NCBI RefSeq assembly: GCF_035083965.1
Contig: NC_089729.1
Location: 1,622,001-1,686,000 of the forward strand
Direction: 5' to 3'
Source of the DNA: Branchiostoma lanceolatum
Taxonomy: Eukaryota; Chordata; Leptocardii; Amphioxiformes; Branchiostomatidae
Length of the DNA: 64,000 nt
Shown here piece after piece: positions 1-64,000 of this stretch. A model generated the notes under the pieces. The model did not search any database. It had not been told where the DNA came from and saw only the letters and a list, made by a program, of their open reading frames with translations. The position numbers and the translations under genes were made by a program. Position 1 is the stretch's first letter, and the number at the start of each line of letters is the position of its first letter.

Positions 1-516
1 TCCGCGTCTGGACTTTCACGTCTGTCAGCGTTGCACGATACTCTTCACTTCGCCCTGGGAATATAATGCATTGCAAAATTTCTATATGATATAGAATATG
101 TGTATCGTCGACATTTCAGAGATTATACATTAGTCCAGTGTTAAATATTCAGAATTTCTACATGACCACTATATCTGAGCATGGTTTCAATAAGTACACT
201 CTATACTGCAGTATTTCAACCAGACAACCTTCTAGCTATAGACTTTTGTGTACCTGTGCAACTCTCCCAGAATGTGTATACTCAACTTAGTACATGTATG
301 TTCACTGAGGAATTCAAATATTTCATAGACCTGGTGTGAGTGGATCATATAAATCTGTCCGGATATGCAGCTTGCACTCTCCAGTACAAACCTGGTGTGT
401 TACATCATAAGGCGGTTTACTGGGTATTTGATACAAAACAAACAAACAGAACTGATGTAAGGACATCAATCATTACAAACAAACAAACAAACAAACAAAC
501 AAACAAACAGACAGAC
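1..516. repeat. Intron with CAAA microsatellite
   Basis: Presumed intron of the minus-strand gene that begins at 1546 and runs off the left edge. No further coding exon is visible. A (CAAA)n microsatellite occupies about 464-511, directly beside the splice donor at 515-516, so the repeat abuts the intron start on the minus strand. Confidence 0.5.
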
Positions 517-1546
517 CTGACGTGAGGACGTCCAGCTTCTCCAAGAAGATGTGCGGCCCCTTCGATGTGAGCAGCTTGGTCGGGTACTCCCGCAGCACGG
601 CAGACAGGAGCCTGCGGAGCCCCAGCGACGTGACGTCTCCGCTCTCCCGCCCCGAACGGAACGCACGTTCCATCTCGTCACGTACGATACCAACCTACGT
701 TTATGAAGGTTAGACATCAACAAGGTAAACAATATATATATGCAGACAATTCAAACTCTAAACTACTAGTAACTGGATAAGATTCGAAAACTGATGAGAT
801 TTACTTCTGGACGTTTGGAGTGACATCCATCACTCTTCTTGAGCATCATTGGCTATAGAAATTAGAATGAACTGGCGGAACGAATACAATACTTAGTAGT
901 CTTATATACACTTAACTGGAAAAAAACGTTGAACATGTCAAAGTCACTAACTCGTAAGGATCATATTAGTATGCAAATGTCCCTAAAATGTAAATCATGT
1001 TACCTCCATCCCGATGAGCTGAGTGCGCTGTGCTGGTGGAATCCCACTCAACCAGAAGTGGGCGAACCGCACAAAGTTGTCGCCATGGCAACACCAATCA
1101 GAGAGCTCCTCCACCATCGTATTAGTCCTCATCAACCAATCAGCAATCACTGCTTCGTCCATGTATCCCAGAATCCCATCAAAGTTCCCATCATGCCCCA
1201 CAGAGTGCACGTCCGGAGCGGTATCGCTTCCGGAGCTGGCGCTTGAGGATGGACGTGAACCAATACCGACGGGCGGCAGCGGCGCTTTCTTACTCCTTCT
1301 CAGATTCACGTGTGGCTCGATGAGTTCGTCTACTGAAGCAGCCTTGCGGGGTGCTAAGATGGAAGTTCCACCGACCTCCTTCCCCGCCCCGTACTGTAAG
1401 ACGTCTCCATTCTCCAAGGAGGAAGAAGTTCTCAAGTTTCCGAAGTCGGCGTCGGTATCGCTGAAATCCATTTCCTCATCGCTGTCGCGAATCGTCAGAC
1501 GTGACAGGCAGATCAACTCGCGGAGGTCCTTCACGCTGCGAGCCAT
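517..1546 (-). CDS. Unrecognised gene, first two coding exons (partial)
   Basis: Two minus-strand exons join in phase. Exon A is 1546-1004 (181 codons, starts MARSVKDLRELI) and ends at a clean GAG|GTAACA donor. Exon B is 694-517 (178 nt, phase 1 end), bounded by GTAG| and CAG|GTCTGT. The joined protein has an acidic, serine-rich low-complexity segment at about residues 21-45 (DSDEEMDFSDTDADFG), a basic/proline linker, and a more ordered helical part from about residue 130 (WLMRTNTMVEELSDW, GDNFVRFAHFWLSGIP, VLREYPTKLL, GPHIFLEKLDVLTS). That part continues across the splice junction, which supports the model. The second exon and the GC-rich codons look clearly coding. I do not recognise the family; the helical part could be an armadillo-like fold, but that is only a guess. 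The 3' part of the gene lies outside the window. Confidence 0.75.
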
Positions 1547-1567
1547 ATTTTCTTTTTATCTCCAAAA

Positions 1568-2100
1568 TCAGCACACCTTTTGATGAGTTCAGTCAGTTTT
1601 AAATTTGAAGCTTGGTCATGCAGCTCAAGGTAACTGCTATCCAGCAAAAAGTTGTCTTGTAAAATCTATTTCTTGAAGTTAGAGAGTCACAATTTTTACC
1701 AATAAGAGGCACCAAGCAGTTTCAGGAAAGATCAGTCATTGAACTTTCGCTAGATATTGTCTTCTCTCTCTTAAGACTTTTCATTAATGTTGAAGACCAA
1801 TTTTTTTCTAGCTTTTCACAAGGGCTCAAGGCAAGACTGCAGGGTAAGATTTGCTAAAGCAAAAGAATGAAATGAAGATGATTTCAGGCTGTAAGAAAAA
1901 CTTTTTTGTTAGCAGTACTAGTGGTAGCAACTCGCTTTCTCAATAGTTTAGATGTTATGTAGCAAAATTACACACATGACAGAGAAGCTGTCTTCTTCTG
2001 ATTGGCATTAATTAGGAAGTCAAGTCTTTTACGAGTAGTTCATAGAAATTAGAATAGTGGAAAGAACTGCACAGCAAGCGATCAGGATAGGAGGGGGATT
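1568..2100. other. Upstream intron/UTR sequence, no feature seen
   Basis: AT-rich sequence upstream of the ATG at 1546. No coding exon or recognisable repeat is visible except the start of a diverged duplication described at 1981-2310. Confidence 0.4.
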
Positions 2101-2310
2101 TCTTCTTCTTCATGAATCTACTGGTACATATTTATCTTGAGACGCAGGCGATAGAGAATCTAATTTGTATTTTCTTCTTGGTTGGAGCAACTTTGCAAGT
2201 CAAGTTTATAGCAAAGTACACAAAGAATTGCACAGCGTTAGCAATCAGGATAGAATATTAGAAGGGGAATTTTCTTCTTCCTCATGGATCTACCGGTTCA
2301 GGTTGATCTC
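1981..2310. repeat. Diverged tandem duplication, about 150-185 bp unit
   Basis: About 1981-2150 and about 2165-2310 share a series of matching blocks: AAGTCAAGT, then AAAGAACTGCACAGC versus AAAGAATTGCACAGC, then ATCAGGATAG, then TTCTTCTTCATGAATCTAC versus TTCTTCCTCATGGATCTAC. The duplicated stretch includes the last codons and stop of the candidate terminal exon at 2290-2456, so both copies end in a TAG in the same context on the minus strand. Confidence 0.6.
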
Positions 2311-2456
2311 AAGTCGCAGACGGATGTCGAACGCGAGGAAAAGCGTGGTGAGGAAGACTGGGAGGCGAAAGCGGCATTTCCAGGCGAAGTTGAAGAGCAC
2401 GGCGAGAGTGTGGGACAGCGTACGGGCAAAGATGTCGTACGGGGGAAACATCGGAA
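2290..2456 (-). CDS. Possible terminal exon, hydrophobic C-terminus, unrecognised
   Basis: On the minus strand a CTCCCGCAG acceptor is followed by 54 open codons and TAG. The peptide starts MFPPYDIFARTLSHTLAV, has a hydrophobic FRLPVFLTTLFLAF stretch that could be a membrane segment, and ends RLRLEINLNR. GC and CpG content rise sharply here relative to the flanks, which supports coding. No partner exons were found upstream, and it lies between the probable promoter at 3.5 kb and the ATG at 1546 of another minus-strand model. It may therefore belong to an overlapping gene, be an alternative exon, or be a relic. Confidence 0.3.
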
Positions 2457-2599
2457 CTGCGGGAGGGTGACGGTACGGGTGAGGTTCAACACACAATCAG
2501 CTGCCACTCTGTAAATAGAGGAGAAAATATCTATTGTCAGATTATCTAGTGGTACACTGGCACTTGTGGTAGCAGTCAAATTGAAATAGTTTTAATTTT

Positions 2600-3420
2600 C
2601 AATGTGGAGATTTATCAATTGGGCAGACAATGGTAATCTAGGGAAATTGACAAAAAGCCATACATTTCAAAGTAGACAAGTATCATTATTAAAGCTAGTG
2701 TACAAAAATAAATCTAGATAGACATCTTACATTTCCCTCACTTAAACTCAAATTCTCGATGATGTCTTCCAGAATTTATCATAAAGAAGATCTGTCATTC
2801 CGGTTAGTCAGACTTGTGCAAAATGTTCATGATACGTGATTCTAATAAGAAGCATTGGGGGCAATTTCCTAGCCGTTTGTGCAGTACTGGCAGCACGTCG
2901 TTTTCGTTGCATGGCAACACCAAAGCCTCGCAATCCCGCGGGAAAATAACGCTAATAGCTTTAGAAGCCCAGAGATGTAGACTGTGAGTAGTTGTAATAA
3001 AGGTTCAGTTGTCACTACATACATGCCCCTTGCGTATGTTTTATAATTTTTGGGGAGGGGGGCAACCTATGAAGGATGTCATAATTTTTGGGTTCCCTCA
3101 AAAACAAACGTCCAAATTATGATTATATCAGTTGCAGACTTGCAGTCCACATCTAAGTGTCTAGTAATGGTAGATTGTATCTTTCGATGTTAAGAAAACG
3201 CCTCAAACGTTTCCAGATCCCGTCTAACCCCGGTAGTTTCGTGAGAAAACGTTGACAGGTTTTCAGTTGAACATATTTCACAAACAAAACTGAACAGCGG
3301 TTTCGTCACCTGTTAGACACCGCGTAGCACTACATCATAAATATCGACAGTTTAGAGTCAACTGTGGTCAAATCTGTTACTTAGAGTTTATGTACAAACA
3401 CGTCTGACTGGTTTACTCAC
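2600..3420. other. Non-coding, presumed first intron
   Basis: No exon-like open frame or recognised element was found. The stretch is AT-rich and ends at the donor of the candidate 5' exon. Confidence 0.4.
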
Positions 3421-3545
3421 CTACATCAGAGCGGAAACAGCCGGAAAACGCGACAACATCAAACCGAACAAACAAGCGTATCCAGACGGGTCCGTTCCGC
3501 CGCCATGTTCATGACGTCATTGTGTACCTTCCCAACATGGGACCG
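3421..3545 (-). promoter_or_regulatory. Probable promoter and non-coding 5' exon
   Basis: A CpG-containing block carries a perfect CRE (TGACGTCA, about 3512-3519) beside GCCGCCATGTT, which resembles a YY1 site on the strand that would be downstream of a minus-strand start. Its 3' border on the minus strand is an excellent donor, GATGTAG|GTGAGTAAAC (GT at 3420-3419). The only ATG (ATGGCGGCGGAACGG) opens a short upstream ORF that stops within the exon. The simplest reading is the 5' UTR exon of the gene whose coding start is at 1546. A divergent plus-strand transcript from the same CpG block is possible but unsupported. Confidence 0.45.
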
Positions 3546-3916
3546 TGCAGAAACGCCGCCCTGCGATATTTATTCAAAGTGCAGAACGGATCCTTCAGCG
3601 AAGCAGAGTTACAATCCATTTTAATTTCAGAGCGAAAAGCTATTTCTACGATGAATCTATTTCCAGGTGTCGTATCATACAACTTAGAATAATATTGATA
3701 TTCTTAACTTTTTTGGGAAAAAAATTCGACACCTTTTTAGGAAAATATAGCAACGACAAACATAATGTAAAAAGAAAGGTTGTCTGAAAGTCGACGATTT
3801 CATTGAACTGTGGATATTTTAGACAGTTACGAACTTTGTACGGTCAACCTTTGTTATCGTATATATATATAAACTGAATCAGCAACACGAAACGCTGACA
3901 ACAAGCTCTATTTCTG

Positions 3917-5110
3917 TCACCGTCGAAACTTACCAATGACGCACCGTCGTACGCGCGTGCACACGGCAATCTTTTGTTCGTCAAAAGTGAAAGTAGTCTC
4001 AACCTGTTTACCGAAATCAGCCAAGGCCCCGCTCTGTTCACTGCGCGAAAGGGGTCCATTTCCGGACAAATGCGAAATTGACACATCACTGGGCATGTCA
4101 CATATTCGGACCGTTTCCAAGTACTCAAATCGATACCTAACATATTCGGAAATATTTTGATTCAATATATTTTTGCAAGCAAATCCGGAAAAATACAACA
4201 TTTTATTTTCCTGGATACTGTTTAGGGTCGTATCCTAACTCCAGATATGTGTTTCTGTATGTATACGGAGATATTCATTGTTACGATACTCCGGCAATCC
4301 ATGTTGTATTCTGACTCTGTCGTGAAAGGTCAGATATCCGTGAATATATTGACTCCGAAAATGTTGTTATCCATTCAAATAGTATTTCCGGACAAATCCA
4401 AAGTTTGACACATCACTGGGCATGTCAAATATACAAACCATTTGCAAGTACTTTTTCGACCACTAACATATTCGGACATATTTTTTGTCAAGAAATGTTT
4501 CCTAGCAAATCCGGATAAATATGACTTTTCCGAATTCTTTGGATACATGTATACGGACAAATCATGAGTTTGACACATTATTGGACATGCCACGTAGTAG
4601 GCTGAGCGTTTCCGGACATTTTGTCGATACATAACATTTACGGAAATATTTTCAATCAGGAATTGTTTGATTGCGTATGCAGAAAAATTCGACATATGAT
4701 ATTTGCGGATACTGTACATGGGCGTTTTGTGACTCCGGATACGTGTTCTTTACACATACGGAGACATCTGTTAAGATACTTCAGCAATCCATGCTGTGTC
4801 ATGACTATGTCAAAACACGCTACATATCCGAGAATATATTGACTCCGAAAAAGTTGCTATCTTTGTTAAAGCAAAGCAAGTGCTCCTGATTCTTCCGAAT
4901 ACGTGCCATGTTCGTTTGCGGGAAATATCTGAAATCCGTATACGTAGCATATTTTCTGAAGGCGTTCCGGACTCCGAAATTGAACAGAATCAATTGTCCG
5001 GAAATAAGTCGGAAATGACAATTCATAGCAGAGGTGGATTGTGGGCCACTTAGATTTCCGGACGTGTTCGTACGTATCACGATCAGGATACGGTTGGTAC
5101 AATAATATCT
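3917..5110. repeat. CpG-rich diverged repeat field (TCCGGA-type)
   Basis: Related blocks recur with high divergence. TTTGACACATCACTGGGCAT-type blocks lie at about 4077, 4399 and 4567. A second block type (CTCCGGATACGTGTTTCT ... TACGGAGATAT ... CAATCCATG ... ATATATTGACTCCG) lies at about 4235 and 4731 and again at about 6770. The motifs TCCGGA, TTCGGA and TCCGTAT are heavily over-represented. No coding frame survives; the short ORFs are incidental. The unit is roughly 490 bp where two full copies can be compared. Confidence 0.6.
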
Positions 5111-5404
5111 TATGCCTCTAGGAGGAGCTTTTTTGCCTCTATGCATATCAATCAAATCAATCAGCAAATATACAATTTTGGGTTTTTGGTAGTTTTTAAA
5201 ATCTTAGAAAATATTACAAGAGTGTATTATGCTAAACTTCAAAATTGAAATACAACATATACCTGCAATATTCAAATATTGCTACTGCATGATGTGAATT
5301 CATTGGTAATGCTTGTATACGTGTCTACAAGCATGTAGCCTGCCCTAGAAATATATAACGGCACCCTTCCAGCACAGTTCTGTGTTAATACCGGCTTGCC
5401 TGTC

Positions 5405-6119
5405 TTAAAGACCCACTATGTAGGATTTTGGCCCAAAAATTGAAAATATTCTTGTGAACAAATCTTAATGTTAATAGCAGGCACTGACATGTACAACCCC
5501 TTTTCAGCATATTTTCTTCATTATTTCGTCTATTTTGGGTGTTGTGAACTGTACAAAAACAAAACAAAAGCTCCCGGACACCACCTCAGTAGTAGATAAA
5601 CAACAGCATCCCAGTGCACTGGAGGACCCCCATGGTGGTCTAATCACTTAGGCACACTTTAGACTGCCAGATGTTATGAAGCTCTTTTTCTTTGGAAACA
5701 CTCATATCTTTTTCCAAGAGGGTAGAATACAACTATTAATTTATTCTAGAGACTATAGAGAGTCTACTTTGAAGGGTATCAATAAAGTGTGGTTATTTTC
5801 CCTTCAAAACTGCAAGAACTCTGGTAAGGATGATTTTTTACAGAAACTGGTGAACTGTAAACAGGCACCCCACTGGGCGATCAGCCTGATAAGAAGTACA
5901 GAAGCCATGTGTGGCCATGTGTTAGTTTCACACTGTGTGTTGTTTTGGATGGAGGATAACAGTTTTTTTCAAAGTTGTTTGTATGGTGCAGTAATGTTGT
6001 AACCTCCCTTCCTGAATATCGGTAAGCAATTCTATAGAGTTGATAAAGCTTGCTATGCAAAGAAACAGTAGGAAAATCTACTTTCTGTATTGGCCTAAAA
6101 CTACATAGTGGGTCTTTAA
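5405..6119. mobile_element. TTAA-flanked TIR element, 715 bp, non-autonomous
   Basis: The left end reads TTAA then AGACCCACTATGTAG and the right end is its exact reverse complement (CTACATAGTGGGTCT then TTAA). The inverted repeat continues imperfectly to about 25 bp (GGATTTTGGCC versus GTTTTAGGCC). TTAA on both sides is the classic target duplication of piggyBac-type transposons. The interior has a 108-codon ORF (5676-6002) with no transposase motif, so this is a deletion derivative or MITE-like copy. Confidence 0.7.
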
Positions 6120-8560
6120 CATTGTGCCAAGAAACGCTCTGGTATGTGTACATCCGGGCCACCAGATGGACCCTAGCATGCCTGATTTCTAATTGGTCCG
6201 TTTGTATAGTAGTGTATGTCTACCACGCATGCCTGGAATGTGAGCGCGGAACTTAACGGTAAGAGGAAACCGGGGTGTGCCGATGCTCGGGTATCTGCCG
6301 GAGTTCAAGTCCTCATATTCTCGATATGATCTGACGGATTACACTGTAAGATTCTTCTTTTCTGAACTGGGATGACGAGAAATGACCTGCATGAACTCGG
6401 GAGTCGGGACCGAAGTGGATGGAGCGAGGACGGGGTCAGGGTGCAGTGACCTCAGACGATGGACAAGCATGTACAAGCCGAGAACACGGTAACTTCGAAT
6501 TCCATTATCCACTGTTTGGTGACGTGTTAAACTAATACCTACATCAGAAATTAGTTATTTCTCCCTAGTGTGTCAATTTGAAGCTAGGAGAGTTTCACAG
6601 ACATTGTTTTTAAGCTCCAAGTTTTGTGCAACACAACAGGCCACCCACAGGCAGGCTTCGAATTCCTATCTGCCCGTAACAGAAAACATGTGTGCCACGT
6701 GATAAGGCAGGTATACGGAAATATCAGTGATCATAATTTTCCCGGATACTATATATGGTCATTTCTTTACTCCGAATACGTGTTTCTTTCTGTGTACGGA
6801 GATATCAGGGGTTGAAATACAACAGAAATCCATGCTGTAACGTGAATACAGAAAAGTACCTGACAAAATGATTAGAATATTCCGAATATACTGATACTCA
6901 GCCCTAGGCAAATGCAGTACACCTGATTCTTCCGTATACGTGTCATGTACCTTTATGTATACGAAGTTTATTTATGTGGTTCTCTCTACTTGCCCTCATA
7001 TCCGGAAATACCAGTATGCCGTATATGTAACATATTCGTTCAATGTACGGGAAGGGTAGATTTCCAGGCAAATCTGAAGGTTACACATGTCGCGTATCTG
7101 GACCGTTTCCAAACAGGAATTTCGACACAGCATTTTCTGAAATATTTCGACACATCATTTGCTTGCCCGGAAAATTATCTTAGAATATTTGTTGTCCGTT
7201 AATATTACATTTTTTCTGATGGTATTCCGAAATCCATGGGTAGGCGTTCCTATCACCGAACACCTTTTTTTCATATTCAAAGTTTAACGGATTCTCTGAG
7301 GTTGAAATACTCCAGCAATGCATGCGTACTGTCCATAAATAAGTCCGTTGTACTTGTGTTTTATCCATATGTCCCTTGTTGTTTCAGTGTTTCTTTACTC
7401 AATTGATCGCAAAGTTTATCGATTTTGTGTTTCACGAGCAGTCGACCAAAAGAAAAAGTTAGAGTTAGCAGGTTTTGGGAGGGTTGAAACACTCCTTTTT
7501 ACATCTTTTTCTTGGCCTGACTTTGTTCACTTTACCTTTTGCTATAGTTATTTGATTTGATACCCTTCACTGTGTGATTTTTTTAGAAGGAGGGTGCTTA
7601 TTTCAGGTAGTAGATCTAGCTCCGTCTCTACATTTAACTTATTCTAGTCGCGATTATTTTTCAGCATCTTCCGCTGAGTATATCGGGGTTTATAAAGACA
7701 GTTCCAGTGCAGCAACACCTGTGCAGCGAATCAACCTGTGTGACTTCCGCACCCCCAATTTGGAATATAGATATGTCTGTTAGTTACACCGGTATGTTTG
7801 AGAATCAGTACTATTTGTATGAGAACCTTCCTTTACGTGTCACGGATATCATGTTAGACCTGGTGCCTAACGAAGTTAATAATTCCGTACCGTACTACTG
7901 TTGCGGGTGTGCCGTAAAACACCCAGAACGAGTAGAATGATACGAAAACACATTGTAAATGTTCATATATATACTACGTATACATCCCTTTACAGAATTT
8001 GTATGATTCATACTCTGATGTAATTATAAAAGTTACAGAAGAAGCTATAATTGTTATAAGATCACTTTGCGTACATTCTATATTCATTGAATCTACGGAG
8101 TAAGAGATTGGTATGATTCCTTTTCAATTTGAACTCATTCAGAATATTGACCTCATATGTACGTACATGTATGTATTATATCATCTATTTGTGTATTGAC
8201 CTTACTTGTATATATTCTTAACTTTTACCTTGATTCCCAGGTCTTATAACAGCAATGTTGTGTACATGTATTGAGCAATCAAGAATGTTCAAGAGGTGTT
8301 TTTCTGTGCAGTAAGTTATAGATCTATTTCTGCTGTTGAATATCTGCCGATACCAAAATTTATGTGCCCAACTTGAACCATAAAACAGTCCAGAAATGTT
8401 GTATATAGGAGTTAAACAATTACAGAGTTTGTCATTTAAGTATTCTTGTTACTGTTCTTTTCTTTGTCATGTATATATGTTCTATTCATATATGATTTCA
8501 GGAGCGCAATAACTCCAAATGCCTCCTGGTTACATTGCGGACGCAGAACTGCCTGAAATG
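6120..8560. repeat. Non-coding, further diverged TCCGGA-type repeats
   Basis: About 6690-7200 contains one more set of the repeat blocks described at 3917-5110 (CTCCGAATACGTGTTTCT near 6771, ACCTGATTCTTCCGTATACG near 6918, GTATCTGGACCGTTTCCAA near 7094). The stretches 6120-6690 and 7320-8560 show no convincing exon or element. Short ORFs there lack splice context and have AT-rich, non-conserved composition. Confidence 0.45.
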
Positions 8561-8632
8561 TAGCATGTTCGGTGTTACAGACGTGTCGCATTTCAGGGTA
8601 ATATTCGGAAACTAAACTGTAGCATATCTGAG

Positions 8633-9310
8633 TCCGGATACGCCGAGTGGAAATTTGTTCCCGTTTCCAATCATAGATATTTATCCGTACACACTGGCTG
8701 TCCGTCGTAAAACAACTCCGTATACGTTGAGGAAAACTCGGAATAGTAGGGTATACTATTCGGAAACTAAAGTGTTGAATATCCGAATTCGGATACGCCG
8801 AGTGCAAATTTGTTCCCGTTTCCAATCATAAAAATTTATCCGTATATACAGGCTGTCCGTAGCAGAAAAAATCCGTATGTGCTACCGGAAACTCGGTATT
8901 TTCGGAAAATATTCAGGAAATAAAACGTTACATATCCCGGACTGGATACGCCGAGTGCAATTTTGTTCCCGTTTCCAATCATAGAAATTTATCCGTATAT
9001 GCAGGCTGTCCGTAGCAGAACAAATCCGTATGTGCTACCGGAAACTCGGTATTTTCGGAAAATATTCAGGAAATAAAACGTTGCATATCCCTGACTGGAT
9101 ACGCCGAGTGCAATTTTGTTCCCGTTTCCAATCATAGAAATTTATCCGTATATACAGACTGTCCGTAGTAGAAAAAATCCGTATGTGCTACCGGAAACTC
9201 GGTATTTTCGGAAAATATTCAGGAAATAAAACGTTGCATATCCCGGACTGGATACGCCGAGTGCAATTTTGTTCCCGTTTCCAATCATAGATATTTCTCC
9301 GTATACATAG
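8633..9310. repeat. 153-bp satellite, five tandem copies
   Basis: The motif GGATACGCCGAGTG starts at 8636, 8791, 8944, 9097 and 9250, giving spacings of 155, 153, 153 and 153 bp. Copies 3 and 4 are nearly identical, copies 1 and 2 more diverged, and copy 5 loses similarity after about 60 bp. Each unit contains TTTGTTCCCGTTTCCAATCA, then TATCCGTATA, then CTACCGGAAACTCGG. The unit shares vocabulary with the diverged repeats at 3.9-5.1 and 6.7-7.2 kb, so it is probably their youngest, tandemly amplified form. Confidence 0.9.
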
Positions 9311-9499
9311 CATATCTATATCAGGAAATTTCTTGATATTGTCGGAAACGTGATGATTTCGGGAATTTTCATAGTATTGAAACGCCCGGAAATGACCCCC
9401 TTTCGCGCAGTGGTTGTGGACAGAACCACCACACTCTGCTTTGAAAAAAGTTCTGTCTTGGGTTACAATTTCGCGACAACTGCTCTTCAACCGAAAAAC
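9311..9499 (+). promoter_or_regulatory. Putative promoter/5' UTR of the DUF4430 gene
   Basis: The segment between the satellite and the ATG at 9500 contains CCGGAAATG, an ETS-like core, followed by CCCCCTTTCGCGCAGTG. A near copy of this 25-bp motif occurs in the opposite orientation at about 4043-4068. The assignment rests only on position upstream of a start exon and on CpG-bearing sequence. Confidence 0.35.
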
Positions 9500-12400
9500 A
9501 TGGCAGGTAAGAGTGTTGGGTTTAGCAAGTCGATTGTCAGCTGTGTTCTTGTAGAGACCAAGCTTATACTAGCACTTATTCAGGCAGGTGGCTTAGGATT
9601 AGGGTGTGTTCGTTCTCTATATCTGATATATCACAACGGTTGTTGATTAGCTACTCGTGTTATGATAAGTCATCGCATTAGCAGTATACTATCGTGTTCT
9701 AGTAGAACTAGCTAGAGTCTAAGTCCAGAACTTGCTAGGCCTAGGTGTGTGGGTTGGTGCAAGGATGTGAAATAAACTCCCGATATGGTACGTCGGTTGG
9801 ACACACAAGCTCGCTGAGCTGTCAAGAGGTCTAATATGGATGCCGTTCTTCGTCAAAATCTGCTAATTTGTAGATGCACAAAACCTTATCAAACTGCCGT
9901 GCAAGATGCATATGTATATATACATCACTCAAGGAAGCCCTGAGCATGGCTGCATGCGAGCTCAAGACTAAGAGAGGAATGGAAAGGGGAGAACGCGAAA
10001 GGAGACCCAGAAGAAAAAACGCCATGAGAAATTTGACTCTACAAAAACAACCTGTCAAACGTTATACCGCTGAACAATGGCCGGTGAAACCAAAAAGCAG
10101 CTGTTTGCTAAACGTCAAGTTGACGGTGAACATTCATCCTCCTACCAGTACTTAGTTTCTCCATTAGATTTAGCGTACATGGAGAAACTGTTTCTATACA
10201 AGGTCAGTCTGTGGTTGGTCTATTCTGTAATCTCCAGCCATATGAATCGGTCAGGGTTATTTTGCGGCAATTACTACGCTTTGGGGGCTATCTCTGATGT
10301 TGCGAGACTTCTTCCTGCTACCCTCCCTCTACCGTAGTGCGCACCGTTACAGGTAGCCGTAAAAGCGCAAAAATGCCAGCAAAAAAATCAATCCCCGACC
10401 GATGCCATTTTTTACTTGGAGATTATTGTTCTCACACTGTTTGGCCACACCCAGACTACGTGACGTGGTAAACGTAACGGTGTTGAAGTTCAAATGAAGG
10501 ATCCGTCAACAGCTCAATCAATCCGACGGTCGCAGAAAGGGCGGGTCGGATCGATTGATGAAGGCTCGAGCTCGTATATATATTGTCGGACTTTGAAGGA
10601 TCAACAAGTCAATGTATTTCGACTTTGGGCTTTGCATTATCACATTGCGCAGTTAGAGTTCAAAAGGAACGTTATTGTATCTAAAAAAAAACAACTCTTG
10701 TTTTGATCTTGAGCAACTAACGAGGTTAACACATGAACACATGTACCATAATATGCTAGTCGTCTTTTTTTACCGTGAATATACACACGATAGATTGTAT
10801 TTTCCGGGACCCGCAAAAGATAGGACACGTGAGGATGTAACATTAATCCACCGGGGCATATGACTCACTTTACAAAACGGTCGGCTTAAGAGACCTCTAC
10901 TGCAGCACCCCCCCCCCCCCCGCCCCAGGTATGCACAGTTTAGATATACAGGAGTGCATTTAACTGGGGGACATTGGTACCGTGAGGGTGCGGGTTCCAA
11001 GGATCTGAATGACACCACAAAAGCTTTTTCCATTACTCTCCTCCAAGGCCAGGATGGTTTCAATGACTCTCTGCTGAACGCATCATCATCATGAACGCAT
11101 GACCGCCCCCCCCCAAAAAAAAAAATTCGCAAGGAGGCTTGTTTCTCATCTCATTCTGTTTTTGTGGCATCGTGTACATCTTTCTAACGTTCGACGGTTT
11201 TCTGTCTTCGACCGCACCTCTAGGGCGATTGGAAAGACGCACAGACCCACCTGTAAAAAAAAAAAAACCTACATCTGCTTGGAGATTTCTAAGAGGGTCT
11301 GCATGGGGGGGTCCTGGCAACGCTTAACGGTAAATTCAGGCCAGCCGATAACGCTTAACGGTAAATTCAGGCCGGTCGATAACGCTTAACGGTAAATTCA
11401 GCATTTTTAGAACATGAGATACCCCTGAAGACGACGTTTTTTTGCCACTAGTCGTCCTTATCATGTGGCAAGAGATCTACTACGCTATGCCATTCTCGCA
11501 AGCCTGCTCCGAACCCTTTAAATTCGGCGGCGACAGGAAATTTCCTGATCACGATGACGAGCGCCGAAGGCGCGACGAAAATTTTGAAATCTTGACCCTC
11601 TGAAATGCTATTCCCTGCATTCTGAGGGGGGATTTTGCTGAAGAGTAAGCTAAGTTTTATGACATCTCTATTTGAAAAAAAAAATACAGAAGAGTTTCAG
11701 GTTGATTTTTGAGAGGCGTCACGCCCTCCAGACCTCGCCGGAGCTAGCTGCGACATGCTCCCCGGTGTGAATTCTTGACACCCTGAAACGCTATTCCTTG
11801 CATTTCGATGGGCAAATATTACTGGTAATGATATCTCTGTTTGTGAAAAAATACAGATGAGTTTCAGCTTTGAGTTTTTGGGGTCGACGCCCTCCTGTCA
11901 ATATTTTTCGACGGAGGCCCGGCATGCACCGTGGCCGGGGAAAATCTTAAAATCCTGAACCGCGAAATGCTTAATTTCCTGAATTTTGAGGCGAAAACTT
12001 TGCTAGTAGAGTGAAAAATTGAAGTGTTTCAGCTTGAAATTTTATGCCCTACCGAGATATCTTCGCAGGAGCCGTTTGCTTCCTGGAGAAAATTTTGAAA
12101 TCTTGACCCACTGAAATGCGTTTTCCTGCGTAACGAGGAATTACGTAATAACACTTAACGTTGCATTCAGGATGACAAATAACGCTTAACGAGGAATTAA
12201 AACGACCAGTAACGCTTCACGATTAATATACCGATAACGCTTAACGGTAAATTCAGGGCGGCCGGTAACGATTAACGGTGAATTAAAATCGCTCGTAACG
12301 CTTCACGAAAAAGGGCATGCAGACCCTCTTCTAATTGGCCTAGTAAGGAAATGTGTTGAGAACGTTACGTATGGATTTTGGCGTTACCCCTTGGCTGACT

Positions 12401-15400
12401 TTAAACGAGCCGAATATGCAGATTCACTTGTTCTACATCTTCTCGGATCTAAGCCGAGTTAAGCTAGATTCAAGCCGGACTAATCCGGATTCGGTGCACG
12501 CCTGCATTCAATCCCGGCAGCGCTGGGATGATGACGTCATACTTCCGGGTTCGCGGGTCACTTTCACTTTCATCCGTCGGGTCGTGTGCAAAAGCCGTGC
12601 TTTTTTTTCTTCTAATTCGCCCTATCGTATTAGTTTTTACTATAGGTGCCAGGGAATAAGAGGCTGTTGTAACGTACTCAAGGCACATCCTCGATCGAAC
12701 ACAGGACCCCCTGATTTTATTTTACGTCTCTTCCGAAAGAAAGGTGCAGTCCCGACAAGTGGCCACAAGTATTAACCCTTCCTGGATTCGAACCGGGGTC
12801 TCCCAGTTACCAACTAATTATGACCAGGAGGCCAAGCTGTGTTGCTACCACTTGATTGAGCTCTAGGCTCTAGGTACAAGGAAGAACTTTATATTTGCGA
12901 TGGCCAAGTTCAGTGTGTGGACCACGGAGGAGGTGAAGCACCTCCTGTCCCTGTACGGTAACCGGGAGACGCAGAAGAAGCTCTGCGGGTCGTACCGTAA
13001 CCTGGAGGTGTATCAGGACATCGCCGTCAAGCTGGCGTCGCGAGGGTTCAACAAGACGGCCCACCAGTGCCGGATGAAGGTCAAGAACATGAAGACGAAG
13101 TACTGGAAGGCGAAGGAACACAACCAGAACGGGACAAGGACGTTTAAATGCCCATTCTACAAGGAGCTAGACGCCATACTTGAGAATCGGCCGACATCTC
13201 AAGAGGAAGACTTAGAGGGCGTGGTCGTCTTGTACAGCCAAGGAGGTGGGGAAGGGCCTAGTGCTTACCCAAAGCCCAAAGTAAACACTCACACAGTCTC
13301 TATATATATGGCCTCCATCGGTCAGTATTGACCATGGTAAAATCCGAATTCACAACAGCCCTACAGCATCGACTATGGCTAAACAGCCCCATACAGTCTA
13401 TATAAAATGCAATCAGGTATCGATCTGGATTACCACAATATGTAATTAATCCGGATTATTGCAACCCGAATTTAATCAGGATGATTGCTATCCGGATTGA
13501 ATCTGACTAGTAGTAATCCGGATTCAATCCGTTTCTGGGCAATCCTTTTCTGCCATTGGCCAACCTTGGGATGGACATTTTGGCCATGCTTCAGAGGCAG
13601 TGATTTCTTTCTTCTAACTCCAAGTTACAAGACTTCTACCTTTCTATCGGTCATCGGCCGGGACTAAACAAGTACATACATCACTCCATATTGCCCTGTC
13701 TAACATCATTTGTCAAGACTTAGGGCATCTATATTTTGTTACATGTTGAGTTTGATCCCCGGCCGAGTCAAACCAAAGACTTTGAAAATGGCTTTCTTTA
13801 CGTTTTGGAAAGACCATGGGAGTGGAACACACACTACACTATGAGTGTGCTAGGTAGGCCCTTGATGTAGTGACTGCACACAGTTGTGTGGCCCAAGGGC
13901 TTCAGAACAGAGAGGGACAATGTCACATGCACCATTACACCCCAAAGTCATTGATTGGTATCAATTTTTTTCAATTCCGTCACCAAAAGTATATCTTTTG
14001 TTTCTTCACAATGTCCTCTTCTCATAATCAGGCACAGGCTTGGCAACAGTGACCTTGAAGGTGAGGAATGACCTTGACCCGACATTCCAGCCGAACCAGA
14101 TTTCCGTGTCCGTCCCACCGGGCAGCTCCGTCTATACCCTGCTACTGCAGGCGTCAGCTGACAACCCAAACTTCACGTGAGTCTCTGTAAGGCTGCACCA
14201 AGTAATTTTTATGGATGACGTCCGTGCGCGCATTGATTTTGGTCAGTTTCTGGAAAAAAACCAAGAAATTCCGCTTCCTGTAACTATGGCCAAAGAGTTA
14301 CGACAGTGCCGCAAATCAATGGGATATGGAAAGAAACAGGGCAGGACAACAACTGCTGTTCAATTTCAAGTGATTTATTCAAATTATTGCTGTTTTCATG
14401 ATGAATAAAATAATCGTTAGTTGTTATACTGTTCTCTCATTCAATTTGTGTCCTAACGTGTCGTCGACTATTATATTTCAAATCTAGGCATCTTGTTTTT
14501 TCGGCCCTTCTTGTTGTTTTTTCGCGCTCTTGCATTAGATTTAGGGTCTCCAAAGGACGTCATCCATAAAAATTACTTGGTGCAGCCTAACAATGACTTG
14601 TGTTCGAACAGTAGTCTTTGAATTCATGCAACAAGGCCACGTTACTTTAATCTGATGCGACTCTGATTAAGAAAATAATGCTGGGGAAAGTCTGTACATT
14701 GGCTTTCACATCTGTACACTTTCTGGGTCAAAGATTCAAGTTTTTTTTATCATGATCAGTGCAGCCCTCATCTTCCGAAAATAATTTCATCAGGTTGGTA
14801 GAATATAGGAGGTTCTTTGTACACAACCAGGTATAGTTCTCACCTGTTAACCTGCTAATGAACCGAGACGAGGGGGGATACAAACTCAGCCGCATTTGGG
14901 ATTACGTTCTAGCCGCAAAAGCGCCACCTACATTGGCTACTCATAGCGGTGAGAAACAGCACTCCAGTCAGAAGCTCTGACGAAGGTGTCTGATAGACAT
15001 CGAAACGTTAGCAGGTGAGAACTATACCTGGTTGTGTACAAAGAACCTCCTATATCCAGTGCAGCCCTCAGTTTCCATCTCTTGCTGAAATTGTGGTAAA
15101 TGATAGCATATTCACAGTTACTGTAGTGGCACATTGTATCTACTAGACAAAGGTTAATGCCATCAGGCATGGATTATGTTAACTTTTACATCATTTGCAT
15201 AATGCTACAATGGCTTCCTGAAGGGGGATTATGCAAGATATGTGATTTGGAAAATGGAGATAATGAATTCACATAAATTCTGCTAATAAAAATACTTCTT
15301 TGTGTATTCTTTTATGATGAGACAAGATTACTTGATGGAAGTATGGGGCCATGGAACTCCTACTCCTAGTTTGCTGTAATTTCCCTCCCCAGATTCCAGG

Positions 15401-16171
15401 CAGAGTACTATGGCAGTCAGTCGTCCCACATGATCACATCTATCAACGGTGTGGCGGCCAACGTGGACGACAGGACCTTCTGGCGCTTCGAGAACAGGAG
15501 GAAAGTCAGGTTTGACCGTGGTAAGTCTGAAGGCTATATAGTTGAACCTTTTTTGCACCTTATAGCACATTAAGATCCTTCACTGATGATGAACTTTATA
15601 ACAGAGACTGCACACTGCATGGTTTGATATCAATTTGTATTTTTATTACAAAAAATGTATTTTCACTTTGCTAACTACACAAAATAGCAAGAAATTAAAT
15701 CAAGTGTTAATTTGTCATATGTACAGTTCATTCTCAGGTTTGGTGCCAGACATAAAATATCTTACTTTCATTTCACAGAACAGCAACCAAGGTGCTATTA
15801 TCAAAGCTACATTGTACTTAAGATCCAAAAAAAAACATAAATCAATCATACACACAATGTACATACCTCCAAACAAAGTGCCCCTCCCCATACTTTACAG
15901 TGACTGTCATGTGTCAATTTCAGTGTTGTATCATTCTGTGGTACGTGTCCACATGTACACGGAGGTAGAAAAGTGCCTGCCTATTGTAACAATTTCTCCT
16001 GTAGAAATTCAATAAAGTACAAGCGAACTTTACAGTCAACCCTAATCCTACTCCTTGTGTGCTCCAGGTGTGGACCTGATCAGTGTGTTTGATGGTGATG
16101 TCATCGTTTTCCGCTTCAAGCACTACGACCCGCCCAGCACGGACGACCCCGCATCTGACTGCGACGACTAG
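9500..16171 (+). CDS. DUF4430 (transcobalamin C-terminal-like) protein, 127 aa
   Basis: Four exons: 9500-9506 (ATGGCAG|GTAAGA), 14032-14176, 15393-15520 and 16068-16171. They total 384 nt with all phases matching (1, 0/2-type joins completed as G+GC, AC+A and G+GT). The protein begins MAGTGLATVTLKVRNDLD. Family hallmarks: a beta-rich start (VTLKV, ISVSVPPGSSVYTLLLQAS), the core HMITSINGVAAN, an aromatic-rich RTFWRFENR, and the terminal GVDLISVFDGDVIVFRFKHY. These match the DUF4430 fold found at the cobalamin-covering C-terminus of transcobalamin/intrinsic factor and in stand-alone proteins. There is no alpha-barrel B12 domain and no signal peptide in this model, so a cytosolic role is implied; the ligand is unknown. 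The last three exons are well supported. The 7-nt start exon is inferred from phase and position, and a different upstream exon is possible. Confidence 0.7.
9870..10076. other. Intron 1 sequence, nothing recognised
   Basis: Short open frames occur on both strands, but none shows splice sites or conserved composition. Part of intron 1 of the DUF4430 gene. Confidence 0.3.
10077..10202 (+). CDS. Exon-like ORF of unknown function
   Basis: ATGGCCGGTGAAACC opens 42 codons (starts MAGETKKQLFAKRQVDGE, ends YMEKLFLYK) that finish exactly at an AAG|GTCAGT donor-like site. Composition is coding-like (lysine-rich start, then an aromatic helix). It lies in intron 1 of the DUF4430 gene and its phase (0) does not fit that gene's next exon. 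It could be the first exon of a nested gene or chance; no second exon was found. The family is not recognised. Confidence 0.25.
10340..11290. other. Intron sequence with poly-C and poly-A tracts
   Basis: No gene seen. A run of about 14 C lies at 10907-10921, poly-A runs at about 10681-10690, 11114-11125 and 11255-11269, and a small imperfect palindrome (TCAATCAATCCGAC / GTCGGATCGATTGATGA) at about 10517-10560. Confidence 0.4.
11293..12328. mobile_element. 1,036-bp TIR element with nested internal repeats
   Basis: Perfect 13-bp terminal inverted repeats (GAGGGTCTGCATG ... CATGCAGACCCTC) are flanked by 6-bp direct repeats TTCTAA (11287-11292 and 12329-12334). Just inside both ends are clusters of AACGCTTAACGGTAAATTCA units: three tandem copies of about 31 bp at 11318-11402 and about six degenerate ones at 12147-12306. 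The centre holds four diverged copies of a 150-185-bp unit beginning TTGAAATCTTGACCCTCTGA, at about 11583, 11769, 11945 and 12093. There is no transposase ORF, so it is non-autonomous. A 6-bp duplication does not point clearly to one superfamily. Confidence 0.75.
12640..12850 (-). mobile_element. tRNA-derived SINE fragment
   Basis: On the minus strand a tRNA-like head is visible: TGGCCTCCTGG as a degenerate A box and GGTTCGAATCC, a perfect RNA polymerase III B box, about 45 bp downstream. It is followed by a body with GGAAGAGACGTAAAAT and GGGGGTCCTGTGTTCGATC. The acceptor stems do not pair, so it is not a functional tRNA gene. Boundaries are approximate. Confidence 0.6.
12900..13331 (+). CDS. 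Myb/SANT-like DNA-binding domain protein
   Basis: A 143-codon ORF starts MAKFSVWTTEEVKHLLSLYG. It carries the pattern of the Myb/SANT-like (trihelix-type) domain: the first-helix W of VWTTEEVKHLL, SYRNLEVYQDIAVKLASRGF, the recognition-helix block TAHQCRMKVKNMKTKYWKAK, and the CPFYKELDAILENRPTS tail. The domain fills residues 5-100; codon use there is strongly GC-biased, unlike the flanks, and the tail after about residue 115 is less convincing. The real protein may splice out near 13250 (several GT sites such as GGAG|GTGGGG). Such domains occur in chordate transcription-factor-like proteins and as the DNA-binding partner encoded by Harbinger transposons. It sits on the same strand within intron 1 of the DUF4430 gene, so it is either nested or marks that the 7-nt start exon belongs elsewhere. 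Confidence 0.7.
   Translation: MAKFSVWTTEEVKHLLSLYGNRETQKKLCGSYRNLEVYQDIAVKLASRGFNKTAHQCRMKVKNMKTKYWKAKEHNQNGTRTFKCPFYKELDAILENRPTSQEEDLEGVVVLYSQGGGEGPSAYPKPKVNTHTVSIYMASIGQY
13340..14031. other. Intron sequence, nothing recognised
   Basis: ATCCGGATT-containing segments recur at about 13440-13530 as a loose repeat (AATCCGGATTATTG, TATCCGGATTGAATC, AATCCGGATTCAATCC). Otherwise there is no exon or element until the acceptor at 14031. Confidence 0.4.
14191..14587. mobile_element. Harbinger-type MITE, 397 bp
   Basis: Terminal inverted repeats of about 33 bp start GGCTGCACCAAGTAATTTTT and continue ATGGATGACGTCC; the right end is the reverse complement. TAA on both sides (14188-14190, 14588-14590) is the 3-bp TWA target duplication of PIF/Harbinger elements. 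There is no ORF of note. The left end begins 14 bp after the donor of the first large DUF4430 exon. A second family member is at 32729-34538. Confidence 0.8.
14771..15056 (+). mobile_element. 286-bp retroelement with hammerhead core and 14-bp TSDs
   Basis: Perfect 14-bp direct repeats CAGTGCAGCCCTCA flank the unit at 14757-14770 and 15057-15070. Inside, a 44-bp perfect inverted repeat (ATATAGGAGGTTCTTTGTAC ... CTCACCTG) occupies about 14804-14846 and 15012-15055. A hammerhead-ribozyme-like core sits just before the right arm. Long target duplications with no terminal inverted repeat at the very edges suggest RNA-mediated insertion. The architecture resembles Penelope-like elements and small animal retrozymes, which carry short-stem-III hammerheads; no reverse transcriptase is present here. 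Located in the first intron after exon 14032-14176. Confidence 0.65.
14975..15009 (+). ncRNA. Type I hammerhead ribozyme-like motif
   Basis: CTGACGA (14977-14983) is followed by A, then a 7-bp stem II GGTGTCT / AGACATC closed by loop GAT (one G-U pair), then GAAAC (15002-15006). After GAAA comes ACGTT: ACGT is self-complementary, as in minimal hammerheads whose stem III forms in a dimer or as a tiny hairpin, and U at position 17 is permitted. The next bases AGC pair with GCT just 5' of the core, giving the start of stem I. All conserved core positions are present. Activity is not shown. Confidence 0.65.
15560..16067. other. Intron, nothing recognised
   Basis: Last intron of the DUF4430 gene. 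AT-rich, with a poly-A run near 15827. No coding exon or repeat boundary is visible. Confidence 0.4.
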
Positions 16172-16524
16172 AGGGTCTCATCCAGCAGTTTCCGGAACAC
16201 AGTCTCTGTGAACACAGAAATATCAAACTGTTTACTAATAGATATTTCATGTGGCGACATTATATTATAAGTGCTGTAACATCTACATTGTATATATTTA
16301 ATAGGACATGATGATTTTCCAGAAACTAAGATCATGGTACCATTCTCTTATATTGTACAAAACATGATTATAGTTTACTGACCGTACTTGCTAGCACTGA
16401 GGAAAGGTAGCGGATGCTACCGAAAAGTTGTAAAACATCTGGCAGTTTTCAAAATATATCCTTGCAAGTAAAATGTTATATTGTATTTTCTGGCCAATTT
16501 GTTGTCATCAACCTGCACTTTTGT

Positions 16525-16622
16525 AATAAATGAACACTTAAAACAAAATGGTGCTTTTAGTGTTTTGTAATTTCTACAATCACCTGGAAAAAAGGAATTT
16601 TGTACTTGAATATAAGAATAAA
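16525..16622 (+). terminator. Poly(A) signals of the DUF4430 gene
   Basis: AATAAA occurs at 16525-16530 and again at 16617-16622, about 355 and 450 nt after the stop codon at 16169-16171. Either could end the transcript. Confidence 0.5.
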
Positions 16623-16884
16623 AGAAGTCATCAGGCTTGAAGGTGAAGTGCAAAGGAATTCATGGTACAGTTATCTTTTTTGCTTCATTCTGTTGGTGAA
16701 TAATATGCCAAAGGAATCAATATTTAAATGATGTAAAATCAATCATATTATTTGATTTTATTAGAATTGCAACAGTGCAATACATGTGGGACACAGGCAG
16801 CTATTGCTGGTGTCATGACCAATGTACCTGTTTTTAAACTTGAATGGAGTAAGGAAAGTCGTGTTAAGTGCCTTTTCCCAAAAT

Positions 16885-17545
16885 CATTATAATATAAACA
16901 CCAATTTTACAACAGTTAATACATTTGGACTTGGACCATGAGGCCTGTGAGTTTTGCCAGTGCATCACATGCTGTGTTCTACAGTTTGCAGGTGCATTCA
17001 TACATTCAGGTGTAATCAATCAAACATGGGTGTCCAGTAAATGGGGTCTATGATTGGTAATTAAAAGAACATTTGTTTTAAAATAATTGTCACAAAACAG
17101 AACTAGGTCCAGACCTGTACCTAAACCAGTGTACCTGTACCTGTACCTAAAACTTGTTTAGGTACACAGCTCTAGCCTTGAACAATGGGAACAAAGCCCT
17201 GGAGCAAGTTAGGTAACGTTACAATGTACACAAATGTTTTTGTTTTCATGCCTTCAAAGGCAGCAGCCATGTACACCAGGCACCTGGATGAAACCACTTC
17301 TTAGAACCACACATTTTACTTGGTCTTAGTTCTTCTGCCCTTTTTATAGAAAAGATCTTGTTAGGGTAACATTATGATAGTATAAACACCAAGTTTAAAA
17401 GCATGTTTTTACCGCAACACCTGTGAACTTTGAGCCTGCACCACCTCAATGTGTTGTGTTCTGCAGGTGTGTTCACACCTATCAGGTGTAATGGACCCTT
17501 CACAGGTGTTCAGTAAGGGGGTCTGTGATTGGTGCAACCTGTAGA
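16885..17545. repeat. Diverged direct duplication, about 480 bp apart
   Basis: About 16885-17065 and about 17365-17545 match in order: TATAAACACCAA, then GACCATGAGGCCTGTGAG versus CAACACCTGTGAACTTTGAG, TGCTGTGTTCTACAG versus TGTTGTGTTCTGCAG, CATTCAGGTGTAAT versus TATCAGGTGTAAT, and GGGGTCTATGATTGG versus GGGGTCTGTGATTGG. It is an old segmental tandem duplication or two copies of one dispersed repeat. Confidence 0.6.
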
Positions 17546-17559
17546 GGGTCTCATTGTCA

Positions 17560-18370
17560 CAAAACAGATTCTGAAGTCATTCGATTAATTATTTGATGCA
17601 TTTTGGCAGCTTTATGGCAGCTTAGCCTTTCAGGTATGGAAAAGTATCATGTAAGTTTTGTAGCCATCAAAACTTTCAAAAGTAAACAACTGTCATGATG
17701 GCAAAAATAACCAATGAGAAAGGCTGTAACAAGTGTGTCACTTCTAATACACTTTGACCTTAAACCAGAGACGCTACGGCCATGGTTTAAGCTGATAGCA
17801 GTCAGGGGAACAGTTTGCACAGTTCAGAATCTTTAGTTTGAGAAAAGGTAAGCTGTCTACATCTGACATCAACTGACAACTAGGTGACTGTGTCAAACTA
17901 CAACAAAAAATCATTTATAAGGTGTTTCAGTGTCAAGACAGACTTTTGTTTGTGACCAACCAAGTGTTTAAGTTACACTTCCTGCCTGGTGTACAGGTGT
18001 TTCGTTTGATCAGAGTCTCCCAAATAGAACTTTTGCTGTAAACAGTAAAGGTAGGTAAAAGGTAAACTTAAGGTACATGAAGTTCCATAGCCTTATTGAG
18101 TACCAGTATGGGCAGTAGGTTGTTATCCACTGTGCCTATCTCCTTCCACCGCCTTTACCTTCCCAACCAAAGTCATGAAGTCAGGTACCCAATTTTATAC
18201 AACGGTGGAGAGAGGATTGTTGTGTAAAGTGCCTTTCCAAAAAGGGCACAAGATCGGTGACATGACAGGATTCAAACCATTGTGTAAAAAAAATAAGAAT
18301 CTAATTTTTTTTTTCAGAGCAATTAGAAAAAAAACATCAATTTGTAATCCTGCCATGGAAGAGTAAGCAA
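17560..18370. other. Intergenic region with SINE-like remnant
   Basis: No gene seen until the ATG at 18372. About 18130-18290 has GGGCACAAGATCGGTGACATGACAGGATT-type sequence (given here in part), shared with about 59097-59135. The promoter of the gene starting at 18372 should lie here, but no TATA box or CpG block stands out. Confidence 0.4.
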
Positions 18371-18371
18371 C

Positions 18372-21300
18372 ATGTCTACACAAGGTGAGATACCTACATA
18401 TAACTCTGAGATACTTCAATAGCTAACGTTTGTTTGGGGTTTTATTTCAATTTGGATACGTGGGTTGATTGTTGTGGGTAAGAGCACTAAGGATAAGGAG
18501 ACATACTATCACAGAGCGCCAAATGATAGTCTCACATAAAAATCAATGCCTATAATTACAATATCATCACAATCATGTTTACTTCATAATGATTGTAGAG
18601 TTTGATAAACGAAATGAAAGGGGATGGTGCCTTGATATTGAATGGTATGTGTTTAATCAATAAATGACACATTCATTATTTTGCAGGTGTTGAAAACTAT
18701 TTCATCTTCATAAAGAACAGAGTAAGCACAGACTGGAAGGACCTGGCTTGGTGTCTTGGGTTTAGAACACCAGACATCAACAACATCGCTGGCAAACCTG
18801 GGGATGACAAGTCCCACTGCATGGAGCTGTTGCAGGAATGGCACAAGCGCAAGGGAAAGTCTGCCACTATACATGTGCTGATGGAGGCCCTGAAAGATGC
18901 AGAGCTACAACATGTTGTGGACAGTCTAAAGGACAAATATCCAGGTACGAACCTTAAATGTTTTATTATTATAATTGTAAAAACCTCTTGCTACAAAAAA
19001 GGACTTGCACTTGATGAGGAGTTCTGGGGCTTCCCCATCAATGTGCAAGCACGTCTAACCCCCAGATGATGGGGAACAAAAGACGTTAAATGGGTAGAGA
19101 GATTATCAAAAGAAACTCTAACAGACCGAAAGAAATTCTTCGATTCCTTACTAATGTTGTACAATTTCTCAACCCCATGACTAGTATAGGATAGCTGATT
19201 TACCCACAATCCGATATTGAGGGGAGCACAATGTTAAGTCCCAGGATAGGGCAATAGTATATAATTGTTTATCAAGACATAACTTCATGAACTGTATAAC
19301 AGTAACTGTTGTCTTTATACAAGTTGTCTACCCACTGAGAGTGTCATGTATCTTCAAGTTGGTTGCTGTGGTGGTTTTGTCCACCAAGCTTGACTGTTTT
19401 TAATAGTTTGAAATTGAAAACAATTGTGTTTTTCCTCCATAACAGAGTTGAATGAAAAGCCAATGCCTCCAGTGACCAGCCAAATACAAAGGAGGAGAAA
19501 AAGACCTACAGGTAAATTTCAAAGCTAAGTTTGGAATTTACAAAATAATGGAACATCAATTTTTCAAAGCCTTTAGTTACTTTTCAACTTACCCAAGAAA
19601 TAAGTATCTGATTCATCAAAATAATGGACGTTACCCAAAGATTACTGGACAACTTGAATGTACAAATTTTGTGCAATTATTTTTCAGCTTTTTGAGTACT
19701 GCTGATAAACTCATTGACAACATTGATATACATAAAATGAATGAAAAGACATGCAAAAAAACCCATCACATTTGCATGCTTGTTTGGGTAAAGGATTAGT
19801 TAATTACTGTTTGATGTAATATTGTCACTGACAGTGATTATAGTAGATCATTTTTATGTCTGTTGTAGATCATTTTTACAAATTGTAATGTACACTGTAG
19901 ATCATTTTTACATTGCACGGAATGGCCTCGGACCCTGACGTATCCGGACGGGATCTGGAAGCTAAGATTAGATGAAGAATCCGAATGTATACGGCCCGGG
20001 GCCTTATTGCAGATGTAACTGCTTTAACCTGCGAAGTTGAGAAGTATTACATTTCCTTTGGGGCAGGTTGGGGGACCTCCACATCAAGGTGTGCCAGGAG
20101 ATCGATGTAACAAAACAAGCAAATCTGATTTTTTCCGTACCGTTTTTTTTTACCAGTAGTAGTTATACTGTAGTAGTAGTATCCAGTATTAGATTATACT
20201 GCTGCGGGGTTCCCTGACGCAGGGGTAGGCAGTATAGTCGGCCAGTCTTCACACAGCGCCTCCAAGCGGCTCTGTCCAGCGGGTCCACGTTGGTGAGGCC
20301 ACACTCTGTAATGTCCAGCAAGAAATACCAGTTTTGAACCGGTACACAGTACCGGTACCCACCCCTAGTAAGTACCATTCGGCCCTGGATCCGTTCTGAT
20401 TCTTTTGGATCTTAGTTCCGGATCCTGTCCGGATATGTCAGGATCGGAGACCAATCATGCAGTGCAATGTAGTCACTGACACAACCCTATAGCTTAATAA
20501 GCTGACGTGAAATGTATTACTAATTTAAAATAAATCAGTTTGCAGAATAATGATGAAGTGAATACACTACCAAAAATGCTGTTTCTTATTTTTCTTGTTT
20601 TCTTATTTTTTCTTATTGAGAGAAAGATTTTCTTCCATAAAGAATTTCAAGAAAATCAAGAAATCTTACGCAAAACCTTTGTACGTTAAATCTTACATTA
20701 AGAGTTTTATTCTTGTTTTTCTTAGGTGAAGAGAGGATTTCTAGTATGATATTTTATCAGCAAGAATATTCTAGAAATTCTAGTCAATCTTTCTTCCTTA
20801 TTCTTCACACAATATTTGCTTCTTGTTTGGTGAAATGGAGTATTTTACAGAATCTACTCTTAAGATTTTTATTCTTGCCATACATGAATTTTTCTTTAGA
20901 CTTTCATTTCACTAGGAAAACATTCTTGACATTTCTTGTTTTCTTGATTTAGGAAGTCTGAGGAATATGATTCTTGCTATTCTTAGTATATCTAAGATGT
21001 AAGGATTTTCTTGACCAAATACAGTTAAGAAAAATGAGAAAATCAAGAAACTGTAAAACAAGTAATTCCCAAGTGTTTTTCTGTTCGAATTCCTTTTCCA
21101 CAAAGTTAAAGAAAGATGTTTCCTGCTTTTCTGTGTTATCTAAAAATGAAAGTTCGAATTTGCATGATTTCCTTTCTTTTCTTAACATTGTAAAGCTCAA
21201 GAAGATAATTATTGTTTTTCTTGTAATGAGAAAGTAAATTATGCTAATTTAATACTCCCATCATCCTTTGCTGTAAAGAGAGTTTGAATGTGGACCGTTG

Positions 21301-24300
21301 AGTTTGGGCTCCAGCTGTATTTGCCTGATGTGCGGTTTAGATCTTACAATAATAGGGAAAGATGTGGCTTGTTTCGTGAGGACACTTTTTGGTATCATGT
21401 GGGACTCACTACACAGCGTAGATGACTTGTTTTAAGTTCCAAAATGCTTCCTCAGGCCAACACCATCAACAGATTACTCCAGGTATGTTATAGCCTGTCT
21501 TGCATGAAAATAACTTATTTCCCAAGTAGATACTCTTTGAGTTTTGTGTTTGTGGTTGCATGATACAGCCAACCAGTAATTGCAGAGCATGTACGTTTAG
21601 TGCAGTTATACCTAAAAGGTACTAAAAAAGTTGAGGTATATCATTTTCAAGCAAATGCACAAGCCCCCCCTCCCCCATGCATGTATATGGGGGAGGGGGG
21701 CGATATAGGAAAATGACAGTCACTAACTCTTTGTGTGTTTTTCTAGGCTTAGAAACCTTTGTTGTGTTTGTGGTTGCATGATACAGCCAACCAGTAATTG
21801 CAGAACATGTACGTTAAGTGCAGTAATACCTACAAGGTACTAAAAAAGTATAAGTATAACATTTTCAAGCAAATGCACAAGCCCCCATCCCCATGCATGT
21901 ATAAGGGGGAGGGGGGCGATGTAGGAATATGACAGTCATCGTCATCTTTTTTTTGTATTTTTCTAGAATTAGAAACCTGTTGGACCAAAGAAGATGCCTC
22001 CGTCTCAAGTTTGGAAAATCTTTCAACAATTACAAGTCATTGATTATAAGAAGGACAGCTACAACACTGCAGAACTGACAGTTTTAGAAGGACAATTAGT
22101 TATTTGTATGAGCACAGAGAAAATGTGCTTTTATCACAGCATCAAATGTGAAACATTTATGGAAACAATTGTATTGCAAACTGGTTGATCTTTGCAATCC
22201 TTGGTTAAGAATGGGCATTAGAAAGAAAAATCCCAAACTGTGTATTAAACAATTAGATCAATGATAATAAATATGATTGGAACATGTTTAAATTATATTA
22301 TCATTGATTTATTAAATGGTATTCTTGATTCAAGACCTCCATCTTGATTCAAGAAACTGTTTCTAGGTTTAAGGAATTCATTCTTGAGGACAGAAAGGTA
22401 TTCCTACAACAAGAACCTCACTCTTAGTGCAAGAAACTCATTCTAGGTGTAATAAATTCATTCTTGAGGTCAGAAAGGTATTCCTACAACAAGAACCTCA
22501 CTCTTAGTGCAAGAAACTCATTCTAGGTGTAATAAATTCATTCTTGAGGACAGAAAGGTATTCCTATTACAAGAACCTCACTCTCAGTGGAGGAAACTCA
22601 TTCTAGATGTAAGAAATTCATTCTTGAGGTCAGAAAGGTATTCCTATTTCAAGAACCTCGCTCTTAGTGGAAGAAACTCATTCTAGGTGTAAGAAATTCA
22701 TTCTTGAGGTCAGAAAGGTATTCCTATTTCAAGAACCTCGCGCTTAGTGGAAGAAACTCATTCTAGATGTAAGAAATTCATTCTTGAGGACAGAAGGTAT
22801 TCCTATTTCAAGAACCTCGCTCTCAGTGGAAGAAACTCATTCTAGATGTAAGAAATTCATTCTTGAGGACAGAAAGGTATTCCTATTTCAAGAACCTCAC
22901 TCTTAGTGCAAGAAACTCATTCTAGGTGTAAGAAATTTATTCTTGAGGACAGAAGAAATAAGGAAATGTCAGTGAGGACGTAACAAATATAAACTTTTTC
23001 TTAGAATATTTTCCTCTGAAATTTATATATCTTAGATAAAAATTCTGTGCCAAAGAAGAATCATAACAACAAGAAAATTTCTTTCGGGGTTTTAGTCACA
23101 TATGTGTGAGAAAAAACAACTTGGTCAGAGAAAAATATTCTAAGAAAAAGTTTATATTCCTTACGTCCTCACTGACATTTCCTTATTCGTTCTTATTCTT
23201 GCACACAGAATAATTTTCTTTCTGGAAGATAACTTTTCTTCAACAAAGAAAAAACAAGAAAAAACGAGAATGGCATTTTTTGTAGTGTAGACAACTGATT
23301 GTTATATTTTTTGTTGTTAAAAGAAATTTACTTTCAACATTAATTCGATTTGCACATCTCTGTTGCCAGGAAAGCCACCTATATTGCGTATAGTGGTACG
23401 GATAGTCGATCAGGTAAAGCCCACGGTCAAAACACCAGAGGATGCAAGGCAATGGGCATCAGCCAAAGAGACACTGTTCAAAACTCATATTACCAAAGTT
23501 GACACTCGCGATATTCTGGAACAAATAGAGTCTGAAATAAAAACCATCCCTGATCTGGTTAAAGTGGTGGAAACAGTTAAGAAACTGGAGAGTCTACCAG
23601 GCATAGTGGTTGCTGATGTAACACCCGGCAGCCTTGTGTTCCACCTGAGATGTACCGACCGGGAGGGGCTAGGCAAACTTTGGTTCATGTACAAGTGTGG
23701 AGAACTGGACAACCTGATGCACAGCTGTTTGGCAAGTGAGGAAACCTTACGGCAGCTGTCTGCTGAGAGTATCATCGTGAAGGCTACCATCGATGTAGAG
23801 GACTTTAAAAGGGCCCTGGTCTACATCCTCAACATACCTGCTGCAAAAGGTAACAATGTTTTTTTAAATCAGTCATACCATATACCAATTATACCATTAA
23901 ATTCCCTAGACATTTAATTCACAATCAACATGTAAGAATCCATTTTAACTTCTGATCAACAGACTTAGACAATACAGATCTTGCATGCACATCCCTCAGA
24001 CAATGACTCATCAGTATGTGGGATCCAAAGAAAGACAGCCAAGAAGAAAATGGACAGTGTAGAAATCAAAGCCATTGCCATTTAAGATTCTTCACAGTAG
24101 AACATGTACTATTATGATAAATATAGTATTGTAATAGTTAAACTGATGAGCTACATTAGATATAAATTTTCATTTGCAAACTCATGCCCGAAGGCATTAA
24201 CTTATTAGTACTTAAATTATCTATTCCAGGACTGGACCGTACCAATTCTGCAGACAGCCTGCTGGCCCTACCACCCCCCAGCAAGCCTGTGGACCATTCT

Positions 24301-27300
24301 GACATGACAGGCCTTGACCTGGCAGGGGTCAGCAGAGAAAACCAGTCTTGTACTGATGATGTCTTCTTCAGGCAAGTACAAGAGGCCGTGCGAAGTTGTA
24401 GGGAGGAATCAGAACAACAGGTGAGGCAGAAGGAAGTTCAACTTGAGACAATACGCAGACAGGTGCGAACAGCCAGAGAGGAAACAGAAGCCATGGTGAG
24501 CAGTTTGACACGGGAGATAACCAGGCTTAGAGAGAAGGATGAAACAGCACAGAAAATTCTCCTGGAGCAAAAGGTGGAAATGCAGCAGTTACTGGAGACT
24601 AACAAAACCATAGAAGCTGAAATTGAGGAACTGAAAGCTGAAAACACAAAATTATCCAACCAAGTAGCAGAAATTCCAGACCTTCGTGATGAAGTGAGAC
24701 AGTTTAGAGAGAAAGATGAAACATCACAGAAGGTTCTGTCAGAACTGAGGCAAGAGAAACAGCTGCTACAATACACTAACAAAACCAGAGATGCCAGAAT
24801 TGAAGAACTGATAATTGAAAGCAAAACACTGTCCAACCAAGTGACAGAACAGCAAGTCCAACTCCTAACACTAAAAGAGAAAGAAAAAACATCACAGAAG
24901 GATCTGATAGAACAGAGGCCAGGAACACAGTCTGTGTTGGGCATGGCAGCAGCTCAAACAGAGGACCCACAAACTGCCAAGCATACAGTGGGCAAAAGAG
25001 TAGAATTAAGTCTGGAGGAAATGCAGTCTGGACTAGAAGACAAAGGTACAATGTACTTCAAATTTGCAGTTAATGATCTGCCCATGGGTGTTCACTATTA
25101 TAATCAAGAGTCAAGACGTGTAATTATCTACCATTTGTGTAATTTGACCCGGTTCAGATTCAATTAAACAAAGTTACAGTAACACTTATAATAAACAGTT
25201 CCGTGGAACAATCTTAGGAATGAATCTTAGTTTTCAAACTAATGTCATGATTCTGCAAATTCTTGTCAATGATCATGTGTATTACTAACAGTAACTGTCA
25301 TTATCAATTTTTAACTTATTAATAAAAGCATGTTCATTTGCAGATGTCAAGAGGTATTTCACCTTCATTAAGAACAAGGTGAGCTCAGACTGGAAGGACC
25401 TGGCTTGGTGTCTTGGGTTTGAGACACTCGCCATAGAGGACATCCAGTCCCAACACCGGACTGATAAGTCCCGCTGTATGGAGCTGTTGCAACAATGGTA
25501 CAAGCGAGAGGGAAACGCTGCCACCATACATGTGCTGATGGAAGCCCTGAAAGAAGCAGAGCTACAACAAGTTGTGGACAGTCTGAAGGATGAATATCCT
25601 GGTATGAGCATTAAATCTAAATAATAAATATATAAATAATCATTATCAGATTCTGAAGAAAGACTGGAACATAATTCTTCAGTACGACAGTGTCTATGTG
25701 CCAATGATGATGTAGAAAGTGCCTGTTGCTGAGCAACCTGACTAATGTGTTCACTGATGTGTAACCATTACAACAAATGCAACTTTATTTGCTTTACAAT
25801 GATCTTCACACAGTATGATATACTCTGAAAAGCTTTGTTAAGTGTTAGACCTTAAACAGCTTATTACATGAGGACCTGTTAAGCTTATCAGAATGTTTAT
25901 GTCTCCAAGATTCCCTTGTCACTGTGGCTGACAGCTGTGTCAATGTCTATAAGAAACCATAGTCAGCAGCAAATCAATACTGGGTATCCACAAAATTAAT
26001 CTTTAAAAATTTGTATGGCCATAAAATCTATTAATTACTAAATGTCACTTTTTCAACAGAGTTGAATGAAAAACCGAAATCAACAGGAATCAAGCCCCAG
26101 CATCTTATTGCATCGACTAGTACTGTGGGCAGCCCCAACCCATTAGTGAGGACGTCTAGATCTGAAGGTAAATTTTGCTGTTACTGTTTGATTGTTTGAG
26201 CTGGTAAATGGCCTAAAAATATTGTTGCTTCATGCTTGCTATTAAGCTTGGTACCACTTGCTTACCTACATGTAGCTACAATAAGCGAGTGGTAACATCG
26301 CCATCATGAAAATTGGTTTATCGATATATTAACAAGAAACTTATAGTCAGAGGCTGAAATAGATAGCTTTGAATGTACAGTAACTGTATATTTGGTAAAT
26401 CCAAGTAATGATGATAAATCTTTTTGTTTTTTTGTGACATGAGCATAATTCTAGTCTAATGATTAATTAGACCTGGTCCAGAACAATCAATTACACAAAT
26501 TTACTTTTACATGTGACATGTGAATGAATAATTTCATGTGCAAATACAGAAGATTCGAGTAGTAGTTAGTAAGTTAGAGTAAAATTGAGAAATATTAACT
26601 AATATATAATTATCTCCATGAAAAAAAAGACTTTTTCATGGGGATATTGTTTTGCATGGCGTTTGTGTGTCTGTGTTATCCTGTGTGTATGTATGTGTCA
26701 CCGGACGCTTAAAATCACCATAACTGAAGAACGTGAGGATGGATTGTAATGATATTTGGTATGTGGGTAGGTGCTGGGAGGAGAAAGGTCAAGGTCAATT
26801 TTGGGCCCCCTGGTATGTGTCACTGGAACTGCAATGGCGTATTTGTAAAAATCTTCCAAGGAGAATAACTGAAGAAAGGAACGACAGATTTTCATGTTAT
26901 TTGGTACGCATGTGGGTTGGACAGAGATGTACAAACTGAAGTGCTGATTATGCAAATTTGGACAATTTGCATATTAAGTAATGATGAATATCTACTTCTC
27001 CATTGTGGGTATGTGCTTTGAGGTCGCACCTGTTGAAACTCAGTCTTTTTTGATACCAAGGACAAGTATTCCCTAAGTCCCAACAGCTGGTGGTTCTTCT
27101 GCCCAAAACCAAGTATAGATGTGGGGTGATAGCTCTAAATGGTATTGCAGAAAGTTATACAGTATGTACCTTATGTTTCATAGTACAGATGTTATTACCT
27201 TCGCTAAGAAGGTTATGCATAGGGTAGCGTTTGTTTGTATGTATGTATGTATGTAATAAATACACCTGACAATAAATTATGCCAATGAGGACATAATCTA

Positions 27301-30300
27301 TGCATGAGCTTGTATTTCCCTCCCCGTAAAAGCTGCGGATGTCATATTTGAGATGCAGGTACCTTTAGGAAAGGTGAATGCATCTGGACATAAATCATGC
27401 TAATGAGGACTTCATTTGCATAATGTGTGAAAACTGACCATAAATTATGCTAATGAGGGGTTTATGCATAATTTATGTAACTAGGGCAAATAAAACACAT
27501 CATAAAATAAAAACAAATTTCATGGAGATTTTGGGTCTTCGGACTATTGTTTAAAACTGTTACTTTAGTTACGTAGAGACAGGATGATGTTAGTAAGAGT
27601 AATCAGACTTTTCTTTTCAAACCTAGTGCAATTTTTTCAAAAGGAGCACTTCAGAGTGCAATGACATTCTATGGAATTGTTTGGCCTGTCCAAAGATATG
27701 TGCATACTATTACATTTAGGTACTGCATGTTAGTCCTATATACTCTTCAATCCACAAAAGGGCTGAGGAATCCATATTTGATGTAATAGAACCGGATATT
27801 GCAAATTTTGACAGATTATTCTTGTTTATGATGCTTAGACTTTATTGTAATCAAGCTTTAGATATCATAATCACAAGGGAAAAGTAACACTTTTAGATTA
27901 GTAATACCAGTATCTTACAGTCAGCTTTTGGTTGGCTTTGTCACAGTCTATATAGATGCCATGCAAGGTTATATCGTCATAATACGATAAATGTTGCTAT
28001 TGCAGCTTTTTATGAAAGTTTTGCTGGTCATGAATATCTGTCTCCAGAAAACTATCAATTTTTTAACAACTAACTGTTTTATCTTCCAGTGATAGAAGTG
28101 CCATTTGTAGAAGAAGAACCTCCTGACCACATGGACCCGCACACCTATCCCATCATCCCCGGCCGCATCACAGTCATTGACATCGACATCGAAAAGGGCA
28201 AGACTGGCCTGGGGCTCAGTATCATGGGGGGATCGGACACACCATTGGTCAGTTTGTTTGTTCATTCACTCACTCAGGCCAGGTCTTATTGGGAAGGGAA
28301 GGCATTGTGGGGGGGATCAGACACACTACTGGTCAGTTTGTTTCTTAAATGTTTAACCAGTAATCAGTCTCATGGCATAACATAACACACCTGTCCAGTT
28401 CTGTACTTCATCATCATTGTTGTTGTCAAGGAAATTGCCGGATGCTTGTGAGTTCTATACTCTGCTGATAGCTACAGCCAGTCAAAGATGTAGCTTTTCA
28501 ATTTCCTTTAAACTGGATGAACATTCACTTCATTCTATTTTCATCTCTTGACCCTTTTATTTGTATCTTGCCTCCCCCAGGGAGCCATCATAATCCATGA
28601 GGTGTACGAGGAGGGAGCAGCAGCGAAGGACAGCCGACTGTCGGCAGGGGACCAGATACTGGAGGTACGTTTTACTATCATGATGTGAAATAGATACTAC
28701 TTGAAGTACATTCACTAAGTTGTAACAGCTATTGTTGGAATTGCTAGGAAGTTGCTACAAATACTAGATCTGAGTAAACTCAGCTCATCATCCGTGAGAC
28801 TTTCACCACTGGCCAGATGATGATGATGACGAAACTGGTATAATATGTCAAAATCACCAATTAGCTACTGATATCAAAAGACTTGTTTCATTCATAAAGC
28901 TGCTGGGAATAATTTAGATTATGTAACTGTTACATTACATTTGGCACCCTGACGTAGCAAAACAGATTCAGAGCAGTTGACTCATGATCAATAGAAACTG
29001 AAAAATGATTTCCTTGCAGTATTTTAAGAAAATTTCAGGCAACATGATGATTGTAAAACTAATACAATTGAAACAATGTGAATTATAAGGACTTGCGTAA
29101 TGCCACCCATGACCATGCCATCAACTTTCAGTAGCAGATGACTTTGCTTGTATGGCTGATCATGTTACTGATAAAACTACTCTTAATTCATACAAACTGC
29201 TAAGAATGCCAACATGTAGGCATCCCTGAATACATAATAAACTACGCACAAAAAGTTCGGAAACTTAACTTTGGTCGATCATATTTCCGTTATTTTTTTA
29301 CCGATTTAAATGTATTACATATCATTTAAAAGCATTTTTGATTTCCTTTCCAATGATACCAAACTTATTGTGATTGCAAGTTCATGAAATGAGCATCAGG
29401 CCTGCTAAAGTGAGTGGGTCGAAGAAATAGATTGCCCAGAACCTTACTAAGTCAAACATGCTATTCAGTACATATACTTCTGTTGATATTGACTTCTGTA
29501 CGAGGGTATTGTGAAAAATCAACAAGAATAAACAAGACATATTCATGAAAGCTAAATTCTTTATCAAAACCAACAATCTGTGTCTAAAGCCTAGGTTACA
29601 CATAGCCGAACATGGCCTCCCGACTCTCCCCCGACCATGGTTGGAGTGATTCGGGAGTGATTCGGGAACTAGCTCGGTTGGCGTTCGGCCGAGTCGGCTG
29701 GCGTTCGGCTGAGTCGGCTGATGTTCGGCTGCGCCAGCCGAATGTCTTGAAAATTTCAAAACATTCGGCTCTGGACGGAGGGTCTGAAATGGGTCGGCTG
29801 GTGTTCGGCTGGTGTTCGGCGCGGTCGGCTAGTGCTCGGCTGGTATTCGGGATTGAGTCAGTAGTAAAATTAGAACCTTAACCACGCCAGAAACACTACT
29901 GACTTACTCCCATCTAGTTTCCAACCTACCCATAACTCACCCCAAGGCCGTAGACAAAACTCTGCTAACTAATTCTCAACCAAGTGACTACTATCGAAAC
30001 GTGAGCGAATCACCCCCGACCTTCACACGACTAAAAACAAAGAAGAACACTAAAAGCAGTATTCAAGCTAGCCATGATCCGAATTCGATCTCTCGGTGAT
30101 GTTAACAACATAATAGAATGGATTATTTTGATTAAAACCGAAAATGACCCCTCTTTTGAAAGTCGCTGAATATGTCCATTTAAATTCGTGAGAGGGTCTG
30201 CCATCGGTCGGGGTTTAGTCAGGAGAGATTCGGCAGTCTGCGGCTAGAGGTCGGGATGGTTGGGAGTAAGCTAGAAAGCATTCGGGGACCATTCGGGAAT

Positions 30301-33300
30301 AATTCGTGTACTGGTTAGGAGATGATCGGCGCATCTTCGGCGCATGTTCGGCGCCAAAGATAGGCGTGGCCCAGAAACTGGTCAGAATGCTCCCGAACTA
30401 CCGCCGACCTGAGTCGGCTAGCGTTCGGGAGCCATGTTCGGCTATGTGTAACCTAGGCTTTAGTAACGGGTTAGCAAGGAGTCTTGGTAACGGGTGGCCC
30501 AGCCACGCGCTGTCACTACAGCACGGCACCTCCTCCTCATACTCGTCACCAGTTGCGCAATGCGATGCTGTGGGATAGCGTCCCATTCCTCCACCAGCAG
30601 TCGTCCTAGGTCAGCTAGCGTTGTTCTCTCGGTCACTCTTGCACGGACAGCTTGCCCAAGCTGATCCCATAGATGTTCGATGGGGTCCAGGTCCTGCACC
30701 TGCATGCTGGAGATGGTCGGCGATGATCCCTGCCCGGTGTGGGTGGGCGCTATCATCTTGCAGCAAGGCATTCGGCCCCATGTTATGAAGGAAAGGGGTG
30801 GCGACCGGATCAAGTACTGTGTCACGATATCTTTCTGCATTGAGGGTTCCTGGTACAATGACATGTCTTGTCTTTCCCCTGGAGGTAATGCCTCCCCATA
30901 CCATGACGCTGACACCACCAAATGCTGTGGTGTAAACAATTGGATCTTCGATGTGCTAAAAATAACCTTGGATGTTCTGTGTGCTAGAAATAACCTTGGA
31001 TGGTCTGTGTTCTAAAAATAACCTTAGAACCTGAGGAAACAATATATTGAATCATCATCCGCGCCCATACCAATAGGATGTCACAGCGCGCGTATGACAC
31101 CAACAGGGAATTTTGGGCACTTTTTCTCTGTGACCCACTCACGTTATTAGTCCCGGTATACTTGTTCCGTGGGTTTTCAATCACAATAAGTTTGTTATCA
31201 TAGAAAGGGAATCACACAAGCTTTATAATGATATATAATGCATCAAAATCGGTCAAAAAGCAACGGAGATATGATCTACCAAAGTTAAGTTTCCGAACTT
31301 TTTGTGCGTAGTTTACTATGATCATAACAGCAAAAATTGATACAGTTTCAGCTTCAGAACTCAGCCATTGCTTAGATGCCAGTTTAAAAATACTACTTTT
31401 ACAAGACAGTGTATTGTGAGCTTTTATGCAAAAGACAACATCATGATCATTATAGAACTTTGAACAAATATGTCTTTTGATCTCATTGAAACCAGGTGAA
31501 TGGAGAGGACTTTCGTAACACCACGTATGACTACGCCATCAACGTTCTGCAGCAGACACTGTCCCGCGTTCGTCTGATCGTGTTCCGGGACGAGAACCAG
31601 TACAAGGAGGAGGACCTGTACGATGTCTTCACGGTGGAGCTGGAGAAACGCATCGGGAAGGCGCTCGGCCTCAGCATTTTGGAAAGGAGGTGAGACCGAA
31701 TAGTTAATGATTGATGTACTGTTTTTTGTGTTATTTTTTTATTTTATCTTGAATTCTTTGTTTTAACTTCAAGTTGGTTTTCCAAAAATAAATACAACAA
31801 AAAGAAAAAAAAGGTACACTTTCAGCTTCACTCCAGTGTACAATAATTATTATGGTCAATACGTATCAGCCATTCGCAGAGCTTTTGAGTCTTAAGTAAG
31901 AATAAACTGCTCTTCGACAGACGCCCACTCTATAATCTGGTCTCACATCCGTGAATAGTTTCATCAGGTCGGTAAGTCACTGAATTTCATTTCATTTCAT
32001 TTCTTTCTTTAACCAGAAGACACACTCAGGTCTCTTGACCTGTCTTTCAGGCTCCCTGGATACAAATACAATGCACAAGACATACATGTAATACACAATG
32101 ATCACAATTATATACAATCTAAAAATTTTGTATCAGTCCTAATTCCATTCCTTAAGTCCATTTCTAAAGGTCGATACGGCAGCGAGTTTTCTTTGTTCTG
32201 TGGGGAGTTTATTCCAAAGTTCAGGACCCGTGTACTTTAGACTGCTCTTGAATGACTGTAAAAAGACTAAAAAGACTCTTTTTACACAACCAAGAGATTT
32301 ATTCCACAGACGTTTCGGTGACCATCTGTCGCCTTCTACAAGGCAATTCTGACTGGTTCACATAGAAATGCAGCACAGGTGTCGCTGATGAAGGTGACAG
32401 ATCAAACGTTGGTGGAATAAATCTTTTGGTTGTGCACAAAGAGTCTTTTTATTCAGATGCCCACTCTGTTTAAGCTCATCATGGTTTTGGGTAAAAAATA
32501 ATAAAAAAAAAAAATTAACGGTTCAAATATTCAATTATAGTCAAAAGCATCTACATCTACATTCTATACATTACTCGGCAAGACCGCGCGAGGGGCATAA
32601 CGCCAAGGGAATGTCAGGGTCACGCCCAGCTGCAGCAGGTGGTGGTGGACTAGACTTACATTGTACCAAGCTTTATTTAGTATCTCTCATACATGTTTAT
32701 TACTAATTAATAACTGAATGACTTATTAGGCCACATTAAGTAAATTTTATGGATGACATCCTCGCAGACTCCAAAACTAATGAGATAGGGGGAAAAAAAA
32801 CAAGGCGGGCAAAAAATACAAGATTGCTATATTTTCAAATTTTGAGATCATAAATCTTGTTGAACAAGAAATGAGGCAAGAAAATATGATATCATGACCA
32901 ACAGGTCTTTTCTTCCTGTATTCAACCAATGAGGTTTCATATAAAATGATATAAAACCTGCTTGATTCAACAGTAAACATTGGTTGGTTTATTGGTTTAT
33001 TGCAATACCCTTTAGTCGAATTACGACTAATCTTCCAGGGTTCCACACAAAAAAAGTATATACAGTGCAAGATTAAAAGGACATATATACAAAGTGATAA
33101 CATATACAAATTGCTAAGTTAAACTTAACTTACGAATGATTGGTGACAAACTGGTAGATGGCCTTCTTAAAGTGATATGGGACTGTCAATGATTTGATGT
33201 TAGATGGTAATGAATTCCAAAGATTGATGGCTCGGTAGAGAAAGGTTCGCTTTTGACTGTTAGTTTTCGGTTTAGGTAGTTTGAAACTGTGGGAGCTGGA

Positions 33301-36300
33301 TAATTTAGCAGAGTATGTGTGGGTAGAATTGACAGGGACAATGGAACTGTAAATGTTTTGAGGCTCATGACTGACAAGTATTCTAAAAAAAGTATTTAAA
33401 GTACTGATGGCGAACCTTTCTCTTACCGTGGGCCAGCCTAGATCTGTATGCATTTGTACAACAGATGTGTCCAGAGCACATTTCAAAAGCATTCTACAGG
33501 CTCTGTTCTGTACCACTTGGAGCCTACGAGTGTTCAAGTCCGACATGTTGGCAAGGACTGGTAGGCAGTACTGCGCCACAGATAGGACTTAGTGCACACA
33601 TAACTACCTTAAAAACATCATGCGTCATGGCCCATGCGTGCCGTCTCAGAAGGGCAATGTTCCTAGATTGTTTAGCAATAGTATGATTCACATGCAAATT
33701 ACATGTAAGTGATTGAGTGATGTGCAGCCCAAGCAACACCGTTTCTTTCACCTGTACAATACCCTCTGTTCCAATTACTAAGTCTAAAGAGGTTGAAGGC
33801 AGAAGGGCAAGTTTTTGGGGTGAACCGAGGAGCATGCACTTGGTCTTCAAAATGTTCATGACAAGTTTATTGCTCTTTACCCATTCTGATATCTTATTAA
33901 GGTCAGGCTGTAAAGCAGCAGTTATCTCAGATAACGACCTAGCAGCTTTGTACATCGATGTGTCATCTGCGTACATTTCAGTTGTACTATTTAAGACTGA
34001 CATGTCCTTGTTGATGTGTATACATCTCAATAGACTAACTACAACAAATGCTGAAAAGAGCTTGTTGTACCATCATCTGAAGCAACTATACACTGGGTAT
34101 TCATATGTGATGAAACACCTTGTGTATACAGCTCAATTAACTAGAACCAAGGACATTATATAATGTCCTTGCTAGAATTTAATGCAGAAAACAGCTTGTT
34201 ATACCATCATGGGCATGAACTACACTGTGTATTCATATGCAATGAAACGCCTTTAGACTGACAACATTAAGCTGTCATTGAAGATGTGTATACAGCTTAA
34301 TTAGCTAGAACAAATACAGCTTCAAGTTGTCACATCATGTGCAGGAACTACACTGGGTATTCATACGTATGCAATGAAACACCTTAGACTGTCAACATTA
34401 AACTGTCATTGAAGATGTGTATACAGCTCAATTAAGTAGCCAATTTTTGGCATGTTGACCACCGTCGGAGGGCAATGAAATTTCTTCAAAATCAGGCGAG
34501 CGCGCTGATGTCATCCATAAAAATTACTTGCTGTGGCCTAACCGTCATTGTCCTTTTCAGGAATGGAGTGTTCATCTCGGACCTAATGAAGGGCGGGGTG
34601 GCGGAACAAGATGGCCGCCTGGTGAAGGGCGACCAGATCCTGAGTGTGAATGGGGAGGACATGAGGAGTGCCACACTAGACAACGTCGCAGCTGTGATCA
34701 AAGAGGTGATCAATGCTGTGATCAACAACATCATTTCCAATACACCATGAGGAGGTCACCTGCCTTCCCTGGGGCACGTTGGTCTGAAAATAGGGTTCTC
34801 CCGCACCCGTTGTTGCATTGGTGTGTAACTTGGCATATTATTTGCTAGGTTGGGCCTGATGATGCGCAATGTTTTTTTTTTTACACCATAACCCCTTTTA
34901 TCGTCAATGTAATATCATTATTGCAACCCTATATTGATGCACATGTGGAACAGCCTTCCCATTCATCACACGCTTTATTTCGGTCTGATATCAGGCAATG
35001 TGGTAAACAGATATAGGGTATTTCGTTTGCTACTTGCTGTGATCATTGATTTGAATCAATTTAACTTGATTCAAAATGATTCACTGTTACATTGCAAAAT
35101 AGACAACGTGCATCACCACACACAATCTAGCAAACAATATGCCAAGTTAAATACCAATGCAGCAACAGAATCGTGAGTTCTAGCCATAAACATATGCGGG
35201 AGAACCCTCTTTTCAGACCAATTGTGCCCCAGGGATGGCAGGTGACCTCCTCATGCATGCCTGATGATGTATATTGGAAATGATGTTGTTTGCATGTTCA
35301 CAGATAGAACTTGCAATAACGTTGCCGCATTGGTGTGTAATTTGGCAAAATTTCTGCTAGGTTAAATGTGATGATGCACGTTTTTGTTGTTGTTGATTAC
35401 ACGGTGACCCTAACTGCTTTTATCATCAATATCATTATTGCACCCCTATACTGACGCGCATGTGGAACAACCCTCCCATTCAACGCACGCATCATTTTGG
35501 TCTGATTTCGGGTGTTGTCAGTGAATCAAAAATCTTGTTAAACTAAAGTTAATAGTTAGAAACATCGTCTATCGCTGATCATGTGCACGGCCTTGCCATG
35601 TGGTTTGGGTGCCATTTTGAAAAGTTACAGCCCAAATTCTGCCTTCAATTTGTCAGACATATCACAGGCCCTAAACGGGCGAAATGTGATCTTCACTGTG
35701 GACTGACTCTACTGGCTAATTATTCCTTTTTCTGCCCAATTCTACGATCATACGCCCGTAAGAGGGCCTGGTGGAGGCTAGTTGATGGTTATGTTTTGTA
35801 TACGTTAGTCCGTCAACTGTTGAGTCCTGGCGGAGAGGTGTATTGAAAATAGAGTTGTGCAAACATTTGCAGCTATTATTACCCACGATTCTGCTGCTGC
35901 AAAGGCATGTTACTTCAAGTTGGTAAATCGTCTGCTAGGTTGCGTGTGAAGATGCACGTTGTCTATTTCAAAACAATAACAACATATGATGTGAGTTTGC
36001 GTGAATAAAGAAGGTGCCTGATATTATCAGTTTGTACAATATAATAGGTGAAATATATGTTGGCTTTGTTGGAGTATGGTGAGTTACATGTAACGTGTGC
36101 GTACGAGAAAAACTATGCCAACAATTACAAACCCACGGCCTCCGTAACATCAATGCTCCAAGATCTCGGATGGCAGCCACTTTCCCATCATCGCAAAACA
36201 GCCAGGCTGACTACCATGTTCAAAATCCTGCACAACACCATCTCTGTCCCCCACACCTCTAAACTTGTCCCAGCAACTCGATGCTCCCGCCGCACTAATC

Positions 36301-39300
36301 ATGCATGCTTTTAAGCTTTAGAACATCACGTGTAAGACCGACTACTATGTACAGGCTCTCGTTCTTCCTTCGCACCATCAAAGAGTGGAATGATCGGATG
36401 AACTTGAGCCTAGTGTGGCGGAGGCGGAGTCCCTCTCCCAGTTCAAAACTGAGCTGGGACGGGCTTCGCTGCATTGACCTGCCGCCCGTCTTTGTACATA
36501 ATGTAAATACTAACTTCACTAAAACTTCACTTGTCCAGTAGTTTGCACATGTCCTCGTCTACCCCCCTTTTTTACCCCTTGTTTGCACCTGTTTCTAAAT
36601 TAGTGCAGCTGCTAGAAATCCACTGAACAGCGGGCTTAGCAGTAAACGAAGATGATGATGATGAAATCATCACCTTAGCCACAATGTACACACAATAAAT
36701 ACTTCACAGAGAATTGTGTCCTATGGACTCTTGTTTCATGTTAGTTTTAACATCTCTGTCATTCTGTAACTGTAACAGTAAAATGCTTCTGGAATTTTTA
36801 AATCAAAATGATAATGAAATGGAGAGAAGAGATCAATACATTTTTTTGTATCTAAGTTTCTAGTCCTGAATCTTAGCATATGGATTTCACCCACTGGCAG
36901 GTATCAACATACGGTACATGTTCACAATGTACATTCAAGATAATTTCATCTGTCAAATGCGACAGTATAATGACATTGCATTATTTCGCTTCTTGCTCAT
37001 ATCATTTATCATCGTTAAATTTTTTTTCTGACAAATGGTGTAGGCTAACCACAATGTTTTTTTCCAGACTGTCCAAGGCACGGTAGTCTTGACTGTAAGG
37101 CGGCTGAAGGCTAGCTTGCAGGCCTCCCGGAGGACTTTCATGGCCAGTTCCAGCAGCCTGTCCGACCCCATGGACAAGGCTGGATCCACAGGCAGCATGG
37201 ACAGGGCTGGCATCATCTCAGGGCCCAGGAGTGTGGCTGGGGGTAGGCTATTACTAGTATATGATTTTATATTTCTAATCATTTTTTTATTTAATGATTT
37301 ACATTGTACATGTTCATAGCTCTTCTTCCTGGAGTCTTTGAATGAAAGCTCATCTGTGTTGGTAGAGTATATAATTGTAAAGTTTTGAGCTTTGATCCAA
37401 CGCAAAGAAGGAACTGACCATGAATTTTGGTCGGAACTCCAACCTTCCTCTGATGTTTGATTCACTTCGTTCAGGCGTTCACTGATTCCTGGAGTCTTCT
37501 CTTGGTAGAAATATCAACTTGACAACTGGCGTAAATTCAACAATTGTTCTCACTCGAAGAGACGGAGTCTGAATTGGCACTTGACATCATTTTAATCAGT
37601 TCGCAAGTGATGGTACAGTTCAATGCATCATGATCACCGACGTCTGTAGTCTGTATAGAGAGTCACAGTTGTGTGGAACTCGCGTCGGTACTGGAGTGAC
37701 GGTAGTGATAGTTCGGTGTAGAGACTTTCGTATGAAGGATACGGTAGCCCAAAGTGGCCGCTGATGATTCTGGTGGTCTGGTATTGGACAGATTCCACAA
37801 TCCTTTGATCGCGTGTGGTAAGACCAGACCAGACAACGTCTGCATACTCGAGGTTTGGCCTTACGATTGTCATGTATAGTCTGAGGAGTAGATCCTTCGG
37901 TATCTTCTTCCTCAGAGCACATAGCAAACCAGAAGATCGTCTAGCCTTTGCAGAGATGATGTCGATATGGTTTGACCAGGAGAGGGTATTTGGGAGAGTA
38001 ACGCCAAGGTGTTTATGGCTGGTAACAACTTGCAATACAGTTCCACCTAGGGTCACGTGAGGAATCGGTCGTGGAATGGCGCGTGTCGTGATGAACATAG
38101 CTTTACACTTGTCTATGTTGGCTTCGAGTTTCCATTGAGACAGCCAGGTAGACACAGAGCTCAGGTCTCTGTTCAGTGATGCAACTATATGTTGGATAGA
38201 GTGATGGGAGGAGGTTTGATCGTATGAGTACGATTGTGAAGCTTGCCAATTCGGTGTATAAAATTAATGCGCGTGACCTTTACAGCTACCGGCCTGGGTG
38301 AGTCGGCTGCAGTTCCGTATGACCCCGCATGACCCCATATCAAACTTACCGTCAAAATGCTAAAAACCATAACTTTTTCTTGTTTTCAGTTATTTTGTAG
38401 ATTTTACAAACATATTTGTTTGTCATGTTTCTGAAATGCACCCTACTATATTTTAATCGGCGTTGATGCCAGTCAGTCTGTAGAAATCCCCATAGGCCAA
38501 AAACTGTTCTGCTACCTTACTAAGTAATATGTATTTAAAAACAAGTGAGAACTTGACTTTGGGGTATATTTAGCAAAGTATAGTTCAGGCTTTTGAATGT
38601 CAAGTTTAGCCGTCCTTTAATCTCAAGATAATCAATCCCCAAAGATAACAACGATTTTCCTTCTCTCTTCAGCCGCAGACTCAGCTGACATCCCCACGGA
38701 GGAGATCAGGATGGTGGAGATGTACAAGGGGCCGCAGGACTCCCTGGGGATGAGCATCACTGGGGGGGTGGGGAACGTCCCCATCTCCATTTGCAAGGTG
38801 GAGGCCAACGGAATGGCAGCACAGACACAGAAACTCAGGGTGAGAGGTCATTTTTGGATCAATGTAACCACACTCTTGGTATAACAGTCTTATGTCTAGG
38901 GTTTTCTAGAAAAGTCTGCAAGGGGGAGCATTGCGAGGGAGCAGAACGACCAAGCAGAGGGATGGTTTCCCCTTCCACAGTGTGGTGTTTTAGAGAATTA
39001 TGAGTAAAATGGAGCATTCTTTGACTTCCTGAGGGGCAAAATTACTCTCAAACAGATCACAGATGAAGACTCATGTGACCTAGTAGCACCCCTGGTCAAT
39101 CAGAATTTTATGCTTGTCAGAGAACCCGGGGTGGGGGCATATGGTCAGGGCAGGAGGGCGCTTGGCCCCTGTTCCCCTCCTTCGATTAACGTCTGTTTAA
39201 CACAGTCAACAGCTTTCAAACAGTACAGGTGTACAATGTTGGTAGGTTATGTTGCATGAAACAACTTGTCACCCGTAAGCCAGAAACTAAATCCAAGACC

Positions 39301-41796
39301 TAATTCAGAGCAATCTTGAGAAAAGGTTCCTACTAACAGTAACTGTCAAACCTGGTTTCAACAACCTTTTAAGGGACTGAGGAAAAATACTTGGTGAGGG
39401 GGACATATGGTAGCCTCTACCAGGCTCCCGTCCTATTGTTGGGAAAATAGTAGAAATCAGCCGAGGTACTCCGCAGGGTAGGTCCGCTATACAGTAAAGT
39501 TCCATTTCGATGGACGGTCCATCTAAATGGAACTTAACTGTTTTTTGGACCTAAAGCGTGGCAGCATGGACACAGAAACTCAGGGTGATACGTCATCTTT
39601 GTATCAGGTTCTATGTCTGATTGGTCAACCAAATATGTAGCTTACTTTCGTGTAACTAATAGAAGCTAATTGTAGACATATGACAGCAGCTTTATAACAC
39701 CAAAAGACCTGTCTAACCTACATGTAAGCTATCATCTAACTCCAGTTTTTGGTTAAAGCTGTCTGTTGAAGAGGGGAGTGAGTGAGTAAAGTGAGTGTGA
39801 GTGAGTGAGTAAATGAGTGAGTAAATGTGTATATGCTGTATATGAGTGAGACTCTCCTAGTGTGTTTCATAATATTTGATAATAACATTTTGCATTCAAT
39901 TCATTAGTCAGGTTTCTTCCAACTACATTTTTGTAGAAGAGACAGCATCTCTCTTATTCATGTGATGGTGACTTAACTAACTGACCTTGCCCTTTACCTC
40001 CCAGGTTGGAGACCGTATCCTGAGCATTAATGGACAGACCCTGGAGGGGGTGACTCACGCACAGGCCGTCAACATGCTGATGCAGGCCACAGGCAGGGTC
40101 ATGTTAGAGGTACGAACTTAATTACTTCAACAGTACACCATCATCATCATGTTGCATGCTTTTAACAAGTTCGAGTGTAGACAAATTTTAGCTTCCAGTA
40201 TTGCCAAAGGGTTGATCTTAATACTGCACTGATCCTTAAGTTAAAGCTTTCATGCTGCTTTTGTGCAGCATTGATGGGACTGCCACGGTAATTTCATGGT
40301 ATTAAAAGCAGCTTGACTGCTATGATGACCTTGTTAATTGTCAACAATACTGTAGCTGCAACTTAACTACTAGCATGGCATTGATTGTCTTATATTATAT
40401 TCAGTACTATCAGTATCACACAATAAATTGACAAATCTCAACATTTCATAGTACAGAGTTACGTACTATCAAAGTGAACAATGGAACAGTTGTGAAGTAT
40501 GGTGGCCTGTATTTGAAGAAACAGCAGCAATGATAATGTTGAAAAACTTTGTTGAAAGTTTCATCTGATTCAGAAGAAATGCCATTTTCTATCAAAGCTG
40601 AAAATACATAGCCCATACATATTATATACTAATTACTAGTCTTATACTTATTTTGTGCTTTTGTGCTTGTATACTGTTTGTGTATACATGTACCTGTAGG
40701 ATATCCCACCCTTAGAGAGCTGCCATTGTTAAACAAAACAGAAAGTTGATAAATTTTCACCAATATGTCAATGACATGATGTTGTGATGTATAATTTTGG
40801 AAATTAAAAGGAACCTATCAAATTTGCATATTTTGTTTCTTAGGTTTCCCAGGGTGATGAGTTGGCAAATATGGCGGGAGGAGACACCGTCCAGAGTGTC
40901 GCTAGCGTCATGGCAACCAGCGCTGAATCATCATCACAACTGCACTTCAATGATGACCTTGGGGGGTGAGGACCCGTCCTAATTGTTTCAATCTGTTTTG
41001 AATCACGTAAACTGTGTAATGTATTATTTCAATCTATACTTAATATACAGTAACAACATGTACATCTAGTTTAACTGTTTGTTATTACAACATGTTATGC
41101 AAGGGACTTCTTGTTTTGAGGTTTTCTCTTACTCTAATAAATATGTTTTGCTCGTTCTTAACATGCATGTTTATTACGTAACATGTGCAAATGTACGTGG
41201 AATTCTATGCAGTAACTTCAATTATGCATGACACACTATGGCATTTTATCAGATACTTATAGCATGCTTTCAGCGTGTACTTGCCGTCCTTTTTTTCATC
41301 ATACCCCGACCATGCATGTATTCGTCATGCACACATTTTCATACTCCTCAATCTGAACAGAAGCATACATGTATATTAACATTTCATTTTTCAATACATT
41401 CCAGCCCTTCCTAGTACATGTCAATAGTTGGAACCTCTTATGTGCTATGTTTTCAATACAAAATTGCTGCCCTTCAGCGATTGATTATATGGCTATATTA
41501 TGGTTCCTTATACATTCCATTCCAGCCCGATCCAGTATAAAACCATAGAGTTGGAGCGGGGTCCCGAAGGACTGGGCTTCAGTATCAGCGGGGGTCACGG
41601 CAGTCCGCAGGGCGACCTCCCGATCTACGTCAATACCATGTTCGCCAAGGGCGTGGCCGCGGAAGACGGGCGTCTCAAATGCGGGGACCAGATTGTGGCA
41701 GTGAACAGCGAGCCCCTTGAAGGAGTGACCCATGAGGAGGCTGTGTCCATCTTTCACAAGTCCAAGGGGAAGATTGTGTTGACGGTCCTGACTTAA
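18372..41796 (+). CDS. Death domain-TRADD-N-coiled coil-Death-4xPDZ fusion protein, 1,139 aa
   Basis: Sixteen exons: 18372-18384, 18687-18944, 19446-19511, 23370-23849, 24230-25045, 25344-25601, 26060-26167, 28090-28247, 28581-28664, 31496-31689, 34561-34705, 37068-37242, 38673-38839, 40005-40109, 40844-40965 and 41526-41796. The sum is 3,420 nt with every phase matched, ending VLT-stop. Order: Death (5-90), linker, TRADD-N-like (113-270), coiled coil (about 310-520), Death (545-630), linker, PDZ (about 690-779, 790-872, 929-1012, 1053-1139). The PDZs are those of MUPP1/PATJ positions 8 onward ([51 protein letters not shown]). Known MUPP1/PATJ proteins are apical-junction scaffolds with an N-terminal L27 domain, absent here. 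Inference: a scaffold linking death-fold signalling to polarity or junction partners. The alternative is two adjacent genes, but the phase-1 join GAAG|TGATAG works cleanly. Confidence 0.75.
18687..18944 (+). CDS. Death domain 1 exon
   Basis: 258-nt symmetrical (phase 1-1) exon encoding residues 5-90. It shows the six-helix Death pattern: [72 protein letters not shown]. The W-K-D-LAW and [10 protein letters not shown] blocks are the usual Death-domain anchors. It is joined to a 13-nt start exon (ATGTCTACACAAG|GTGAGA). It is about 75% identical by eye to the Death exon at 25344-25601 and has the same length. Confidence 0.8.
19512..19909. other. Intron, nothing recognised
   Basis: AT-rich intron start after the ELNEKP linker exon (19446-19511). 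GTAGATCATTTTTA is repeated three times at about 19842-19910; otherwise featureless. Confidence 0.35.
19910..20470. mobile_element. TIR element, about 560 bp, with LINE fragment inside
   Basis: Inverted arms of about 90 bp: ACATTGCACGGAATGG ... GACGTATCCGGACGGGATCT at 19910-20002 and the diverged reverse complement at 20378-20470. No clear target duplication. The interior at 20163-20330 (minus strand) encodes [18 protein letters not shown] and [20 protein letters not shown], the typical C-terminal tail of a LINE reverse transcriptase, so the element either captured a retroposon scrap or was hit by one. Confidence 0.6.
22321..22955. repeat. 80-bp minisatellite, eight copies
   Basis: TTCTTGAGG recurs at 22381, 22461, 22541, 22621, 22701, 22781, 22860 and 22940, a period of 80 bp (79 twice). 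Each unit carries CAGAAAGGTATTCCTA, CAAGAACCTC, CTTAGTG and AAGAAACTCATTCTAG. Neighbouring units differ by a few substitutions, which indicates local homogenisation. Confidence 0.9.
22955..23190. repeat. Inverted repeat of about 54 bp
   Basis: AAGGAAATGTCAGTGAGGAC ... AACTTTTTCTTAGAATATTT at about 22960-23012 is matched in reverse complement at about 23130-23187. It lies at the 3' edge of the minisatellite and may mark a separate nested MITE of about 230 bp. Confidence 0.6.
23370..23849 (+). CDS. TRADD-N-like domain exon
   Basis: 480-nt phase 1-1 exon, residues 113-272. It starts [20 protein letters not shown]. The second half matches the TRADD-like N-terminal pattern: [73 protein letters not shown]. 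Such modules accompany Death domains in amphioxus and other invertebrate adaptors. The first half ([20 protein letters not shown]) is helical and unassigned. Family assignment is from remembered motifs only. Confidence 0.6.
24230..25045 (+). CDS. Coiled-coil exon
   Basis: 816-nt phase 1-1 exon, residues 273-544. A proline-rich stretch ([15 protein letters not shown]) precedes long E/K/Q heptads from about [20 protein letters not shown] to [15 protein letters not shown]. Internal repeats are visible: [32 protein letters not shown] and [16 protein letters not shown], spaced about 55 residues apart, so the coil grew by duplication. It likely drives dimerisation. Confidence 0.75.
25344..25601 (+). 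CDS. Death domain 2 exon
   Basis: 258-nt phase 1-1 exon, residues 545-630, paralogous to the exon at 18687-18944 ([40 protein letters not shown]). Its following linker exon at 26060-26167 also starts ELNEKP like the linker after Death 1. The duplicated unit was therefore Death exon plus linker exon. Confidence 0.8.
26168..28089. repeat. Intron with dispersed repeats
   Basis: About 26620-26990 carries a repeated phrase type (CATAACTGAAGAACGTGAGG ... GATATTTGGTATGTGGGTAG and GAATAACTGAAGAAAGGAAC ... TTATTTGGTACGCATGTGGG), i.e. two diverged copies about 140 bp apart. About 27230-27480 has a TATG microsatellite and three ATTATGC(T/C)AATGAGG units. The rest is featureless. Confidence 0.5.
28090..31592 (+). 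CDS. PDZ domain 1 (exons 28090-28247, 28581-28664, 31496-31592)
   Basis: Residues about 690-779 of the fusion protein. [20 protein letters not shown] carries the GLGL carboxylate-binding loop; then [36 protein letters not shown], and a closing VRLIVFRDE. Introns split the domain after GGSDTPL and after GDQILE, positions used in MUPP1/PATJ genes as I recall them. The last exon continues past 31592 into PDZ 2. Confidence 0.85.
28248..28331 (+). promoter_or_regulatory. Duplicated, in-frame alternative 5' splice site
   Basis: The 3' end of the PDZ 1 exon and its donor (GGGGGATCGGACACACCATTG|GTCAGT in parts) recur 84 bp downstream as GGGGGATCAGACACACTACT then G|GTCAGTTTG. The 84 nt between the two donors is 28 codons with no stop. 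Use of the second donor would insert 28 residues and repeat GGSDT at the PDZ beta-strand junction. Confidence 0.6.
29086..29180 (+). pseudogene. Decayed duplicate of the PDZ 1 third exon
   Basis: Reads [18 protein letters not shown] then a stop, matching [18 protein letters not shown] at 31496 and continuing at DNA level (AGATGACTTTGCTTGTATGG versus AGACACTGTCCCGCGTTCGT). It has no good acceptor and an in-frame TAG, so it is a relic of an exon duplication in the same intron. Confidence 0.7.
29587..30460. mobile_element. Nested MITE, about 874 bp, with TCGGCTG arrays
   Basis: TIRs start AAGCCTAGGTTACACATAGC then CGAACATGG, with TA on both sides. Subterminal regions are packed with GTTCGGCTG/GTCGGCTG units (at least ten within 29670-29850, more at 30300-30440), a pattern expected of transposase-binding sites. 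No ORF. Inserted in the Tc1 element, so it is younger than that element. Confidence 0.75.
30480..30960 (-). pseudogene. Tc1 transposase C-terminal remnant
   Basis: Two minus-strand frames together show [20 protein letters not shown] sequence, the second catalytic aspartate block [13 protein letters not shown], then after a frameshift the glutamate block [16 protein letters not shown] and the tail [14 protein letters not shown]. The first catalytic aspartate and DNA-binding half are missing, so it cannot encode an active enzyme. Confidence 0.85.
31496..37110 (+). CDS. PDZ domain 2 (exons 31593-31689, 34561-34705, 37068-37110)
   Basis: Residues about 790-874. [20 protein letters not shown] has ALGL in the binding loop in place of GLGL/GLGF. 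It continues [40 protein letters not shown] and [14 protein letters not shown]. The exon at 31496 is shared with the end of PDZ 1. The exon at 34561 is hemmed in by a MITE ending 22 bp before it and a foldback element starting 18 bp after it. Confidence 0.85.
31990..32240 (-). mobile_element. LINE 3' end fragment
   Basis: On the minus strand the frame [20 protein letters not shown] then GLKEWN-stop is the typical end of a CR1/L2-like reverse transcriptase ORF. It is followed by an AT-rich tail ending in ATTTC repeats near 31990. Confidence 0.6.
32262..32457. mobile_element. Foldback element with degenerate hammerhead motifs
   Basis: Inverted arms of about 50 bp (AAAAAGACTCTTTTTACACA ... CACAGACGTTTCGG at about 32265-32318, reverse complement at about 32402-32455). 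The right part carries CTGATGA (32385-32391) followed by GGTGACAGATC and AAACGTT, with part of stem II lost. The left arm on the minus strand has GGCGACAGATGGTCACC then GAAACGTC, an intact stem II and GAAAC, but TTGTAGA instead of CTGATGA. It is related in layout to the element at 14771-15056. Confidence 0.5.
32729..34538. mobile_element. Second Harbinger-type MITE copy, split by a LINE
   Basis: Ends GGCCACATTAAGTAAATTTT...GATGACATCC and its reverse complement ending at 34538 (TTA left, TAA right). The left end matches the reverse-complemented right end of the MITE at 14191-14587 for about 85 bp and the right end matches its left end for about 90 bp, so it is the same family inserted in the opposite orientation. 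A LINE fragment (about 33000-34030) occupies the middle. About 34045-34440 holds three copies of a 110-150-bp repeat (AACTACACTG(G/T)GTATTCATA ... GTGTATACAGCT(C/T)AATTA). Its right end stops 22 bp before the PDZ 2 exon. Confidence 0.65.
33000..34030 (-). mobile_element. LINE reverse transcriptase fragment, 5'-truncated
   Basis: Minus-strand frames give the catalytic [19 protein letters not shown] block, HLHVNH-type thumb sequence and, after a frameshift near 33560, the C-terminus starting [20 protein letters not shown] and ending [20 protein letters not shown]. It is a CR1/Jockey-like non-LTR element, dead through frameshift and truncation. The 3' end is near 33000. Confidence 0.8.
34723..35291. 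repeat. Foldback element with arms of about 190 bp
   Basis: AACAACATCATTTCCAATA, then GAGGAGGTCACCTGCC and GGGTTCTCCCGCA at 34723-34812 recur in reverse complement at 35195-35291. The inner module (GCATTGGTGTGTAACTTGGC ... TTTGCTAGGTTG ... ATGATGC) at about 34817-34875 recurs inverted at 35095-35160 and directly at about 35325-35385 and 35890-35965. It starts 18 bp downstream of the PDZ 2 exon donor. Confidence 0.65.
35310..36060. repeat. Direct copies of the foldback module
   Basis: About 35316-35525 duplicates 34812-35010 (both run from GCATTGGTGTGTAA to TTTCGGTCTGAT/TTTTGGTCTGAT and GTGTTGTCA/GCAATGTGG). A third, shorter copy is at about 35885-35975. No coding exon lies between 34706 and 37067. 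Confidence 0.55.
36100..36665 (+). mobile_element. LINE 3' fragment with GATGAT tail
   Basis: Plus-strand frames read [40 protein letters not shown] and, after a stop and frameshift, [16 protein letters not shown], the typical C-terminal part of an L2/CR1-like reverse transcriptase ORF. It ends in a (GAT)n tail at about 36648-36665. Inactive. Confidence 0.75.
37068..37242 (+). CDS. PDZ 2 end and serine-rich linker exon
   Basis: Exon encoding [14 protein letters not shown] (last strand of PDZ 2) and a low-complexity linker ([38 protein letters not shown]). The linker holds many S/T/G residues and two DxAG repeats. Donor GGG|GTAGGC is weak but the phase fits the next exon (G+CC). Confidence 0.75.
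37620..38226 (-). mobile_element. LINE reverse transcriptase fragment
   Basis: Minus strand: [78 protein letters not shown], typical thumb and connection region of a Jockey/L2-type reverse transcriptase. The catalytic YADD block is missing, so it is 5'-truncated. Confidence 0.8.
38673..40109 (+). CDS. PDZ domain 3 (exons 38673-38839, 40005-40109)
   Basis: Residues about 929-1012. [20 protein letters not shown] carries SLGM as its loop, then [40 protein letters not shown] and [13 protein letters not shown]. The intron between QKLR and VGDR matches the intron of PDZ 1 in placement. Equivalent to the penultimate PDZ of MUPP1/PATJ. Confidence 0.85.
38840..40004. repeat. Intron with exon relic and GAGT microsatellite
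   Basis: Contains the exon-end relic at 39549-39610 and an AGTGAGTGAGTAAA microsatellite at about 39775-39830. No other element is evident. Confidence 0.5.
39549..39610 (+). pseudogene. Duplicated 3' end of the PDZ 3 first exon
   Basis: GTGGCAGCATGGACACAGAA then ACTCAGGGTGATACGTCAT matches exon end 38811-38839 plus the first intron bases (ATGGCAGCACAGACACAGAA, ACTCAGG|GTGAGAGGTCAT). The donor GT is kept. It is a partial exon duplication about 740 bp downstream. Confidence 0.65.
40110..41525. other. Introns flanking exon 40844-40965, nothing recognised
   Basis: Apart from the linker exon 40844-40965 ([14 protein letters not shown] ... LHFNDDLGG, acidic end before PDZ 4), the two introns show AT-rich sequence without recognisable elements. 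Confidence 0.4.
41526..41796 (+). CDS. PDZ domain 4, terminal exon
   Basis: Single exon holding the whole last [63 protein letters not shown] and [13 protein letters not shown]. It has the canonical GLGF loop. This is the most conserved part of the gene and corresponds to the final PDZ of MUPP1/PATJ; the protein ends with the last beta strand. Confidence 0.9.
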
Positions 41797-42240
41797 GATG
41801 CGAGGAAGGAGAAGGAAAGGTGAAGGCTTTAAGAAGGTGAAATCATCAGATCTACTAGATCTGGACAGCGTACATTTGCATACAGGGCTGCTACTTACCT
41901 ACAACAAGCTAAATCCATGTATCAAACAAGCTTCATCAATCGCTAGATTTAAACAGGCTCTGGTAAACATACAAATCTCTTAACTTTTGACATCTGACCT
42001 CTGACCCTCCGTTGTATGACCTTTGCGATTTTGAGTTATTATTTTTTTGAATTATTTGAGTTGTTTGATTTATTACTCCTATGTTTGATCATTCCTGTTT
42101 ATGTTATATGATTGTGTAATTGATCACTATTGAAGTTTATGTTGAGTTATTAATTTTGTATCCTGATTTGTTATGATTTGTCATGTTATGTAGGGCTCCC
42201 TTGAAAATCAGTTACCTCGTTAACTGAAGGGACTACCCTC
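41797..42240 (+). mobile_element. LINE 3' end directly after the stop codon
   Basis: A 61-codon frame from 41798 ends YNKLNPCIKQASSIARFKQA LVNIQIS, the typical end of a CR1/L2-like ORF. It is followed by a 3' end with GGGCTCCCTTGAAAATCAGT and GAAGGGACTACCCTC, a layout seen at LINE termini. It begins within a few bases of the TAA at 41794-41796, so the transcript's 3' UTR would be made of LINE sequence. No AATAAA was found nearby. Confidence 0.6.
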
Positions 42241-43885
42241 AAAACGTTAACTTTCCCTTCAATGAAAGTATAATTGTTAAATGTCCCTCTATCAGCTACA
42301 AATGCAACAGTTGCATGTATAGCAACTGTTACATAAAAACATACAGTCAAGATTAATTTTCTTCTTACGAGGTATTCAACAAAAAGGCTTTTGAGATGCA
42401 CAAACCTCTGTCGTATACTGTAGGCATTACTGGAATGTGTAATTCCCCTATTTTTGCAATGTGTTACTGAAAGAGAGTCATGAAAAACCCAATGGAAACA
42501 CATCCAATATCCGTGACCAACTTCCCTGGGCATGGAAACACAAGGAGCTGCCAGCTAGATACATGATGCCCCCCTGAGTCCTGTTGTTTGTTTTCTGAAG
42601 TCCTGTCAGATGAACCTTGTAATTGGGGAAAGAGGGAATGTGTTCTGATAAACAGTGTCTGATAAACAAGTCCCATACTAGTACTCCCATGGCAAAGGAA
42701 ATTCATCATTATGTTTGTGGAAGGAGGAGCAAATTTTTTTCTTCTTTTTTTGTTACTAAAAAATACTGATAGCAGGCTGCCTGGAATGCAAGTCCATGTA
42801 GCCTGACCTACTCTCTTGCAGTGTCCCCAAAAGCAACAGATATCACAAATGTCACTAGGAAACATCAGGGAACTAACATGTTGAGGGATTAAGTAGACAC
42901 ATGTAGTCTGAGACATGGAAAAGTTGTATGTGCTGCCAAAGTGGCATGGGTTGGTGACCTGATAGATCACAATCATGACATGGTCAAGCAGATCACATGA
43001 TCCAGGCCATCCTTCCCTAGCTCCCTGTGGGTATGAGTAGTGGCTGATGGGCAATGAATGCCTCTCAAGCATGTCTGCAAGATGTGTGTATAAAATTTAA
43101 GACATTAACTAGGGATAAGACTTGATAATACAGCCCTGCAGTAGTTTTATTTAGCTCTGCTATAATCATAATGAGTACATGTATCAGCAAATCAGTTTTG
43201 TAGTATTAAGATATGTCATTATACACCTGGTCCGGTAGTGAAAGGATGATTGGATGAATGTACATGTAGCCTGTAGCAAAAAGTATAAGACTGAGTTCTA
43301 GAGTTTTAGACATATCAATAGCAAATAGGAGAATAGTTTCACTTGTTTGCAAGATGGACAGTCTGCAAGATGATAACACAAGTTGAAGTCATCTTGCTAT
43401 AGAAGTTTCTTTCTATTGTAAGTATGTACAAGGAATTCCAAGAGTTAGTGCCATAATTAGTTTCTTAGATTTGTGCTGAATATAAATGCTAGTTCACTTG
43501 AAAGTTCATATAAATGCTAGTTTTCGTAATTTTGTAACAATGACAGCAAAATGGTCAACAGCATTCGGTATTCGGTAGTTGTCAATTAAAAGGCTTCGAA
43601 CAAAGAACTTAAGTCTTGATAATTACAATTTGAGGTTTTCCCAGTTTTTCTTAACCCAACAGAAGTGTAGACGTTATTTTGGTGTGGCAGTGTGTGTGTA
43701 CATTGTACATTGTGAATGTGTGTGTGTGTGTAATATATAATCATGTTATATATGTGTGTGTATGTGTGTATTACATGACATGTAAAGTATGTGTATGCAA
43801 GTGTCTGTGTGTGTGTGTCTGAGTCTTTCTGTGATATCCAACATACACAGTGCATTTGCCATTATACAAAATGAACATTATAGTA
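42240..43885. other. Intergenic; TG microsatellite near 43.7 kb
   Basis: No gene supported. A 202-codon minus-strand ORF (42464-43072) lacks conserved features. A degenerate (TG)n/(TGTA)n tract lies at about 43688-43820. Confidence 0.45.
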
Positions 43886-44047
43886 AACAGTGAGCAGATT
43901 AAATTTGGACTGAGCATTTGGGTTTGGACTAGTGCTTCTAGACTCTCACATTTTATACCTATGGGTCAGATATTTTGTGGAAAGGTTCTCTGTTACATGA
44001 TGGATCATAATATCCCCCAGTGAGACTTTTCATGCTTCATTGAAAAT

Positions 44048-44225
44048 GAAAAAATCTCGAAATTAATTTCGAGATTTTTTTTTATTTCAAATTTTTTCCA
44101 AAAAATCTCGAGATTTTCTTGAAAAATATCGAGATTTTCCAAGATAATCTCGATATTTTTTTTTTAGTGAAACAAAAATCTCGATATTTATCTTCAAGGT
44201 AATACAAAAATCTCGAGATTTTCGA
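44048..44225. repeat. Array of short TCTCGAGA palindromes, left arm
   Basis: Repeated AATCTCGAGATTTT, AATCTCGATATTTT and AATATCGAGATTTT units separated by A/T runs. The right-arm copy is at about 53665-53850 and has one extra 21-bp unit. Each unit is itself self-complementary. Confidence 0.8.
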
Positions 44226-44339
44226 AAGCTGATATGGAAAAAATCATTTGGGGGTAAAGTTTTGACTAACAGGGGTTCGACACTTCGACCAGTAGAGTTC
44301 CAAATGAGCTATGGACTCGAACAACAATTGACTTATTAA

Positions 44340-44525
44340 TTTACAGACTTGTCATGACTTTGTCTTCAATTAAACCAGCTCAGAGTTGTCTTCAGTTTAT
44401 TAACATATGAATTCAGAGTTTTGGATAAGTAGCTGGTGAACTTGTCTTCAATTGAATCATCTCAGAATTGTCTTCACCTCATTAACATATGAATTCAGAG
44501 TTTTGAATAAGTAGCTGGTAAACTG
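44340..44525. repeat. 86-bp direct duplication in each palindrome arm
   Basis: TTGTCTTCAATTAAACCAGC ... ATATGAATTCAGAGTTTTGG then AAGTAGCTGGT occurs twice in tandem at about 44360-44525, and in reverse complement at about 53375-53540. Confidence 0.7.
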
Positions 44526-44705
44526 CAAATTCTGGTTCAACCACTGACGATAGCAGCGCGGATATTGTCTGAAGCGTCTGTTTACAAAATCGTATCTTAC
44601 TGCCTGGATGTTTAACCTCATCGACGTAGCTATGGACTTCCTTACCTGTTAATATGTAAATACAAGGCTAGGAAAGGAAGACATTGCACAAACCTACTAA
44701 GTGTC

Positions 44706-44897
44706 ATGAAAACAGACCTCAGAAACAAAGGAATGGGAAACCTGAAAACTGCAAAGAAACTCAGAGAGCTGCGGCAGCTGGCAGAAAAAAAGACACAGTG
44801 GAAAGAAATGAAGAAAGAAGCCAGCCAGAGTTTGTTTCTACAATTAGCTGCAGAATACAGTGGATCATCATCATCATATTGGCAATTGCCTTGCTAA
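44706..44897 (+). CDS. Basic helical ORF in palindrome arm (left copy)
   Basis: 63-codon ORF starting MKTDLRNKGMGNLKTAKKLR with a lysine/glutamate-rich helix (ELRQLAEKKTQWKEMKKEAS). An identical copy lies on the minus strand at 52982-53173. Composition is coding-like, but there is no known family and no partner exon; a TAA-free overlapping frame (44684-44926) is equally long. It may be a scrap of a transposon protein. Confidence 0.25.
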   Translation: MKTDLRNKGMGNLKTAKKLRELRQLAEKKTQWKEMKKEASQSLFLQLAAEYSGSSSSYWQLPC

Positions 44898-46471
44898 CAG
44901 TACATGTGACGCTTCTATGTGATTAAGAAGTGACTGATTGATGACAATAAAGACACAAATACAAGTTGAAGATGCGAAAGAAATACGACCTATGCTTCAC
45001 ACCAACACAAGGATTATCACAAGCACGGTAAGTTGTGTTGAGGAGTCACGCAAGCACAGCGAAGTGAGAATATAACGTCACACAGGTCAACCCACTGGGG
45101 GGAAAATTGCAACATCTAAAAGCAGCAACTGTAATGCCTCTGTTATTTACACTGACACAACCACCATAGCTACTAACAGAAACTCTGGGTACACCGGCAA
45201 ACAACAGTTGTATAAGTGTAAGAAACGTAGACCGAAAAACTATCATCAAGACTTAACAGCAAAGGTAAGTCACATTTATTTACAATTCAGTAGCTGTCAC
45301 AAACTCCTTATCGAATCAGGAAGGCACAACCGCACACCTCTGGAGCAAAGAATTTGCCAATTTTGTAACTTAGATAAGGTAGTCTGGTAGAAGATGAAGT
45401 CCAATTCATTGTAGTTTATATTGCAACGATAGAAATGTTCTGTTTGATTATATTATATTATGGGAACGTTTCCACACTTTCAATCTAAGTCTAGTATTGA
45501 CTTATGCATTTGGACCATACAATATTAAACAAATCCATCTCAACCTATATTTCTAACATCACAAAGACACGAGAAGAAGCCGAACCTATGAATTAGTGTA
45601 GTTTTAGAACCATTGTTTTAGATTAGTATTAGAAGTCCTGTCAGTGTCATTATATGTACTTTACCACATGTCTTGTATCTGAATGTCTGCACTAAGCCCG
45701 ATAGGGCATGACTAGGGAATAAAAGTTATCATTATCATAGTAGGTCAATGATCCAATTGAATATGAGATGAAAGAATAACGTGACAAATGAAACACCAAC
45801 CAAATGCAGACCTACGCTTCATGCCACACGCTATAGTTTCAAAACGGCAATCTGACGTGTTCAGCACGCGGATGATCATCAGCGTTGTGTGGGTACCCGG
45901 CACAGTTTTCAACAATTGAAGTTCAATGACGTCTGAGGTTCATCATGCTGGGGAAAAACTGCAACATCTAAACGCTGCTGTAGCTAGGGCCCACGGGTTG
46001 CAACTTGGCACCGGGTAAAAGATAGCGTCCAGACAAAAAGACCCTATGGTGCTTAAAAGGACCCCATTTTTTTGGCGCAAGGGCTTTTGGTTTTGATTTC
46101 TTTGCGTTTAGTGGAACATGAAATGCCTGGCCTCTCAGAGGTTGGGAGATTTTTGTTTACAATTTGTACCTTACAAAAATGTCGCGATCATTCTTAAACA
46201 AATTGAAATCTTCAATGAGGACTTTAAAAAAAACATTTACAAGTCCTAGATTTGTTTCTTCGGATTGATATGAAACAATCTTGAAAAAAAAAATCGAGAT
46301 TTTTCGTAGCCAGGACAAAAAATATCGAAATTTCTTAGCAAAATATGTTAAAAAGAGTTCAACAAGAGTTTTAAATAAAATTGAGCTATGAACTTCGTTA
46401 CGCATTAGTATGATTGTCACTTGCTTTACTAACAGTACCTGCAAAGTGCACGTTAATAACGCTAACACAAC

Positions 46472-46927
46472 TTGTTCTTATATCTACTAACAGAAACTCG
46501 CAGGCATGGTACCATGGTGCAACGGCAAACAGTAGTTTCTTTACAGATATGTAGGGTGGCTTGTAGCTTAAATTGGCTACTTGTGACGTGTAAAAGTTGC
46601 TATGCTGCATGCCACTTTCTAGTAGTAATGAAAGCTCGGTGTGCAGAATTACCGTCCTCTTCGGCCCTTGAGTCGACGGAAGCACGTGGGTGGAGAAACC
46701 TTTCTTGGCTCATGTGTCTCACGCCCTTCCAATTAATTATCTTGTTTGTTTTCATGGAACAAGGGAGCCACCAAGCAAAACTGACCGGCGCGGCCACACG
46801 TACACTCCAGGGGTGCGGGAAATCACACGTCCACGTTAATCGGTCTAATTTGTCTTTCATGAGGAGATACTTGGCCGTCACCCCAATGAAATCAGATTAT
46901 GTAACAGATAAAGAAACGGGAAGGTAG
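46472..46927 (+). CDS. 151-codon ORF in palindrome arm (left copy), doubtful
   Basis: Longest ORF of the palindrome, starting MFLYLLTETRRHGTMVQRQT; the right-arm copy at 50952-51407 (minus) is identical in protein. Perfect conservation reflects arm identity, not selection. Competing frames of 93 and 95 codons overlap it. No domain was recognised. Confidence 0.2.
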   Translation: MFLYLLTETRRHGTMVQRQTVVSLQICRVACSLNWLLVTCKSCYAACHFLVVMKARCAELPSSSALESTEARGWRNLSWLMCLTPFQLIILFVFMEQGSHQAKLTGAATRTLQGCGKSHVHVNRSNLSFMRRYLAVTPMKSDYVTDKETGR

Positions 46928-49089
46928 GTAGACAATTCTTTATCAACTCAACAAAAACTAATACAATTAATGAAAGACTTTGAAGCACATTCATCTGTGT
47001 ATCACACGACTATAGATAGTAACTGGTAGTATTTTACCTTCGACGGGAAATGATCATAGTTTGGGAACAGACAAGAATCAAGTTTCGCTAGCAAGGAAGG
47101 CCATGTTTACTTAAACAGCTACCGGCTTCAAAATAGCATGAAGCACAACACCGCGTCTGGCGAGATAATGAATGCAGGCGGTCCTCATTGGTGAAGTGGG
47201 GAACAGTGCGGTTGATTCAAATTAACTGGAAGGTAGATTGCAGCCTCCCGTGAGGCTATTGGATTATCGGCAATATCGTATTATTGACGGCTTGCTTTCG
47301 ATCAGTCTTTAGCATATCGACGTATGAAGTATCCCTCATCACGTTTTGATCAATGTCATGGCCTGCAATCAACACGGTGACTTATGAAAGCATTTTTCTG
47401 TATATTGCAACACCGTTTACCGTCATAATGTAAATACAAACTAATTGATAACAGGCCCTTGGACCAATCCCTACCCCGGCCGACGCACCACGCTGTGTTT
47501 CTAAACATCCCACCAGGGCTTCAGGGCATGTGAACCGGAACAGCATATCTGGTCAGTGTATCATATATCGCAGGCTGCCAGAGTCCCCCTCCAGGCTTGA
47601 AGCGGGGATGTTTTACTCTCCAAGCAGAGGATGGGTTCCGGCAGGTTTTTGACGTGTTTTTAGGCGTTTTTGTCAGGATTTCTACTTTTTATTTCTTTCT
47701 TCTGTCTAGCCAACCCAGGTCAGTGCCGGCAGGTTGGGTTGGGTAGACAAAAAAAGGTCTGTAGGGATATTTGTCTTCCAGCTACAGTGAAGTCAGTGAA
47801 CAAAGAAAGTTATGCGATAGCGGAGACAAGTGCAACTGTTGTCTTTTTCTAAATGACCTCGCCGAAGTAGCCCGTTACCTTTTGTCAGTACCAAATGAAC
47901 CATTACACATACATTGTATACTGACGTTATTACTGGGATGAAGATGGAACAAAAGTAATTCTTAATTTACACGAGCTTATATGGTAAGTGGTTCTTTATA
48001 TATCCAGCCATTCTTGTAGTTTTGCCACCGTTTCTAACGTCGCATTGTATCTCTGGTGAAATGTTGATTTCAATCATCATTTTTGCATGGTGATAGTATT
48101 GGACCATCATCTTTCTGCTCAACACCTCTTCTTGCCGTGGAAACAGGCCAAAAATATTTTGAAAATTGCCAAAGTTTAGGACATGATGACTGTAGAGTAG
48201 AGTAGAGTAGAGTAGAATGCTTATCAAATGTACCGAAAAATGAAAGAGGATGTCAGGCTAATGTCTTGACATGACAATGTTTCCGATGTATCCATTTAGA
48301 GTAAGATGTTAGCTCTTTGGCAGGCTCAAAAAATACTTAACTTCGGATGTTTTGAAGTTTAGAAAAAACACCCTTGGCGTTGTGCCTTAGTACCATTTTA
48401 AGGGCTCTAAGTCTCAAAGTATGATTTTTCTGCTTGAAATAAATTTGTAATCCGAACGTTTGAGTTGACTACATACAGGAAAGGTGAGAAAACAGAAAAT
48501 CCGACAAAACCACAGGAAAATACCTGAAAAACAAGCAAAGCCGGAGCAGCGCCGAACCTCTGCTTGGACCTCCCAGGCATGTTCCCGTGGCGCTAAATCC
48601 TAAATTAGGGATGGTTTGCGGAGTGGCCACGATTTTATCGTCTCTGCCTCCCTTCACACATCTCAGTAGACGATAAAACCGCGGCCAGTCATCGGGGTAT
48701 GCCTACAATACGACATAAACACCTCATGTGACATCTAAGATACAAAACAATGTCTATGAATTTTTAAAAAAAAACGCAAAAAGTGCGGCCGAAATAACAA
48801 GATTATTTGGCTTGTGATGCCTGTGATTGGCTGAGAGGAATCATTGCGTTATTGTATGATTTTCACATTTGCCTAGAAACAGCCTTCCGTACATTTAAAT
48901 ACTGTACTTACATATAGACGGTCTATGTATACCAAATACTGCACGGGGTTGATATTTGTCAGGAAAGCGTTTGAAGGGTTTCTGACCACATAAACATCGA
49001 CAGTTTTGAGCGTCAGGGGCAAAACATCAGCTAACTGTAATTGACTGCAGGTGGCTAGTCGTCCGAGCTACGGACCAACTTATTTCCAG

Positions 49090-49215
49090 TACTCTCCAAC
49101 AAGCAGAGGTTGGTGGGGAAGATTGTGCCACGTGGACATGCGGACGGCAAACGGGGCATGTGATAAGAAGGTCGCAATCTTCCCCATCAACCTCTGCTTG
49201 AAGAGTATATACAAC
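49090..49215. repeat. Central small palindrome of the giant inverted repeat
   Basis: AAGCAGAGGTTGGTGGGGAA then GATTG, mirrored by CAATCTTCCCCATCAACCTC then TGCTT, with a loop of about 55 bp containing CCACGTGG and GCATGTGAT. The start motif AAGCAGAGG also occurs at 47617, 48556 (inverted), 49665, 50097, 50252 (inverted) and, outside the palindrome, at 54767. Confidence 0.75.
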
Positions 49216-50096
49216 AGTGCCTGTCCTGAAAGGATTTGTTGATAGTAGCTCGTTTCCCAGCAGGGAGATATCGCTCAACCATGTCGAGCCGGGAAGTCGA
49301 GGACTGGCCGCCTGCAGTCAATTACAGTTTCCCTAGACTAGTGTGAAAAACATAAACGCAATGATTCCTCTCAGCCAGTCACAGGCATCACAAGCCAAAT
49401 AATCTTATAATTTCGGCGGCCCTTTTTTTCGTTTTTTTTTTTGGTTTCAATTGCATAGATTTTGTTTTTGTATCTTGTGTGTCACATACATTTCTTGCCC
49501 CATGTACACAATGTTAGACACGGGTGAGATGTTTATGTAGTATTGTAGGCACACCCCGATGAGTGGCCGCGGTTTTATCATCTGCTGTGAAGGAAGGCTG
49601 AGTCGTGGCCACCCCGCAACCCATCCCCCATTTAGGATTTAGCGCCACGGGAACATGCCTGGGCGGTCCAAGCAGAGGTTCGGCGCGGCTCTGGCTTTAG
49701 TTTGTAGCCTGTAGGGTTTTCTATTTTCTAACCTTTCCTTTATGTAGTCAACTCAAATTTTGGATTACACATTTATTTCAAACAGAAAAATCACACTTTG
49801 ATACTTAAAAGGAATGCAGGCACAACTCCAATGGTGTTTTTTGGAACTTCAAAACATTGTTAAGTATTTTTTGAGCCTGCCAAAGAACTGACATCTTACT
49901 CTAAATGAATACATCGGAAACAACATTTCATCAGTGATACATTGCGACGTTAGAAACGGTGGCAAAACTACAAGAATGGCTGGATATATAAAGAACCATA
50001 TAAGCTCGTGTAAATAAAGAATTACTTTTGCACTTGTCTCCGCTATCGCATAACTTTCTTTGTTCACTGTAGCTGGAAGACAAATATCCCTTCAGT

Positions 50097-50262
50097 CCAA
50101 GCAGAAGATGAGTTCCGGTAGGTTTTTGACGTGTTTTTAGGCGTTTTAATTTGTCCAGCCAACCCAACCTGAAAATCAAATCAAAATCAAAAAGTAGAAA
50201 TCCTGACAAAAACGCCTAAAAATACGTCAAAAACCTGCCGGAACCCATCCTCTGCTTGGAGA
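50097..50262. mobile_element. Small AAGCAGAGG-type MITE, 166 bp
   Basis: Nearly perfect inverted repeat: CCAAGCAGAAGATGAGTTCC, GGTAGGTTTTTGACGTGTTT, TTAGGCG at the left and the reverse complement at the right ending CCTCTGCTTGG. The left palindrome arm has only its left half (from 47615) joined to different sequence, so the arms differ by a rearrangement at this element. Confidence 0.65.
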
Positions 50263-50951
50263 GTAAAACATCCCCGCTTCAAGCCTGGAGGGGGACTCGG
50301 GCAGCCTGCGATATATGATACACTGACCAGATATGCTGTTCCGGTTCACATGCCCTGAAGCCCTGGTGGGATGTTTAGAAACACAGCGTGGTGCGTCGGC
50401 CGGGGTAGAGATTGGTCCAAGGGCCTGTTATCAATTAGTTTGTATTTACATTATGACGGTAAACGGTGTTGCAATATACAGAAAAATGCTTTCATAAGTC
50501 ACCGTGTTGATTGCAGGCCATGACATTGATCAAAACGTGATGAGGGATACTTCATACGTCGATATGCTAAAGACTGATCGAAAGCAAGCCGTCAATAATA
50601 CGATATTGCCGATAATCCAATAGCCTCACGGGAGGCTGCAATCTACCTTCCAGTTAATTTGAATCAACCGCACTGTTCCCCACTTCACCAATGAGGACCG
50701 CCTGCATTCATTATCTCGCCAGACGCGGTGTTGTGCTTCATGCTATTTTGAAGCCGGTAGCTGTTAAAGTAAACATGGCCTTCCTTGCTAGCGAAACTTG
50801 ATTCTTGTCTGTTCCCAAACTATGATCATTTCCCGTCGAAGGTAAAATACTACCAGTAACTATCTATAGTCGTGTGATACACAGATGAATGTGCTTCAAT
50901 GTCTTTCATTAATTGTATTAGTTTTTGTTGAGTTGATAAAGAATTGTCTAC

Positions 50952-51407
50952 CTACCTTCCCGTTTCTTTATCTGTTACATAATCTGATTTCATTGGGGTG
51001 ACGGCCAAGTATCTCCTCATGAAAGACAAATTAGACCGATTAACGTGGACGTGTGATTTCCCGCACCCCTGGAGTGTACGTGTGGCCGCGCCGGTCAGTT
51101 TTGCTTGGTGGCTCCCTTGTTCCATGAAAACAAACAAGATAATTAATTGGAAGGGCGTGAGACACATGAGCCAAGAAAGGTTTCTCCACCCACGTGCTTC
51201 CGTCGACTCAAGGGCCGAAGAGGACGGTAATTCTGCACACCGAGCTTTCATTACTACTAGAAAGTGGCATGCAGCATAGCAACTTTTACACGTCACAAGT
51301 AGCCAATTTAAGCTACAAGCCACCCTACATATCTGTAAAGAAACTACTGTTTGCCGTTGCACCATGGTACCATGCCTGCGAGTTTCTGTTAGTAGATATA
51401 AGAACAA
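50952..51407 (-). CDS. 151-codon ORF in palindrome arm (right copy), doubtful
   Basis: Reverse-complement twin of the ORF at 46472-46927, identical in protein. See that entry for the reasons for doubt. Confidence 0.2.
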   Translation of the reverse strand: MFLYLLTETRRHGTMVQRQTVVSLQICRVACSLNWLLVTCKSCYAACHFLVVMKARCAELPSSSALESTEARGWRNLSWLMCLTPFQLIILFVFMEQGSHQAKLTGAATRTLQGCGKSHVHVNRSNLSFMRRYLAVTPMKSDYVTDKETGR

Positions 51408-52981
51408 GTTGTGTTAGCGTTATTAACGTGCACTTTGCAGGTACTGTTAGTAAAGCAAGTGACAATCATACTAATGCGTAACGAAGTTCATAGCTCAATT
51501 TTATTTAAAACTCTTGTTGAACTCTTTTTAACATATTTTGCTAAGAAATTTCGATATTTTTTGTCCTGGCTACGAAAAATCTCGATTTTTTTTTTCAAGA
51601 TTGTTTCATATCAATCCGAAGAAACAAATCTAGGACTTGTAAATGTTTTTTTTAAAGTCCTCATTGAAGATTTCAATTTGTTTAAGAATGATCGCGACAT
51701 TTTTGTAAGGTACAAATTGTAAACAAAAATCTCCCAACCTCTGAGAGGCCAGGCATTTCATGTTCCACTAAACGCAAAGAAATCAAAACCAAAAGCCCTT
51801 GCGCCAAAAAAATGGGGTCCTTTTAAGCACCATAGGGTCTTTTTGTCTGGACGCTATCTTTTACCCGGTGCCAAGTTGCAACCCGTGGGCCCTAGCTACA
51901 GCAGCGTTTAGATGTTGCAGTTTTTCCCCAGCATGATGAACCTCAGACGTCATTGAACTTCAATTGTTGAAAACTGTGCCGGGTACCCACACAACGCTGA
52001 TGATAATCCGCGTGCTGAACACGTCAGATTGCCGTTTTGAAACTATAGCGTGTGGCATGAAGCGTAGGTCTGCATTTGGTTGGTGTTTCATTTGTCACGT
52101 TATTCTTTCATCTCATATTCAATTGGATCATTGACCTACTATGATAATGATAACTTTTATTCCCTAGTCATGCCCCATCGGGCTTAGTGCAGACATTCAG
52201 ATACAAGACATGTGGTAAAGTACATATAATGACACTGACAGGACTTCTAATACTAATCTAAAACAATGGTTCTAAAACTACACTAATTCATAGGTTCGGC
52301 TTCTTCTCGTGTCTTTGTGATGTTAGAAATATAGGTTGAGATGGATTTGTTTAATATTGTATGGTCCAAATGCATAAGTCAATACTAGACTTAGATTGAA
52401 AGTGTGGAAACGTTCCCATAATATAATATAATCAAACAGAACATTTCTATCGTTGCAATATAAACTACAATGAATTGGACTTCATCTTCTACCAGACTAC
52501 CTTATCTAAGTTACAAAATTGGCAAATTCTTTGCTCCAGAGGTGTGCGGTTGTGCCTTCCTGATTCGATAAGGAGTTTGTGACAGCTACTGAATTGTAAA
52601 TAAATGTGACTTACCTTTGCTGTTAAGTCTTGATGATAGTTTTTCGGTCTACGTTTCTTACACTTATACAACTGTTGTTTGCCGGTGTACCCAGAATTTC
52701 TGTTAGTAGCTATGGTGGTTGTGTCAGTGTAAATAACAGAGGCATTACAGTTGCTGCTTTTAGATGTTGCAATTTTCCCCCCAGTGGGTTGACCTGTGTG
52801 ACGTTATATTCTCACTTCGCTGTGCTTGCGTGACTCCTCAACACAACTTACCGTGCTTGTGATAATCCTTGTGTTGGTGTGAAGCATAGGTCGTATTTCT
52901 TTCGCATCTTCAACTTGTATTTGTGTCTTTATTGTCATCAATCAGTCACTTCTTAATCACATAGAAGCGTCACATGTACTG

Positions 52982-53173
52982 TTAGCAAGGCAATTGCCAA
53001 TATGATGATGATGATCCACTGTATTCTGCAGCTAATTGTAGAAACAAACTCTGGCTGGCTTCTTTCTTCATTTCTTTCCACTGTGTCTTTTTTTCTGCCA
53101 GCTGCCGCAGCTCTCTGAGTTTCTTTGCAGTTTTCAGGTTTCCCATTCCTTTGTTTCTGAGGTCTGTTTTCAT
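52982..53173 (-). CDS. Basic helical ORF in palindrome arm (right copy)
   Basis: Twin of 44706-44897, identical in protein. No family recognised. Confidence 0.25.
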   Translation of the reverse strand: MKTDLRNKGMGNLKTAKKLRELRQLAEKKTQWKEMKKEASQSLFLQLAAEYSGSSSSYWQLPC

Positions 53174-54499
53174 GACACTTAGTAGGTTTGTGCAATGTCT
53201 TCCTTTCCTAGCCTTGTATTTACATATTAACAGGTAAGGAAGTCCATAGCTACGTCGATGAGGTTAAACATCCAGGCAGTAAGATACGATTTTGTAAACA
53301 GACGCTTCAGACAATATCCGCGCTGCTATCGTCAGTGGTTGAACCAGAATTTGCAGTTTACCAGCTACTTATTCAAAACTCTGAATTCATATGTTAATGA
53401 GGTGAAGACAATTCTGAGATGATTCAATTGAAGACAAGTTCACCAGCTACTTATCCAAAACTCTGAATTCATATGTTAATAAACTGAAGACAACTCTGAG
53501 CTGGTTTAATTGAAGACAAAGTCATGACAAGTCTGTAAATTAATAAGTCAATTGTTGTTCGAGTCCATAGCTCATTTGGAACTCTACTGGTCGAAGTGTC
53601 GAACCCCTGTTAGTCAAAACTTTACCCCCAAATGATTTTTTCCATATCAGCTTTCGAAAATCTCGAGATTTTTGTATTACCTTGAAGATAAATATCGAGA
53701 TTTTTGTTTCACTAAAAAAAAAATATCGAGATTATCTTGGAAAATCTCGATATTTTTCAAGAAAATCTCGATATTTTCCCAAAAAATTTCGAGATTTTTT
53801 GGAAAAAATTTGAAATAAAAAAAAATCTCGAAATTAATTTCGAGATTTTTTCATTTTCAATGAAGCATGAAAAGTCTCACTGGGGGGTATTATGATCCAT
53901 CATGTAACAGAGAACCTTTCCACAAAATATCTGACCCATAGGTATAAAATGTGAGAGTCTAGAAGCACTAGTCCAAACCCAAATGCTCAGTCCAAATTTA
54001 ATCTGCTCACTGTTAGTACTGCTATTTTTGTCTGCGGGGTGGGAAGGGTAGCAAGGTAATGGGTGAATGGGTGTAAAGGGGGTGAAAACTACCGCTCTCA
54101 TTGATAAATTGTTAACCTTTCATTGTCATCATGAAATTTCTGTGGAGAATCGTTATGCCATTATTGCACATATGAACATTTCTGTTTGGACTAAGTCTTG
54201 ATCTTTCCTTCTACAAAGTAACTGATAATGATGATGACTACAGGCCTGGGAAAGGCAGACAGCCTACTATGCATATGGCTGCAGGAGTTGCCCCCTTCAA
54301 TCATGGGATGGACCAGTGATCCAACAGAGTGGTGAGGACAAACAACAAACCAGCTGGCCAGACTGGCGGAGGATAGCCTGAATTCAATCAAGCCTCTTGT
54401 GACCGCTCGCCGCCCTGTAACCACCTTGCGGGGAGGGGAGAGAAACCCCCGGACAGCTGGAGTTTGCGTTATACAGACTACTAGTAGGCGGAGGACACC

Positions 54500-54660
54500 C
54501 CTCACAAACCCCCTCCACCACCCACCCAAATCCCTCCCCCTCACAAACCCCCTCCCCCTCACAAACCCCCTCCCTCTCACAACCCCCCTCCCTCTCACAA
54601 ACCCCCTCCCTCTCACAAACCCCCTCCCCTCACAAATCCCATCCCTTTCCACAAACCCAT
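54500..54660. repeat. 18-bp CT-rich minisatellite
   Basis: About eight tandem units of CCCTCCCTCTCACAAACC and variants. It opens artificial reading frames on both strands (GFVRGR repeats on the minus strand), which are not genes. Confidence 0.85.
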
Positions 54661-56400
54661 ACTTATGCCTCCAACACAGCTAGGACTAATCAAAGCATTG
54701 GGTTTTACTAATTAAACCAATAATTTATTTTCAATGCCTTTTAATTATCATGATAGAAGTGACTAACAAGCAGAGGGGAGACTTAATGCCACTTAGTGGC
54801 CAAGGGTGCTAGTAAGCGACTCAGTCGCGTAGTACAACTCGGGAGCTGTACTCACACACAACCGGTGGAGTCCAAGATAGAGATCGACTGGAGAACATGT
54901 GATCCAAACTATGATGTCACCCAGAACCAACTCTATGGCGTAAATCAAAACACCTTCAATCTCTATATGACAATCTTTATAAGACAAGCTAGAAGTACAT
55001 CCTTTATTACATGACTTGCCTTGAAAAAAGTCATAACACTCCAAAATCAAACAAATCTGAAAGTTGATGTAGAATAAAGTTAATGTTGATTGCCTTAGAC
55101 TATACATTTCAAAGTATTAATGACTGTAGCAGTAAATCTTTTACAAGTTTTAGCCTATTTCTTTTGATGTGCTGGACAACATTAAGATTTACAAAGACTA
55201 ACATGTATCAACTAAGCATATTAGCAAATTTAACATAATAAAACATGCGATGATATTTTTGATGATATTTTTACTGGCATATCTATTAGTAGACTGTGTT
55301 TAACTCAACACCATACTTTCCATGCATACTGTATCAACTAGTTCTTTTGAACAACCTGTCACACCTAGACGTTACAAAGTCCAAGTAACACTAGTACTAG
55401 TCACTTTAAATGTGGAAAGTCACTTTCCAAATTGTGGCTAAATTGCAAAATTTCTAGAATTTTCATTTCTTAAAGAACAGCAAAGTGTTATTATTAATAG
55501 CTTATTGCAAAGGGCATTTTCTCCTCTACAACATGGCATTTTTATTTTGGTCATATCACATACGGATGTCGAGATATCTGACTTTAAAAGTTGCCGAGCC
55601 TACTAGTCTGAGTGGAACAGACTGGTAGTCCATTGCTTTTGACCATAGTCCAACTAAGTCAGACTGGTAGTCTGAAGGATGTTGGCCTACTAGTACTAGT
55701 CTGATAGGGGGCACTACTGTGGAACAAGTCCATGCTAGACTGTAGAAATCCCTTGAATTAATGACAGAGCCATTTTCAGACAATATATATTTCTGGCACT
55801 TAGTGCTGTTAACATTCAGTAAATTAGGTCTATAAGAACTTCAAGGTAGCCCTATCCAGCACTTAGGCAGCCTTTTCTGGTTTTGAACATGTAGAATCTG
55901 ATACTCCCCGGCAAAGAAAAACACCTGGCTATGTTAGTAATTGTTACAAAATTGACCAATTGCAAACTCTTCCCCGGTAAAATACAAGAGAACTACGGTT
56001 TTAAAACTCCTAACTTGTTTCCCCACACGAAGACTTATCAAGTTTGACACTCCTTCAGTAATTATGACTCCATGTTTTTGTTCTCGTGTGAAGGCCAAAC
56101 AAAGGGGACTGCAGTCATGCATAATGATTCAGTTTGCTAAACACCTGTCAGTGAGTCGGAGTCACATTCTATCTTGACAATGAACCGTGACACACGACCT
56201 TCCCATGGTGCACTGCAGCTTCCTTCAGGATCAGGAAAATTCTCCACCATTGACAGTCTCTTAGAAACCTGAGAACGTGATGTAAGACCTTTGGTATTCA
56301 ACCCTGTGGCATGTGACTTTCCCAAGGTGCAGTTCACCTTCCGACACACCCAAAGAAGAGAGAAAATTCCCGGCATCCAAACGAGTGAATCTACTGATTT
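54660..56400. other. Intergenic, no feature seen
   Basis: AT-rich; a loose repeat of CTACTAGTCTGA / AGACTGGTAGTC units lies at about 55600-55705. No exon or TIR element was found. The stretch just before 56409 should hold the promoter of the next gene. Confidence 0.4.
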
Positions 56401-56408
56401 TTGTCACC

Positions 56409-59317
56409 ATGGAAGGTAAGAATGGCAGATCAGGTGTATCAGTATGTTACTAACATGAAAAAAATACAGTAAGTGGTGTCCTTGTCTGGGACAGGAATGT
56501 TTGCCAGGTGCTTGTTTCTATTAGTCTAGGCAGATTTCAGTGGTAGCCATCTTGACTTTAAGAGTTAAATTCTTTGTCAGTTACAAACTGACAAGATTGT
56601 TAACATAAAGTCAGATGACAAGTTATATCCTAAATGGTGACAGTTACAAATTGAGATTATTCTCAACTTCACAGATATCGAAAGGCAAAGTTTTTTTAAT
56701 GAAACAATAAAGAACCTGTTAAGGGAAGATGGATGGTGGAGTATCCGAGTTCATGATTTAATTATTGTCTTAAGTTTAAAAAATTTTTAATAATCATTCA
56801 CAACAATTCATATTCAATATTTCATAATTTATAGTGAGTGATAGTTAATAATTCATATTCCATATTTCATACATGATATTTCAAGGTTCTTGAATCCTAG
56901 TCCGTATCCCTCAAACGTGTCACAGTGTAGTGTAAGTCAGATTGCCAGGAATTCCACAGCTAGTTTCTGTAAATGTGTCTGCACACACTATGTGCACACC
57001 ATAACTCCTGAATATTGATAACTCCTGATATTGGGTAGCTTGTCTTTGCTGAGTTGTTGTCATCACGTTTTGTGGCAAAAAAATTAATAATCTTGGGAAC
57101 AGGGAGACAGTGAGCATGTTTTTGACAAAGGACAGTTAATAGTATAATATACAGTAAGACATATATTGTCTCATTATCATTTTGCTATCTACATGTAGAA
57201 ACTCCACCTAAAGAGCCAGCTGAACATCAAGGAGAGGAGAGCGTGACCATTGGAGTGAAGGATAAGGCCAAGGTGCAAGGAGACCTGAAAAATAAGGAGG
57301 CGGCCGCAACGGTCAAGGAAGAAGATGATGATGACAAGGAAGAGGACAAAACAACTGTTACAGATGACCTTACTCAGAGTTTCCAGCACCTGGAGGTGAC
57401 CAGCGGTAAGATGTAAAAAACAAGAAAGAAAATGTCTTGCAACACAACCATGCAGACATTTTCCCTGATTGACGTTTCATTTAACTCCTCAGCTAACAGG
57501 CTGACGACTTACCTGAAATGTCAGCAAGAAAAATGTAGTAGACTGTTAATGTGTTATATTTACAAGAATTCGCTAGGCCGAAAAATAGCGAATTACGAAC
57601 AAAAATACCGGGGAAATATGGGCAGAAAAACCTTAACTTTAGATTTTAGAGGGATTCCTGGTTAGCAAAGTATCCATTTTTGAAAAAAAAAATAAACGTA
57701 TACCGTCTAAAATAAGAAGGGTGGATTTTGAGGCGAAAACAAATAAACGTACCGGTATGTTTATTTGAGAGGTGAGAGTACAGCCTCCTCATATTACACT
57801 GTCTGGGAAACAATTGCAATAATCATTTTTAAATGTTATTCACGACAGATAGTGCTAAAATTGTCTTTGGAATCATGCACTATAGGGTCTAATTAGCAAA
57901 GCTTTATAAAAAAGTTTAAACTATTGTGTTCACTTATCTCAAATCTATAATGGTCAGCACTATCTGCAGAGAAAAATCTATAATCATGATATTTAATAAT
58001 GATGAATTGGAGTGGGGCTCAATGTTACTAATGGTCTATGGTCGTTGAGATACTGTAAGGGCAGAAATGGTCATGGCGGTTTTATGTTTGCGGTTTTCGC
58101 GGTGAACTCTTCAGCGCGAACTTAAAACCACCGCAAAATTTTTGGCCCATCTATATCTGTATACTGTGCTACTATTGTAAGTTTCAAACGCGAACTTAAA
58201 ACCACTACGAACACTCTATTTTCTCCCTACCCCGAAATAAAATCATGTGAACTTAAATGCATTGAATTTCACAGTATCATATTAGAGGTCACTCCACAAT
58301 CAAACTAGAACTTCCATAAACCGGAGGGAGATGCTGGCTAGTCAAATGAAGAAACTGTTAGAAAATACACTCTGCTTGTATTGCAGGTGACCTGGGACTC
58401 ATCTTCGAGAAGGCACTTCAAGAGGCATTTGACAACCAAGGACGGCCACAGAGCCACAGACTGCCAGATTGGCCACCAGCTGTAGAAGCCAGTCAGCAGC
58501 ACCTCATCCATGGAATGACCCAGCAGAATTTTCTTGATGATAAGCTGAAAGTGAATAGGTATGCCAAAGACAGGTTTAATCGCCGCTGCAAGGACGCCAT
58601 GGAGATATCTGGGAAGACCCCAGAAAAGGAGACAGGCAACAGGGGAGCAAAGCAGGCTAAACACCCACGCAGGGTAAGTGCTCAGGAAATGTTACTGATT
58701 GGTTATCAAAGAAAAATTAATCCAGCAATGAGATTGCACCCTGTGGCATACAAGGTACATGTACTATATGTACCCCGGTAGGTTGCTGGATTTGTGTAGA
58801 AGGGTGCAGCATATTTTGACACGGAAAAAGTTGTGCCTACATGTATAGCTATTAGAAATCAATTTCAATTGCATTTCTAGTGCAAAATTGGTGCAGGGTT
58901 TACAATCACAGAATACACATGGACAACAGATACATATTTGCTACACACTTGCATTTTGTGGAACCGTCACAAGGGTCTGGGTGGCTGCCATTTGGTGACC
59001 TCAATATGACCTCATTCCCAATCAAACTCACAGGTGTATACCCATTCACGCCTGGGTGGAGTGTGGAAAGTCGTATGAAGTGTCTTTCCCGATAATATAT
59101 TGGGCACAAGATCTGTGACATGACAGGATTTGCACCCAGGACTTGGTTCTGAGCCAAATGCTCTGCCTTTACTCCACACGACCATGCACACAATAAGGTT
59201 AACAGTTACTACATGACTTTGTATACCCTCTGTCCACAGGTGGCGGTTCCTGAAGCAGTTGAGGTCTACAACGAAATATTAAAGTACTACCTCAAGAATG
59301 GCAAAATGCCACAGTAA
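56409..59317 (+). CDS. Unrecognised 192-aa acidic/basic protein
   Basis: Four exons: 56409-56415 (ATGGAAG|GTAAGA), 57199-57405, 58387-58673 and 59240-59317. They total 579 nt, all phases matched, ending NGKMPQ-stop. The protein starts MEETPPKEPAEHQGEE, has a charged, probably disordered first third (VKEEDDDDKEEDKTTV), then a helical core (LGLIFEKALQEAFDNQ, LPDWPPAVEASQQHLIHG, FLDDKLKVNRYAKDRFNR) and a short helical end (EAVEVYNEILKYYLKN). No signal peptide or membrane segment. I do not know the family. A related gene follows at 61244. AATAAA at 59934 could be its poly(A) signal. Confidence 0.7.
57420..58386. other. Intron 2 of the 192-aa protein gene
   Basis: No exon. About 58075-58255 contains two GCGAACTTAAAACCAC units about 65 bp apart; otherwise featureless. 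Confidence 0.35.
58880..59190 (-). mobile_element. SINE-like remnant with tRNA-like boxes
   Basis: Minus strand has AGAGCATTTGGCTCAGAA (A-box-like region) and GGGTGCAAATCCTGTCATG (degenerate B box), followed by GATCTTGTGCCCAATATAT. The B-box end and tail are shared with about 18240-18280 (CACAAGATCGGTGACATGAC). Lies in the last intron of the 192-aa protein gene. Confidence 0.45.
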
Positions 59318-59319
59318 AT

Positions 59320-61240
59320 ACCAGAAGCCGGTCCAGATGAAGTGCTTCAAGGGACATCTGCCAAAGGATAACGGCATACATAATACACATGTAGGCTATT
59401 ATCGTTTTGTGCATGACCACCTTTAATAATGTGGCATAAATGTGTACACTGTCAGTTGACTCCTTTTTGCCCGTTTCTTTGTTTACTTTCATATCTTGTG
59501 AAACCATTATGATCTCAAAAGATTGTAAAATGGTAATTTGCAAACAGGCTAGGCAAGTTCTTTCTATCATATATTAGTACATTGTAAAACTTTTAACTTA
59601 AAAGCACAAAAATTCATCCTTGCTATGAATGCTAGTAGAATTGCCAAAATATACATTCCAGGCATGTAGTTTTCTATACGGTATATGAAGACTAATTAAT
59701 AAGGGATAGGTTAGGCTATAGGTTGGTGAGGTGACATTCATCAAGGAATTCAATATTTTTGACTGTTCACCAACAAATGGACATTAGATCTAGAAGGTGT
59801 ATTATTGCTTCTGGCTTATCTCTGGTACCAATATGCATGCCTATATCAGAGCTGTAACAGCATTGCATTGAGAGCCATTTATGATATATCATGGAATATA
59901 CTTTTTAGATGCAGCAACATTATTTCTTACTTCAATAAATTTCTCCAATCTGAGTGTTACAGTAACTGTTCCTTGTCCTCCTTCCTAGTTTAACAATGTA
60001 GTCCAACAGAAGTGGAGACAGTGTATATAATTATTTAGCAATCCATATACAAGTAAGAACAGGTGAAACCAGACAGGGCAGGTAATGATTAGGAATGCCA
60101 TGTTCTCATATAACCAGGAAGAACATAAGTCATGTAAACAGAAGGGCAGATAGAGACGCATTTTGGGACCTTATCCTAGATAAGTGAGAAAGAAGCGGGA
60201 AGGATAGCAGCAAAGAAGGGAAATTTGGCATGTCCAATAAGAGGATACAAAACATCTCAGCCACACTGCAAACACCATGATTACTTCACAGAGGCTTGTG
60301 TCCTTCAGGTTTTTGTTTCATTTAAGGAAGATCGCCCTACAGAGGAGCGTGGCAGTCCTGCCAGAACTGGAAAAAGTGAACAAGGTTGGAAATACTGGAT
60401 CCATAATTCAAGCACTTGAGTTTTGCCCTCAAAGTTGGAGATGTGCACCTTAGTTTTGACTTGAGGTGCACCGGTGCACCTAGATAAATGTGTAGGGTTT
60501 TGTATAGCTAATGATAAAATTAACTGTACCTTGTAAACAGCATATTTTTTACATCTAAGAACATAAAAGAACCAGAGTACATGCACCTGTTTCCCAAAAT
60601 AAATTTCAAGGCCTCATGGATTTTTCCAGTCCTTCATAGAAGAAACTTGGCCCCATAATTTGGTCAAGGTTTTCCACTAGCTAAGGTATAGTTCTATCTT
60701 AAGGAAAATACCACAGAACTACATGCCTCACTTCTCTTCAACGGGAACCCAACATTCTTTCACGGCTTTGTTCGGCTTTGATTATAGGTGACCGAGATAA
60801 ATCACCGGAGACTTCTGTCATGTTTACAAAACACACCTCATGCATGGCCAGTGGCACACACAAGCTGATGCAAGTCCTATTCTTGTCTCAGGCAAGGGCG
60901 CTTTACTGATTGCAAAGATTCATTGACGAAAACTTACCCAAAACAACCTATTGGGGTTGAACTTTACACAAACAGTGATCTGAATACCACACTTTAATTA
61001 AATACTGTTACTCAGGGCACAGAAAGGCCACTAAAAACTGTGGGGCCTCACTCTAAATTAGATTATCAATAATTAAAGAGGTTGTGGAAGAACTATAATC
61101 ATCACATTATTATGGTGACTTCAACCCTGTGGCATGTGACTTACCCAATGTACAGTTCGCGAGATTATTCCTGCGAAACAGACGAGAACTGAAGATCTAG
61201 ACCCACAAATTTCTATTCTGCACCACTTGGATTTTTTTTC
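59320..61240. other. Intergenic between tandem paralogues, nothing recognised
   Basis: No exon or defined element was found. About 61120-61243 shows similarity to the leader at about 56300-56408 (CCCTGTGGCATGTGACTT then CCCAA(G/T)GT(G/A)CAGTTC), so the promoter/leader was duplicated with the gene. Confidence 0.45.
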
Positions 61241-61243
61241 ATC

Positions 61244-61664
61244 ATGGCAGGTAAGAATGGCAGATCTAGTTTCAGTCTAGAAGTTTCCAGACTACAAATG
61301 TTAAGCTCGGTTCTACATGTATGATCATAAACATGTTTTCTGCTCAATAGTCATGTACATGATATCACAGTCTCACAGAATATTTGCAATGTCTCCAGCT
61401 AATCCAACAATAAAGGCGACAGACCCGACAGATGCACAACAACAGGAAACTTGGGATCATCTCACCTTCGAAGGGGCACTTCAGAGGAATCAACAAGATG
61501 GGCGTTTGCCTCGGTGGCAAGGTCCACCCAATTGTCAACAGGATTTCATCAATATGCTGACTGAGAACACACCAGCCAAAGCTGCACTGTCTGTATCGGG
61601 TTTTTTTCCTATACATTGTTTTATGTTGCAATTATTAGCCCTCGGGCAAGAACTTGCAAAGTAA
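61244..61664 (+). CDS. Paralogue of the 192-aa protein gene, short or partial
   Basis: Exon 1 61244-61250 (ATGGCAG|GTAAGA) joins in phase (G+CT) to exon 2 at 61399, giving MAANPTIKATDPTDAQQQET, then HLTFEGALQRNQQDGRLPRW and INMLTENTPAKAALSVSG. HLTFEGALQRN...DGRLPRW aligns with GLIFEKALQEA...HRLPDWP of the upstream gene, and the intervening intron is only 148 bp. The open frame runs to TAA at 61662-61664, but the last ~25 residues (FFPIHCFMLQLLALGQELAK) look like intron read-through or a decayed end. Either a short active paralogue or a degenerating duplicate. Confidence 0.5.
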
Positions 61665-61669
61665 CTATC

Positions 61670-62040
61670 AATCAATTGTACAATTGTATACCGCTCACTT
61701 CTGTCAATGTTAACTGCATGGAATCCTGCTAAACTGACATTGTATAATAGTACCAGCATAATATTCTATGATGTAATTATTTGAATATTTCCATCATATA
61801 TCATATCAAATTTCAAAACTGAAGTGTTCATTTCATTCCAACTAGATATATGTTAGACTAAGGAATAGGTGCAGTGAGGTGTATTAATTAATTCATATCC
61901 ACAAAAGCACATTAAAAAGTGTTTCATTCTGGTACACCTGGCAAACATGAACAATAAAACATATTAGGCAGTCTCAAAATACTACACTAGGAACCTACAT
62001 TTTCCGTCAGCAATGAGTGAAAATAAATGTAGTTCAATCT
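61670..62040. other. Intergenic between convergent genes
   Basis: Separates the plus-strand paralogue from the minus-strand gene. No element seen. Confidence 0.35.
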
Positions 62041-63520
62041 CTAAGTACCTTTGTCAGTGATATATGTCCTGAAAGCATCATCTTCTTCCTCCTTGATACA
62101 CCAGAGGTTTGCCCTCCATGCCTTCTCTAACATCTGGAACATAAAAACAGATTACAACATTCTTCAATTTCAAGGATACGTTTAGGAATTGAAAACTGAA
62201 GAGAGATACTTTCTTTGTGCCCCCTCATACCAGAATCTAGACATAGCACTTGTCACTTCATATTTTTCAAAAATTATGATAAATGCATGACACTAGAGAA
62301 CAACCTACTGTCTCAAAACTGTATGACAAAGACATACAACTGTAGCAGATGACAGTAGAACATATTGATCATTCTATCATATAAATCACATGCAAACAGT
62401 GCACGCAAATCTGAAATATTGCTTGAAGAAAAACATTAGAAAAACATGCAATCATACAACCCCTATAGTTAGACTTAGCTGTTAGCATCACAAAAACAGT
62501 CCCTTACATACCACTGCCCCACTCCACGCCGTATGGCTGTTTGGCCCTCTGCAATTTGACCAGCGGTCGGGCTGGAACCTTGGGCGATACGGAATACACC
62601 GTGTTGACATGTGTGTGTAATCTATTTGATACCATCCCTTATATATACATGTAGTAGCTTCAAAAACAGTCCCTTACATTCCATACCACTGTACGGCTGC
62701 TCTGTTCTGACCGGCGATCGGCAATGACTGGACAGCGGAGGGGAGCTGTGCGGTCTGTACAGAGCAGAGGATGATGGGATATCCGCAGGCCTCCCGGCTG
62801 GAACCGTTTCCTGCCTCCTGCTGGTGAAGTGGTTCAGGATGCCGTACAGCAGGGGGCTGGGGAGGGGGGTAGAAAAGTGATGTAGAAAAGTGTGTGTCAT
62901 AAACATGCATGTGTGTGAGTGAGTCTATATGATTGACACATGGAAGACCTAAGTGCAGCTATGGCAGATAGACTGGTGTGGTCGGAAGTTGTGCAAGGAC
63001 TTGCCCCCCCCCGGGGGTCGACCGATGATGATGATGATGATTGTACGTGTGTGTATGTGAATGTGTGTGAGTGTTGACATGCATTAATGTATGTGTGTAA
63101 GAGTTAGTGGGTTTGTGTGTGTGTGTCTGTGTGTGCACATGTGACCTTGTGTCAGGGGATTGTGCGAGGGGGTTGTGTGTGGTGTGTTGCGTGTGTGATT
63201 GGGGGGAAGTGTTGTGTGTGTGTGTGTGAGGGGGGGGTGTTTTGTGTTTGTGGGGGGGGTGTTGTGTGTGTGGTATGGGTGGGTTGTATGTGTGTTTGCA
63301 GGGTGCTAGTCCTTTGGATGATCCTTAACCACTTCTAAGGTGGCCCGAGACATTTCAGCCTGAACAACAATGATGGAATTAATTATTAAAATGGTATCAA
63401 AAACACAGAAAGAGAAACCTGTCAGTAAGACTCACACAGAGGCAGTGTCTGGGTCCTCTCTTACATTCAGTTCAGCAGCCAGGAAGTCTCGACTGAGGGG
63501 GGTCCTGGGCTGGCCTGTCT
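62041..63520 (-). CDS. Unrecognised minus-strand gene, 3' exons (partial)
   Basis: Exon-like blocks with good borders on the minus strand: 63520-63436 (CACAG| ... |GTGAGT), reading TGQPRTPLSRDFLAAELNVR EDPDTASV; 62856-about 62678 (CCCCAG| ... |GTAAGG), reading PLLYGILNHFTSRRQETVPA; 62571-62508 (TTCCAG| ... |GTAAGG), reading RPLVKLQRAKQPYGVEW; and 62133-62041 (TTCCAG| to a stop). The first two join in phase (GT+C). The last exon reads either MLEKAWRANLWCIKEEEDDA ... TDKGT-stop in phase 0 or DVREGMEGKPLVYQGGRR-stop in phase 1; I cannot decide. It probably continues upstream beyond the right edge. Family unknown. Confidence 0.45.
62490..62740. repeat. Duplicated exon end and donor
   Basis: AACAGTCCCTTACATACCAC at about 62496 and AACAGTCCCTTACATTCCAT then ACCACTG at about 62666 are followed by similar GTACGGCTG/GTATGGCTG ... 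TGACC(G/A)GCG sequence. Two exons of the minus-strand gene above thus share their 3' ends and donors, indicating a local exon duplication about 170 bp apart. Confidence 0.6.
63035..63300. repeat. TG-rich microsatellite
   Basis: Long (TG)n/(GTGTGTGG)n tract interrupted by G runs. ORFs in it (for instance cysteine/valine-rich 63117-63338) are artefacts. Confidence 0.85.
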
Positions 63521-63529
63521 CTGTGGGGA

Positions 63530-64000
63530 AACAACACTAGTCTTCATACATAAAGGTACCCCAGGGGTTACTTATAAATAGGAGAATGTTACCACTGCAC
63601 AGTTGACAGTCCAAGGCTTTAGTGCTTTGAGATTTTGTTTGATACAACAAAAATGTATGACATTGTGTACAGCAAGATCACGGCACTAAATTTCGTTGAA
63701 TAGCAGTTGAACAAGTTAACAACCAGTGCACTTGTGTTGCTGGTTTAAAACATCTTGTAACTGTTTTACAGATGTTGATCAACAGTGGTGCTGAACATAG
63801 AGACGACCAAGATAGCGCAAGAAATGGTATTAGTGCTATTATCTTACAACGGTGTCAAGCAAAGCATATTGAAACAGGCTTTGGGATTTTTGAACTTTCT
63901 GCATATTCATATATCTGTTTGATCACAAAATCAATATTTTCAAGTCATATACTATGATATAGGAACATCTGCTCCAAACCTGCCAGCAGCACAGACTGTG
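63530..64000. other. Right edge, nothing recognised
   Basis: Likely intron of the minus-strand gene; no exon with clear splice borders was found. Confidence 0.3.

Follow-up and report, generated by a model that had tools for sequence, protein, structure and literature searches.

The window analysed here was a 64,000-nt stretch of the Branchiostoma lanceolatum genome (contig NC_089729.1, positions 1,622,001 to 1,686,000), and its central feature was a plus-strand gene model spanning ~23.4 kb (18372..41796). When this model was rebuilt by script, its 16 exons joined into 3,420 nt encoding 1,139 aa, in which the only stop was the terminal one, and 15/15 of its introns were GT–AG; this reproduced the total given in the first-pass annotation, which had claimed 16 exons, 3,420 nt, and 15 in-phase junctions. 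A first rebuild had yielded 15 exons and 3,354 nt, and the 66-nt exon 19446–19511 was the top in-phase candidate to fill the space from exon 2 to exon 4. Intron lengths ranged from 298 to 3,858 nt over the whole model and from 333 to 2,871 nt within the PDZ half (exons 8 to 16), with intron 7 (26168..28089, plus strand; 1,922 nt) constituting the disputed junction between the Death half (exons 1 to 7) and the PDZ half (see below). The claimed domain set stood for its two Death and four PDZ domains, all of which scored above Pfam cut-offs, while the TRADD-N-like domain proved borderline and the coiled coil was recognized by eye only.

The Death half opened with exon 1 (18372..18384), which carried the predicted start codon (MSTQ) and a phase-1 donor (10.2 bits, leave-one-out), and it continued with exon 2 (Death domain 1; 18687..18944), exon 3 (linker opening ELNEKP; 19446..19511; an in-phase candidate having sequence in common with its sister exon 7), exon 4 (TRADD-N-like domain; 23370..23849), exon 5 (probable coiled coil; 24230..25045), exon 6 (Death domain 2; 25344..25601), and exon 7 (linker ELNEKP, the last exon of this half; 26060..26167), all on the plus strand. 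Two stretches of the spliced protein matched Pfam Death (E 9.4e-28; cut-off 22.6 bits): the one from exon 2 at 55.9 bits (E 4.7e-15) and the one from exon 6 at 61.8 bits (E 7.1e-17). Exon 6 was a duplicate of exon 2: the two exons together with their flanks (18680–18959 and 25337–25616) were 81% alike, their products were identical at 60/85 aa, and dN was 0.176 with dS at 0.455, the difference between non-synonymous and synonymous changes having a Fisher p of 0.0066 (rounded counts). Since dN was lower than dS, selection has maintained at least one of the two Death copies from the time they were duplicated. The linker exons 3 and 7 likewise had 21 nt in common at the acceptor side (95% alike), as well as the donor AGGTAAATTT. 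Because exon 3 is spliced to a coding exon in the model, the like donor of exon 7 pointed to a further coding exon, and the nearest exon of the PDZ half with a phase fitting that donor was exon 8.

Judging from its sequence, exon 4 was a probable TRADD-N domain. It matched Pfam TRADD-like_N at 20.2 bits (E 5.3e-4) when taken alone and at 15.7 bits (E 0.014) within the whole protein, both below the 23.7-bit cut-off. It also contained a Gly–Ser pair (TPGSLVFHL) that, in a low-confidence AlphaFold model computed from exon 4 alone as a single sequence without relatives (mean pLDDT 46.9, pTM 0.36), was predicted to lie between two strands; the accessible text of PMC8195603 places a uS motif, or Gly–Ser-type pair, of TRADD-N proteins where the chain turns from strand 2 to strand 3. 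Single-sequence hhalign of exon 4 to human TRADD gave no signal (3.1 vs. 7.5 for the best of 60 shuffles), and no match better than E 0.59 was obtained for it among PDB sequences. Exon 5 encoded a long charged heptad-like stretch that was read by eye as a probable coiled coil, and its matches in Pfam were all sub-threshold, the best being CALCOCO1 (15.8 bits).

The PDZ half contained four stretches above the curated Pfam PDZ cut-off in the spliced protein (whole-protein E 7.6e-67), distributed over nine plus-strand exons: exon 8 (linker and first part of the PDZ10-like domain; 28090..28247), exon 9 (middle of the PDZ10-like domain; 28581..28664), exon 10 (end of the PDZ10-like and start of the PDZ11-like domain; 31496..31689), exon 11 (PDZ11-like core; 34561..34705), exon 12 (end of the PDZ11-like domain and a Ser-rich linker; 37068..37242), exon 13 (first part of the PDZ12-like domain; 38673..38839), exon 14 (second part of the PDZ12-like domain; 40005..40109), exon 15 (linker; 40844..40965), and exon 16 (PDZ13-like domain and stop codon; 41526..41796). 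Exons 8 and 9 were placed by the rebuilt model and a PDZ HMM search (see below), exons 10, 11, 13, 14, and 16 by both of these and alignment to MPDZ, and exons 12 and 15 by the rebuilt model.

The four window PDZ domains paired one to one and in order with human MPDZ10 to MPDZ13 at 58–75% identity: 63/84 residues for the PDZ10-like domain, 49/84 for the PDZ11-like domain (and 50/85 with PATJ9), 50/84 for the PDZ12-like domain, and 61/86 for the PDZ13-like domain. Each of them aligned best with its own counterpart when six human MPDZ/PATJ domains were compared, and the linker ahead of the first window PDZ matched PATJ. An LNX origin of the tail, to which the first-pass annotation had given no thought, was rejected on the scores against solved domains for PDZ11 (LNX2 52.7 bits vs. 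MPDZ 87.0) and PDZ12 (LNX 39.0 bits vs. MPDZ 88.5); for PDZ10 and PDZ13 the matches listed offered no solved LNX domain to compare, no LNX chain being present among the best 60 of the 82 matches of the PDZ10-like domain to solved structures. On this in-order pairing, and with LNX scoring far lower wherever it was listed, the tail was assigned by sequence as MUPP1/PATJ-type, in agreement with the origin first proposed for it. The His at the start of PDZ helix B is linked to class I ligands. It was kept in PDZ12 and PDZ13, while in PDZ10 the His was replaced by Tyr and in PDZ11 a Gln by Leu; the specificity of PDZ10 and PDZ11 has probably been changed or lost.

The PDZ HMM search was applied, in three HMM builds, to 2,801 six-frame fragments of at least 15 aa. 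The seven PDZ-core exons (of the nine exons in the PDZ half) were the top 7 of the 2,801 fragments in each build, and all seven were recovered at E 1.3e-4 or better by the build lacking the window PDZ10 and PATJ8 sequences, so the PDZ pattern was not due to chance. Exons 12 and 15, which had little or no PDZ core, were missed by this search; exon 8 alone gave no match in Pfam, though it carried PDZ core. The fragment at rank 8 (29072–29131) had E 0.002–0.024, compared with 0.02 for the best reversed decoy in one build, and the fragments after it had E 0.5 or worse. Except for one decayed fragment, no further PDZ exon was detected by HMM anywhere in the window, and the 28 kb upstream of the tail yielded none in the same search that found 7/9 of the tail exons. 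Neither L27 (at E up to 0.05) nor RING was found by Pfam in the plus-strand frames of 1–18802, 18950–23402, and 25602–28102, a scan from which intron-split domains could escape; RING was also missing from the spliced protein. As to whether the PDZ exons are tied to L27 or other PDZ exons elsewhere, one of the outcomes named beforehand as fatal to the proposed fusion, no upstream PDZ exon was detected in the window and no L27 in the stretches scanned.

The PDZ half also included relics of its own exons. A decayed duplicate of the beginning of exon 10 (29078..29166, plus strand), to which the weak rank-8 fragment of the HMM search belonged, contained a stop codon and had no AG acceptor; its DNA gave a local alignment score of 74 with exon 10, whereas 200 shuffles reached no more than 24. 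It kept His where the live exon 10 has Tyr. The end of exon 8 likewise had a decayed copy, at 28310–28338 in a PDZ-half intron. From their sequences, these two relics suggest an old local exon duplication.

The junction from exon 7 (26167) to exon 8 (28090) was assessed with a splice-site model trained on 14 sites of this one gene. Donor 26167 scored 7.0 bits, which placed it in the top 2.6% of the 3,980 GTs on the plus strand, and acceptor 28090, at 4.2 bits, fell in the top 6.2% of 3,926 AGs; neither was exceptional, and the lowest-scoring accepted sites of the gene had 3.3 bits. The phase agreement at this junction had a 1-in-3 probability of arising by chance. Exon 8 opened in mid-linker with an acceptor and carried an in-frame Met. 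Acceptor 28048 (its AG ending at 28047), located 42 nt upstream of 28090, scored 9.7 bits, and splicing of exon 7 to it would lead to a stop at 28071–28073 and a 674-aa protein without PDZ; read-through of the exon 7 donor would meet a stop 10 codons on, giving a 676-aa protein. GC3 was 327/666 codons (0.49) before the junction and 341/474 (0.72) after it (Fisher p 7e-15), and the intron GC was 0.31–0.37 in introns 1 to 7 and 0.38–0.43 in introns 8 to 13; shifts of this kind are expected of two genes or of a recent join. The 28048 acceptor, the read-through stop, and the GC steps are compatible with two genes, with a join of recent date, or with a single gene that has two forms. The first AATAAA/ATTAAA past the read-through stop was found at 27255, and at the gene's own end none was found before 43585, so poly(A) signals did not separate the one-gene and two-gene models. 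An alternative boundary at exons 5/6 instead of exons 7/8 was considered unlikely, the intron there being only 298 nt.

A single gene able to make the full 1,139-aa protein was the probable arrangement. This was favoured because both halves looked incomplete when taken alone, because their phases matched, and because the exon 7 donor resembled that of sister exon 3; the length of intron 7, which fell inside the intron range of the gene itself, and the presence upstream of unrelated neighbours (a minus-strand FAM220 gene and a Myb_DNA-bind_4 ORF; see below) were counted on the same side. The full explanation, in which one adaptor gene would combine this Death half with the MUPP1/PATJ-type PDZ10–13 and work as proposed below, was given only slightly better than an even chance; the somewhat higher estimate for a single gene also takes in the case of a PDZ product that is minor or regulated.

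The foremost competing explanation was that of two same-strand neighbours: a ~676-aa Death/TRADD-N/coiled-coil/Death protein ending just past 26167 and a small four-PDZ gene, the latter opening either with a first exon, short or non-coding, within the gap or with the exon 8 Met. The GC3 step fell at exactly the exon 7/8 junction, the read-through stop lay 10 codons past donor 26167, several short ATG exons with phase-1 donors (together with one in-frame cassette exon) could be drawn in the gap, and the Met of exon 8 was in frame. On the other hand, exon 7 kept a donor like that of its sister exon 3, exon 8 began in a linker behind a usable acceptor, and the gap measured only 1.9 kb, so that two genes were judged unlikely, while still carrying real weight.

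A further explanation kept one gene and made a Death protein without PDZ its main product: exon 7 would mostly be spliced to 28048, adding EENYQFFNN before the stop, and the PDZ form would be minor or regulated by acceptor choice. The higher score of 28048 (9.7 vs. 4.2 bits) and the confirmed stop spoke for it, but the site model came from 14 sites of one gene, other accepted sites scored as low as 3.3 bits, and the PDZ exons were open throughout, making such a main product improbable. It was more improbable still that the tail would close a complete MUPP1/PATJ gene at its 3′ side, with the exons for L27 and the preceding PDZ domains lying ahead of the window and the Death gene inside one of that gene's introns: the tail was clearly MUPP1/PATJ-like and the sequence before base 1 lay outside the analysed window, but the arrangement would need an intron of >28 kb (PDZ-half introns: 333–2,871 nt) holding the Death gene, the FAM220 gene, and the Myb-domain ORF, and no upstream PDZ exon was detected in the window. 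The joining of two distant loci by an assembly artefact was the least credible of all, for although the window contained a large near-perfect palindrome at 43.9–54.0 kb (a structure that assembly or read errors can create), this lay beyond the last exon, the window had no N run, and no oddities were noticed at 26–28 kb.

Under the preferred one-gene explanation, the protein would have the domain order Death, linker, TRADD-N-like, coiled coil, Death, linker, and PDZ10–13, and its four C-terminal PDZ domains would have been acquired as an exon block via a phase-1 intron from a MUPP1/PATJ-type gene. If the gene is expressed and spliced across intron 7 as predicted, PDZ12 and PDZ13, with their class I His kept, could dock on the C-terminal tails of membrane or junction proteins; the ligand tails of MUPP1 PDZ10–13 in yeast two-hybrid, as given in the accessible part of PMC3162930, include SynGAP, TAPP1, EphA7, and HTR2C among others. 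The coiled coil might gather copies of the adaptor, after which Death-domain partners might be recruited or nucleated by the two Death domains; as TRADD does, the protein may also use its TRADD-N-like domain to bring in a MATH domain of the TRAF type. The output would be NF-κB-like or caspase signalling at a chosen membrane site. Docking through the PDZ tail combined with gathering of Death-domain partners would be the simplest functional reading.

The structure was also compared with known scaffolds. It resembled MUPP1/MPDZ and PATJ/INADL in having four PDZ domains in MPDZ10–13 order, but it had only these four, whereas the mammalian proteins have 10–13 PDZ domains; in the window searched, it lacked L27 and any earlier PDZ, and Death and TRADD-N-like domains stood in front instead. 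CARMA/CARD-MAGUK proteins combine a death-fold domain, a coiled coil, and PDZ in one scaffold, but no CARD, SH3, or GUK was among the Pfam families listed here, and these proteins served as a working analogy only.

Two further groups of proteins were compared. In LNX1/2, PDZ1–4 lie behind a RING and are related to MUPP1 PDZ10–13, with splice positions in common, according to the accessible part of PMC3162930; on that description, LNX1/LNX2 and the present protein are alike in coupling another front end to four PDZ domains related to MUPP1 PDZ10–13. They differ in that no RING was found here in the spliced protein or the stretches scanned and no NPAY in the protein, and in that the window PDZ domains were nearer to MPDZ/PATJ than to LNX domains among the matches listed. 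The second group is that of metazoan Death-like/TRADD-N proteins. Kaur et al. 2021 (PMC8195603) report, in its accessible text, sponge proteins with 1–3 Death-like domains, TRADD-N, and variable tails including PDZ (named for Amphimedon), as well as TRADD-N expansions in Branchiostoma, for which the tails described in that text are WD40 propellers. The present protein is like these in having Death domains, together with a borderline match to TRADD-N, ahead of a differing C-terminal part, but it ends in a block of four MUPP1-type PDZ domains; this very protein may be listed in the tables behind that paper.

The first-pass annotation had announced a new kind of adaptor, which was overstated in view of the sponge Death-like/TRADD-N/PDZ proteins (PMC8195603) and the LNX1/2 relatives of the same four PDZ domains (PMC3162930), as far as the accessible texts of both sources go. 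What would be new is the pairing of a Death/TRADD-N front with a MUPP1 PDZ10–13 tail. No report of such a pairing was found in searches confined to the text of the literature, and PDZ was absent from the accessible portion of the main text of a study of amphioxus domain shuffling (PMC2575513).

Tentatively, and with somewhat less than even confidence, the last four PDZ domains of MUPP1 could be viewed as a cassette acquired more than once: (i) by a RING protein, leading to LNX and (ii) independently by a Death/TRADD-N immune-type protein, giving an adaptor that would place a death-fold platform at junction or membrane tails, with the two acceptors 42 nt apart able to toggle the tail. If real, this would be a polarity-scaffold tail lent to a death-fold adaptor, giving the state of the junction or membrane a direct link to death or inflammatory signalling; in view of the LNX precedent, MUPP1 PDZ10–13 would then be a reusable unit, a proposal testable across animal genomes.

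Several other features were recognized in the window. Upstream of the gene model were a FAM220-family gene (~476–1555, minus strand; Pfam 122.4 bits over two stretches), ORF 12867–13328 (plus strand; Myb_DNA-bind_4, 72.7 bits; perhaps transposon-derived), and 14031–15512 (plus strand), where two fragments joined by hand matched DUF4430 (27.0 bits; cut-off 23.8). Within the PDZ half, 118-nt inverted repeats (86%) at 29233–31320 flanked the minus-strand ORF 30478–30759, which was transposase-like by eye with no confirmation from Pfam, and minus-strand 33524–34072 and 37637–38263, both in introns, gave sub-threshold reverse-transcriptase matches (E 0.007 and 0.023, respectively). Downstream, the palindrome at 43886–54014 had outer arms 99.2% alike over 3,831 nt, of which 3,607 nt were fully complementary, and a spacer whose halves matched in inverted order at 75–90%; it could be a palindrome kept alike by gene conversion, a fold-back element, or a fault of the assembly. 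Tandem arrays were present at 8590–9358 (period ~153 nt) and, in intron 3, at 22255–23034 (period ~80 nt).
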